Assembly (NCBI GenBank): GCA_022843925.1
Contig: JALHMS010000034.1
Coordinates: forward strand, 1 to 43,822
DNA length: 43,822 bases
Source: Burkholderiales bacterium
GTDB lineage: Bacteria > Pseudomonadota > Gammaproteobacteria > Burkholderiales > Ga0077523
Direction: 5' to 3'
The translations under genes were made by a program, and so were the position numbers. A model generated the notes under the pieces. The model did not search any database. It was not told the origin of the DNA and saw only the letters and a program-made list of their open reading frames with translations. Positions within the stretch are counted from its first letter, which is position 1. The number at the start of each line of letters is the position of its first letter. Positions 1 to 43,822 of the stretch are shown piece after piece.

Positions 1-55
1 TGGCCCCGCCAAGCTGACGCCCATCCGATGAACCGCACATTTCCAAGGAGGCTTC

Positions 56-2071
56 ATGCGCGTGTTCCTGTGCGAGAAGCCGTCCCAGGGCAAGGACATC
101 GCCCGTGTGCTGGGTGCCGGTCAACGCGGCAACGGCTGCTACAGCGGCGCCGGTGTCGTCGTGACCTGGTGCATCGGTCATCTGGTGGAGGCGGTTCCAC
201 CCGAAGGCTACGGCGAGCAATACAAGCGCTGGGCCATCGAGCAACTGCCCATTCTTCCTGAGCGTTGGCGTGTCGAGCCCAAGGCGGCGACCGCAGCGCA
301 ATTCAAGGTCGTGCAACAGCTCGTCGCCAAGGCGGGCGAGCTGGTGATTGCGACCGACGCCGACCGCGAGGGCGAGATGATCGCCCGCGAGATCATCGAG
401 CTATGCGGCTACCGCGGGCCGATTCAGCGTCTGTGGCTGTCGGCGCTCAACGATGCGTCGATCCGCAAGGCGCTGGGTGTGCTCAAGCCGTCCGCCGAAA
501 CGCTGCCGCTGTATTTCTCCGCACTCGCCCGATCGCGCGCCGACTGGCTGATCGGCATGAACCTGAGCCGCTTGTTCACACTGCTGGGGCGCCAGGCCGG
601 CTATACCGGCGTGCTGTCGGTCGGGCGTGTGCAGACACCGACGCTCAAGCTGGTCGTGGACCGTGATCGCGAGATCGCGCGCTTTGTCTCCATGCCGTTC
701 TGGGCCATCGAGGTGGCGCTTTCGCATGCGGGACAGTCCTTCGTCGCAAGCTGGACGCCGCCGCAGGGCAGCACCGACGACACCGGCCGCTGCCTGCAGC
801 AGCCGGTGGCGCAGCAGGCTGCCGAGCGCCTGCGTGCGGCCGGCGCCGCCCAGGTGCTGTCGGTCGAAACGGAGCGCGTGCGCGAAGGGCCTCCGCTGCC
901 GTTCGACCTCGGCACGCTGCAGGAGGTGTGTTCCAAGCAGTTGGGCCTCGACGTGCAGGAGACGCTGGACATCGCCCAGGCGCTGTACGAGACACACAAG
1001 GCGACGACCTATCCGCGCTCGGATTCGGGCTACCTGCCCGAGAGCATGCTGGCCGAGGTGTCGACCGTCCTCGACAGCCTGGTCAAGACCGACCCCAGCC
1101 TGCGGCCGCTGATCGAGCGCCTGGATCGCCAACAGCGCTCGCGTGCATGGAACGACGGCAAGGTGTCGGCTCACCACGGCATCATCCCGACGCTGGAGCC
1201 CGCCAACCTGTCGGCCATGAACGAGAAGGAACTGGCCGTCTACCGGCTGATCCGCGCTCATTACCTCGCGCAGTTCCTCCCGCACCATGAGTTCGACCGG
1301 ACGGTAGCGCAGTTCTCGTGCGGCAGTCAGTCGCTGGCGGCCGTGGGCAAGCAGATTGCCGTCATCGGCTGGCGTGAGGTGCTGGCGACGCCGGGGCCGG
1401 ACGATGCCGATGGCGAGGATGCGCAGCGCAGCCAGGTACTGCCCGCCCTGCATGCGGGCCTGTCCTGCCCGGTCGGAAAGGTGGATCTCAAGGCGCTGAA
1501 GACGCTGCCGCCCAAACCCTACACGCAGGGCGAGCTGATCAAGGCCATGAAGACCGTCGCCAAGTTCGTGACCGACCCGCGCCTGAAACAGAAGCTGCGA
1601 GATACCACCGGCATCGGCACCGAGGCGACACGCGCCAACATCATCAACGGTCTGATCGGTCGCGGCTACCTGGTCAAGAAAGGCCGCGCCGTCCGCGCTT
1701 CCGACGCGGCATTCACGCTCATCGACGCGGTGCCCTCGGCCATCGCCGACCCCGGCACCACGGCGGTGTGGGAGCAGGCGCTCGACATGATCGAGGCCGG
1801 CCAGATGGCGCTGGACACCTTCATCGAGAAGCAGTCCGTGTGGGTCGGCCAGCTCGTGCAGCAGTACCGCGGCGCAACGCTCTCGCTCAAGCTGCCGCCG
1901 GCGCCGGCCTGCCCGCAGTGCGGCGCACCGATGCAGCAGCGCACGGGCAAGAGCGGCGCGTTCTGGTCCTGCTCGCGCTACCCGGACTGCAAGGGCACGT
2001 TGCCGATCGAGTCCCCGACGGGCCGGCGCAGCGCACCGCGCAAGCGGCGCGCTGCCTCCAAGGCGTCCTGA
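56..2071 (+). CDS. topB: ICE-type DNA topoisomerase III
   Basis: Type IA topoisomerase that nicks one strand, passes another through and reseals it, probably resolving intermediates of the excised or transferring element. The N-terminal Toprim domain shows the acidic TDADREGE motif near residue 100. The catalytic tyrosine is Tyr319 in a TYPRSDSGYLPES context. A C-terminal four-cysteine zinc ribbon is formed by Cys619, Cys622, Cys639 and Cys645. The length of 671 residues is normal for ICE and plasmid TopB and shorter than a chromosomal TopA. The start is fixed by AAGGAGG at 45-51, four bases before ATG. It is the first gene of the maintenance module, followed by a 780-bp gap without a gene. 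Confidence 0.96.
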   Translation: MRVFLCEKPSQGKDIARVLGAGQRGNGCYSGAGVVVTWCIGHLVEAVPPEGYGEQYKRWAIEQLPILPERWRVEPKAATAAQFKVVQQLVAKAGELVIATDADREGEMIAREIIELCGYRGPIQRLWLSALNDASIRKALGVLKPSAETLPLYFSALARSRADWLIGMNLSRLFTLLGRQAGYTGVLSVGRVQTPTLKLVVDRDREIARFVSMPFWAIEVALSHAGQSFVASWTPPQGSTDDTGRCLQQPVAQQAAERLRAAGAAQVLSVETERVREGPPLPFDLGTLQEVCSKQLGLDVQETLDIAQALYETHKATTYPRSDSGYLPESMLAEVSTVLDSLVKTDPSLRPLIERLDRQQRSRAWNDGKVSAHHGIIPTLEPANLSAMNEKELAVYRLIRAHYLAQFLPHHEFDRTVAQFSCGSQSLAAVGKQIAVIGWREVLATPGPDDADGEDAQRSQVLPALHAGLSCPVGKVDLKALKTLPPKPYTQGELIKAMKTVAKFVTDPRLKQKLRDTTGIGTEATRANIINGLIGRGYLVKKGRAVRASDAAFTLIDAVPSAIADPGTTAVWEQALDMIEAGQMALDTFIEKQSVWVGQLVQQYRGATLSLKLPPAPACPQCGAPMQQRTGKSGAFWSCSRYPDCKGTLPIESPTGRRSAPRKRRAASKAS

Positions 2072-2510
2072 TCCTCGCTTCCCCCTGCCGCGCCGGCCAC
2101 TTCACTGGCGGCGAGGCAAACGTCCCGCACCGCGCGGGACTCCAAAGCGCGCGTCTCCTTCTGCAACGGTGTGCGCGCCCCGTCTGCCCGCCATCGGGCG
2201 ACGGGGCGAGAAGGTCATTGCTCCCACGAATCGCGCCCGCCGCCATTCCCTTGATCGGTGTGCCTTGCCTCGGTCATGAGGGGCTTCCTGACGCCTTGCC
2301 GCCGCGCGAGCCGTGAGGAGGCCCCTTGGGCCGAGGGTATTCCGTGCCGGTGCCCGCCGGCGGAACAACGGGCTCCCTTTGTGTGTGGATGCACGCCAGA
2401 GGATTCCGGCCCCAGCCACGAAACGGGCCGGGTGCGATTGCTGACGCAGCGAACGGCTTTGACGACGGCCCGCGCTGACGCAGCCCACAGGTGGTTTTCC
2501 TTCCTCTCCA

Positions 2511-2535
2511 GCCGAAGGCCCGCGTGGCCTTCGGC
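2511..2535. repeat. Perfect inverted repeat
   Basis: GCCGAAGGCC, loop CGCGT, GGCCTTCGGC: a perfect 10-bp stem with a 5-base loop. No T tract follows, so it is not a standard intrinsic terminator on the + strand. Its function is unknown. Confidence 0.6.
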
Positions 2536-2649
2536 GCCCTGGTCCTTGCCTTGTCCCGTGACGCGGGCCTGCGCTAAAGCGGGCCGTCCGCGATTCGGTT
2601 TTCCCTGCGACGGCAGCCATGCTTCGCGCCCATCCTCACGCCATGCGTT

Positions 2650-2754
2650 GCTGACAGTCGTCAGCGGCATGCCCTGGCAGTCCCGGTCTTCAAGACTGCA
2701 ACGCGGTTTGCCGCGTTGACCGATCCAGTCCGCTTCGCATCGCCCACCGCGGAC
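2650..2754 (+). ncRNA. Structured repeat copy 1 (candidate cis RNA)
   Basis: First of four related copies. Stem A is GCTGAC/GTCAGC (2650-2655 with 2660-2665). A conserved GGCATGCCCTG linker follows. Stem B is GCAGTC/GACTGC (2677-2682 with 2694-2699) around an 11-base loop ending TCTTCAA. Stem C is CGCGG/CCGCG, extendable to CAACGCGG/CCGCGTTG (2699-2706 with 2711-2718). Stem D is GTCCGC/GCGGAC (2728-2733 with 2749-2754). The ATG of the next gene lies about 98 bases downstream. Between copies, stems B and D change by paired substitutions, which argues for a folded RNA and against a protein-binding site alone. Confidence 0.65.
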
Positions 2755-2851
2755 GCTCGCCGGCCTGGCGACGATGCACTTTTCTCAACCACCCGAGGGG
2801 AACCCCATCCCCTGCGGGATGCGTGCTCCCCGACCCACCAAGGAGCACGGC

Positions 2852-3088
2852 ATGTCTGAACCTTCCGCATCTTCCTCTGCAACCGCAGTGCGCAGTGGTG
2901 CGCTGGCGCTGAGCTGGACCGGCAAGCGTTTGCCGCTACAGGTGCTGCGCAGCGCGGCCGGCCACTACATCGGCACACAAGACGACGAAGGCCCGGTATC
3001 GCGGGAGTCCGTCGAGTATTTCCCGAACCACCTCGCAGCACAGCGCGCCCTGGATACCCATGCCTGGACACAGCGCGCTCACCCCTGA
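2852..3088 (+). CDS. Small conserved ICE protein, unknown function
   Basis: A 78-residue protein with a low-complexity Ser/Ala-rich start and then a more ordered segment (LALSWTGKRLPLQVLRSAAG). No signal peptide, membrane segment or known motif is visible. The start is fixed by AAGGAG at 2840-2845, six bases before ATG; an in-frame ATG at 2774 lies in the leader and lacks such a site. It follows repeat copy 1 and is 25 bp upstream of another unknown gene, so the two are probably cotranscribed. It is real by ribosome binding site, spacing and codon use, but no function is recognised. Confidence 0.75.
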   Translation: MSEPSASSSATAVRSGALALSWTGKRLPLQVLRSAAGHYIGTQDDEGPVSRESVEYFPNHLAAQRALDTHAWTQRAHP

Positions 3089-3113
3089 TTCCCACCCTTC
3101 AAGGAGTTCTCTC

Positions 3114-3506
3114 ATGAATCTGTCTTTACCCGAAGACGTGCTCGATCAGATGGCGCTGGAACAGGCGCACTTCGACGCTGCACCGCAGGCCTTCTTCGAG
3201 GCCTGGAAGCGCGGCGCGCAGATCGCCGGCCACGAGTGGTTCGGCGACGGCACACGCGAAGGTCTGCAGCGTGCCACCACCAAGTGGGACCTGCGGCCCA
3301 ACATGCTGATGCTCAACGACGCCCTGGGTGTGCTGAGCAGCGGTCAACGCATGTTCCTGTCCGCGATGGTGAGCTTCTACAACTCCCGCGAGGGCGGCGC
3401 GATGCTCAAGCGTTGCGGCTTCGAGGGGCTGTCCGACTTCGGCGGCCTCGATCTGGAACGGCGCCAGGTCATCGCTGACCTCACGCTGCACTACAACGGC
3501 TGGTGA
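3114..3506 (+). CDS. Conserved ICE protein, unknown function
   Basis: A 130-residue soluble, acidic protein starting MNLSLPEDVLDQMALEQ, with no transmembrane segment. It is rich in helix-forming residues and has aromatic patches such as HEWFGDG and SFYNSREGG. The start is set by AAGGAG at 3101-3106, seven bases before ATG. It sits between two other unknown genes of the maintenance module and is followed by a strong hairpin with a T-rich tail. No domain was recognised; the family appears to belong to ICE backbones, judged only from context. Confidence 0.78.
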   Translation: MNLSLPEDVLDQMALEQAHFDAAPQAFFEAWKRGAQIAGHEWFGDGTREGLQRATTKWDLRPNMLMLNDALGVLSSGQRMFLSAMVSFYNSREGGAMLKRCGFEGLSDFGGLDLERRQVIADLTLHYNGW

Positions 3507-3546
3507 GCCGCGCCTGGCAACCCACCGTCTTTTCATCCCACCCCAC

Positions 3547-3590
3547 GAGGGACATGCGTCCCCGTTCGGGGCCATGTCCCTCCTTCTTTT
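3547..3590 (+). terminator. Hairpin with T tract, terminator or attenuator
   Basis: GAGGGACATG pairs perfectly with CATGTCCCTC (3547-3556 with 3573-3582) around an inner CCCCG/CGGGG stem, followed by CTTCTTTT. It lies between the unknown gene ending at 3506 and a short open frame with its own ribosome binding site, so it may be a terminator or a leader attenuator. Confidence 0.65.
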
Positions 3591-3603
3591 CGCAGGAGCG
3601 GCT

Positions 3604-3630
3604 ATGTCCCGAATCAGCATCTTCCACTGA
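3604..3630 (+). other. Eight-codon open frame with good RBS
   Basis: ATG at 3604 reads MSRISIFH and then stops. AGGAG at 3594-3598 is well spaced. It sits between a terminator-like hairpin and the next long gene, so it could be a leader peptide, or the start codon and first residues of a gene whose rest was deleted. There is no homology evidence; it is reported because the ribosome binding site is as good as those of the real neighbours. Confidence 0.3.
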
Positions 3631-3756
3631 CCTGCACCGCCCGCCACCAGGGCGGTCCGACGCCGCGGCCGGCTGACCGGCTGCCACTTCATCCACCCGC
3701 TGGGGTTCAATCCCCGGCAGGGGATTGCCTCGGCCATCCTCTGCTGGAGGAATCCC

Positions 3757-4473
3757 ATGTCCCATTCCAACAACCCCTTCGTCCGCGGCTACGATGGCCT
3801 GTCCGTGCAACGGCTGCTGGCGATTTCCTACGACGACGACTGCCCGCTGAGCTATCTGCCGCTGCACGTCTCGCAGTCGCACCTGTCGGACAGCCAGGTC
3901 GAGCGCCATGCCTGCGTCTTCTGCGACGACTTCGCGCTGATCACCGAGGGCCAGAACGTGCCGCCCGAGCTGGACGCGCAGTGCCCCAGCCACGGCATCG
4001 CCCGAAACCTCGTCTACGCCGTCATGGCCGAAGAAGCCGGCCAGCCGCTGCACGTCGGCGATACCTACTCCGAGGAAGCCGCGCGCGAGGTGGTGCGGCG
4101 CCTGCGCTTCGAGACCGGCTTCTACAGCCGTGCCTGGGAAATCAGTTCGGCGCACATCACCGAGGAGGCCGGCCGCTTCCTCGCCGAACTGGCGGACATC
4201 GCCACGCCGAGCGGCTTTCTGTTCGTCGCCTTCCGCATTCCCTACAGCCCGGCGGTCGGCGTGAAGCTGATCGCCACCCCCTGGACGGATGCGAACCTGC
4301 AGCATGTCGAGGGCATCGCTGCCGAAGAGCTGCGGCAGGAGCACCGGGCCAAGGGCATGCCGGAGTCCCTCGTGGAAGTGTTGCACCTAGCTGCGCTGGC
4401 CGACGTTCGCATGTTGGTGTTCGATGCCGACGCGCCCGTGCTGGACGGACTGACGCTCTACGACGACGAGTAA
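3757..4473 (+). CDS. Conserved ICE protein, unknown function
   Basis: A 238-residue acidic, soluble protein. It opens MSHSNNPFVRGYDGLSVQRL and carries a CVFCDDFALI segment and a later CPSH, so three cysteines and a histidine in residues 50-90 could bind a metal, although the spacing fits no family I know. The middle contains an EEAAREVVRRLRFETGFYSRAW helix-rich stretch. The start is supported by TGGAGG upstream. An intrinsic terminator follows at 4483-4508. It belongs to the maintenance module between topB and the helicase; no function is recognised. Confidence 0.78.
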   Translation: MSHSNNPFVRGYDGLSVQRLLAISYDDDCPLSYLPLHVSQSHLSDSQVERHACVFCDDFALITEGQNVPPELDAQCPSHGIARNLVYAVMAEEAGQPLHVGDTYSEEAAREVVRRLRFETGFYSRAWEISSAHITEEAGRFLAELADIATPSGFLFVAFRIPYSPAVGVKLIATPWTDANLQHVEGIAAEELRQEHRAKGMPESLVEVLHLAALADVRMLVFDADAPVLDGLTLYDDE

Positions 4474-4482
4474 CCCCCTCTT

Positions 4483-4508
4483 GAGCCCCGTGCGGGGCTC
4501 TTCTTTTT
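4483..4508 (+). terminator. Intrinsic terminator
   Basis: GAGCCCCG/CGGGGCTC (4483-4490 with 4493-4500) is followed directly by TTCTTTTT. It lies 10 bases after the stop codon of the upstream gene and fits a Rho-independent terminator well. Confidence 0.8.
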
Positions 4509-4585
4509 CGCGGAACGCGGTGCCGGCGCATTGCCGATTCCCAACGGATGGTCGCCGCCATGTGCCGCACGCTGGCCGCATGTTC

Positions 4586-4651
4586 GCTGGCGTTGCCGGC
4601 AGCATGCCCAGGCAGTCGAGACCTTCAAGACTGCGGCGCGGTTCGCCGTGC
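4586..4651 (+). ncRNA. Structured repeat copy 2 (candidate cis RNA)
   Basis: Stem A is GCTGGC, loop GTT, GCCGGC (4586-4591 with 4595-4600, one G-T pair). The conserved AGCATGCCCAG linker follows. Stem B is GCAGTC/GACTGC (4612-4617 with 4629-4634) around an 11-base loop ending CTTCAA. Stem C is GCGCGG, loop TTCG, CCGTGC (4636-4641 with 4646-4651). Stem D is not evident in this copy. The next start codon is about 106 bases downstream. Confidence 0.6.
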
Positions 4652-4756
4652 TGGTTGCTTCGTTCTCCGGGCGCACCCGCGTCCATCCACCTCACCCTCA
4701 AGGGACAGACCTCCCTTGCGGGCGGGAGTCCCTTGGTTGCCACAAGGAGTCTCCCC

Positions 4757-5554
4757 ATGGATACCCAAGCCATCCGCGCACAGATGCCGACGCTCGTTGT
4801 CGGTCATGTGCCTTCCAACGTCCGTTCGTTCAAATTCAACATCTTCGACGGCCAGCCCAAGGTTTCGACGCTGGGCTTTCACATCGACCCGAAGCCTTTC
4901 GAGGGCAAGGTCATCGCCACCACCGACGAGGCCATCGTCGTCAAGACGGGACGAGCCGAGTTCGCGGTGCTCGATCGCACGCTCGTGACCGAAGTGCCCG
5001 ACGAGGGCGCCAAGGTGCAGGTCGAACCCTATGTCAGACGCCGCTTCGACGGTCAGCGGGCGGACACGCCCGAGGAGCAGACCGAGTTCACCGCCGACGG
5101 CCAGCCCTACACGGTGAAGCGGTTCGTGCTCGGGTCCGCACCGGCGAAGCTGCCGATCCCCGAGCCGCGCTGCCCCGAGCTGCAGGAACTGGTCGACCAA
5201 CTGGAGCAGTTGCCCGCTCCCGACGGTTTCCGGCGCGTCACCCACATGCTGGTGGATGCCGGCGCGCGGGACATCACCTGGGTCGATCCGCTGCCCGCCG
5301 ACATCATCCGCACGCCGCCGGCCATCGGCTTCACCGTCGCCACGACGAAGTTCCAGGGTCGCGTCACCGTGCTGTATGAGCGTGGCCTCGACCTCTACGC
5401 GGTGGAGCTGCACCGCGACGGCGAGCTGGTCGAACGGGTCGATGAGGTGTTCTTCGACACCCTCGGCGAGACGCTGGAACGGCTGATCGACGACGGGAGT
5501 TGGCGGCGCATCCGCGTGCAGTGCCTGTCGTGTCGTAAGGCTATCCGGCACTGA
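4757..5554 (+). CDS. Conserved ICE protein, unknown function
   Basis: A 265-residue soluble protein without signal peptide or membrane segments. It opens MDTQAIRAQMPTLVVGHVPS and shows alternating beta-type segments in the first 110 residues (GKVIATTDEAIVVKTGRAEFAVLD), then a mixed C-terminal half ending in a CLSC pair. The start is fixed by AAGGAG at 4744-4749, seven bases before ATG; the in-frame upstream codons run through the terminator and repeat copy 2 and are not coding. A strong hairpin follows the stop codon. No domain is recognised. Confidence 0.78.
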   Translation: MDTQAIRAQMPTLVVGHVPSNVRSFKFNIFDGQPKVSTLGFHIDPKPFEGKVIATTDEAIVVKTGRAEFAVLDRTLVTEVPDEGAKVQVEPYVRRRFDGQRADTPEEQTEFTADGQPYTVKRFVLGSAPAKLPIPEPRCPELQELVDQLEQLPAPDGFRRVTHMLVDAGARDITWVDPLPADIIRTPPAIGFTVATTKFQGRVTVLYERGLDLYAVELHRDGELVERVDEVFFDTLGETLERLIDDGSWRRIRVQCLSCRKAIRH

Positions 5555-5563
5555 TCTCACAGC

Positions 5564-5598
5564 AGCTTCCCGCCCTCGCGGCGGGAAGCCTCTTTTCC
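5564..5598 (+). terminator. Terminator-like hairpin just before a gene
   Basis: GCTTCCCGCC, loop CTCGC, GGCGGGAAGC (5564-5589) is a perfect 10-bp stem followed by CTCTTTTCC. It lies between the stop at 5554 and the start at 5620, with TGGAG and the ATG directly after the T tract. Confidence 0.75.
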
Positions 5599-5619
5599 TG
5601 CCCCCTGGAGATCACACCC

Positions 5620-5985
5620 ATGACTGTTCGATTCAAAGGCACGGAGCTGCGGCCCGTGCTCGCCGAAGCGGTGGCGAATCAATGCCGCGTCATCCTGGTC
5701 AAGGATCAGGGCGTGTACTTCCTGGCCGAGTGCGGCGAGCGCCGACCCGATGGTCGCCAGAAGACCATCGCCTATGCCGCTGGCTGCAACCCGGATGTCG
5801 ATGCCTTCGATGACTGGTGGGAGCTGGCGCGCGCCGAGTTCGGTGGCGACGACTTCGGCGAGTTCTTCGATCCGCAGGAGGGCGTGTTTGCGCGCATCCT
5901 GCGCAGCGAGGACGACCTCGACGTGTCCGCCTCCGCGACACACCTATCGCTGCAGGCGGTTCCTCCCACGCCCAGCGGTAACTGA
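5620..5985 (+). CDS. Probable DUF3085-type ICE protein
   Basis: A 121-residue acidic protein. The pattern LRPVLAEA at the start, then VKDQGVYFLAECGE and AYAAGCNPDVDAFDDWW, resembles the DUF3085 family as I remember it (LRP near the start, then a 'DQGVYL' strand); this match is by eye and not certain. No membrane segment or catalytic motif is visible. The start has CTGGAG 11 bases upstream. It is flanked on both sides by terminator-like hairpins, so it may be expressed as a single gene or by read-through. Confidence 0.72.
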   Translation: MTVRFKGTELRPVLAEAVANQCRVILVKDQGVYFLAECGERRPDGRQKTIAYAAGCNPDVDAFDDWWELARAEFGGDDFGEFFDPQEGVFARILRSEDDLDVSASATHLSLQAVPPTPSGN

Positions 5986-5997
5986 CCGCCCATCCCT

Positions 5998-6025
5998 GGC
6001 CCCCGCTCCGGGGGCCTCTTTCTTC
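5998..6025 (+). terminator. Intrinsic terminator
   Basis: GGCCCCC, loop GCTCC, GGGGGCC (5998-6004 with 6010-6016) is followed by TCTTTCTTCC. It lies 13 bases after the upstream stop codon and is consistent with Rho-independent termination. Confidence 0.75.
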
Positions 6026-6104
6026 CCGGCAATGCGGACAGCCGCGAGTGCCGATTGCCGCTCGCCTGCGCGCCGTCCTGGCGCCACGCTTCCGGCCATG
6101 TTCC

Positions 6105-6210
6105 GCTGACGTCCGTCAGCGACATGCCCAGGCAGCCACGATCTTCAAGGCTGCGACGCGGTTCCGACCGCGTTGATCACTCCAGTTCGCACCGGCATCC
6201 ATGCGCGAAC
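6105..6210 (+). ncRNA. Structured repeat copy 3 (candidate cis RNA)
   Basis: Stem A is GCTGAC/GTCAGC (6105-6110 with 6115-6120). The conserved GACATGCCCAG linker follows. Stem B is GCAGCC/GGCTGC (6132-6137 with 6149-6154), loop ending TCTTCAA. Stem C is ACGCGGT, loop TCCG, ACCGCGT (6156-6173). Stem D is GTTCGC/GCGAAC (6185-6190 with 6205-6210). It lies 120 bases before the DUF3577 gene. I recall Rfam motifs named after DUF3577 and DUF3085 for candidate leader RNAs in such elements; whether this is one of them was not checked. Confidence 0.65.
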
Positions 6211-6329
6211 GGCCATCGGTTCTCGATGGCGATGCCTCCAAGCTGTTCCATCAACCCACGCGGGGGTTCCACACCTTCCCCGCCTTGGGTCGGGTGTGTC
6301 TCCGCCTCATTGTTCCCAGGAGATTCACC

Positions 6330-6881
6330 ATGACCACTTCCACCGAAAAGTCCTACTTCGATCTGCACATCACCGGCCTCGGGTATCTCAATCGCATCCG
6401 CGAAGTGAAGCCCAAGAAGGGCGATGCGTTCCTGGCCTGCGACATCGCGGCTCTGAACGGTCCCAGCGACGACGTCTCGTATGTGCGTTTCGACACGCGC
6501 GTATCGGGTTCGGAAGCGCAGCACCTGGTGCGCCGCTGCATTCAGGCGGTCGACGCCGAGAAGAAGGTGATGATCGGCTTCCGCTTGGGCGACCTGTGGA
6601 CCGACACCTTCACCTACTCCAAGGGGAAGCGTGCCGGCGAGCAGGGTGTGAGCCTCAAGGCCCGTCTGCTGTTCGTCAGTTGGATCAAGGTCGACGGCAA
6701 GCTCGTCTACAAGGCCGAACCCAAGCCGACCGAGACCGACGAGCGCGACCCGGAAGTCCCCGTGACGTCCGACGCGCCCGCCGCGCAGCAAGCCTCGGCA
6801 CCGGAGCCTTCCAGGCCCGTCGCCGATGCTGCCGACGACGCTGCCGATGCCCCCGCATTGGCCGTTGCCGAGTCGTTCTGA
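6330..6881 (+). CDS. STY4534/DUF3577 family ICE protein
   Basis: A 183-residue protein whose N-terminal 125 residues match the STY4534 (DUF3577) family of ICEs, annotated as an ICE replication protein: YFDLHITGLGYLNRIREV, then KGDAFLACDIAALNG. This beta-rich part looks like an OB-fold single-strand DNA-binding type domain, which is my inference. The last 55 residues form an Ala/Pro/Glu-rich acidic tail (AADDAADAPA), as in SSB proteins. The start has CAGGAG eight bases upstream. The long leader holds repeat copy 3. It is followed by a hairpin and then DUF3275, its usual neighbour. Confidence 0.88.
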   Translation: MTTSTEKSYFDLHITGLGYLNRIREVKPKKGDAFLACDIAALNGPSDDVSYVRFDTRVSGSEAQHLVRRCIQAVDAEKKVMIGFRLGDLWTDTFTYSKGKRAGEQGVSLKARLLFVSWIKVDGKLVYKAEPKPTETDERDPEVPVTSDAPAAQQASAPEPSRPVADAADDAADAPALAVAESF

Positions 6882-6886
6882 TCCGC

Positions 6887-6919
6887 AAGGCCCCATCCCC
6901 GGGGCCTTGTCTTCTCTTC
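6887..6919 (+). terminator. Hairpin with pyrimidine tail
   Basis: AAGGCCCC/GGGGCCTT (6887-6894 with 6901-6908) is followed by GTCTTCTCTTC. It falls between the DUF3577 and DUF3275 genes; the tail is pyrimidine-rich but not a clean T run, so termination may be partial. Confidence 0.5.
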
Positions 6920-6936
6920 GTCCGCAGGAGACCTTC

Positions 6937-7548
6937 ATGATCACCATTCCCGGCCAACTGGCCATCAAGACCATCCACGGCAGGAACGGCGACTTCAACG
7001 TCGGCCGCCTGGCGACCTCGATCGGCGAGTTCGTCGTGAAGAACGCCGAACTCGATCAGTACCGCGAGGGCAAGTACGACGGTGATTTCGTCATCGTCGA
7101 GATTCGCCCCTCCACGTACAACGCCAACGGCCGCATGGTCATCGAGATCCGCGCCCATCTGGGCGGGATGACCCTGTCCAACATCGACGCCCTGAGCCGC
7201 GACGAAGCCCGCCGGCTGAGTCCGCAGGAAGTCGATCCAATCGACGAGGAAGCGCAGGCGCCCGCGCCGGCAACGCCCCCGGCCAAGCCGAAGGCGAAGC
7301 CGCGCAGTCCGCGCGATCCCCTGGTCGATACCACGCCGTTCGGCAGCGAACCGGCTCCCGTGTCCGCTGCGGCCTCGGCCGAGGCAGACGACGCGGCGCT
7401 GTTCGGTGCCTTGTGGCCCCTGGGCGAGACCGTAAAGCTCGATGCGACCGTGGATCGTCGTGTGCTGCGTCAGCAGCGCGACCGTCTCGACAAGCTGGGC
7501 TACGAGTTCGCTCCGCTGTCCCAGGACTGGCACCTCCAAGCTGCCTGA
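6937..7548 (+). CDS. DUF3275 family ICE protein
   Basis: A 203-residue protein of unknown function, well recognised as DUF3275 from its start MITIPGQLAIKTIHGRNGDF and the EFVVKNAELDQYREGKYDG and IRPSTYNANGRMVIEIRA segments. The N-terminal 90 residues form the conserved domain. A Pro/Ala/Lys-rich linker (residues about 105-125) leads to a C-terminal segment of about 55 residues (ADDAALFGALWPLGETVKLDATVDR). The start is set by AGGAG eight bases upstream. It is the usual companion of DUF3577 in these elements, probably acting with DNA maintenance proteins; its biochemical role is unknown. Confidence 0.88.
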   Translation: MITIPGQLAIKTIHGRNGDFNVGRLATSIGEFVVKNAELDQYREGKYDGDFVIVEIRPSTYNANGRMVIEIRAHLGGMTLSNIDALSRDEARRLSPQEVDPIDEEAQAPAPATPPAKPKAKPRSPRDPLVDTTPFGSEPAPVSAAASAEADDAALFGALWPLGETVKLDATVDRRVLRQQRDRLDKLGYEFAPLSQDWHLQAA

Positions 7549-7582
7549 TCCATCCGCCGCCTTGCGCGGCATTCCGCCACCC

Positions 7583-7622
7583 GCCGGGGTTCTCCCCCGA
7601 CGGGGAGGGCTCCGGCCTTTTC
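7583..7622 (+). terminator. Terminator-like hairpin before a gene
   Basis: Outer GCCGG/CCGGC (7583-7587 with 7612-7616) encloses CTCCCC/GGGGAG, and CTTTTC follows. AAGGAG and the ATG of the next gene come immediately after. Confidence 0.6.
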
Positions 7623-7637
7623 TTCAAGGAGACCCTC

Positions 7638-8003
7638 ATGGGCTGGACCTTCGTTCGTCAGACGCGCGATCAGTTGATCCGCGAGCTGCTCGCTCCGCAG
7701 GCGTCCGAACGCGCTTGCTGCGAAGTCATCGACCACACGCTGGACGGCGACGTTCTGTGGACCGTGGTTCGCGTCACCGCCAGGCAGGCGGGCGTCATGG
7801 GCCTCGCGGCCGGTGAGTCCGTCTGCTACATCGGCTGCAATCTGCTGGAAAGCTCGGGCGGCGATTGGGGCTACAAGTCCCTCGATGAGTCCGTGCATCC
7901 GTACTACTACTCGTGCCCGCTGCGCTATCTCGACATGGCGCCGGTGCAAAGCTCCGAGTGGCGCGAGCGGGTTCACCGCTTTCACGCGGGACGCGCTGTC
8001 TAG
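7638..8003 (+). CDS. Conserved ICE protein, probable DUF6927
   Basis: A 121-residue soluble protein starting MGWTFVRQTRDQLIRELL, a start I associate with the DUF6927 family; this assignment is from memory. It contains a cysteine pair (ERACCEVID), a beta-rich middle with LDGDVLWTVVRVTA and a YYYSCPLRYLDMAP segment. No known catalytic motif is seen. The start is supported by AAGGAG six bases upstream. It follows DUF3275 after a hairpin leader and precedes another unknown gene with the same kind of leader. Confidence 0.78.
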   Translation: MGWTFVRQTRDQLIRELLAPQASERACCEVIDHTLDGDVLWTVVRVTARQAGVMGLAAGESVCYIGCNLLESSGGDWGYKSLDESVHPYYYSCPLRYLDMAPVQSSEWRERVHRFHAGRAV

Positions 8004-8034
8004 CGGCACGCATCTTCCTTCACCCAACCGGGGC

Positions 8035-8073
8035 GAGCACGGCCCCGCGGGCTGTGGTTGCTCCTTCTTTTCC
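8035..8073 (+). terminator. Terminator-like hairpin before a gene
   Basis: GAGCA/TGCTC (8035-8039 with 8059-8063) encloses a GC-rich internal stem and is followed by CTTCTTTTCC. AAGAGGA and the next ATG at 8088 follow directly. Confidence 0.5.
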
Positions 8074-8087
8074 AAGAGGACATCACC

Positions 8088-8738
8088 ATGCCTGCACCTT
8101 CTTCCGCGAAACCGCTGTACCGCATCGACGAATGCCCCGACCTCATGGCCGACGGTTGCGTCGGTGACGAGCAGGGCAATCTCGTCTTTCTCTCGATCTG
8201 GGCGCGCGACACCGCCGTTCAGGAGTTCCTCGCCCGCCTGACCCTCGGCCGGGATGAACAGGGACTGGATCAGTTCCACGTCATCACCGAGCAGGGCGCA
8301 TCCATCCCGGTCTTCGTCGGCAACGTCGAGAACCTGGAAAAGCGCATCACCCGCGCCTATCGGCGAACGCTGTTCGGTTCGCTGACGAGTGTGTGGCTGT
8401 TCGATCGTCGCTGCGTGAAGCCAGACAAGGCCAACGCCAGCGCGCTGGCGCTTCTGCCCAGGGATTCCGCTCACCGGCTCGACCGGCTGTGGACGCTGGT
8501 GCAGGACACCTGCCCGCTGCCACTGCTCGACCACTGGCGCGACACCGTGCTGGAGCTGTTGCAGACACGGCGGATGCTGACCGGTCTTCCCTTGGCCCTC
8601 GGGCCGCTGGAAGGCCATCGGCTGGCCCTCGATGTCCCGGCGCTGACGAAGGCGTTGGGCGAGCTGATCCGCAACGGCACCCTCGGCGCCACGCAGTACG
8701 AACTGGCCGCGAACGCACCGCTTCGGCGTGTGGCGTGA
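8088..8738 (+). CDS. Conserved ICE protein, unknown function
   Basis: A 216-residue soluble protein. It starts MPAPSSAKPLYRIDECPDLM. The first 110 residues have a beta-rich pattern (GNLVFLSIWARDTAVQEFLARL, then IPVFVGNVENLEKRI). The second half is helical with many leucines (LDHWRDTVLELLQTRRML). There is no signal peptide or membrane span. The start has AGAGGA upstream. It lies between the probable DUF6927 gene and the DUF6094 methyltransferase gene, 65 bp upstream of the latter, so they may share transcripts. Function is not recognised. Confidence 0.78.
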   Translation: MPAPSSAKPLYRIDECPDLMADGCVGDEQGNLVFLSIWARDTAVQEFLARLTLGRDEQGLDQFHVITEQGASIPVFVGNVENLEKRITRAYRRTLFGSLTSVWLFDRRCVKPDKANASALALLPRDSAHRLDRLWTLVQDTCPLPLLDHWRDTVLELLQTRRMLTGLPLALGPLEGHRLALDVPALTKALGELIRNGTLGATQYELAANAPLRRVA

Positions 8739-8803
8739 GCCATCCCCACGGGCATGCGCGCCGCGCGTGCCCGCCTTCCCTCATCCATCACCAGGAGAAA
8801 TCC

Positions 8804-9913
8804 ATGACACTCATGTTTCCGCGCCTGGCGCGCAATTTCATTCGTAACGGCTACTTCCCCACGGATGAACCCACGCTCGAAAGAGCGCTCGCCGCACTGG
8901 CGCCCGCCGACGGGCCGATGTGCATCCTCGATCCCTGCGCCGGCGAAGGCGTGGCGATTGCCGAAGCCGCCCACGCCCTCGGGCGCGAGCAGGTCCAGGC
9001 CTTCGCCGTCGAGTACGACGCCGAGCGTGCCCGCCACGCACGGCAACTGGTCGATCGCTGCATCCACGGTGACCTGATGGACACGCTGATCTCGCGCCAG
9101 TCCTTCGGGCTGCTGTGGCTGAACCCGCCGTATGGCGACCTGAGCAAGGACGTGAACGGCAACATCGGCTATCAGGGCCAGGGCCGTGCGCGGCTGGAAA
9201 AGCTGTTCTATCAGCGCGCGCTGCCGCTGCTGCAGTACGGCGGCGTGCTGATCTTCATCGTGCCGTCCTACGTGCTCGACGCCGAACTGGTCGGATGGCT
9301 GACGCGCCACTTCGCCGACCTGCGCATCTACCGTGCGGTGGAAACGCAGTTCAAGCAGGTGGTGATCTTCGGTCGCAGGATTCGTCAGCGCGACCAGGCA
9401 TCGGATTCGGTCAAGGCCACCCGCGGTCTGCTGCTGCAGATCGGACAGGGCGACGCCGAAGCCGAGGAGCTGCCGCTCGAATGGCCGTTCCTGCCGTACA
9501 CCGTCCCTGCCAGCCCGGCCGAGCCGGAGCACTTCTATCGCGTCACGATGGAGCCCGAGCAGTTCGCCGATGAAGTCGGCCGGCTGCAAGGACTCTGGCC
9601 GGCGCTCGATACGCACCTGGGTGGCGCGCAGCAGTCGCTGCGTCCACCCGCGCGGGCCTTGTCGCACTGGCATCTCGCCCTGGCTCTGGCCGCAGGCGCG
9701 ATCTCCGGCGTGGTGACGTCCAAAAGCGGGCGCGTGCTCGTCGTCAAAGGTGACACCCACAAGGAGAAGACCCTCCAGACGGAATACACCGAGCGCGACG
9801 ACGGCTCCGTGGCCGAGACGCGCATCCTCACCGACAAGTTCGTGCCGGTCATCCGCGCCTGGGACATGACGCCAGGCTCCCCGACACGGGGCGAGGTGCT
9901 GACCATCCGCTGA
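8804..9913 (+). CDS. DUF6094-type SAM-dependent methyltransferase
   Basis: A 369-residue Rossmann-fold methyltransferase. Motif I is CILDPCAGEGVAIAEA near residue 40. The catalytic motif IV is NPPYGD near residue 107, typical of N6-adenine or N4-cytosine type amino-methyltransferases. The N-terminus FIRNGYFPTDEPTLE matches the ICE family that I know as DUF6094. No separate target recognition domain is obvious, so substrate and site specificity are unknown. The start is fixed by AGGAG at 8793-8797. It is encoded with the helicase and DUF3275 proteins, so it may methylate element DNA during maintenance or protect it on entry (inference). Confidence 0.88.
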   Translation: MTLMFPRLARNFIRNGYFPTDEPTLERALAALAPADGPMCILDPCAGEGVAIAEAAHALGREQVQAFAVEYDAERARHARQLVDRCIHGDLMDTLISRQSFGLLWLNPPYGDLSKDVNGNIGYQGQGRARLEKLFYQRALPLLQYGGVLIFIVPSYVLDAELVGWLTRHFADLRIYRAVETQFKQVVIFGRRIRQRDQASDSVKATRGLLLQIGQGDAEAEELPLEWPFLPYTVPASPAEPEHFYRVTMEPEQFADEVGRLQGLWPALDTHLGGAQQSLRPPARALSHWHLALALAAGAISGVVTSKSGRVLVVKGDTHKEKTLQTEYTERDDGSVAETRILTDKFVPVIRAWDMTPGSPTRGEVLTIR

Positions 9914-10014
9914 TCGCTGTTCCCTGACGGTTCGCCGTCGCTTTCATCCACCCACCGGGGTCATGTCGCCCCGAAGGGGTGCCGTGGCCCTCTTTTCCGA
10001 AAGGAGAAACCACC

Positions 10015-10320
10015 ATGGCACTCGAAGTCCTCGACCTCGCGTCACAAGCACGCTTTTCGGCCGGGCAGGTGGTCATGACCACCGGTGTCGACGAACTGGT
10101 CCGCCAGGGCCGGCTCGACCCCGTGCCGTACCTGCGCCGCCATCTTCATGGCGACTGGGGCGACCTCGACGAAGGTGACCGACGTCTGAACGATGTCGCG
10201 TTGCAGTCCGGCGAGGATCGTCTGTTCTCATCCTATTTGGTCGAGCCCGGCCTGAAGCTCTGGATCATCACCGAATGGGATCGCAGCGTCACCACACTGC
10301 TGCTGCCCAGCGAATACTGA
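10015..10320 (+). CDS. Small ICE/plasmid-related protein
   Basis: A 101-residue protein: MALEVLDLASQARFSAGQVVMTTGVDELV, then a helical RQGRLDPVPYLRRHLHGDWGDLDEGD segment and a beta-rich end (GLKLWIITEWDRSVTTLLLP). It resembles small plasmid-related proteins often encoded beside ICE helicases; they have no assigned function. The start is set by AAAGGAG at 10000-10006, eight bases before ATG. It lies 99 bp before the helicase gene and is probably expressed with it. Confidence 0.78.
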   Translation: MALEVLDLASQARFSAGQVVMTTGVDELVRQGRLDPVPYLRRHLHGDWGDLDEGDRRLNDVALQSGEDRLFSSYLVEPGLKLWIITEWDRSVTTLLLPSEY

Positions 10321-10362
10321 TCCGCATCCAGCGGTCTCGCGCCGCTTCTTTCTTCCCACCCA

Positions 10363-10409
10363 GGGGCATGTCACCGCCCCGTGGGGGAGGTGCATGCCCC
10401 ATTGCTTTG
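10363..10409 (+). promoter_or_regulatory. Long hairpin in the helicase leader
   Basis: GGGGCATG pairs with CATGCCCC (10363-10370 with 10393-10400) around an inner CCCC/GGGG pair, followed by ATTGCTTTGGAG, which contains the ribosome binding site. The layout repeats that of other leaders in the module, with a weaker T tract. Confidence 0.5.
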
Positions 10410-10419
10410 GAGCATCACC

Positions 10420-12693
10420 ATGTCCCTCGATCTCGAAACTGTTCCCGAAACCGCTGTGCAGGGCGACCTGCTCGAAGCGGCCGCTTCACCTCTCACGCTC
10501 AGCCTGCAGGACTTCGTATCGGAGTTCGGCGACGAGCTGCTCGATTCGCTCAACCGCGCCAATCCGCCGGTCTACACCGGCCAGGTGCGGGTGCATCGGC
10601 AACTGATCCTCGCCGCGCTCAAGCGCAAGCTGTTCCCGGCGCAAGCCGATGTGGTCCACGCCGTCACCGAGCTGTTGGTCGATCGCGGCGAACGCGCCGC
10701 GATCGTCAACGGCGAGATGGGCTGCGGCAAGACGACGGTGGGTATTGCCACCGCCGCCGTGCTCAACGCCGAAGGCTACCGCCGCACCCTGGTGCTCTCG
10801 CCACCCCACCTGGTCTACAAGTGGCGGCGCGAAATCCAGGAGACGGTTGCCGGTGCCAAGGTCTGGGTGCTCAATGGCCCGGACACGCTGGTCAAGCTGC
10901 TGAAACTGCGCGAGCAGTTGGGCGTGCCGGCGCAGGGCCAGGAGTTCTTCGTCCTCGGCCGCGTGCGGATGCGGATGGGGTTCCACTGGAAACCTGTCTT
11001 CGTTCGCCGGCGCACGCCTCACGGCGACGTGGGGGCCTGCCCGGCTTGCGGGCACGTCATCACCGACCTCGACGGCGAGCCGATCAACCCGGTCGAACTC
11101 GAAGCCGAGGAGTCCCGCCGCAAGTGCAGCCACTGCCGTGCACCGCTGTGGTCGTTGGTCCGTCCGAGAGGCCTGTCCGCCAGCGACCAGTCCTCGACCG
11201 TGCTCAAGGCACTGAAGCGTATTCCAACCATCGGGGAAGTCACCGCGCAGAAGCTGATGCAGAAGTTCGGTGACGCCTTCCTCGCGTCGATGCTCGGGGA
11301 CAACATCCACGAGTTCATCAACCTGATGGATGGCAACGGCGAGCTGGTCTTCTCGGACCGGCAAGCCCATCGCATGGAACGTGCGATGGCCAACATGGAG
11401 TTCGGCTTCGGCGAGGGCGGCTACCAGCCGTCCGAGTTCATCAAGAGGCAACTTCCCCAAGGCACGTTCGACCTGCTCATCGCCGACGAGGCGCACGAGT
11501 ACAAGAACGGCGGCTCTGCACAGGGCCAGGCCATGGGGGTGTTGGCGGCCAAGGCGCGCAAGACGCTATTGCTCACCGGCACACTGATGGGCGGCTACGG
11601 CGACGACCTGTTCCACCTGCTGTTCCGCGCCCTGCCGGGGCGGATGATCGAAGACGGCTACCGGCCGACGAAGAGCGGCAGCATGACTTCGGCCGCGATG
11701 GCGTTCATGCGCGATCACGGTGTCTTGAAGGACATCTATTCCGAGAGCACCGGCACGGCGCACAAGACGGCCAAGGGCACCAAGGTATCGGTGCGCACGG
11801 TCAAGGCGCCGGGCTTCGGTCCGAAGGGCGTACTGCGTTGCGTCCTGCCGTTCACCGTCTTCCTCAAGTTGAAGGACATCGGCGGCAATGTGCTGCCTCC
11901 CTACGACGAGGAGTTCCGCGAGGTCGCGATGGACACGGCGCAGGCCGCGGCCTACCGCGATCTGGCCGGTCGGCTGACCCAGGAGCTGAAGCAGGCCCTG
12001 GCGAAGCGCGACACGACGCTGCTCGGTGTAGTCCTCAACGTGCTGCTGGCCTGGCCGGACTGCTGCTTCCGGTCGGAGACGGTGGTGCATCCACGCACGC
12101 GAAACACCTTGGCGTTTGTCTCCGCTCAGTTCAACGAGCTGGAGGTGATGCCCAAGGAGCGCGAGCTGATCGAGATCTGCAAGCAGGAGAAGGCAGAAGG
12201 TCGCAAGACCCTGGTCTATTCGGTCTACACCGGCACGCGCGATACCACGTCGCGTTTGAAGGTGCTTCTGGAGCAGGAAGGCTTCAAGGTGGCGGTACTG
12301 CGCGCGAGCGTGGATGCCTCCCGCCGCGAGGACTGGATCGCCGAGCAGTTGGGCCGTGGCATCGACGTACTCATCACCAATCCCGAGCTGGTGAAAACTG
12401 GCCTGGACCTGCTGGAGTTCCCGACTATCGTGTTCCTCCAGTCCGGCTACAACGTGTATTCGTTGCAGCAGGCCGCCCGGCGCTCCTGGCGCATCGGCCA
12501 GAAGCAGCCGGTCAAGGTGATCTACCTCGGCTACGCCAACTCCTCGCAGATGACCTGCCTGGGGTTGATGGCCAGGAAGATCATGGTGTCGCAGAGCACG
12601 TCGGGCGACGTGCCCGAGTCGGGCCTGGATGTTCTGAACCAGGATGGTGATTCCGTCGAGGTCGCCCTGGCCCGGCAGCTTGTCACGGTCTGA
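10420..12693 (+). CDS. SNF2/DEAH-like helicase of the ICE
   Basis: A 757-residue superfamily 2 helicase or translocase. Walker A is GEMGCGKTT near residue 100, the DEAH motif DEAHEYKNGG is near 355, and motif III is LLTGTLMGG near 383. The C-terminal lobe ends in QQAARRSWRIGQKQPVKV, the SNF2-type motif VI. Between the first motifs, four cysteines (CPACGH and CSHCRAP, residues about 207-243) form a likely zinc-binding insertion. ATP-driven DNA translocation is expected; the role in the ICE life cycle is unknown. The start has TTTGGAG upstream. A double terminator follows and closes the maintenance module. Confidence 0.9.
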   Translation: MSLDLETVPETAVQGDLLEAAASPLTLSLQDFVSEFGDELLDSLNRANPPVYTGQVRVHRQLILAALKRKLFPAQADVVHAVTELLVDRGERAAIVNGEMGCGKTTVGIATAAVLNAEGYRRTLVLSPPHLVYKWRREIQETVAGAKVWVLNGPDTLVKLLKLREQLGVPAQGQEFFVLGRVRMRMGFHWKPVFVRRRTPHGDVGACPACGHVITDLDGEPINPVELEAEESRRKCSHCRAPLWSLVRPRGLSASDQSSTVLKALKRIPTIGEVTAQKLMQKFGDAFLASMLGDNIHEFINLMDGNGELVFSDRQAHRMERAMANMEFGFGEGGYQPSEFIKRQLPQGTFDLLIADEAHEYKNGGSAQGQAMGVLAAKARKTLLLTGTLMGGYGDDLFHLLFRALPGRMIEDGYRPTKSGSMTSAAMAFMRDHGVLKDIYSESTGTAHKTAKGTKVSVRTVKAPGFGPKGVLRCVLPFTVFLKLKDIGGNVLPPYDEEFREVAMDTAQAAAYRDLAGRLTQELKQALAKRDTTLLGVVLNVLLAWPDCCFRSETVVHPRTRNTLAFVSAQFNELEVMPKERELIEICKQEKAEGRKTLVYSVYTGTRDTTSRLKVLLEQEGFKVAVLRASVDASRREDWIAEQLGRGIDVLITNPELVKTGLDLLEFPTIVFLQSGYNVYSLQQAARRSWRIGQKQPVKVIYLGYANSSQMTCLGLMARKIMVSQSTSGDVPESGLDVLNQDGDSVEVALARQLVTV

Positions 12694-12706
12694 TCCATGT
12701 GCCCAT

Positions 12707-12740
12707 GCCGGTGGCCCCTCGGGGTCGCCGGCTTCTTTCC
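12707..12740 (+). terminator. First of two tandem terminators
   Basis: GCCGG/CCGGC outer stem (12707-12711 with 12728-12732) encloses CCCC/GGGG, followed by TTCTTTCC. It starts 13 bases after the helicase stop codon. Confidence 0.6.
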
Positions 12741-12764
12741 ACGGCCCTTAGGGGCCGTTTTTCT
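12741..12764 (+). terminator. Second tandem terminator
   Basis: ACGGCCC, loop TTAG, GGGCCGT is followed by TTTTCTT: a near ideal Rho-independent terminator. Together with the previous one it insulates the transfer operon from the maintenance module. Confidence 0.85.
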
Positions 12765-12780
12765 TGGGCGTATGACAGTC

Positions 12781-12801
12781 CATGGCGACTGCCCCGCCAT
12801 G
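12781..12801. promoter_or_regulatory. Palindrome ahead of the transfer operon
   Basis: CATGGCG, 7-base spacer, CGCCATG (12781-12787 with 12795-12801) is a perfect dyad about 90 bases before the first transfer gene. It could be an operator or a leader hairpin; no clear promoter boxes were found around it. Confidence 0.35.
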
Positions 12802-12892
12802 TATTCGGGCGGGCGCCAGTGCGTTTTGTTTGCTGCCCGCAGGCCAAGCGGCGGCGATGGTGAGCGCTCCGTGTTCCAGGGAAGCGCCCTCC

Positions 12893-13462
12893 ATGCAACC
12901 ATCTATCCGCGCTGTTCACCGCCTGGCCCTCGTCGCTGGCTTGCTGGCCGGCAGCCTGTTGGCCGCCGGCTGCGCCACGACCGCCGCGCCGTCTGCGCCA
13001 GCGGTGCCGGCTGCATCGCCAACCGCCGTCGCGCCGGAGCCGGGTTTCGTTCCGGTGGCCCGCTACGGCCGCTACACCCTGGTCGAGCTGGTGCCGGAAC
13101 CTGCGCAGCGTGATCTCTTGCAGCAGGCGGTGGAAGTCTCGATTCCGCCCATGCTCGATGCCAGCGTGGGCGATGCCATGCGCCACGTGTTGCTGCGCTC
13201 CGGCTATCGGCTCTGCGATGCGGCCGAGGCCGCCACCCTCTACGCGCTGCCGCTGCCTGCCGCACACCTGCGCCTGGGTCCGCTGATGCTGCGCGATGCC
13301 TTGCTGACCCTTGCCGGCCCTGCCTGGGAGCTGTCGGTCGATGACTTGAGCCGCCAGGTCTGCTTCAGCCGGCACGGTGCTCCCACCTTCCTTTCCGCCA
13401 ACCCGCCCGGCACCGCCACGCCCGTGCCGGACGCCGGCCGGCCCGAGGAGATGCAGCCATGA
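12893..13462 (+). CDS. pilL: PilL N-terminal domain lipoprotein (TIGR03748-like)
   Basis: A 189-residue lipoprotein of the ICE transfer operon. A signal peptide with lipobox LLAAGC near residue 24 is followed by a Pro/Ala linker. The domain FVPVARYGRYTLVELVPEPAQRDLLQQ and a secretin-like region (MLDASVGDAMRHVLLRSGYRL) match the PilL N-terminal family. Its role is in the mating pore or type IV pilus at the outer membrane. The ATG at 12893 directly precedes the signal peptide; an earlier in-frame ATG at 12857 would add 12 residues and is less likely. It overlaps the next gene by ATGA. Confidence 0.85.
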   Translation: MQPSIRAVHRLALVAGLLAGSLLAAGCATTAAPSAPAVPAASPTAVAPEPGFVPVARYGRYTLVELVPEPAQRDLLQQAVEVSIPPMLDASVGDAMRHVLLRSGYRLCDAAEAATLYALPLPAAHLRLGPLMLRDALLTLAGPAWELSVDDLSRQVCFSRHGAPTFLSANPPGTATPVPDAGRPEEMQP

Positions 13463-14106
13463 CCCTTCCCCAAGCGCCAGCCGAGCGCAATTCCCGCAGG
13501 CGCTGGCTCAAGGTCGCCGCGGCCTTCTGGCTGCTGCTCATCAGTGCCGTGGCACTCATCAACAGCGTCGGCCTGTCGCGGCTCGCCGAACAGACCCAGG
13601 GCAGCACACAGGATGCGCAGGTCAATGCGCTGGGCCTGCGCGTGGCCGATCTCGAACAACAGGCCGATGCGGACAAGCGCCGGCCGGCGCCGATCAGCCA
13701 GGCCGAATTCGCCACCGCGCGGCAGGCGCTGGACGAGCGGATGACGCGCCTCGAAGAGGCCGACGAGACGAGGGCCTTGGCCGTCGACCTGCAGACGCTG
13801 CAGGCGCGCGTGAGCGGAATCGAAACCCGCCTGGAGAAGACCCGGCAGGTGGCATCCGCCGCTCGCGCGCGCGCTCCGGTTGCGACGAAGCCCAAGGTGC
13901 CGGAGCCGCCGTTCCGGGTGCTCGGCGTGGAGCTGCGGGGAGGCGAGCGCTTTCTGTCGATCACCTCCACCGCCGCGGCCTCGCTCGCGGGCGCCCGGCT
14001 GCTGCGTGAGGGCGATGCCGAGGGCGGCTGGCAACTGCAGTCCATCGAGGCGCAGGCGGGCGTGTTCCAGGTGAACGGCCAGACGCAGCGCATCGCGGTG
14101 CCGTAG
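13459..14106 (+). CDS. Inner membrane protein of the transfer operon
   Basis: A 215-residue protein with one N-terminal membrane segment (residues about 18-38, VAAAFWLLLISAVALI) preceded by a basic cytoplasmic stretch. A periplasmic coiled-coil region follows (residues about 45-130, LRVADLEQQADADKRR) and then a beta-rich C-terminal domain (FRVLGVELRGGERFLSIT). It overlaps the previous stop codon by ATGA. It occupies the place between PilL and TIGR03759 genes where these ICEs encode a conserved protein without a name. A structural role in the envelope is likely; nothing more is seen. Confidence 0.82.
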   Translation: MTLPQAPAERNSRRRWLKVAAAFWLLLISAVALINSVGLSRLAEQTQGSTQDAQVNALGLRVADLEQQADADKRRPAPISQAEFATARQALDERMTRLEEADETRALAVDLQTLQARVSGIETRLEKTRQVASAARARAPVATKPKVPEPPFRVLGVELRGGERFLSITSTAAASLAGARLLREGDAEGGWQLQSIEAQAGVFQVNGQTQRIAVP

Positions 14107-14115
14107 GAGGTGTCA

Positions 14116-14192
14116 TGACCCCCACGCTCACTTCGTTCGCTGCCCCCCGAGGGGGCTTCAGCCTCCTTGAGGCGGCTCGGCGGAGGCTGACC
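14116..14192. repeat. Burkholderiales-type palindromic repeat inserted at a gene start
   Basis: The block 14121-14187 has the CACTTCGTTCGCTG-CCCCCC-GAGGGGGC layout of short palindromic repeats common in Burkholderiales genomes. It includes the GCCCCC/GGGGGC hairpin (14142-14156) and GCCTC/GAGGC. It is flanked by TGACC at 14116-14120 and 14188-14192, a likely 5-bp target duplication. The insertion is 72 bp, so the downstream frame is kept. Confidence 0.6.
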
Positions 14193-14912
14193 ATGATCCT
14201 GCGGTCGTTGCTCGCTGCCGTCGTCCTGTTCGCCGCCTTCGGCGCATCCGCCCAGCCGGCCCCGGTGACGAACTCGCGCATGGTGCCCGCCCAGGTGCAG
14301 CCGGGCGCCGATGCCGCGCTCGACGAGAGACAGGCGCGGGAGTGGGGGCTTCGCTCCGAGGAGTGGGCACGTTACCGGCAACTGATGCAGGGGCCGCTCG
14401 GGGTCTATTCGCCCCAGCTCGATCCGCTCACGGCGCTGGGCATCGAGGCCCGCAGCGAGGAGGAGCGCAGGCGCTACGCCGAGCTGCAGGTGCAGGCCGA
14501 GGCTCGGCGCGTCGGCAAGACGCTGGCCTACCAGCGGGCCTACGACGCGGCGTGGCAGCGCCTGTTTCCCGGCCAGCCGCGCGTGAGCCTGCCCGGCGCC
14601 AAGGCGCAGGGTGCCGGCAACACCGGCTCCGGGCGCCTGGCGGTCTTCGTCAAGGCCGACTGCACACCGTGCGCCCAGCGCGTGCAGCAGTTGCAGGCGG
14701 CCGGCACGGCCTTCGACCTCTACATGGTCGGCAGCCGTCAGGACGACGCGCGCATCCGGCAGTGGGCCACCCAGGCGGGCATCGACCCGGCCAGGGTGCG
14801 CGCCCGCACCATCACGCTCAACCACGATGCGGGGCGCTGGCTGTCGCTCGGCCTGCCCGGCGATCTGCCGGCCGTAGTGCGCGAGGTGAACGGCCAATGG
14901 CAGCGGCAATAG
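14193..14912 (+). CDS. TIGR03759 family ICE transfer protein
   Basis: A 239-residue periplasmic protein with a signal peptide (MILRSLLAAVVLFAAFGASA, cleavage near residue 20). The mature part has the conserved REWGLRSEEWARYRQLMQGPLG segment. The C-terminal half looks thioredoxin-like (VFVKADCTPCAQRVQQL, a CTPC motif), so a thiol function in pore assembly is possible. I chose ATG 14193, with CGGAGG upstream and directly before the signal peptide. An in-frame ATG at 14115 has the better AGGAGG and would add 26 residues, mostly encoded by the inserted repeat. The ancestral start was probably the 14115 codon followed at once by the signal peptide. Confidence 0.88.
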   Translation: MILRSLLAAVVLFAAFGASAQPAPVTNSRMVPAQVQPGADAALDERQAREWGLRSEEWARYRQLMQGPLGVYSPQLDPLTALGIEARSEEERRRYAELQVQAEARRVGKTLAYQRAYDAAWQRLFPGQPRVSLPGAKAQGAGNTGSGRLAVFVKADCTPCAQRVQQLQAAGTAFDLYMVGSRQDDARIRQWATQAGIDPARVRARTITLNHDAGRWLSLGLPGDLPAVVREVNGQWQRQ

Positions 14913-15514
14913 GTGCTCCGGGCCGGGAGCGTCGGCCATCCCGCGCCATCCGCTGCGCCAGCGCCGCGCTGCTTCTTGCCACCGGCGGCTGGGCGTTGGC
15001 CGCCCTGGGGCGGGAAGCACCGCCGCCGGCCTATCAACTGGCGGCGCATCGTGCAGACGTGCCGGCGGCGGTGCTGTACGCGGTGGCCTTGCAGGAGAGC
15101 GGCGCCATGCTGCGCGGGCGCCTGATCCCCTGGCCGTGGACGCTCAACGTCGCCGGCACGCCACAGCGCTACGCCACCCGCGCCGAGGCCTGCGCGGGGT
15201 TGCGCCGGGCACTCGCCCGCACGCCGGCCAATCGCATCGACGCCGGCCTCGGCCAGGTCAATCTCGGCTACCACACGCATCGCTACACGCAGCCCTGCGA
15301 GCTGCTGGACCCGTACCGCAACCTCGCCGTCGCTGCGGAAATCCTGCGCGAACAGCACACGCCGGGCGAGGACTGGCTGCTTGCCATCGGCCGCTATCAC
15401 CGGCCCGCCGGCGGAGCACCCGCGGCGCGCTACCGGCGCAGTGTGCATCGGCACCTGACCCGCGTGCTCGACGCCGGCGTTCCCGTTCCAACCCTCCAGG
15501 CCACCACGCCATGA
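14897..15514 (+). CDS. Lytic transglycosylase of the transfer system
   Basis: A 205-residue lysozyme-like (SLT) protein that opens peptidoglycan for the mating pore. An N-terminal hydrophobic segment (CASAALLLATGGWALAALG) exports or anchors it. The catalytic glutamate lies in ALQESGA, followed by the family motif AGLGQVNLGYH and the helix PYRNLAVAAEIL. The ATG at 14897 overlaps the end of the upstream gene by 16 bp, and the stop overlaps the next gene by ATGA, typical of tight translational coupling in this operon. Confidence 0.9.
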   Translation: MAAAIGAPGRERRPSRAIRCASAALLLATGGWALAALGREAPPPAYQLAAHRADVPAAVLYAVALQESGAMLRGRLIPWPWTLNVAGTPQRYATRAEACAGLRRALARTPANRIDAGLGQVNLGYHTHRYTQPCELLDPYRNLAVAAEILREQHTPGEDWLLAIGRYHRPAGGAPAARYRRSVHRHLTRVLDAGVPVPTLQATTP

Positions 15515-16044
15515 ACCACATCGTCCTTATCGCCGCCATCGGGCTGCTGCCCACGACCACCGTCTTCGCGCAGACCGCCTCCGCGCCGTTGATCGTCGTC
15601 GAAGACCGCGGCGGCGACTCCGCGCTGCCGTACTACCGGTCGCTGAATCCTCAGCCGGATCAGGCCACACCGCCGGCCCCGATGCCAGCCCCGCGCGTGG
15701 GCAACGCGGCCGACGCCGAAGCCGCCATGCTGCCGGTGCGCTCGACGCAACTGTCGCCGGGCGAGGTGCAGCGCCGCGTCATCCGGGCGCCGGGCCTGAC
15801 GGCGCTGTTCCTGGTCGGCGACGACGAGCGGTCGCGTGCCTGGCTGCGGCAGCGGCAGGCGGCGCTGCGCGAGCTGCAGGCCGTGGGCCTGGTGGTCAAC
15901 GTGGAGTCGATGGCCGCGCTGACGGCGCTGCGCAGGCTGGCTCCTGGCCTGACCCTCTCGCCGGTCTCCGGCGACGACCTGGCCCAGCGCCTGGGCCTGC
16001 GCCACTACCCGGTGCTCATTACGTCCACCGGCGTCGAGCAGTAG
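15511..16044 (+). CDS. TIGR03765 family ICE transfer protein
   Basis: A 177-residue exported protein. A signal peptide (MNHIVLIAAIGLLPTTTVFA) is followed by LIVVEDRGGDSALPYYRSLN, a signature of the PFL_4695/TIGR03765 family. The C-terminal part (RAPGLTALFLVGDDERSRAWLRQ and LAQRLGLRHYPVLIT) looks thioredoxin-like but lacks a CxxC pair. Its role in transfer is undefined. It is translationally coupled to the lytic transglycosylase gene by ATGA and lies eight bases before the TraD gene. Confidence 0.88.
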   Translation: MNHIVLIAAIGLLPTTTVFAQTASAPLIVVEDRGGDSALPYYRSLNPQPDQATPPAPMPAPRVGNAADAEAAMLPVRSTQLSPGEVQRRVIRAPGLTALFLVGDDERSRAWLRQRQAALRELQAVGLVVNVESMAALTALRRLAPGLTLSPVSGDDLAQRLGLRHYPVLITSTGVEQ

Positions 16045-16052
16045 GTGCGCCA

Positions 16053-18209
16053 ATGGCCCAACCGCATGCGGTCGAGGTGCTGCTGCGGCCAGCGGTGGAG
16101 CTTTACACCGTGGCGGTCTGCACCGGCGCCGCGATTCTGTGCCTGGTGGCACCGTGGTCGCTCGCGCTGAACCCGCTGCTCGGCCTGGGCTCGGCGCTGG
16201 CCTTCCTGACCTTCGGCGCGATTCGCCTGCGCGATGCCTGGGCGATCCTGCGCTATCGCCGCAACATCCGCCGCCTGCCGCGCTACGTGATGACAAGCCG
16301 CGACGTGCCGGTGAGTCAGCAACGGCTGTTCGTCGGCCGCGGCTTTCGCTGGGAGCAGCGACACACGCACCGGCTGATGCAGACCTACCGGCCGGAGTTC
16401 CGCCGCTATGTCGAGCCGACGGCGATCTACCGGGCCGCTCGCCGGCTGGAGGAGCGGCTAGAGTTCGCGCCGTTTCCCGTCTCGACGCTGGCGCGCGCGT
16501 TGGCCTGGGACAGCCCGCTCAACCCGGCGCGGCCGCTGCCGCCGGTCGGCGGACTGCCGCGCCTGCATGGCATCGAGCCGCACGAGGTCGACGTCACCCT
16601 GCCGCTGGGCGAGCGCGTCGGCCATACCCTGGTGCTGGGTACCACGCGCGTTGGCAAGACGCGGCTGGCCGAGCTGTTCATCACCCAGGACATCCGCCGC
16701 AAGGTCCGCGGCGAGCACGAGGTGGTGATCGTCTTCGACCCCAAGGGCGATGCCGACCTGTTGAAGCGCATGTACGTCGAGGCCAAGCGCGCCGGGCGCG
16801 AAGGCGAGTTCTACGTCTTCCATCTGGGCTGGCCGGACATCTCGGCGCGCTACAACGCCGTGGGCCGGTTCGGGCGGATCTCCGAGGTGGCCACGCGCAT
16901 CGCCGGACAGCTCTCGGGCGAAGGCAACAGCGCCGCGTTCCGCGAATTCGCCTGGCGCTTCGTCAACATCATCGCCCGCGCCCTGGTCGAGCTGGGGCAG
17001 CGGCCGGACTACCTGCTGATCCAGCGCCACGTCATCAACATCGACGCGCTGTTCATCGAGTACGCCCAGCACTACTTCGCCAGGAACGAGCCGAAGGCCT
17101 GGGAGGTCATCGTCCAGCTCGAAGCCAAGCTGAACGACAAGAACATCCCGCGCAACATGATCGGGCGCGAGAAGCGCGTGGTGGCCCTCGAACAGTACCT
17201 GTCCCAAGTGCGCGTCTATGACCCGGTGCTCGACGGCCTGCGCAGCGCCGTGCGCTACGACAGGACGTACTTCGACAAGATCGTCGCTTCGCTGCTGCCG
17301 CTGCTGGAGAAGCTCACCACCGGCAAGATCGCGCAACTGCTCGCACCGAACTATTCCGACCTGTCCGACCCGCGGCCGATCTTCGACTGGATGCAGGTCA
17401 TCCGCAAACGCGCGGTAGTCTACGTGGGGCTGGATGCACTGTCCGACGCCGAAGTCGCAGCGGCGGTGGGCAACTCGATGTTCAGCGATCTGGTCTCGGT
17501 CGCCGGCCACATCTACAAGTTCGGCATCGACGATGGGCTGCCCGGCGCCGCGGCGGGCACAAAGATTCCGATCAACGTCCACGCCGACGAATTCAATGAA
17601 CTCATGGGCGACGAGTTCATCCCGATGGTCAACAAGGGCGGCGGTGCCGGCGTGCAGGTGACGGCCTACACGCAGACCTTGAGCGACATCGAGGCCCGCA
17701 TTGGCAACCGAGCCAAGGCCGGCCAGGTGGTCGGCAACTTCAACAACCTCTTCATGCTGCGCGTGCGCGAGACCGCCACCGCCGAACTGCTGACGCGACA
17801 ACTGCCCAAGGTCGAGGTGTACGCCACGGCACTGATGAGCGGCGCCACCGACAGCTCCGATCCGCAGGGCAACACGGCGTTCACGTCCAACACCCAGGAC
17901 CGCATCAGCAGCAACAGCGTGCCGTTGATCGAGCCGGCGCATGTGGTGGCGCTACCCAAGGGGCAATGCTTCGCGCTGATCGAGGGCGGCAACCTCTGGA
18001 AAGTCCGCATGCCGCTGCCGGCACCCGACCCCGACGAAGCCATGCCGAAGGATCTGCAGGAGCTGGCCGGCTACATGCGGCAGCACTACGTCGAGGCAGG
18101 AGACTGGTGGGAGACCCAAGGCATCCCCGGCCTGCAGGACAAGGCGCTGCCCGACGACCTGCTGGACGACTTCAAGCAGATGGCCGCCGCTGAAGAGGCC
18201 GAAGCATGA
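16053..18209 (+). CDS. traD: TraD type IV coupling protein (TIGR03743-like)
   Basis: A 718-residue hexameric ATPase that links the relaxase-DNA complex to the secretion channel. Two N-terminal membrane segments lie in residues about 12-55 (AVCTGAAILCLVAPW and LGLGSALAFLTFGAI). Walker A is GTTRVGKTRL near residue 196 and Walker B is VVIVFDPKGD near 228. The C-terminal RecA-like part includes HADEFNELMGDEFIPMVNKG and an acidic tail (DDFKQMAAAEEAEA), which often contacts the relaxosome. The family is the SXT/TOL/clc-type TraD. The gene overlaps the next one by ATGA. Confidence 0.95.
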   Translation: MAQPHAVEVLLRPAVELYTVAVCTGAAILCLVAPWSLALNPLLGLGSALAFLTFGAIRLRDAWAILRYRRNIRRLPRYVMTSRDVPVSQQRLFVGRGFRWEQRHTHRLMQTYRPEFRRYVEPTAIYRAARRLEERLEFAPFPVSTLARALAWDSPLNPARPLPPVGGLPRLHGIEPHEVDVTLPLGERVGHTLVLGTTRVGKTRLAELFITQDIRRKVRGEHEVVIVFDPKGDADLLKRMYVEAKRAGREGEFYVFHLGWPDISARYNAVGRFGRISEVATRIAGQLSGEGNSAAFREFAWRFVNIIARALVELGQRPDYLLIQRHVINIDALFIEYAQHYFARNEPKAWEVIVQLEAKLNDKNIPRNMIGREKRVVALEQYLSQVRVYDPVLDGLRSAVRYDRTYFDKIVASLLPLLEKLTTGKIAQLLAPNYSDLSDPRPIFDWMQVIRKRAVVYVGLDALSDAEVAAAVGNSMFSDLVSVAGHIYKFGIDDGLPGAAAGTKIPINVHADEFNELMGDEFIPMVNKGGGAGVQVTAYTQTLSDIEARIGNRAKAGQVVGNFNNLFMLRVRETATAELLTRQLPKVEVYATALMSGATDSSDPQGNTAFTSNTQDRISSNSVPLIEPAHVVALPKGQCFALIEGGNLWKVRMPLPAPDPDEAMPKDLQELAGYMRQHYVEAGDWWETQGIPGLQDKALPDDLLDDFKQMAAAEEAEA

Positions 18210-18955
18210 GCGATCCGGCCGTCGCGGCCCAGCGCCAGCAGCAACGACAGCAGGGCCTGATCGCCGGCCTGGTCACGCTGCCGTTCCGCTTCTTCGGCGT
18301 GCTGTGCGGCGCGCTGCTGCTGTGCATCCTGATCGAATGCGTCGGCATGCACTTCTTCTGGCCCGATCAGGGTTGGCGCCACGCGCAGGGCATGCTGCAC
18401 CACGAGCTGGATCAGCTCTCGGAGAACTTCACGCGCAGCGCGCTGGTGCAGGAGCCGGGGCGCACCGCGCACCGGCTGGTCGAGCAGGGTTACGACTGGC
18501 TGTTCGTGAAGAGCGGTCTGTTGGACTGGATACGCGACGCCTCGGCGCAGGCCAGCGCCGGCAGCCATCGCCCGACCAAGGATTTCCGCTACTACATCGG
18601 CTTGGTCTACGTGAACGTGGAGAGCTACCTGATCGCGGCGGCCTACACGACGCTGGTCTTCCTCGTGCGGCTGCTGGTGCTGTGCCTGACCCTGCCGCTG
18701 TTCCTGATGGCTGCCTTCGTCGGGCTGGTGGACGGCCTGGTGCGCCGGGACATCCGCCGCTTCGGCGCGGGACGCGAATCGGGGTTCATCTATCACCGCG
18801 CCAGGGCCAGCCTGATCCCGCTGGCCGTGCTGCCGTGGGTGACTTACCTGGCACTGCCGGTCAGCGTGAACCCGCTGCTGATCCTGCTGCCCAGCGCCGC
18901 ATTGCTCGGCGTGGCGGTGTGCATTGCGGCGGCAACGTTCAAGAAGTACCTGTAG
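18206..18955 (+). CDS. TIGR03747 family ICE membrane protein
   Basis: A 249-residue integral membrane protein, with hydrophobic segments near residues 20-45 (GLVTLPFRFFGVLCGALLLCIL), 145-185 (FLVRLLVLCLTLPLFLMAAF) and 205-245. The central soluble region includes LVEQGYDWLFVKSGLLDWIRD. It matches the PFL_4697/TIGR03747 (DUF4400) family and follows traD as in related ICEs. Its likely role is in the inner membrane part of the mating apparatus. It is the last backbone gene before the cargo island; in related elements RAQPRD follows after a variable spacer. Confidence 0.9.
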   Translation: MSDPAVAAQRQQQRQQGLIAGLVTLPFRFFGVLCGALLLCILIECVGMHFFWPDQGWRHAQGMLHHELDQLSENFTRSALVQEPGRTAHRLVEQGYDWLFVKSGLLDWIRDASAQASAGSHRPTKDFRYYIGLVYVNVESYLIAAAYTTLVFLVRLLVLCLTLPLFLMAAFVGLVDGLVRRDIRRFGAGRESGFIYHRARASLIPLAVLPWVTYLALPVSVNPLLILLPSAALLGVAVCIAAATFKKYL

Positions 18956-18984
18956 CTGCAGCCCTGCGCCAGGTCAGATAAACG

Positions 18985-19007
18985 ATGCCATAGTTTCGGT
19001 TCTCTGC
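18985..19007 (+). repeat. Left near-direct repeat flanking the defence island
   Basis: A 23-nt segment beginning ATGCCATAGTTTCGG that matches 31564-31586 at 18 of 23 positions in the same orientation. It lies 30 bases after the last backbone gene on the left side of the cargo, so it may mark the integration junction. Confidence 0.4.
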
Positions 19008-19046
19008 TTCGTCAAGAACGTCAGCATTGGCGCGAACAAACACGTT

Positions 19047-21674
19047 TCAAGCAATCTTCTTCTGCCTGTCTCGCAGAGACGCGGCCCAGTCCTTCAAAGC
19101 CTGGATGTCCTGAAAGAGATCAGCAGGTGGTGGCGGCGCGGCATTCCTACCGCTGGATGGATCGTGTGCGTCAACAATGTCGCAGCACTTCTTGAATCCG
19201 GCGGCGAAAGCATCGCAGTCAGCCTCGGTGAGCGCACTGACCTTCTTCAGGTCCTTGGCGTTGATGTAGTCCCTGTGGCGTTGAATAACGTGGACGAAAG
19301 CGATGTCCTCCAGGCCGCGCTCCCATGTGGCGCGCAACGCGTTGTAGAGCTTCGCCACCTCGACCGCGTACTCGTCTTCCTGGTTGTTGTCATGCAGCAG
19401 CTTTGCCGCACGTGCCGCCTTCTCCAGTTTGTCGATGCGATCTTCGACGCTCTGGGCCTTCCAGGGCAGGCCATCGGCCACCATACCGGCTCCCGCGGCG
19501 CCACGACTGAGCGTCGTGAGCCGCACTGCCCGCCCGGTCTTCGTCGCGTGGTCATTCAGATCGTTCACGAACACCAGATCATGCGTGAAGACGATGACCT
19601 GGCGGTTCTCCGCTTCTTCCACGAGACGCTTGGCCACCTGCCCACGCCAGCGATGGTCCAACGAGGACACCGGGTCATCGAAGACCAGAGCAGAGCGGTG
19701 CATCGCGGTGGCAAGCTCGGTCATGAAGGCGGCCAGCGCCACGCAGGTCTTTTCCCCTTCGCTCAGGATTTCGTGGACCTTGGCATCCGGCTTGGCGAAG
19801 AGGCGCACCTGATACTGCGGTGAGCCGTACTTGCCGCCGGAGCGCACGATTTCGACGCGAACCTTCGAGGCCGCAAGCCTGACAATCTCTTCCTGAAATC
19901 TGTCGCGCAGCCGAGGCGTAATCACGGTGTCGGCAATGTCGTTGCCCATCTTGGTGATGGTGTTCGTCGCCGTGTCGCCCGCACACTCGGTCAGAAACTG
20001 GATTGTCTTCAGCCGCTGGATTTCGTCAGTAACGACCGGCAGCATGCCGGCGAGCAGCGCCCGGTCGCTCAGCTCGGCGAAATCGGCTTCGAGCTTCTTG
20101 CGTTCATCCGCGTCAGCGGACTTGCGCAGCTCGGCGGCGTAGTTGCGGATCGTGGTCTGAAGCTGGCCGAGATCAGGCAGCGGCGACAGTGGAACGGGCG
20201 GGAGCTGTACCTCGCCGTTTCCGCCCAGGGCTTTGAGCAGAACGTGGCGCCGCAGCCGGGCTGCGGCGATGAAGCGGCGCGTCTGCTGCTGCAGCACCTC
20301 ATTCTGGAGGCCCAGCTCGTCAAGACTGGCCTTCACCGCCCGCGTGCCGATTGCCCCGGCAGCTATGGTCTGCCGTGCGGTCTGAGCTGCCTTCTCTGCC
20401 TCGCGTGCCAGCTGTTCCGTGTCCTTCTGGATGAAATCCTCGAAGCGTGCCATCCGTGCACGTGCCTCAGCTTCCAATGGCTGCTGGCAAAGCATGCAAT
20501 GCGCGTCTTCGGCCGACGGCGGGAACGGCTGTCCGGGGTATGCGATTTCCGTCGAGTAGCGCCGCGCGGAATCCCAAAGCACCCGCCATGCCTCGCCGCC
20601 GACCCCGGCAAGGGGTTCGCCCGTGAAGGCCTTCTCCGCGGCAAGACGTGCAGCACCCCGTTTCGACCGTGCGTCCCTGGCGAGGGCAGCGGCTGCCAGC
20701 AGCTCCTCATCGGTGGTTCTGGCTGCAACGCTGTTCACCACGGTAATCAGCCGCATGACGTTGTCGGCTTTGACGGTCTGTTCCGCCGCTGCCTTGGTCG
20801 GATTCTTCGACAGGTCTTCCCGCAGACGCTCAAGACGGGCGCTTTCGTCTGCCGAGAGTGCCGCCAGGGCTTCGATCTTCTTTGCGTCTGTGTTGGCGTT
20901 CAGCGCGGCAAGCGCCTTCCCCACGGCCGTGGCGGCCTTCCAGGTCGGCGCCGCAAAGATCGGATTGCGGGCCTTCTCAAGCTGCTTCTGTTCAGCTGCG
21001 AGGGCATCCTTCACCGCCTGACAGGCTGCAGCAAGCTCATCCGGCACGTCCAGACCAAAGGGCCGGAATGCAACTTCGTTCTTCTCGCGGATATGCACGG
21101 AGGCGCAGTCGCTATCGAACACGCTCACTGCAGACAGCGTTGCATGCGGATTTGCGCCGTTCTGCCACTGCTCGACCGGCTGCGGCACACCGCCGACCCC
21201 GTACGCGATGTTCGCGCCGACGCGCTTCGGGGGCTGATCGGCATACACATTGGGTTCGATTTTTCCGGCATGCCTTGCACGACATGCGCGCTTCAGGATC
21301 CGTGCGTAGCCGGACTTGCCCGCACCGTTGTCGCCGTAGATGATCGTGATTCCATTCGGCTCGAAGCTGAGGGTCTGGCCGGCGGCAAGGTTGTTCACGC
21401 CGGTCACGTCGGCGATCGACAGAAGCGATACCGCGGCGGTCTGACCGGGGTTGGCCGGAAGGTGGGCCTTCTCCAGCGGTACCGCTTTCAGCGCGCCTAC
21501 GGGTGGACCTTTGCCCTGTTTGCAAAGGTCCACGAGTTCGCCGATATCGGCGTCCGTCAGACGGCCGTTTGCGATGATGCGGCGCAGGGCGTCACGCTGC
21601 CAGAGTGGACGATCCTTTGACCAGTCCAGAATCGTCTCCAGGACGGTCTTTTGCGGTGCGGCGGGTTTCTGCAT
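19047..21674 (-). CDS. RloC-like ABC-type ATPase with zinc hook (AAA_13)
   Basis: An 875-residue SMC/Rad50-like ATPase. Walker A is YGDNGAGKSG at residues 113-122. A long helical region carries a CMLC zinc-hook pair at Cys393/Cys396. The ABC signature LSEGEK is at 637-642 and Walker B LVFDDPVSSLD at 663-673, with an H-loop VIVFTHD soon after. The C-terminal 130 residues include RATWE...H and a DAHDP motif; this part could be an RloC/PrrC-like anticodon nuclease, which uses Arg, Glu and His, but that is inference. The start is ATG 21674 with GGAGG upstream. It is the last gene of the defence operon, 109 bp behind the AIPR gene, and probably gives abortive defence. Confidence 0.88.
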   Translation of the reverse strand: MQKPAAPQKTVLETILDWSKDRPLWQRDALRRIIANGRLTDADIGELVDLCKQGKGPPVGALKAVPLEKAHLPANPGQTAAVSLLSIADVTGVNNLAAGQTLSFEPNGITIIYGDNGAGKSGYARILKRACRARHAGKIEPNVYADQPPKRVGANIAYGVGGVPQPVEQWQNGANPHATLSAVSVFDSDCASVHIREKNEVAFRPFGLDVPDELAAACQAVKDALAAEQKQLEKARNPIFAAPTWKAATAVGKALAALNANTDAKKIEALAALSADESARLERLREDLSKNPTKAAAEQTVKADNVMRLITVVNSVAARTTDEELLAAAALARDARSKRGAARLAAEKAFTGEPLAGVGGEAWRVLWDSARRYSTEIAYPGQPFPPSAEDAHCMLCQQPLEAEARARMARFEDFIQKDTEQLAREAEKAAQTARQTIAAGAIGTRAVKASLDELGLQNEVLQQQTRRFIAAARLRRHVLLKALGGNGEVQLPPVPLSPLPDLGQLQTTIRNYAAELRKSADADERKKLEADFAELSDRALLAGMLPVVTDEIQRLKTIQFLTECAGDTATNTITKMGNDIADTVITPRLRDRFQEEIVRLAASKVRVEIVRSGGKYGSPQYQVRLFAKPDAKVHEILSEGEKTCVALAAFMTELATAMHRSALVFDDPVSSLDHRWRGQVAKRLVEEAENRQVIVFTHDLVFVNDLNDHATKTGRAVRLTTLSRGAAGAGMVADGLPWKAQSVEDRIDKLEKAARAAKLLHDNNQEDEYAVEVAKLYNALRATWERGLEDIAFVHVIQRHRDYINAKDLKKVSALTEADCDAFAAGFKKCCDIVDAHDPSSGRNAAPPPPADLFQDIQALKDWAASLRDRQKKIA

Positions 21675-21687
21675 TTCTTGTTCCTCC

Positions 21688-21783
21688 GTCGCGCTCCAGG
21701 ATGATGGCAAAGCGCCGCTCGGTGTCCGAATCGAACTTCTCGGCGGGGCGCTTCAAGAACTTGTGACCGCCAATCTTGGGCGC
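21688..21783 (-). pseudogene. Remnant of a type III restriction (Res) C-terminus
   Basis: Between the AIPR stop and the ATPase start, 32 codons read APKIGGHKFLKRPAEKF then DSDTERRFAIILERD. The second part strongly resembles the C-terminal FDSDTERxxAVILERD stretch of type III restriction helicase-nucleases as I remember it. It lies directly behind the AIPR stop in the same frame. It is either a relic of a deleted res gene or an AIPR extension cut off by a nonsense codon. Confidence 0.45.
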
Positions 21784-23856
21784 TCAGGGTTCGCTCACAA
21801 CCACGCCTTCGAGACGCCCCTTGTCGAGAATATCCAGCAACACCACACTCTGCTTTTCTGTCGGGAGCTTGGAGGGAATCTGCATGGCAACCCTAAGCAC
21901 GCCGTCTTCCTTTGGCGTGAGCAGATCCTTCTCAAGCAGCGACTGATGGATGCGAGCCCATTCCGCAGCGGGAACAGCCAGCACTTTTTGCTGCGCCTCG
22001 ATGCCGTTGTCGATCCTCTGCGTCTGCTTCGCAGTCTTCACGATCGCTGCCTGATCATCCTGCGGAACAAGTCGATCGTAGAACTCGGGCGGGAGAAGAT
22101 TGGCAATGGCGTCGGTACGAGCCTGTATCCTCGTCCAGCACGCCTCCTTCTTGCACCACTCGGAAATGTTGGAAATGCCTTGCGGTGGTCTGATGATGTC
22201 GTCGTTCACGACCCCCGACACGGCAGCGATGGCACTTTCGAGCACTGGGTCGACCTTCTGTGCGTTCCAGATGCCCAGAAAGTCGATGCTCTCCTTCCTG
22301 CGCTTCGTGATGTCACCGAGTACCGCCAGCGTGTAGGCCACGATGTTTGCTCGGTACCCGCCGTTGTACCAAGGCTGCGCAGAAACGATGCGCTCCGTGG
22401 CGCGGAAGATCAGACCACGTGCGACAGCCCTCTTGAAGTAGAACTCGTTGAACGCGTCGGATGATTTCTCCCACTCGCTGCCGATTCGGGCGGCGTAGCG
22501 CGCAAAGTTCTTCTGGGAGCCAAGATTCACCCACCTGGGGTGGTCATCCCAGACATTCTCGAACTTCGCGAGGTCCGTCTTCGTGAACATCTGTGGCTTG
22601 GGATGCTCCGCCTTGAAGCGACGCTGCTCCGCGGGTGTGAGCTTCGACTGTGCATCGGCATACTGGCCGCGTGCGCGCTCATAGAACCACCTCGTCTCGC
22701 GCTGGGCGCCCTTCTGCGCGGGTGCCCAGATCCGTCGGGAAAACCCTTCCATCCGCACATGGAACGGGTGGTTCGAGAAGAAGTCGGCGGCATTCACCCG
22801 ATTCTGGGTGTTCGCATACTCCGATATCCTTGGAACGACCGTTTCGCTCTGCAGGCTGTCGATGACGGACAGCTTCAACTGGACGAATATCTGGGAAAGA
22901 TCGGCCTTGTCCCGCTTCCGTGTGTGGAACAGCGATGCTGTGGTCTGGCCACCATTGACGATCTGGAGATCGACAACCCTCGTGATCGCCAGACCGGAAT
23001 CCGTCATCCCTGTCTCGACACTCTGTGCAGTAGCCGTGATCCCGTTGTTGTAGGCAAAGAACATCCCAGGTTCGTTCAGGATCGTCGCCCTTATTCCCTG
23101 GTTCACATTGCCGCGCGCCTGCAGGAACGTACGGACGTTCTGCTCAAGCAATCGTGCTCCGAATCTTTCGTACAGGGTCGCCAGCACCTCGGCAGGCATG
23201 ACCATGAGATAGGATTGATAGGCATCGGTCCCCAGGTGTGCGGGAAGGCAGGCGATGCCCTTGCCGAACATCTGCTCGAAGTCGAGGTCGAGTGGCTCCT
23301 TGTGGCTGCGAGAGCTTCGCTGACGATGAAGTCGTGAGATGTCCCAGATGTGGTGAGCAACCGGAACACCTGCCACTTCCGTATCGGGAAGTGCCTGGAT
23401 TTTCTCGCTGAGCGTGCGCTCGGAGAAGAGAACCAGGTTGACCTGCCGAATGGCGTCCTTGCGATCCGCAATCTGCCTGGCAAGGCCGTACTCCGGCGAT
23501 GTGACCTCCAGTTCGCCGGCCAGGCCCTTGTTGGCGCTGGCCTCGAAGAAGTTGGCAACACGCTTGAATGCCGCGGCCACTTCCGTTCTGGTGAGCGATG
23601 CCAGCTCGTTTCGGGAGTCGAAGTCCGCGATGAAGAGGTCCAGAACTCCTTCGTCATTGAACCAGTAGCCGTCCACGCGCATACCACGCTGCGCCCGGAA
23701 ATGGCAGAGTTCGAACCCTTCCGTGAAGCCTGTCTCGACAAGGTCGTTCGCGATGGCCTCCATGAATTCGGAGAGCTGGAAGCTGCCATTGGCCTCGGCG
23801 CCCGCCAAAAGTTCCTGTCGGAAGTCATGGAAGAATTCTTCGCCGGTCTGCTCCAT
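21784..23856 (-). CDS. AIPR family protein (abortive infection)
   Basis: A 690-residue protein of the AIPR family, named for abortive phage resistance. The diagnostic core is present: GMFFAYNNGITATAQSVE, then VDLQIVNGGQTTASLFHTR, then ISEYANTQNRVNAADFFSNHPFH. The N-terminal 200 residues (FNDEGVLDLFIADFDSR) look like a restriction-type or DNA-binding domain. The biochemical activity is not settled. ATG 23856 overlaps the DUF4420 stop codon (TGATG) and has GGAGAGG upstream; a TTG one codon earlier is less likely. It functions with the Z1 helicase and GHKL ATPase in known gene neighbourhoods. Confidence 0.92.
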   Translation of the reverse strand: MEQTGEEFFHDFRQELLAGAEANGSFQLSEFMEAIANDLVETGFTEGFELCHFRAQRGMRVDGYWFNDEGVLDLFIADFDSRNELASLTRTEVAAAFKRVANFFEASANKGLAGELEVTSPEYGLARQIADRKDAIRQVNLVLFSERTLSEKIQALPDTEVAGVPVAHHIWDISRLHRQRSSRSHKEPLDLDFEQMFGKGIACLPAHLGTDAYQSYLMVMPAEVLATLYERFGARLLEQNVRTFLQARGNVNQGIRATILNEPGMFFAYNNGITATAQSVETGMTDSGLAITRVVDLQIVNGGQTTASLFHTRKRDKADLSQIFVQLKLSVIDSLQSETVVPRISEYANTQNRVNAADFFSNHPFHVRMEGFSRRIWAPAQKGAQRETRWFYERARGQYADAQSKLTPAEQRRFKAEHPKPQMFTKTDLAKFENVWDDHPRWVNLGSQKNFARYAARIGSEWEKSSDAFNEFYFKRAVARGLIFRATERIVSAQPWYNGGYRANIVAYTLAVLGDITKRRKESIDFLGIWNAQKVDPVLESAIAAVSGVVNDDIIRPPQGISNISEWCKKEACWTRIQARTDAIANLLPPEFYDRLVPQDDQAAIVKTAKQTQRIDNGIEAQQKVLAVPAAEWARIHQSLLEKDLLTPKEDGVLRVAMQIPSKLPTEKQSVVLLDILDKGRLEGVVVSEP

Positions 23857-24821
23857 CAATCCTCTCCGAAGATGGCTGCTTCGTCACACTCGTACGGAGC
23901 AATCGTTTCCAGCCTGATGTCGTAGGCCACGTTGGCAATCCCTGGCGGCAGTTGCGACCGCATCAGCCGCGGAAATCCGTCACCAACACGATAGCTGCGC
24001 ACGTCGCTGACGACAAAGCGAGGCTCATCGTAGTCAGGGAGCGGCGCATAGCCGTGCGCAACCAGCTTCCGGTCAAAGGCCTCGACGGCGTCCGCCTCGC
24101 CGAGCCGTGCCTGGACTGCAGTGACGATCTCGTTGAGCGATCGAGCTCCTGCCGCGTCGGCCAGACTGCTCAGCCGGTACACGCGCAGGAACAGCGCATC
24201 GTTCAGGGATTCGAGCTGGTCTTCCGATGAAATGCGGACGCTGCTCCGCTCTGCGCCAGAGAGCGATTTGACCTCGACGGCTGTGTTGCCAAAGATGAAA
24301 TCCTGATGTGATCGTTCCGGACCGAGCCAGGCTTCGACGGCGTCACTGCTCGACATCTGCCGATCGATCAGTTCCGTCAGAAAGACGATTTCGGCGAAGA
24401 GACCGCGGACTTCCTCGATGGACAGGTGCTGACTCCGGCCTGACAGGAAGGTCTTCCAACGGCGGATGTGTGCCAGAGAGACCGCGAGAGAACTCGCCGA
24501 GTCGGTGGCGTGCTCCAGCGAGGATGCAAGGGTGCGGCACAGTCCTTCGAAGAGATCGCGGTCGACCTGCCTTTCAAGGGCGAGGACCAAGTGCTGCTGC
24601 CCCTGATCTCCGGCACGAAGATCGACATCGATGCCGTTCACCGTGACCGCGTTCTTCCGGTACTGGGCTGCGTGGTCGCCATGAAGCTCCACGATGAACA
24701 GGCAGGCGCCACCGGCATCGCGTCCCCAGAAACAGGGCACGGCCGTTCCCACCGCAACCTGGCGGACATTGAAGTCCGCTCCCGGAACGGCGATGTCATC
24801 CCACGGGGAGGACTCAGGCAT
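23856..24821 (-). CDS. DUF4420 PD-(D/E)XK nuclease-like protein
   Basis: A 321-residue protein of the PD-(D/E)XK motif family (DUF4420). The catalytic core is visible: Glu144 in RGLFAEIVFL, Asp174 in HQDFIF, and Glu183-x-Lys185 in AVEVKSL, followed by RISSEDQLESL. It is the likely DNA-cutting subunit of the system. I chose ATG 24821, nine bases after GAGGAGG, over ATG 24830, which touches that ribosome binding site. It overlaps the Z1 gene by eight bases and the AIPR start by TGATG, so the four genes are translationally coupled. Confidence 0.88.
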   Translation of the reverse strand: MPESSPWDDIAVPGADFNVRQVAVGTAVPCFWGRDAGGACLFIVELHGDHAAQYRKNAVTVNGIDVDLRAGDQGQQHLVLALERQVDRDLFEGLCRTLASSLEHATDSASSLAVSLAHIRRWKTFLSGRSQHLSIEEVRGLFAEIVFLTELIDRQMSSSDAVEAWLGPERSHQDFIFGNTAVEVKSLSGAERSSVRISSEDQLESLNDALFLRVYRLSSLADAAGARSLNEIVTAVQARLGEADAVEAFDRKLVAHGYAPLPDYDEPRFVVSDVRSYRVGDGFPRLMRSQLPPGIANVAYDIRLETIAPYECDEAAIFGED

Positions 24822-27474
24822 CGTAGTCATCCTCCTCGTCAGGATCGTCGGCGTAACCCTGCATCTGCTGGAGCCAGACCTTGTTCACGACGACATTGAT
24901 GGTCGTCGAATAGTCCCCGTAGGGAAAACTGACGCCGAAGGCGGCGATCGGTCCCGTCACGGCCTCGCCCTTGGGCTCCAGGCTGTGAATCATGAGGAGC
25001 GGCTTGTTCCGAACCATGCGGTAATGTGTGTCGGATACCGCTCCTGAGCCATCTTCGCCGCCTGCCAGCGTCCTGGCCTCATTGCGTTGTGCGTCGCTGA
25101 GCCCAAGCTTCTCGTCGCCACGCGAGGCAACCCTGTCCTTGTTCAGGCGCCACGAAGTGCCGTTCGGCTGATCCTTCCCGACGACGCGCACCTGATTCCT
25201 CAGGGTGAACGGGTTTTCACCGCCTGAGCCACCCGAAGGGGAAATCAGCAGAACATCGGCCAGCGGGCGCTTCGTCGCAATCCGTTCGAGATAGCTCACC
25301 ACGTCCGACTTCTGTCCAGAAAAGGTCGAGTGGCATTCGAACCGGGTGAGGAAGTCGTCGATTACCTCGACGGGCACGTCCCTGAAGATGACGCCCTTTT
25401 CGGTGGACTCCTCCGGTCGCCCGCCGAATCCACTTCGCCAGTGATCGCCGATCAGCGCAAGGTTCCTAGCATTCACGTCAGGGTCGGTGGAGACAATGTA
25501 GCTCTCCCGCAATCGCCCACTGAAACTCTGCTCGACCGTGACCTCCTGGCCGGATCGCATCTTGTTCGCCGCCGTGATCAGCAGGCTGTCCGGATGCGAG
25601 CGGACGTACAGGCCAAAATCCTTCGGGCTAAGGCGATCGCGCCGCATGCGCTTGACCTGCTGTACAAGCTCTTCGGCGGCATCGGCGATGTGGGAGTACC
25701 AGTTGATCGAATCGCGTGAGAGATGGACGCGGCAGAGGTCCTCGAAGCCCGGCCGGTAGCCGAACCAGCGGCCCATCTGCATGAGGGTGTCGTACATCTT
25801 CGTGTTGCGGTACATGTAGCTGACGGTCAACCCCTCGATGGTCAGGCCTCGGGAGAGGCTCAGACCACCGACCGCGACCGCGGTCAACCCGACTCCTTCC
25901 TTCGCGTAGCGGGCGTAGTCGAGCACCTCGTCACTCTTGCTGTTGATGACATAGAGGTGGAGGTGCTCGAAGACGCCGCTGAGGGCAGCCTTCACCTCCG
26001 CCCAAGTAAACCCAGCATCGGCATACTCAGCATCGAAGGCGTGCTTCAGGCCCTGCATGTACGCGTTTCTTGCGGAAACCTCTTCCGGCATCGCGTAGTT
26101 GGCGAGAACCGCTTCCCTGATCTTCTTCTCCCTGAGACTCAGGAAGTCACGCACGGCCTTCTGAACGGGCACGAAGCGCGACACATTGACCATCATTGAG
26201 CAATGCTTGCCGGTCTGCCCACGCAGGTTCCGGATGGCGCGGGCGACGATGAATTCGTCGAGTGCGCGATAGAGGCTGGGGGGCAACTCGGGGACAGGAT
26301 CGTCACGCTTGTGGGCGTACGGGATGAGATTCTCGCAATCGTCGATCGGCCTCACGATCGATTGACTGGTCGCCTCGTCGAGGAACACCTTCTCGGCACC
26401 GAAGTACGTCGTTGGCGCGTCCAGGCAATAGATGAAGTCGCGCGGGAACAGCTCCTCACGCACATCATCGCCATAGGCGTCGGGGTTGATGAAGATGTTG
26501 GCGAACGGTGTCGCCGTGTAGCCGACATAGCACGATTTCGCGAACAGCCCGAGGATGCGCCGGATCATCGCATTCGTTCGGGTCGGATCCAGATCCTCCT
26601 TGTTCGTGTTGATCGACGCGTTGTCGGCCTCGTCGTCAATCAGCAGCATCGGCACGTCGGAAATCCGGCCATCGCCCTCGGCGTTCAGCTCCTTCAGCCA
26701 CTTGTGAAGAGCCGTGAGCGTCGTGACGTTCTTCTTGATGACCAGAATGATCGGCTTGCTGAAGTCGTTGATCTTCCAGCCGCTCTTTTCCGCCGTGTTC
26801 TTGTTGAAGTCCTCGTTGATGTTGGTGAGGGTAGCCGGATGCGGATAGCCCGGCGCGAGGCCGACACCGATGTTGCGACGATCCTCGGGATCGCTGGACC
26901 GGCCGATGAAGGCCTCATCGATGCGCTGCTGCGTCTGCTTACGCAGATTGTTGTGAATGCCGGCGACAACGATGATGAACTTGTAGCCGGCGTCGGCGGC
27001 GCGTGCTATCAGGCCGGTGTAGTTGGCCGTCTTGCCCGACTGCACATGACCGATGACAAGGCCGCGACGGTTCCAGGTTGTGCCCTCGCTTAACGGATCC
27101 TGCAGGTGGCCGAGAATGCGGGTCGTCACATCGCTCAGCGACTGGACCATCTGCGGTGGCCAACTTTCCTTGAGAAGAAAGTTTCCATAGGATTCCGCAT
27201 ACGTCCAGGCGACATCCTCACGCTTGTGGACCCACTGATCGTCATGCTTCGCAGTGACATCCACCAGCGAAACACCGGCCCCCATGCGCGTGTCGACCGA
27301 GATCATCGCCTCGGTGACGATATTACGGAGATCACCCGTATAGCCGAAGATCGCGGCGATCTGTCTCGCCTTCTCCTCCACCTGCTCGCGCGTCGGCGTC
27401 TCGGCCATGTTGGCAAGGCCTGAGATGAGCGCGTTGGCAATGTTCCGTTCTTCCGTGATGACTGTGAGGCTCAT
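24814..27474 (-). CDS. Z1 domain helicase-like ATPase
   Basis: An 886-residue superfamily 2-type ATPase with the Z1 domain. Walker A is GHVQSGKTANYTG (residues 142-149 for the core) and Walker B is LLIDDEADNASINT near residue 278. The Z1 region includes FIVARAIRNLRGQTGKHCSMMVNVSRF and the GGLSLSRGLTIEGLTVSYMYR motif, with QMGRWFGYRPGFEDLCRVHL as the arginine-finger motif. Z1 proteins accompany MutL/MORC-like ATPases in restriction-type defence. It starts four bases inside the end of the GHKL ATPase gene (ATGA). Confidence 0.95.
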   Translation of the reverse strand: MSLTVITEERNIANALISGLANMAETPTREQVEEKARQIAAIFGYTGDLRNIVTEAMISVDTRMGAGVSLVDVTAKHDDQWVHKREDVAWTYAESYGNFLLKESWPPQMVQSLSDVTTRILGHLQDPLSEGTTWNRRGLVIGHVQSGKTANYTGLIARAADAGYKFIIVVAGIHNNLRKQTQQRIDEAFIGRSSDPEDRRNIGVGLAPGYPHPATLTNINEDFNKNTAEKSGWKINDFSKPIILVIKKNVTTLTALHKWLKELNAEGDGRISDVPMLLIDDEADNASINTNKEDLDPTRTNAMIRRILGLFAKSCYVGYTATPFANIFINPDAYGDDVREELFPRDFIYCLDAPTTYFGAEKVFLDEATSQSIVRPIDDCENLIPYAHKRDDPVPELPPSLYRALDEFIVARAIRNLRGQTGKHCSMMVNVSRFVPVQKAVRDFLSLREKKIREAVLANYAMPEEVSARNAYMQGLKHAFDAEYADAGFTWAEVKAALSGVFEHLHLYVINSKSDEVLDYARYAKEGVGLTAVAVGGLSLSRGLTIEGLTVSYMYRNTKMYDTLMQMGRWFGYRPGFEDLCRVHLSRDSINWYSHIADAAEELVQQVKRMRRDRLSPKDFGLYVRSHPDSLLITAANKMRSGQEVTVEQSFSGRLRESYIVSTDPDVNARNLALIGDHWRSGFGGRPEESTEKGVIFRDVPVEVIDDFLTRFECHSTFSGQKSDVVSYLERIATKRPLADVLLISPSGGSGGENPFTLRNQVRVVGKDQPNGTSWRLNKDRVASRGDEKLGLSDAQRNEARTLAGGEDGSGAVSDTHYRMVRNKPLLMIHSLEPKGEAVTGPIAAFGVSFPYGDYSTTINVVVNKVWLQQMQGYADDPDEEDDYDA

Positions 27475-28949
27475 GCAAAGGTCTCGCTGATGAATTTTTC
27501 GGCCAGTTCGATCTGGCCATCGAAAAGGTGCGTCGAGCGCACGATCTGGAGAAAGGCATTCGGATCGCCCGGCCCGTCGCCGTAGAGCACCTTCCTGAGA
27601 CTCTTCAGGCGCTCCAGAGTCTGGCTTTCATCCACCGCCCTCTGGTTGATCTCGCGCGGATGGGTCGAGTAATCCGAATAGATCATCTCCACCGGTAGGG
27701 AGGCGGCAATCGAATCCAGCAGGACACGAAGCAGATCCACATCCTCGGACGAAAGTCTTGTGCCCAGGGATGCGATGAGCGGGTGCTGCTCGTTGATTGC
27801 GAAACGGATGCCGCCGTGATCGGCGTAGCGCTCCCAGAACGGGGCTTGGCTCTCCTGAAAGAGCTTCTGCCCACGCCCCCTATGCACCGTTACGCTGCGG
27901 GCAGTGATCCTGTTGATGATCTGACGCAGCCGCTCCCGCACCCCATGCGGCGGGCGGGCACGGGATTTCTTGATGTCGATGGTCCAGGCTTCGTCCAGGC
28001 TGTTGGGAAAGTCGATCTGTACCCGCGCCAACTTGGTGGCCTCGCCCTTCGGCACGAGTCTGAACCAGTCGCCCCAGGCCATCAGGCGGCCGTTTCGATA
28101 GACGTAGCCCCCCTGATTGGAGATGAAGTCACTGCGATCCTGGTAGTAGTCGTACTCGGACGCGGACAGACGACTGTGGTGTGGAAGCACGTAAGGCTGC
28201 AGGCGCACCTCGGCCTCGCCGATGCGGACGATCTCCTCCGGAAGCACCTGGGTGGCAGGATTCTTCCTGCAGAAGGGATCGAATGCCGTAATCGGACGAC
28301 CATTGACGGTGAGAGAAATCCTGGCATGTCCCTTGATCTCACCCGAGAGAAACCGGTGGAAGACAAGTGACAGATGTCTGCCTACTGCCTCAAGCTTCTC
28401 ATTGACGATCTCGTCTCGACGATCCCCGGCCTCGTCCTCCATCAATCGGTCGAGCTCTCGCCAGATAACGGCCGTGCCCCGGGCGCCGAGCCGTTCGACA
28501 TAAGGCAGCCCATGGATGTCCGCATCGTCCAGGATGGAAAGAATCCAGTCGTCGGCAGCATCGATGCGATCCAGATTCCATTCGGCTCCGCAGACAGTTC
28601 CATCGCGTGTGCTCACAACGGTCAGCGAGCGACATTGGGAAAACGAGGCTGTCTTCAGGCCAAGGCCGAAGCGCCCAAGATCCTTCGGCGACCGATGCTG
28701 CCTGGGGTTGCCGGTCCCATGACGCATCGCATCGAGCAGCTCGTCTTCCGTCATCCCCCTGCCGTTGTCGAGGATGACCATCACAGGATGCTCACCGGAC
28801 ACATCGCAAATGATGTCGATGGTGTCCGCGCCAGCGGAAATGCTGTTGTCGATCAGATCGGCAATCGCAGTTTCGAGCGAGTACCCAAGGTCCCGCATCG
28901 ATTCGGAAAGGCAGGCCGCGCTCGGCGGATGACTGCGATCACGAGCCAT
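27471..28949 (-). CDS. GHKL (MORC/MutL-like) ATPase
   Basis: A 492-residue ATPase of the Hsp90/MutL/MORC class. The N-box is ETAIADLIDNSI (residues 26-37), the G1 box DNGRGM (61-66) and the G2 box GRFGLGLKTASF (92-103). The middle S5-like domain and the C-terminal region have no other known motif. Such proteins dimerise on ATP binding and are thought to clamp DNA and activate partner nucleases. ATG 28949 has AAGAGGAAG upstream and heads the operon GHKL-Z1-DUF4420-AIPR-RloC-like. The divergent 135-bp gap to vsr must contain its promoter. Confidence 0.93.
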   Translation of the reverse strand: MARDRSHPPSAACLSESMRDLGYSLETAIADLIDNSISAGADTIDIICDVSGEHPVMVILDNGRGMTEDELLDAMRHGTGNPRQHRSPKDLGRFGLGLKTASFSQCRSLTVVSTRDGTVCGAEWNLDRIDAADDWILSILDDADIHGLPYVERLGARGTAVIWRELDRLMEDEAGDRRDEIVNEKLEAVGRHLSLVFHRFLSGEIKGHARISLTVNGRPITAFDPFCRKNPATQVLPEEIVRIGEAEVRLQPYVLPHHSRLSASEYDYYQDRSDFISNQGGYVYRNGRLMAWGDWFRLVPKGEATKLARVQIDFPNSLDEAWTIDIKKSRARPPHGVRERLRQIINRITARSVTVHRGRGQKLFQESQAPFWERYADHGGIRFAINEQHPLIASLGTRLSSEDVDLLRVLLDSIAASLPVEMIYSDYSTHPREINQRAVDESQTLERLKSLRKVLYGDGPGDPNAFLQIVRSTHLFDGQIELAEKFISETFA

Positions 28950-29084
28950 CGGCTTCCTCTTGCGTCTTCTCGTGAGTCACGTGCATGGTAAGCTCCGAAT
29001 TGCTGCTTCGGGTGTCGTCTTCATCCGTTCGCATTGCCAAGCGGAAGCGCGGAGCTGCCATTTCTGCAGACATTCAGGCGGAAG

Positions 29085-29543
29085 ATGCTCAAGACCATGC
29101 GCGTTCCTACCACTCCGCAGCGCAGCCGCATGATGTCGAGCATTCGCGGAAAGAACACCCGGCCGGAACGGATACTTCGCTCCCTCCTTTTCGCCAGGGG
29201 TTTTCGATATCGACTTCATGTGCGGGGGCTGCCCGGCTCCCCCGACCTTGTGTTCCCGAAGCGCAAAGCAGTGGTGTTCGTCCATGGCTGCTTCTGGCAC
29301 CGACATGAAGGCTGCCGCTACACAACCACTCCCAGGACCAATGAAGATTTCTGGCGGCAGAAATTCCAGGGAAATGTCGCTCGCGACAGGCGCCATGCGG
29401 AGATGCTCCATGCTCTCGGCTGGCGCGTGGCGGTCGTCTGGGAGTGCGCCTTGAAGCACTCGGTCGAGGAGACTACGCAAGCGGTTGAGGAGTGGCTGCA
29501 TGGCGATGAGGATGTCCTGGTGATTGGTCAGAGCATTGGCTAG
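29085..29543 (+). CDS. vsr: Very short patch repair endonuclease
   Basis: A 152-residue nuclease that nicks beside T:G mismatches arising from deamination of 5-methylcytosine, protecting against mutation by a cytosine methylase. Family motifs are clear: PQRSRMMSSIRGKNTRPE, GSPDLVFPKRK with the catalytic aspartate (Asp54), FVHGCFWHRHEGC and VAVVWECALKH. It is the only + strand gene of the island and converges on the methylase gene. ATG 29085 gives the expected short lead; ATG 29034 would add 17 unlikely residues, and ATG 29097 is possible. Confidence 0.95.
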   Translation: MLKTMRVPTTPQRSRMMSSIRGKNTRPERILRSLLFARGFRYRLHVRGLPGSPDLVFPKRKAVVFVHGCFWHRHEGCRYTTTPRTNEDFWRQKFQGNVARDRRHAEMLHALGWRVAVVWECALKHSVEETTQAVEEWLHGDEDVLVIGQSIG

Positions 29544-31159
29544 CCCGCTTCGGCAAGCACCGGAAGCTGTTCTGGCAGGTTTCGCGGCACGCTTCCCGCC
29601 GGCCTCTTCTGTACGGCATCACCAGCCTGCCTCCGCCTCCTCCTGCTCATCTCGTTCAGAAGGCTACGAACGATCCTGGCCAGCTTGTGAGCAAGCAACG
29701 GAGGCACCGCATTGCCTACCTGGGTGTACTGCTCAGTGCGGTTGCCCGCGAAGACGTAGTTGTCGGGAAACGTCTGAAGCCGTGCTGCTTCCCTGACCGT
29801 GAGACTTCTGCATTGGGAGGGGTCGTAGTGGATGTAGTAGTGCCCGTCCTTGGCAATGTGAGCCACCACCGTGGTGGACGGTTCGTTCCTGCACTGCACG
29901 CGGAACCGATCCTTGAACGGGATCGTTTCGGATTCCCGATCGACATGCACATTGATGTGATCGGGAAGCAGCTTGGGAGGGAACACATCCAGCCGTGGGC
30001 AATATCCCCATAAATGAGCGAAGCTGGCCGAGAAAAGATAGCGAGCAAGATCGGATGCCATGTGCGCGCGCGCTTCATGCTGACAGACACCACCCAGGCT
30101 TCGGTCGTGAAGCCATTGCTGAAGCTCGGTCGGCTTCTTCGGCCTTCTGTAGCCTCGTGAAATGAAGGCGCCACCGGTCGTGGTGCTGGTTGCCGCAGCG
30201 GCAAAGGCACGCATTGTCCCGATCATGACGGACTCGTTTTCTGTCCTCCATCCCTTGACGTAAGAGGGGCCAGCCTGAACAGCCTTGCGCCATGCCTCCA
30301 CTGAATCGCCACGCGACAGCTTGCTGCGGATTCGGGGAAGATCGTCAATGGCCTGTTTGACCGTGACAGGCCTCGCTACTGGTGCCAGCAACTGGTGTTG
30401 AGGCATGTCCAGCCCCTTTCTCACTCCGAGCAGAATCACGCGATGCCTGCTTTGCGGGATCCCATGGCGCTCAGAATGGATAAGGTAGTCGGTGGGTTCC
30501 AGCGAACTGCCGTCGCCCTTCTTGGTGAAGGATCGGATCTCATATTCGAGCCCCTCGGTCGGCATCGAAAGATCCGCAATGATCTTCTCGAACATTGGGT
30601 CGCCGGAGTGCTTCGAGGAAAGCAGACCCTTGACATTTTCCATCACGAAGATGGTGGGCTTGTGCACTTGGATGATTCTCAGGTATTCCCTGTAGAGGAA
30701 GTGCTTTTCATCCTTGTGAAAGTCCTTGTCGTTGGCGCGTCTGGAGCGCCCCGCCAGCGAATACGCCTGGCAGGGCGGGCCGCCGATCAGCACCCAGGTT
30801 TCCTGCCCCTTCAGTGCAGCGCGAATTTCCCTATCAATACTGGCTTCGTCGGACTTGCCAAGCTCTAGGCACCTCGCTTCGGTGGCAGCATGCTCGAAGG
30901 CGCTGGCCACGGCAGGGATCCTGCGGAAAGCGGCCTCATCGATCTCGCCTCGTATGTAGCTGTAGTAGTGCTTGACGTCCTTGGTGCCACGCAAACGCCT
31001 GAACACTGCCCTGAGCGTCAGCGTGCGATGTGCGACAGCATCCTTTTCAATGGAAAGGGCGATCTCGAAGAATGGCTGCCGTTTGTGGCCCTGCAGGGAA
31101 GCAAATCCTTCCCCGAGCCCTCCTGGGCCAGCAAAAAGATCAATTATGGGAACTGGCAC
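29540..31159 (-). CDS. C5-cytosine DNA methyltransferase
   Basis: A 539-residue DNA (cytosine-5) methyltransferase. Motif I is DLFAGPGGLGEGF (residues 7-19), the catalytic Cys130 lies in GGPPCQAYSL, motif VI is ENVKG near 174 and motif VIII QSRHRV follows. A long variable region precedes the C-terminal motifs (REAARLQTFPDNY and QVGNAVPPLLA). The target sequence cannot be read. The start is GTG 31159 with AAGGGGAGG nine bases upstream; the open frame further upstream overlaps the HTH gene in another frame and is not coding. It pairs with vsr and presumably marks self DNA for the restriction-like operon. Confidence 0.93.
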   Translation of the reverse strand: MPVPIIDLFAGPGGLGEGFASLQGHKRQPFFEIALSIEKDAVAHRTLTLRAVFRRLRGTKDVKHYYSYIRGEIDEAAFRRIPAVASAFEHAATEARCLELGKSDEASIDREIRAALKGQETWVLIGGPPCQAYSLAGRSRRANDKDFHKDEKHFLYREYLRIIQVHKPTIFVMENVKGLLSSKHSGDPMFEKIIADLSMPTEGLEYEIRSFTKKGDGSSLEPTDYLIHSERHGIPQSRHRVILLGVRKGLDMPQHQLLAPVARPVTVKQAIDDLPRIRSKLSRGDSVEAWRKAVQAGPSYVKGWRTENESVMIGTMRAFAAAATSTTTGGAFISRGYRRPKKPTELQQWLHDRSLGGVCQHEARAHMASDLARYLFSASFAHLWGYCPRLDVFPPKLLPDHINVHVDRESETIPFKDRFRVQCRNEPSTTVVAHIAKDGHYYIHYDPSQCRSLTVREAARLQTFPDNYVFAGNRTEQYTQVGNAVPPLLAHKLARIVRSLLNEMSRRRRRQAGDAVQKRPAGSVPRNLPEQLPVLAEAG

Positions 31160-31220
31160 GCCAGCAATCCTCCCCTTGGTTCTTTCCCGAATGTGATTCG
31201 GTTGCTGATTTGGTGCACGC

Positions 31221-31421
31221 TCACTCTGCCTCCGGCTTCTTCTTGCTGATGCTTTCGGCGATCCACCGATCCAGCTCCGAGCGGCGAAAGCGCCAGGTTC
31301 CCCCAAGCTTGAACGCCGGAATCTCGCCTTTCTGGGCAAGGCGATAGACCGTCCGTTTCCCGGCTTTGAGGTAGGCCGCGACCTCCTCAAGCGTGAGGAT
31401 CTCGCTCTCGACTTCAGTCAT
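31221..31421 (-). CDS. Small excisionase/AlpA-type HTH protein
   Basis: A 66-residue winged-helix DNA-binding protein of the excisionase (helix_turn_helix_17) type: LTLEEVAAYLKAGKRTVYRLAQ, then GEIPAFKLGGTWRFRRSELDRWI. It lies 61 bp upstream of the methylase gene on the same strand, the position of a controller protein in restriction-modification loci, although classical C proteins are Xre-type. It could instead be a remnant of an integrase/Xis module. The ATG at 31421 gives the whole domain; the upstream ribosome binding site is weak. Confidence 0.85.
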   Translation of the reverse strand: MTEVESEILTLEEVAAYLKAGKRTVYRLAQKGEIPAFKLGGTWRFRRSELDRWIAESISKKKPEAE

Positions 31422-31474
31422 CCGGAAACCATCCGATCTGGCCTTTCGTTGATTACGATTGCCAAGTTTAGCCA

Positions 31475-31480
31475 ATTCTA
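31475..31480 (-). promoter_or_regulatory. Possible -10 box for the HTH-methylase unit
   Basis: On the - strand the bases read TAGAAT, about 50 bases before the HTH start codon. A TTGGCC lies 19 bases upstream as a poor -35. It is weak but is the best match in the gap. Confidence 0.25.
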
Positions 31481-31563
31481 CCAAGCTGCGGTAGGTGCTG
31501 GCCAACTCCACAATCCCGGGAGCATTGGACGGTTGATCGCCAGCTCGCCCCGGAAATCCGGTC

Positions 31564-31586
31564 ATGCCGTAGTTCCCATTCCCTGC
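31564..31586 (+). repeat. Right near-direct repeat flanking the defence island
   Basis: A 23-nt segment beginning ATGCCGTAGTTCCCA that matches 18985-19007 at 18 of 23 positions. It lies 60 bases before the RAQPRD gene, so with its partner it brackets the whole lower-GC cargo block. Confidence 0.4.
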
Positions 31587-31645
31587 GGCGCAAAGCGAGA
31601 GCGCGCCACAGCATCTGGCCATCCGCTTCAACGGGGAATGGCACG

Positions 31646-32011
31646 ATGGGACAGACCAACCGCCGCGCATCCGCATGGCCTTCGCTGGCCGTGCTGTTGG
31701 CCGTGTTGCTCTCGGCCATGCAACCCGCCATCGCCGACGACACCCCGGAGCGTGAGCAGCTCGCCGCGCTCGCCCGCCAACTCGACCTGATCGACCGCCT
31801 CGCCGAGCACGCCGCCCATACCGCTCCGCAGGAACGCGCCCGCTACCACTTCGACTACGCCCGGCTGCGCGCGGACCTGAAGCGCGTTCGCGCCGGCCTG
31901 CAGGACTACCTCGTGCCCCAGCGTGCCCAGCCGCGCGATCCCGTCCCGCTGGTCGGCGATTACGTCCGCCGTGACCGCGCCGACGACGAGGACGAGGAGC
32001 CATCGCCATGA
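31646..32011 (+). CDS. RAQPRD family ICE protein (TIGR01690-like)
   Basis: A 121-residue exported protein named for its RAQPRD motif, here QRAQPRDPVPLVGDYV near residue 92. The signal peptide WPSLAVLLAVLLSAMQPAIA ends near residue 30. The mature part is helical (REQLAALARQLDLIDRLAEHA). It is a periplasmic component of the mating apparatus with unknown detail. The ATG at 31646 follows GGGGAA. It is the first backbone gene right of the defence island and overlaps the next gene by ATGA. Confidence 0.93.
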   Translation: MGQTNRRASAWPSLAVLLAVLLSAMQPAIADDTPEREQLAALARQLDLIDRLAEHAAHTAPQERARYHFDYARLRADLKRVRAGLQDYLVPQRAQPRDPVPLVGDYVRRDRADDEDEEPSP

Positions 32012-32247
32012 CGCCCTCTGCCGATCAGGTCGCCGCCTTCCAGGCCAACGGCGGCTTTGCGCCTTCGGCCGTCTCTGCCGTGGTGCTGGGCTTCGTGTTC
32101 GCCGTGTTGCTGCTGTGGGGCGTGTGGGCCATGCGCACCGCCTACGTCGGCTGGGCCGAGCACCGCATCACCGAACGTCAGTTCCTCGCCGTCGTCGTGC
32201 GCTTCGTGGCGATGTACCTGGTGCTGACCTTCTTCCTCCTCTCCTGA
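32008..32247 (+). CDS. TIGR03758 family ICE membrane protein
   Basis: A 79-residue protein with two membrane segments (VSAVVLGFVFAVLLLWGVWAM and VVVRFVAMYLVLTFFLLS) and the family start TPSADQVAAFQANGG. It is small and hydrophobic, and resembles pilin-like or inner membrane parts of type IV secretion. It is coupled to the RAQPRD gene by ATGA and lies 22 bp before the TIGR03745 gene. Confidence 0.9.
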   Translation: MTPSADQVAAFQANGGFAPSAVSAVVLGFVFAVLLLWGVWAMRTAYVGWAEHRITERQFLAVVVRFVAMYLVLTFFLLS

Positions 32248-32269
32248 CCGTCACGAAAGGCCATACGCC

Positions 32270-32638
32270 ATGAACACGCCACCGACATCCCATCGCATTC
32301 CGTCCCGCATCGCCGCACCGCTGCTGCCGCTGGTGCTCGCGGGCCTGCCGCTGTCGGCCTTCGCGCAGGGCCTGCCGACCATGGAAGACCCATCGCGCGG
32401 CCAGGGCAGCGGCATCCTGCAGACCTTGCAGAACTACGGCTACGACATCGTGCTGCTGATCGCGCTGCTCGTGGTCGCCTCGATGTTCGTCGGTGTCTGC
32501 TATCACGCCTACACCCGCTACTCGGAGATCCACACCGGCCGCGCCACCTGGGGCCAGTTCGGCCTGACGGTCGCCGTGGGCGCGATCCTGCTGGTGGTCG
32601 GCATCTGGCTGCTCACCAAGGCCACCGGCGTGCTGTAA
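32270..32638 (+). CDS. TIGR03745 family ICE membrane protein (VirB2-like)
   Basis: A 122-residue protein with a signal peptide (LLPLVLAGLPLSAFA, cleavage near residue 33) and two membrane segments (YDIVLLIALLVVASMFVGVCYHAY and LTVAVGAILLVVGIWLLTK). The arrangement of a long leader and two hydrophobic helices is like VirB2/TraA pilins; in this ICE family it is TIGR03745. The motif GLPTMEDPSRGQGSGILQTLQNYG is conserved in my memory of the family. It probably forms the pilus or the pore. Confidence 0.9.
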   Translation: MNTPPTSHRIPSRIAAPLLPLVLAGLPLSAFAQGLPTMEDPSRGQGSGILQTLQNYGYDIVLLIALLVVASMFVGVCYHAYTRYSEIHTGRATWGQFGLTVAVGAILLVVGIWLLTKATGVL

Positions 32639-32650
32639 GGGCGGCAAGCG

Positions 32651-33061
32651 ATGACTGTCTCTTCGGAGAGCCCGCACGACACGCTGGTGACCTTCCTGCC
32701 GCACCGACTGAATCGCCAGCCGGTGGTCGTGCGCGGGCTGACCGCCGACGAGTTGTGGATCTGCGCCGGCCTGTCGGCCGCAGCCGGGTTCGCGCTCGGC
32801 CTGCCCTTGGCCTGGCTCACGCACAGCATCGCCATGGTGCCCACGCTGATCGTCGCCGGCATCGCGTTGGGCGTCTTTGTCGGCGGAGGCTTCCTGCGCG
32901 CGCAGAAGCGCGGCCGGCCCGACACCTGGCTGTACCGGCAGCTCCAATGGCGGTTGGCCCTGCGGCATCCGGCGCTGGCGGCGCTCCTGGGCGGGCAGCG
33001 CCTCATCACCCGCTCGGGCTACTGGACTACCCGGCGCAACACCGATCGAGGGGCGCCATGA
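32651..33061 (+). CDS. TIGR03750 family transfer protein (VirB3/TraL-like)
   Basis: A 136-residue inner membrane protein. The family start LVTFLPHRLNRQPVVVRGLTADEL is followed by two close membrane segments in residues about 38-80 (LSAAAGFALGLPLAWL and TLIVAGIALGVFVGGGFL), then a basic cytoplasmic end (QKRGRPDTWLYRQLQWRLAL). This layout is that of VirB3/TraL proteins. It overlaps the next gene by ATGA. Confidence 0.9.
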   Translation: MTVSSESPHDTLVTFLPHRLNRQPVVVRGLTADELWICAGLSAAAGFALGLPLAWLTHSIAMVPTLIVAGIALGVFVGGGFLRAQKRGRPDTWLYRQLQWRLALRHPALAALLGGQRLITRSGYWTTRRNTDRGAP

Positions 33062-33750
33062 GCCGTTTCAAGAACGAGGTTGCGCACCTGCAGGCGCACG
33101 TGAAGACGTTGCGTCTGGGGGCCGGCGCGCTGTTCGTGGTGGCGCTGCTGCTCGGCTTCGGTTGGTGGAGTGCGCCGAAGAGTCTCACCATCCATGTGCC
33201 GCCGGATCTGCGCTCGGGCAGCACGCGCAAGTGGTGGGACGTGCCGCCCGAGAGCGTGTATGCCTTCTCGTTCTACATCTGGCAGCAGGTACAGCGCTGG
33301 CCCACGAACGGCGAAGAAGACTATCCGCGCAACCTGCGCGCGCTGTCGGCCTACCTGACGCCGAGCTGCCGGGCCTTCCTGCAACAGGACTACGAGTACC
33401 GGCGCGCCAGTGGCGAGCTGCGTCAGCGCGTGCGTGGCATCTACGAGATTCCCGGCCGCGGCTACGGCGATGATCCGGCCACGCGCGTCAAGGTGGTCTC
33501 CGACCGCGATTGGATCGTCACGCTCGACGTGAGCGCGGACGAATACTACGGCTCCGAGCAGGTCAAGCGCGCCCTGGTGCGCTACCCCATCAAGGTCGTC
33601 CGGCTGGACATCGACCCGGAGCACAACCCCTTCGGCCTGGCGCTGGACTGCTACGCCGGCGCACCCCAGCGCATCGAACCGCCGCCGACGCCGACCCAGG
33701 CCGGCGCGCCCGCCAACGCCTCCGGCCATCTGCAGGGAGACTCCCCATGA
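33058..33750 (+). CDS. PFL_4703/TIGR03746 family transfer protein (TraE-like)
   Basis: A 230-residue bitopic inner membrane protein with one N-terminal span (LGAGALFVVALLLGFGWW, residues about 20-38) and a periplasmic domain. The start MSRFKNEVAHLQAHVKTLR and the WDVPPESVYAFSFYIWQQVQRW segment match the PFL_4703 (DUF2895) family. It is analogous to TraE/VirB8 scaffold proteins. A Pro-rich tail follows residue 210. It is coupled to both neighbours (ATGA at the start, four-base overlap at the end). Confidence 0.92.
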   Translation: MSRFKNEVAHLQAHVKTLRLGAGALFVVALLLGFGWWSAPKSLTIHVPPDLRSGSTRKWWDVPPESVYAFSFYIWQQVQRWPTNGEEDYPRNLRALSAYLTPSCRAFLQQDYEYRRASGELRQRVRGIYEIPGRGYGDDPATRVKVVSDRDWIVTLDVSADEYYGSEQVKRALVRYPIKVVRLDIDPEHNPFGLALDCYAGAPQRIEPPPTPTQAGAPANASGHLQGDSP

Positions 33751-34661
33751 AGCCCATTGCCTTGTCGGCCCTGGCCGGCGTCCTGCTGATCCTCGGTGTC
33801 GTGCCGGCCAGCCAGGCCGTGGAAATCCTGCGCTGGGAGCGCCTGCCCCTGCCGGTGCCGCTGGTGGTCGGCCAGGAGCGCGTGGTCTTCATCGACCGCA
33901 ATGTGCGCGTCGGCGTGCCGGCCAGCGTCGGCGATCACCTGCGCGTGCAGAGTGCCGGCGGCGCGATCTACCTGCGGGCGAGCGAGCCGATTCCGCCCAC
34001 GCGGCTGCAACTGCAGGACGTGGAATCCGGCGCGCTGATCCTGCTCGACATCGCCGCCGAGCCGGCGAAGGACGGTCAGGCGCCGCTGGAGCCGGTGCGC
34101 ATCGTGGAAGCGGAAGCCCCCGCGAAGCGCTACGGCGGCGGTGCGGCAAGCGGCGCGGACGAGCAGGCCGACGCGCCCGCAGACAAATCCGTTCCCCGGC
34201 GCGAGACGCCGGTACCGGTCGTGCTGACGCGCCATGCCGCACAGAACCTGTACGCGCCGCTGCGCACCGTCGAGCCGGTCGCCGGCATCGGGCGCGTGAA
34301 CCTGCGCCGTGGCCTCGCACTGGACACCTTGCTGCCGACGCTGCCGGTGCACGCGCGGGCATTGGCCGCGTGGCGCCTGGAAGACCAGTGGGTGACGGCC
34401 GTGCGCCTCACCAACACCTCGGCGCGTTGGCTCGACCTCGACCCGCGCGCCCTGCAGGGGAACTTCGTGGCGGCGACCTTCCAGCATCCGAACCTGGGGC
34501 CGGCCGGCACCCCGTCCGACACCACGGTGCTCTACCTGGTCACGCGCGGCCACGGCCTGGCCGAGTCGCTGCTGCCGGCGCTGAGCCCGATCGATGCCAC
34601 CGCGAACCTGCCGCCGGCCGCCGCGGCCGGCTCGACCGGAGGAGCGCGCGATGAAAAGTAA
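33747..34661 (+). CDS. TIGR03749 family transfer protein (TraK/VirB9-like)
   Basis: A 304-residue periplasmic protein. A signal peptide (LAGVLLILGVVPASQA) is followed by EILRWERLPLPVPLVVGQERVVF, the start of the DUF3438/TIGR03749 domain. It is beta-rich and ends in a second conserved part (HARALAAWRLEDQWVTAVRLTN), with a low-complexity tail. It is the probable core-complex ring component of TraK/VirB9 type, contacting the TraB-like and TraV-like proteins encoded just downstream. It overlaps the next gene by 11 bases. Confidence 0.92.
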   Translation: MKPIALSALAGVLLILGVVPASQAVEILRWERLPLPVPLVVGQERVVFIDRNVRVGVPASVGDHLRVQSAGGAIYLRASEPIPPTRLQLQDVESGALILLDIAAEPAKDGQAPLEPVRIVEAEAPAKRYGGGAASGADEQADAPADKSVPRRETPVPVVLTRHAAQNLYAPLRTVEPVAGIGRVNLRRGLALDTLLPTLPVHARALAAWRLEDQWVTAVRLTNTSARWLDLDPRALQGNFVAATFQHPNLGPAGTPSDTTVLYLVTRGHGLAESLLPALSPIDATANLPPAAAAGSTGGARDEK

Positions 34662-36084
34662 TCCGCTGCTCAAGTGGCTGCTGATCCCGATGGCGCTGCT
34701 GCTGGTGTTCGTCGGCGTCAAACTGTTCTCCGGCGCCCCCGGCGGCCAGCCCGCCCCCAAGGGCGCGGCCAGTACGCTCACGCCCGAGGAGATGAAAGCC
34801 CTGGGCATCGCAGGCGACACGCCGCGCGATACCGTCGCCACGCTGGTGGCCCAGGTGAAGCAGTTGCGCACCGAGCTGCAGAGCGCGCTCGGCGACAACA
34901 AGCAGCACAAGGCCGAGAACGAGCGCCTGCGTGCCCGGGAAAGCGCGATCGACCAACGCATCCAGAGCGCGCTGGAAGGCGAACGCAGCCGCCTGGAGCA
35001 GGAGCGCAATCAGGTGGCCAGCGACAGGCAGCAGACCCAGGGGCTGCTGCAGGATCTGCAGCGGCAACTGGACGGCCTTTCCGGCAAGGGTGGCCGGTCC
35101 GATCTGCCCGTCGGGCTGGGGCTGGAAGAGGGTGACGGCCAGCGCTTCAACCGCGGCGTCGGTGGCACGCAGTGGGTCGAGCCCGACGATGCCAAGGTCG
35201 ACGCCAAGAACGCCAGCAAGGAGCCGAGCTTTCCCCTGAGCTTCGGGCCGGCCCAGAAAAGCCTGTCGGCCGCAGTGGAATCCGTCGCCGACGTCGGCAG
35301 CCGCGCGGTGGGCGCATCCACGAAGGCGGTCTACACCGTGCCGTCGAACTCGACGCTCATGGGGTCGATTGCCATGACGGCGCTGATCGGGCGCGTGCCG
35401 ATCGACGGAACCGTCAACGACCCGTACCCGTTCAAGGTGTTGATCGGCCTGGACAACCTCACGGCCAACGGCATCGACATCCCCGACGTGGCCGGCGCCG
35501 TGGTCAGCGGCACGGCCTCGGGCGACTGGACGCTCTCGTGCGTGCGCGGGCAAATCCGCTCGGTCACGTTCGTGTTCCAGGACGGCACCATCCGCACGGT
35601 GCCGGAGGACCGCAGCAAGGACGGCAGCAACAGCGGCAACTCGGGGCACAACGGCGCCAGCATCCAGGGCGGCCTGGGCTGGATCAGCGACCCCTACGGC
35701 ATTCCGTGCGTCAGCGGCGAGCGACGCAGCAACGCCCAGCAGTACCTGGGCAGCCAGGCGCTCATCACCGCAGCCGGCGCCGGCGCGGCCTCGCTCATCA
35801 AGTCCGACAACGGCAGCGTGGCCGTGGTCGCCAACAGCAACGGCTCGCTGGGCACCGTCGGCATCAGCGGCAACGAAGCGATGGGCCGCATCCTCGCGGG
35901 CGGCGTGCGCGACATGGCCGATTGGGTCAACAAGCTCTACGGCCAGGCCTTCGCGGCGGTCTACGTGCAGCCCGGCGCCAAGGTGGCCGTGCATCTGGAG
36001 CAGCCGCTCGACATCGACTACGACGCCAAGGGGCGTCGGGTTCACCACCGCACCGGAGAAGCCCATGCCTCGGATCTGGATTGA
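34651..36084 (+). CDS. TIGR03752 family transfer protein (TraB/VirB10-like)
   Basis: A 477-residue protein that spans the envelope. An N-terminal inner membrane segment (LLKWLLIPMALLLVFVGVKLF) is followed by a coiled coil (residues about 60-150, VKQLRTELQSALGDNKQHKAENERL with the last part leucine-rich) and a C-terminal beta domain of VirB10/TraB type (YTVPSNSTLMGSIAMTALIGRVPIDG). It forms the core complex with the TIGR03749 and TIGR03751 proteins. The ATG follows GGAGGAG. The last 20 bases overlap the lipoprotein gene. Confidence 0.93.
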   Translation: MKSNPLLKWLLIPMALLLVFVGVKLFSGAPGGQPAPKGAASTLTPEEMKALGIAGDTPRDTVATLVAQVKQLRTELQSALGDNKQHKAENERLRARESAIDQRIQSALEGERSRLEQERNQVASDRQQTQGLLQDLQRQLDGLSGKGGRSDLPVGLGLEEGDGQRFNRGVGGTQWVEPDDAKVDAKNASKEPSFPLSFGPAQKSLSAAVESVADVGSRAVGASTKAVYTVPSNSTLMGSIAMTALIGRVPIDGTVNDPYPFKVLIGLDNLTANGIDIPDVAGAVVSGTASGDWTLSCVRGQIRSVTFVFQDGTIRTVPEDRSKDGSNSGNSGHNGASIQGGLGWISDPYGIPCVSGERRSNAQQYLGSQALITAAGAGAASLIKSDNGSVAVVANSNGSLGTVGISGNEAMGRILAGGVRDMADWVNKLYGQAFAAVYVQPGAKVAVHLEQPLDIDYDAKGRRVHHRTGEAHASDLD

Positions 36085-36499
36085 CGCGGCCGCCGTGCTG
36101 CTGGCGGCCACCCTGCTCGGCGGCTGCGCTACCAGCAAGGAGAAGCTGCTGCCGCACGGCGACAGCACCATGCTCGACATCTGGCATCGGGAGACCGGCG
36201 GCAGCGCGGGCGGCGGCCAGGCCGCGCGGCAACTGCTCGATGCGCGCCAGGGCCTGCGCCGGCCGCTGGCCGAGGCCGATGTGCAGGCGGCGCCCGGCGT
36301 GCAGGCGCGCTACACCCGCACCGCGCAGAACGAGATTTACCGCCAGTTCCACCGCCTGCCGAACCCCGACCTGGTGATGTACGTGTTCCCGCACCTGGCG
36401 GGCACCGACCCGGTTCCGGTGCCCGGCTACAGCACGGTCTTCCCGCTCTACCAGCGCGTGCAGTACGCGATGCCGGGCGAGCGCGTGGAGGACTATTGA
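36065..36499 (+). CDS. TIGR03751 family transfer lipoprotein (TraV/VirB7-like)
   Basis: A 144-residue outer membrane lipoprotein. The signal peptide ends in lipobox LLGGC near residue 20, followed by ATSKEKLLPHGDSTMLDIW, which is typical of TIGR03751. The rest includes ARYTRTAQNEIYRQFHRLPNPDLVMYVFPH. It probably anchors the core complex in the outer membrane as TraV/VirB7 do. It begins inside the end of the TraB-like gene and its stop overlaps the next start (TGATG). Confidence 0.92.
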   Translation: MPRIWIDAAAVLLAATLLGGCATSKEKLLPHGDSTMLDIWHRETGGSAGGGQAARQLLDARQGLRRPLAEADVQAAPGVQARYTRTAQNEIYRQFHRLPNPDLVMYVFPHLAGTDPVPVPGYSTVFPLYQRVQYAMPGERVEDY

Positions 36500-39378
36500 T
36501 GGCCTGGTCGCTGCCGTGGTCACGCAAGCCCGACGCTGACGCCGTGGATGCGGCCGATGATGCCTGGACACGGCACGTAACGGCGCTGGCGGTACAGGGT
36601 GTCGCCGAGCCGGGCAGCGCGCTCGGCCGGGGCCGGCGCAGACCGGCCACCCAGGCCGACCACGATGCGCTCTATGGCGTCGCGCCGTCGTTCGCGGACT
36701 TGCTGCCCTGGGTCGAGTACCTGCCCGACACCAAGTGCATGTTGCTGGAAGACGGCCAGTCGGTGGCGGCCTTCTTCGAGCTGGCGCCGGTCGGCACCGA
36801 GGGCCGCGAGATGGCCTGGCTGTGGCAGGCGCGCGATGCGCTGGAGAACGCCCTGCAGGATTCCTTCGACGAGTTGGACGACAACCCCTGGGTGGTGCAG
36901 CTCTACGCCCAGGACGAGGCCGACTGGGACAACTATCGGCGCTCCCTGGCGAACTATCTGCAGCCGCGTGCACAGGGCAGCGCGTTCAGCGACTTCTACC
37001 TGCGCTTCTTCGCCCATCACCTGCGGGCCATCGCCAAGCCGGGTGGCCTGTTCGAGGACACCACGGTGACGCGCCTGCCGTGGCGCGGCCAAGTCCGGCG
37101 CGTGCGCATGGTGGTCTACCGCCGCACGTCCGCGGCCCAGACCTCGCGGCGCGGCCAGTCGCCCGAGCAGGCGCTGACCACGATCTGCGACCGCCTCGCC
37201 GGCGGGCTGGCCAATGCCGGCGTGAAAGCCCGGCGTCTCGGCGCGGCGGACATCCATGCCTGGCTCCTGCGTTGGTTCAACCCGAATCCGACCTTGCTCG
37301 GCGCCACTGCCGAAGATCGGGAACGCTTCTATGCGCTGAGCCGCTACCCGGAAGAGCGGGAGGAGGGCGAGATCGAACTCGCCAGCGGCACCGATTTCGC
37401 GCAGCGCCTGTTCTTCGGCCAGCCCCGCTCGGACGTGCCCAACGGCCTGTGGTTCTTCGACGGCATGCCGCATCGGGTGATCGTGATGGATCGCCTGCGC
37501 ACGCCGCCCGTGACGGGCCATCTGACGGGCGAGACGCGCAAAGGCGGCGATGCCATGAACGCGCTGTTCGACCAGATGCCCGAGGACACGGTGATGTGCC
37601 TGACGCTGGTCGCCACACCCCAGGACGTGCTGGAGGCGCACCTCAACCACCTCGCCAGGAAGGCCGTCGGCGAGACCCTGGCCTCGGAGCAGACCCGGCA
37701 GGACGTGCAGCAGGCGCGCGGGCTGATCGGCAGCGCGCACAAGCTCTACCGTGGCGCGCTGGCGTTCTACCTGCGCGGCCGCGACCTGGCCCAGCTCGAT
37801 GCGCGCGGCCTGCAGCTCGTCAACGTGATGCTCAACGCCGGCCTGCAACCGGTACGCGAAGAGGACGAGGTGGCGCCGCTGAACAGCTATCTGCGCTGGC
37901 TGCCGTGCGTGTTCGATCCGGCGGCCGACAAGCGCCAGTGGTACACCCAGCTCATGTTCGCGCAACATGCGGCGAACCTGGCGCCGGTCTGGGGCCGCAG
38001 TCAGGGCACGGGGCATCCGGGCATCACGTTCTTCAACCGCGGCGGCGGCCCGATCACCTTCGATCCGTTGAACCGCCTCGACCGGCAGATGAACGCGCAT
38101 CTATTCCTGTTCGGCCCCACGGGTTCGGGCAAGAGCGCGACGCTCAACAACATCCTGAACCAGGTGACGGCGATCTACCGGCCGCGCCTGTTCATCGTCG
38201 AGGCGGGCAACAGCTTCGGCCTGTTCGGCGACTTCGCGGCACGGCTGGGCCTCACCGTGCATCGGGTGAAGCTCGCGCCGGGCGCGGGCGTCAGTCTGGC
38301 TCCGTTCGCCGACGCCTGGCGCCTGGTCGATACGCCGAGCCAGGTACAGACGCTGGACGCCGATGCGCTCGACGAAGACCAGACCGATGCCGGCATGGCC
38401 GTGGAAGGCGACGAGCAGCGCGACGTGCTCGGCGAGCTGGAGATCACTGCACGGCTGATGATTACCGGCGGCGAGGACAAGGAAGAAGCGCGCATGACGC
38501 GCGCCGACCGCAGCCTGATCCGCCAGTGCATTCTCGATGCGGCCCAGCATTGCGTGGCGGACAGACGCACGGTGCTCACGCGCGATGTGCGCGACGCGCT
38601 GCGCGAGCGCGCCCGCGACGCCACGCTGCCGGAGATGCGGCGCGCACGGCTGCTGGAGATGGCCGACGCCATGGATATGTTCTGCCAGGACGTGGACGGC
38701 GAGATGTTCGACCGGTCCGGCACGCCGTGGCCCGAGGCGGACATCACCATCGTGGACCTGGCCACCTTCGCGCGCGAGGGCTACAACGCCCAACTCTCGA
38801 TTGCCTACATCTCGCTCATCAACACCGTCAACAACATCGCCGAGCGCGACCAGTTCCTGGGCCGTCCGATCATCAACGTGACGGACGAAGGCCACATCAT
38901 CACCAAGAACCCGCTGCTCGCGCCCTACGTGGTCAAGATCACCAAGATGTGGCGCAAGCTCGGCGCCTGGTTCTGGCTCGCCACGCAGAACCTGGACGAC
39001 TTGCCGAAAGCGGCCGAGCCCATGCTCAACATGATCGAGTGGTGGATCTGCCTGTCGATGCCGCCTGATGAAGTCGAGAAGATCGCGCGCTTCCGCGAAC
39101 TCAACGCTTCGCAGAAGGCGCTGATGCTCTCGGCACGCAAGGAGGCCGGCAAGTTCAGCGAGGGCGTCATCCTGTCCAAGTCGATGGAAGTGCTGTTCCG
39201 CGCTGTGCCGCCCAGCCTCTACCTGGCGATGGCGATGACCGAACCCGAGGAGAAGGCCGAACGCTTCCAGTTGATGCAGCAGCACGGCATCAGCGAGCTG
39301 GATGCCGCCTTCCGCGTGGCCGACAAGATCGACCGTGCGCGGGGCATCGAACCCCTGGCGCTGGACACGTTGGCCTGA
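36499..39378 (+). CDS. VirB4/TraC-like conjugative ATPase (TIGR03744-like)
   Basis: A 959-residue ATPase that powers pilus assembly and substrate transfer. Walker A is GPTGSGKSATLN near residue 539, within MNAHLFLFGPTGSG. The Walker B region is IINVTDEGHIITKNPLL near residue 795. The N-terminal half contains the PFL_4706-type signature (LLPWVEYLPDTKCMLLEDGQSVAAFFELAP). There is no clear membrane segment, as in VirB4, which is peripheral on the inner membrane. ATG 36499 overlaps the upstream stop codon; the TTG one codon earlier is less likely. Confidence 0.95.
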   Translation: MAWSLPWSRKPDADAVDAADDAWTRHVTALAVQGVAEPGSALGRGRRRPATQADHDALYGVAPSFADLLPWVEYLPDTKCMLLEDGQSVAAFFELAPVGTEGREMAWLWQARDALENALQDSFDELDDNPWVVQLYAQDEADWDNYRRSLANYLQPRAQGSAFSDFYLRFFAHHLRAIAKPGGLFEDTTVTRLPWRGQVRRVRMVVYRRTSAAQTSRRGQSPEQALTTICDRLAGGLANAGVKARRLGAADIHAWLLRWFNPNPTLLGATAEDRERFYALSRYPEEREEGEIELASGTDFAQRLFFGQPRSDVPNGLWFFDGMPHRVIVMDRLRTPPVTGHLTGETRKGGDAMNALFDQMPEDTVMCLTLVATPQDVLEAHLNHLARKAVGETLASEQTRQDVQQARGLIGSAHKLYRGALAFYLRGRDLAQLDARGLQLVNVMLNAGLQPVREEDEVAPLNSYLRWLPCVFDPAADKRQWYTQLMFAQHAANLAPVWGRSQGTGHPGITFFNRGGGPITFDPLNRLDRQMNAHLFLFGPTGSGKSATLNNILNQVTAIYRPRLFIVEAGNSFGLFGDFAARLGLTVHRVKLAPGAGVSLAPFADAWRLVDTPSQVQTLDADALDEDQTDAGMAVEGDEQRDVLGELEITARLMITGGEDKEEARMTRADRSLIRQCILDAAQHCVADRRTVLTRDVRDALRERARDATLPEMRRARLLEMADAMDMFCQDVDGEMFDRSGTPWPEADITIVDLATFAREGYNAQLSIAYISLINTVNNIAERDQFLGRPIINVTDEGHIITKNPLLAPYVVKITKMWRKLGAWFWLATQNLDDLPKAAEPMLNMIEWWICLSMPPDEVEKIARFRELNASQKALMLSARKEAGKFSEGVILSKSMEVLFRAVPPSLYLAMAMTEPEEKAERFQLMQQHGISELDAAFRVADKIDRARGIEPLALDTLA

Positions 39379-39391
39379 CGGGAGCAACACG

Positions 39392-40135
39392 ATGCGCCTG
39401 CCTTCATTCGCCCGCCGTCATCCCTGGATCGGTCTGCTGATCGTGGCGACGATTGCAGTGGCCTCGTGGATGCTGCTGCGCGCGCCGCATCCGGCAACCG
39501 AGCCCATGTCCCCGGCCGCCGCCGGTTTCGAAGCGTCGAAACCGGCTGGCCCGCCCTGGCTGTATGGCCGTGCCGATGCGCGCTTCACGGTGGTCGGGTA
39601 CGCCGACCTGGAGTGTCCGTACTGCCGGGCCTACTTCCCCGAACTCAAGCGCTGGATCGACGCCCATCCCGAGGTGAACTGGCAGTGGCACCACCTGCCG
39701 CTGTCCATGCACGAGCCGGCTGCGACTGCCGGGGCACGCCTGGCCGAGTGCGCGGGCGAGACGGGCGGGCATGCCACGTTCTGGCAAGCCGTGGCGTGGC
39801 TCTACGCGAACACCCGTGGCGACGGCCAGGGCCTGCCGGAAGGCCTGCGCTATCCCGACCTCACGCCAGCCATGCAGGGTTGTCTCGACAGCGATCGCCC
39901 CGATGCCGTCATCCGTGCCCAGGCGGCGGAAGCGGCACAGCAGGGCATCGCGGCCACGCCGGCCCTGCAACTGCGCGACCGCGAGTCCGGCAAGACCCTC
40001 CTGCTGCACGGCCCCGTCGAAGGCGATGCCTTGCTGTCGGCCATCGACCTGCTCGCCGCCGGCAACACGACCGCAGCCGAACCTGCCCATTCCCCAGACA
40101 TGCCCGCCGGCGTTGCCGGTGACATGCCCAGGTAG
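39392..40135 (+). CDS. DsbA-like thioredoxin of the transfer operon
   Basis: A 247-residue membrane-anchored or exported thiol oxidoreductase. One N-terminal hydrophobic segment (IGLLIVATIAVASWMLL) is followed by a thioredoxin fold. The active site is CPYC (Cys75, Cys78) in VVGYADLECPYCRAYFPELK, and the cis-proline loop is IAATPALQL. It probably forms disulphides in pilus or core proteins. The start is supported by GGGAG upstream. The last residues, GVAGDMPR, are encoded inside structured repeat copy 4, which suggests that the repeat replaced the original C-terminus. Confidence 0.92.
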   Translation: MRLPSFARRHPWIGLLIVATIAVASWMLLRAPHPATEPMSPAAAGFEASKPAGPPWLYGRADARFTVVGYADLECPYCRAYFPELKRWIDAHPEVNWQWHHLPLSMHEPAATAGARLAECAGETGGHATFWQAVAWLYANTRGDGQGLPEGLRYPDLTPAMQGCLDSDRPDAVIRAQAAEAAQQGIAATPALQLRDRESGKTLLLHGPVEGDALLSAIDLLAAGNTTAAEPAHSPDMPAGVAGDMPR

Positions 40136-40212
40136 CCATCGATCTTCAAGGCTGCGGCGCGGCTCGTCCGCGTTGATCGAAACCCGTTCGCATCGCATCC
40201 CTTGACGCGAAC
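40106..40212 (+). ncRNA. Structured repeat copy 4 (candidate cis RNA)
   Basis: Stem A is GCCGGC, loop GTT, GCCGGT (40106-40111 with 40115-40120, one G-T pair). The GACATGCCCAG linker is conserved. Stem B is GTAGCC/GGCTGC (40132-40137 with 40150-40155, one wobble), loop ending TCTTCAA. Stem C is CGCGG/CCGCG (40158-40162 with 40168-40172). Stem D is GTTCGC/GCGAAC (40186-40191 with 40207-40212). It lies 119 bases before radC and overlaps the end of the DsbA-like gene. Confidence 0.65.
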
Positions 40213-40330
40213 AGCCACCGCATCCGCGGTGGTGGATGCCCGCTCGTCACCTGTTCCATCCCCATCGTCCCCAGGAGGGTTTGCCCTCCAGGGGCAGGCG
40301 CCCTCCGATCTCATCCATTGGAGGTTCGCC

Positions 40331-40825
40331 ATGTCTCTCGTCATCGCCGACTCCCGCCCGGAGTCGCTCACCCTGATCGCCGCCCAGCACGAAGACTGGA
40401 TCATCCGGCAGGCCATCACCCTGCTGGAGAACCGCGTGTTCAAGGCCGGTCCGGCGCTGGGCAGTCCCGCCGCCGTGCGCGACTACCTGCGCCTGAAACT
40501 GGTCGCGGAGCCGAACGAAATCTTCGCCGTCGTGTTTCTCGACAACCAGCACCAGGTGCTCGCCTTCGAGCCGCTGTTCAAGGGCACGGTCGACCAGACT
40601 TCGGTGTATCCGAGGGTGGTGGTCCAGCGTGCGCTGGCGCTCAACGCTTCGGCGCTGATCCTGGCGCATCAGCACCCCTCGGGGAACACCGAGCCCTCGG
40701 CCGCTGATCGTGCGATCACCGAGCGGCTGAAGAGCGCCCTGGCCACCGTCGATGTCCGGGTGCTGGACCACTTCATCGTCGGCAAGGGCAGCCCGTACTC
40801 GTTCGCCGAAGCCGGCTTGTTGTAG
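40331..40825 (+). CDS. radC: RadC/JAB-domain (JAMM) protein
   Basis: A 164-residue protein with the RadC-type JAMM metalloprotease-like fold. The zinc motif is [15 protein letters not shown] (HxH, seven residues, SxxD), near residue 113, preceded by [17 protein letters not shown]. It lacks the N-terminal helix-hairpin-helix part of chromosomal RadC, as ICE and plasmid versions do. The role is unknown; these genes are common near ICE transfer operons. The start has TTGGAGG and a long leader with repeat copy 4. A hairpin follows the stop codon. Confidence 0.93.
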
Positions 40826-40828
40826 CCC

Positions 40829-40860
40829 GCAGGCGTCCCTTTCGGGGGGCGCCTGCCTCT
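40829..40860 (+). terminator. Hairpin after radC
   Basis: GCAGGCG/CGCCTGC outer stem (40829-40835 with 40850-40856) and CCC/GGG inner pairs are followed by CTCT. The T tract is weak. It separates radC from the oppositely oriented cargo. Confidence 0.55.
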
Positions 40861-40969
40861 TGCCCCTATCCACACGAACTGCCATGGAAAGTTCCGGTTG
40901 CCACGTTCGCGATGCGCTCTGATGGTCGCGACTTTCGGAAGCGCGCCATGTGCTTGCGCGCGAGTGCTC

Positions 40970-42181
40970 TCAAGAGGAGGGTTCCTCGTACTTCCGAAAC
41001 GCGCGCCAAAGTGCAACGTCATAGGCGATCTTGAGCAGGCCGCAGGCCACCAGCGGCGCCGCCAGCCAGCCAGCGGCGAACAAGGCGCCGCCAATGGCGG
41101 GGCTTGCTGCGGCGGCGAGGCTCCTGGGTACGGCGGTGAAGCTTGCCGCCGCGGCGCGCTCGGCCGGCGTTACCACCGCCATGACGAAGGCCGAGCGCGT
41201 CGGCACGTCCATCTGCGACAGGGCGCTGCGCAGGAACAGCAGCGCGAGCGCCACCGGCAGGCTGTCGGCGAAGGCGGCGAGGATCAGACAGACGCTCGAC
41301 GGGATGTGGGTGAACACCATCGTGTTGATCAGGCCAATATGGCGCGCCACCCAGGGGGCGGCGAGCTGGGAGCCGGCCGACAGCAACCCGGCCCAGAAGA
41401 AGAACTGGCCGGCGGCGGCGAGCGAGAGGTCGAAACGCTCGAACAGCCAGAGCGCGAGCAAGGTATTGACGATCAACCCGCCGGCGAAGGCATCGACCGA
41501 GAACAGCGCCGCCAGTTTGATCACGATGCCGCGCGAAGGCCCCAGCGGCACGGGTGCCGCCTGCGCATGCACACGGTGGTCCGGCAAGGCGCGATACAGG
41601 ACGAAGATCACGACGCCGGTCAGCCCGTAGGCGACGAACATCAGACGCAACGCGTCGAGCTGGGCCATGCCGGCATCGGTCAGCACTTGCGGGATCACGG
41701 TCGCCAGCGAGCCGGTCGCGGCACACAAGGCACCGACGAAGGTATAGCGCGCGAACAGGAAGGTGCGCGCCTCGCCTTGCGCCGATTCGGCCAGCCGCGC
41801 CTGCTCCAGCGGCAGGAAGACGCTGACGTCGCCGGAGCTGGGGTTCATCGTACCGACGAAGGCGACGATCAGCAGCGGCCAGAAGGCGCCGATGCCGCCC
41901 AGGCCGGCCAGCAGCAGACCCGTTGCGACCATCAGCCAGGCGGCGGCGAGGAGTAGCCGGCGCTGCGGGAAGCGATACCCCCACTGCCCGACCGCCAGGG
42001 TTGCCAGCGCCGACCCGAACAGGGTGGCAGTGCTGATCAGCCCGACCTCCCACTTGCCCAACCCCAAGGCCAGCAGATAGACCGGCAGCAGGATGGCCAC
42101 AAAACCGTCGGTGAAGGCCCGCAGCGCCCGACCGATCAGCAGCAGACGTGCCTCGGGCGCAGCTCCGGGGGGCAGCAGCAT
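40970..42181 (-). CDS. MFS transporter
   Basis: A 403-residue major facilitator protein with about twelve hydrophobic segments (for example FVAILLPVYLLALGLG, LLLAAAWLMVATGLLLAGLG and LPVALALLFLRSAL). The start MLLPPGAAPEARLLLIGRAL leads into the first span and the short loop between spans 2 and 3 contains GQWGYRFPQRR, the MFS signature region. The substrate is unknown; its place behind a ChrB-domain gene suggests export of a metal oxyanion or a related compound. The start overlaps the upstream stop codon (TGATG), so the two genes are coupled. Confidence 0.88.
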   Translation of the reverse strand: MLLPPGAAPEARLLLIGRALRAFTDGFVAILLPVYLLALGLGKWEVGLISTATLFGSALATLAVGQWGYRFPQRRLLLAAAWLMVATGLLLAGLGGIGAFWPLLIVAFVGTMNPSSGDVSVFLPLEQARLAESAQGEARTFLFARYTFVGALCAATGSLATVIPQVLTDAGMAQLDALRLMFVAYGLTGVVIFVLYRALPDHRVHAQAAPVPLGPSRGIVIKLAALFSVDAFAGGLIVNTLLALWLFERFDLSLAAAGQFFFWAGLLSAGSQLAAPWVARHIGLINTMVFTHIPSSVCLILAAFADSLPVALALLFLRSALSQMDVPTRSAFVMAVVTPAERAAAASFTAVPRSLAAAASPAIGGALFAAGWLAAPLVACGLLKIAYDVALWRAFRKYEEPSS

Positions 42182-42636
42182 CACTTCAAGCCAAGCAGGC
42201 GGGCGACCTTCTTCAGTGGCGTGTCGGCGCACCAGGCGTAGAGCGCGTCGTACATCACCATGCCTGCCTTCAGCATCTCGTGGTCGTCGGCGAAGTTGAG
42301 CGACAGCCCTTTCGAGATGGCCAGCAGGCCGGCTGCCTCCTTCGCGAGCTGGGGCTGGCCGCAATCGGCAGCGCGCACGATGAGCGCCAGCTTGTTCAGG
42401 GCCGGGTCGTCGAGTTCGTATTTGTCGATGAAGGCATCGAAGCTGCAGCGGTCGCCATGGTGGCCGAGCTCGACATTCGGCACGTCATAGGGAATCGCGC
42501 CGGTGTCGACGGCGACCTTCAGGACCTCGCCAGCCGGCACGTAGAGGAACTCGGGGGCCTCGTCGATGAAGCGCGTTACCAGCCAGGGGCAGGCGATACG
42601 GTCGATCTTGGGGCGTTCGCGGGTGACCCATTTCAT
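42181..42636 (-). CDS. Chromate resistance protein ChrB-domain
   Basis: A 151-residue protein equal to the C-terminal domain of ChrB, the chromate-sensing regulator family, here as a stand-alone form. The family features are KWVTRERPKIDRIACPWLVTRFID, a GHHGDRCSFDAFIDKYEL motif with possible metal ligands (two His, Cys, Asp), and ADCGQPQLAKEAAGLLAISKGLS. The N-terminal part of full-length ChrB is absent. It may act as a sensor or enzyme in chromate tolerance. It is encoded between the MBL-fold and MFS genes. Confidence 0.9.
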   Translation of the reverse strand: MKWVTRERPKIDRIACPWLVTRFIDEAPEFLYVPAGEVLKVAVDTGAIPYDVPNVELGHHGDRCSFDAFIDKYELDDPALNKLALIVRAADCGQPQLAKEAAGLLAISKGLSLNFADDHEMLKAGMVMYDALYAWCADTPLKKVARLLGLK

Positions 42637-42652
42637 CGGGGTCGTCTCCTGT

Positions 42653-43678
42653 TCAGAAGCCGTCGGCTTCGCTTTCCTGATAGGCCTGATAGGCGTTGCG
42701 GCCGTTCAGCTCCTTGAAGTTGGCCAGCGATTGCCAGGCCGAGGCGTCGAAGCCCGACTTCGCCGATTCAATGTCGGTGCCTTTCTTCACCGCATCGTCC
42801 ATGTGGCGTTTGATGCGTGCCAGGTAGTCGCGGGTTGGATGCTCGAAGGCGGCGAGCGGCGCGGGCTCGCCATGCCCGGGCACGAAGATGGCGCCGTCCA
42901 GGGCGCGCAGCGCATCGAAGGCTTCCAGCCAGCCCTTGACGCTGCCATCCGGAATCAGGGCCGGCACTCGGCCGCCGTACAGGATGTCGCCGGCAAACAC
43001 GGTGCGGTCCGGAAGCACCTGCACCACCAGGCTTCCCTTGGTATGGGCCGTGCCGGCGTGGCGCAAGCGCAGCACGATGCCGCCGCCGAGATCCAGATCG
43101 ACGGACTCGCCCGCGCCAAGCAATCGGTCCGGTGCGGCCGGCACGGGCCATTCGGCGATGCCGAGAATGCCCGCCGCCGCGCCGGCCATCATGGCGCCGT
43201 CGCGGCCCATGCGCTCGGCCGCCTCCCGGCCGGCGAGGATATGGGCACCGGCCCGGCGGAAGACATCGTTGCCGAGAAAACGATGGGGCTGCGAATTGGT
43301 ATTGACCACATAGCGCACCGGCAGCGCGGTGCGCGCGCGGATGTGGCGCAGCATCGCCTCGGCCATTTCGGGTGAATAGCCGCTGTCGATGACGGCCACG
43401 GCCTCCTTGCCGACTACGAAGCCGAGATTCATGCGGAAACCCCGATTGGCCGTGCTCGGGCCCTCATAGGGACCGATCCAGGCCCAGGCATGGGGAGACA
43501 ACTGTCGAGGTGCAGGCAGAACGTCGGCGTATGACGCCCCCACCCCCAGCAGGCTCAGGAGCACGAGGCCGATCGACCGCGCGAGGCACTGCACGGCTCG
43601 ACGCGCGCCGCCCCCATTCGGCGTCGGCCTGCTGATCGGTTCATGCGAGAACGATGCAGAGGTAGTGGCGTGCTTCAT
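42653..43678 (-). CDS. MBL-fold protein with altered metal motif
   Basis: A 341-residue exported metallo-beta-lactamase-fold protein (signal peptide RSIGLVLLSLLGVGASYA). The usual HxHxDH motif is replaced by NTNSQPHRFLGN, so the usual ligands of the first zinc site are Asn, Gln, His and Arg. Later ligands are present: GTAHTKGSLVV, FAGDILYGG and VPGHGEP. It is most like periplasmic SoxH or quinoprotein-relay metallohydrolases. It may bind one metal or have a changed activity. It lies 16 bp upstream of the ChrB-domain gene and directly after the superoxide dismutase gene. Confidence 0.85.
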   Translation of the reverse strand: MKHATTSASFSHEPISRPTPNGGGARRAVQCLARSIGLVLLSLLGVGASYADVLPAPRQLSPHAWAWIGPYEGPSTANRGFRMNLGFVVGKEAVAVIDSGYSPEMAEAMLRHIRARTALPVRYVVNTNSQPHRFLGNDVFRRAGAHILAGREAAERMGRDGAMMAGAAAGILGIAEWPVPAAPDRLLGAGESVDLDLGGGIVLRLRHAGTAHTKGSLVVQVLPDRTVFAGDILYGGRVPALIPDGSVKGWLEAFDALRALDGAIFVPGHGEPAPLAAFEHPTRDYLARIKRHMDDAVKKGTDIESAKSGFDASAWQSLANFKELNGRNAYQAYQESEADGF

Positions 43679-43822
43679 TCAGCCCTCCACGTTGGCCAAT
43701 GCGGCCTCGGCCGCCGTCCAGGACAGGTTCTGCATGAAGGCGTCCACATAGGCCGCGGCCTTGGCGCCGAAGTCCATGTGGTAGCTGTGCTCGTACATGT
43801 CGAGGGCGATCAGCGGCGTGGC
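43679..43822 (-). CDS. Fe/Mn superoxide dismutase, C-terminal part (partial)
   Basis: The last 47 residues of an iron/manganese superoxide dismutase; the gene runs out of the window. The metal ligands are the Asp and His of [14 protein letters not shown], followed by the conserved [13 protein letters not shown]. In chromate resistance clusters a superoxide dismutase (ChrC type) accompanies chrB and chrA, so this supports a chromate/oxidative stress cargo. Whether chrA lies further upstream cannot be seen. Confidence 0.92.

Follow-up and report, generated by a model that had tools for sequence, protein, structure and literature searches.

radC RNAs as putative 5' leaders of operons in an ICE of the ICEclc kind: predicted fold, promoters and a possible role in translation

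The element and its four radC RNA copies

The window (the whole stretch of DNA analysed, 43,822 bp) is one entire contig and contains an ICE of the ICEclc kind. Its ICE genes encode topoisomerase III, DUF5983, DUF3085, DUF3577/STY4534 and DUF3275 proteins, a DUF6094 methylase, a helicase, a TraD-like protein, T4SS proteins and RadC. A defence cargo lies between the TraD/DUF4400 genes and the T4SS genes (19047-31390, minus strand); it has PADLOC matches to MzaB, MzaC, MzaD, MzaE and PDC-S06, and the top PADLOC match of its C5 cytosine methylase is DrmMII. Directly past RadC, an MFS transporter and a metallo-beta-lactamase-fold protein are encoded on the opposite strand (40970-43678, minus).

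An earlier note, made from the sequence alone, had described a four-copy repeat on the plus strand (2650-2754, 4586-4651, 6105-6210 and 40106-40212). The repeat was found in the sequence as described, and cmscan against Rfam 15 assigned all four copies to the radC RNA family, RF01754, with 100 to 138 bits against a gathering score of 40 (best E value, 1.1e-26) (Table 1). The note had also suggested Rfam motifs named DUF3577 and DUF3085; neither matched. No other Rfam family reached its gathering score in the whole window, and none was found within positions 1-8000 at E values up to 1. The cmscan alignments placed RF01754 stems A, B and C in all four copies and the 3' hairpin (stem E) in copies 1, 3 and 4; copy 2, a variant, lacks stems D and E and aligns poorly in its 3' part. 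Start codons follow about 85 to 115 bases past the ends of the RF01754 matches (32 for copy 2). Measured from the ends of the repeats first described, the distances are 98, 106, 120 and 119 bases, in agreement with the 100 to 120 bases given in the note. No fifth copy was found among the 150 of 772 first-look candidates that were scored in the same genome. The four repeats are radC RNAs and, judged from their sequences, very probably serve as 5' leader RNAs of about 150 nt in ICE operons.

Two of the proteins encoded behind the copies were modelled. The 265-aa protein gave a model with a pLDDT of 83.6, yet no PDB structure matched it at an E value of ≤0.001. The model of the STY4534 protein had a pLDDT of 53.6, and its best PDB matches were mostly SSB/OB folds, at E values of 2e-3 and worse; on the basis of this low-confidence model, the STY4534/DUF3577 protein may be SSB-like. 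PDB sequence searches with both proteins returned zero matches.

Table 1. Features of the four radC RNA leaders and neighbouring sequences (window positions)
Feature	Positions	Strand	Basis or remark
27-bp promoter motif, copy 1	2577-2603	+	PWM score 21.3, trained on 40 other copies
-10-like box CATCCT, copy 1	2631-2636	+	Ends 5 bases before RNA model start (2641); position common across copies
radC RNA copy 1 (stems A-E, PK1, PK2)	2632-2777	+	cmscan, 120.8 bits
PK1, copy 1	2684-2688 with 2718-2722	+	
Stem D, copy 1 (GTCCGC/GCGGAC)	2728-2733 with 2749-2754	+	Read from sequence; covariation
PK2, copy 1	2737-2742 with 2772-2777	+	
Hairpin GTGCTCC/GGAGCAC over SD site, copy 1	2823-2848	+	
78-aa protein, first gene after copy 1	2852-3088	+	No match in Pfam, NCBIfam or PHROG; alignment A7, n = 27
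27-bp promoter motif, copy 2	4515-4541	+	PWM score 20.9
radC RNA copy 2 (variant without stems D and E)	4569-4725	+	cmscan, 100.2 bits; variant alignment
PK1, copy 2 (GACC/GGTT)	4620-4623 with 4653-4656	+	
Tandem hairpins, copy 2: CAAGGGA/TCCCTTG	4699-4705 with 4712-4718	+	Folds (4699-4749)
Tandem hairpins, copy 2: CCCTTGG/CAAGGAG (SD)	4730-4736 with 4743-4749	+	Folds (4699-4749)
265-aa protein, first gene after copy 2	4757-5554	+	No match in Pfam, NCBIfam, PHROG or PADLOC
27-bp promoter motif, copy 3	6032-6058	+	PWM score 23.8
radC RNA copy 3	6087-6235	+	cmscan, 131.7 bits
PK1, copy 3 (GATC/GATC)	6140-6143 with 6175-6178	+	
Stem D, copy 3	6185-6190 with 6205-6210	+	
PK2, copy 3 (GGCATC/GATGCC)	6194-6199 with 6231-6236	+	
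TCTCCGC/GGAGA around SD site, copy 3	6299-6323	+	Weakly occluded in STY4534 family
DUF3577/STY4534 family ICE replication protein, first gene after copy 3	6330-6881	+	PF12101, 206 bits; NF040584, 202.8 bits
27-bp promoter motif without radC RNA	31556-31582	+	PWM score 20.6; 64 bases before T4SS RAQPRD gene (31646); counterpart of ICEclc P67231
radC RNA copy 4	40089-40239	+	cmscan, 138.2 bits; overlaps end of DsbA-like ORF before RadC
PK1, copy 4 (CGATC/GATCG)	40140-40144 with 40175-40179	+	
Stem D, copy 4	40186-40191 with 40207-40212	+	
PK2, copy 4 (GCATCC/GGATGC)	40195-40200 with 40234-40239	+	
Tandem hairpins, copy 4: GGAGGG/CCCTCC	40274-40279 with 40284-40289	+	Sequence; fold of same leader type (40274-40324)
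Tandem hairpins, copy 4: GCCCTCC/GGAGG (SD)	40300-40306 with 40320-40324	+	Sequence; fold of same leader type (40274-40324)
RadC-like JAB domain protein after copy 4	40331-40825	+	PF04002, 146.9 bits

Distribution and predicted fold of the family

radC RNA is rare. It was present in 2 of 274 genomes of a class sample and in none of 14 control genomes, and a phage search with one RNA copy gave no match. A DNA pattern found at least 118 loci in genome contigs, and nhmmer over the gathered loci gave 236 matches, of which 67 with less than 85% mutual identity were kept (59 of the 236 were dropped as identical or with incomplete flanks, and 110 of the remaining 177 by identity). The first gene behind 225 of the 236 matches encoded RadC (61 cases), the 265-aa protein (49), STY4534 (47), the 78-aa protein (36), a 218-aa protein (14) or a member of one of several small groups. 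The RNA is also plasmid borne, with three copies on pKLC102; since Rfam recognises all 17 matches of the plasmid set, none of them is new to the family.

When Pseudomonas loci were fetched by the STY4534 protein alone, the RNA lay upstream in 30 of 30 (one per genome, the best 30 of 53 genomes with the protein), on the same strand and ending 102 to 421 bases before the protein match. The protein-anchored loci held 40 distinct RNAs, 38 of them new to the sample. In a class-wide sample the RNA lay upstream of STY4534 in 2 of 15 genomes and was missing in 13. Outside Pseudomonas, no divergent radC RNA was detected before STY4534 in 11 loci searched with filters off (best score, 14.2 bits); loci L228-L230 and L232 were searched with the default filters only. 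Across all scanned places the RNA preceded STY4534 in 66 of 75, a figure biased by how the loci were fetched, the nine misses being loci added after the RNA table.

The fold was assessed in two alignments: A2, a class-I alignment of 53 copies with stem D, from which one mis-classed row (L095:2965-3111) was removed, and A4, a covariance-model alignment of 150 of 162 matches (116 distinct), the fit of which did not include PK1. In A2, the 29 pairs of stems B, C, D and E and PK1 were paired in 94.2% of 1,515 cells, compared with 85.2% after shuffling and 24 to 54% after sliding. Changes on both sides were seen in 21 of the 29 pairs, and none of 500 shuffles, which ignore phylogeny, matched any measure. 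The DNA search pattern fixes letters of stem B and the CTTCAAG loop, so that B pairing in the loci found with it is partly chosen; it contains no letters of C, D, E, PK1 or PK2.

Stem D was paired in 99.7% of A2 (GUUCGC/GCGAAC, GUCCGC/GCGGAC, GAUCGC/GCGAUC and other variants), and both D and E were found unaided by RNAalifold. The earlier note had read stems A to C in all four window copies and D in three, and had pointed to paired changes in D (GTCCGC/GCGGAC in copy 1, GTTCGC/GCGAAC in copies 3 and 4). Each of these observations was borne out, copy 2 being the one without D, and the covariation is genuine in the larger alignment. On this comparative evidence, stem D is a genuine predicted stem and is missing from the structure line of the Rfam model. 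The note had further placed CATGCCC and CTTCAA in single-stranded positions; CTTCAA and the CCC are indeed unpaired, but in the Rfam model CATG makes up the 3' strand of stem A.

Two pseudoknots were recognised. PK1 forms between the B loop and the strand immediately 3' of C (GAUC/GAUC, GGUC/GACC and GACC/GGUU); it was paired in 89.6% of A2, and four of its five pairs carried double changes (28 double-changed cells). A scan of the region in A4 gave two PK1 pairs, AU59/GC43 and UA89/CG17, as the pairs with high mutual information. PK2 forms between the D loop and the strand 3' of stem E (GCAUCC/GGAUGC, GGCAUC/GAUGCC, GCAUCG/CGAUGC, GCUUCC/GGAAGC and GCAUUC/GAAUGC), with at least five Watson-Crick pairs in 53 of 53 rows and at least six in 44. 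Its mean was 5.94 pairs, compared with 5.21 when tails were swapped between rows (maximum of 200 swaps, 5.5). Among the 38 new copies fetched via the STY4534 protein, stem D was present in 37 (the alignment leans to D), PK1 averaged 4.57 versus 3.42 when swapped (maximum, 3.78), and PK2 averaged 5.62 versus 4.34 (maximum, 4.86; 200 swaps each).

The variant class of copy 2 has A, B, C and PK1 (68 of 72 cells) and lacks D, E and PK2. Pairing in the columns of this class was 113 of 126 in L12, 92 of 124 in L13 and 48 of 88 in L34, where the alignment slips. A short hairpin, F, was rejected for this class, with 30 of 85 cells paired.

In well-paired A4 columns, G-U pairs outnumbered A-C by 116 to 27 in 100 class-I rows and by 28 to 2 in 16 copy-2-type rows; an earlier count on A2 gave 37 versus 9. 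Because G-U lies far above A-C, it is the sense strand that folds. The comparative analysis shows a predicted structure in which members of the family fold from the sense strand into stems A to C, plus D and E in the main class, tied by two pseudoknots.

Promoters, transcript starts and Shine-Dalgarno hairpins

In the window, the three copies not linked to RadC share an upstream 27-bp promoter motif in addition to the RNA, which agrees with the common signal for these genes proposed in the earlier note. The PWM scan listed no such motif at copy 4. Further good matches were noted on the plus strand at 12803 (score, 17.4) and 29039 (20.2), the latter inside the defence cargo. Intrinsic-terminator-like hairpins with T runs, identified by eye at 4483-4510 and about 5997-6025, end the genes that precede copies 2 and 3 and lie 60 to 90 bases upstream of the RNA.

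ICEclc was reached through the LB400 element. LB400 coordinates fit 17 of 17 ICEclc ORF names between 50240 and 83350 and 1 of 15 above; 98147, which we take to be an ICEclc ORF name, was among the names compared. The comparison covers ICEclc up to 83,350, with P88400, UR84835 and UR89247 beyond. For P. knackmussii B13, which carries ICEclc itself, a DNA search of 398 Pseudomonas genomes gave at best 89% identity over part of the query and 85% over the whole. Two radC RNAs map base-exactly onto ICEclc: one, at 82807-82662, precedes ORF81655, which is the DUF3577 gene, and the other, at 59156-59009, precedes ORF58432 (RadC).

Of 53 promoter-type copies, 45 have the 27-bp motif in place; in copies of the ICEclc kind it precedes the second CATG by about 90 bases. 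A matrix trained without the window and LB400 copies ranked three radC leaders top in LB400, followed by sites at ICEclc 74364 and 67705; the site at 67705 precedes ORF67231, which has a published bimodal promoter without a radC RNA. The best match in a shuffled 120 kb scored 18.3, compared with 18.7 for these two sites, so their weight comes from their place and not from their score. A direct search for a 27-mer common to P81655, P58432, P67231 and PtraI in LB400 gave nothing convincing, and the motif emerged only with many copies. We infer that the motif in the window is the published ICEclc motif, the width of 27 having been fitted with knowledge of the published width.

Other members of the family have other promoters. 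Twelve of 13 pKLC102-type copies have a TTGAC[AT] box separated by 16, 17 or 18 bases from a -10 box that ends 4 to 5 bases before the RNA; among upstreams chosen by regular expression for TTGAC, the box was in place in 12 of 12, compared with 21 of 6,000 shuffles. Of the 117 distinct upstreams, 37 were of the RadC kind and had no promoter, 12 belonged to the TTGAC kind, and the remaining 68 have CACGCT, CATCCT or GAAGCT-like boxes at the same position. In the protein-anchored set, 25 of 40 promoters scored at least 9 of 12 and ended 4 to 6 bases before the RNA. From these predicted promoters, the RNA begins at the predicted +1 or no more than a few bases from it; the copies before RadC are the exception and are internal to an operon. 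The RNA is kept where promoters differ, and at RadC it is present without one, which is the main reason for assigning the RNA a function. The earlier note had named a DNA-binding site without transcription as the case that would speak against its interpretation. That case is disfavoured, as the RNA is downstream of the likely activator site and is kept on some elements where a TTGACA-type promoter replaces that site. ICEclc RNA-seq data also show transcription upstream of ORF81655, where coverage is described as the highest of all (PMC9286271). Apart from the Rfam names, the interpretation in that note, a covarying RNA structure that leads ICE operons and provides a common regulatory signal, is retained.

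The Shine-Dalgarno (SD) site behind the RNA is frequently predicted to be paired. The median pairing probability was 0.97 in 115 leaders versus 0.72 for 300 genes from the same loci and 0.74 after shuffling of the upstream letters, the start codons having been picked automatically and some of them wrongly. Family means were 0.94, 0.96, 0.86, 0.63 (the 78-aa family) and 0.94, with a control mean of 0.68, and hence the SD site of the 78-aa family (copy 1) is not occluded. In 39 leaders of the protein-anchored set the median was 0.80 versus 0.75 shuffled (p = 3e-6). Median costs of freeing the site ranged from 2.9 to 9.8 kcal/mol, with STY4534 leaders at only 2.9. The computed folds suggest that hairpins cover the SD site in most gene families, with exceptions.

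Many leaders contain four strands: strand 1 resembles an SD sequence, strands 2 and 3 are anti strands, and strand 4 is the actual SD site. Strand 3 pairs upstream better than shuffles do in 61 of 92 leaders and re-pairs upstream in only 37 of 96 SD-free folds; a competing-strand switch is possible. Hairpins with anti-SD letters also occur at 3530-3600 and 3700-3760, before places without a radC RNA, which indicates that the SD hairpin is not exclusive to radC leaders.

Interpretation and comparison with known systems

The reading that we prefer, with a probability of roughly 0.5, is that radC RNA is a structured 5' leader that controls translation in ICE operons. The ICE transfer-competence regulator would turn on three of the window copies via the upstream 27-bp motif, and the knotted domain would then govern how the gene behind it is translated. 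A hairpin would hide the SD site in most gene families, with a strand further upstream as a possible competitor for the anti-SD strand. A trans-acting factor, most likely an element protein, would bind the knot and shift the balance of the hairpin. The STY4534/DUF3577, RadC, 265-aa and 78-aa proteins would by this means gain one further common control after transcription. That translation is the step controlled is an evenly balanced proposition, and that the binding partner is a protein rather than a small molecule is somewhat less likely than not.

Published ICEclc data bear on this reading. The P81655 and P58432 regions were bimodal as reporters, and BisDC raised every construct tested except two, with ORF81655 listed among the late promoters in the conclusion (PMC9286271). 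The authors suspected post-transcriptional control from a comparison of P81655 with Pint (PMC9286271); P81655 carries a radC leader. Deletion of ORF81655-75419 left transfer to an isogenic recipient unchanged (PMC9286271), so these genes may matter elsewhere.

An unlikely alternative is that radC RNA is a 5' stabiliser or processing element, the tight fold of which protects ICE transcript segments or marks cut sites and has no part in translation. The structure does sit at the predicted 5' end, and the RadC copy lies inside a transcript, flanked by separate RNAs on Northern blots (53587-58432 and 59110-62755) (PMC2892462) at a place where RNA-seq shows no step or drop and the cloned P58432 region is a weak promoter (PMC9286271). 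However, this alternative leaves unexplained the SD-covering hairpins and the need for conserved loops, and the processing places suspected by the ICEclc authors (73676, and 84835 and 89247, where LB400 diverges) are not placed at a radC RNA by our map.

A more specific form of translational control is modelled on gp32. STY4534/DUF3577, or an element SSB, would bind radC RNA and repress several operons, and single-stranded DNA from transfer or rolling-circle replication would draw the protein off and allow translation. The co-occurrence of RNA and protein gene in 30 of 30 Pseudomonas loci and the predominance of SSB/OB folds among the weak structure matches suggest such gene-32-like feedback without proving it; we consider it distinctly unlikely.

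Two further alternatives are, in our estimation, improbable. The compact knotted fold, invariant unpaired letters and downstream SD hairpin are what a metabolite riboswitch might offer, with a double-pseudoknot aptamer and the hairpin as its platform. The genes behind the RNA, however, are ICE core genes, DNA related or without assigned function, rather than genes of transport or synthesis, and the 2010 listing marks switch status with a question mark (PMC2864571). Equally improbable is a processive antitermination leader of the put or EAR type, in which RNA polymerase, altered by the RNA, would read through long ICE operons. Several operons are each headed by one copy, and the transcript from ORF81655 is about 14 kb (PMC2892462), but the T4SS operon promoter has the 27-bp motif and no radC RNA, the RadC copy comes late in its cluster, and the SD hairpins are not accounted for.

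It is very improbable that the structure acts as single-stranded DNA during transfer, for example, as a Frpo-type promoter that transcribes the entering strand at once. Such elements drive plasmid leading-region genes (PMC11541004), and some genes behind radC RNA look related to single-stranded DNA; the template strand would need to fold, however, whereas the G-U excess points to the sense strand, and ordinary promoters lie upstream of the fold, not within it. The least probable alternative, that the stems are inverted repeats forming a double-stranded DNA site for the ICE activator BisDC, draws on the repeat, motif and bimodal activity shared by promoters 81655 and 58432 but is countered by the position of the motif upstream of the RNA and its presence at P67231 without RNA, by the retention of the RNA on elements with TTGACA promoters, and by nested and crossing pair covariation with a G-U bias, which is not expected of double-stranded DNA sites.

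Control of translation by a structured leader, the preferred reading, can be set beside several known systems. The family itself, RF01754, dates from 2010 (Weinberg; PMC2864571); it is known, and the window copies are new members. The window copies agree with RF01754 in stems A, B, C and E and in the conserved letters, but the structure line of the model has no stem D and shows a 3-bp GCg/uGC pairing at the place of PK2. Such lines cannot show pseudoknots, and the seed may annotate them. Rivas (2020) lists radC among families whose database structure misses covarying pairs (PMC7657543). No functional study of radC RNA since 2010 was found in the open-access literature, most subscription journals lying outside it; the fold, the start point and the promoter link are additions to what is known, with priority partly checked.

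In the T4 gene 32 operator, too, a 5' pseudoknot precedes the ribosome-binding region, and the gene encodes a single-stranded DNA-binding protein (PMC535899). It is described as a single pseudoknot of about 28 nt with unstructured repeats (PMC535899), in contrast to the double pseudoknot of about 150 nt, the SD hairpin and the several genes of radC RNA. Frpo/ssi elements are also structured elements upstream of early transfer genes (PMC11541004), but radC RNA folds from the sense strand, with its promoter upstream of the fold.

The closest comparison is with ICEclc, where two radC RNAs lie inside the promoter regions P81655 and P58432 and the upstream motif is also found at P67231. The portion of the ICEclc paper that deals with these regions regards them as promoters in the DNA that carry a 27-bp motif, and an RNA is not mentioned there (PMC9286271). 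For radC RNA, an orphan since 2010, the analysis revises the predicted fold, proposes a start point and locates the RNA in an element that has been studied well. If control of translation is true, transfer competence of the ICE would have a post-transcriptional layer above the BisDC switch. Since two copies map base-exactly into ICEclc, for which reporters, deletions and RNA-seq exist in laboratory Pseudomonas, the role of the RNA is directly testable there.
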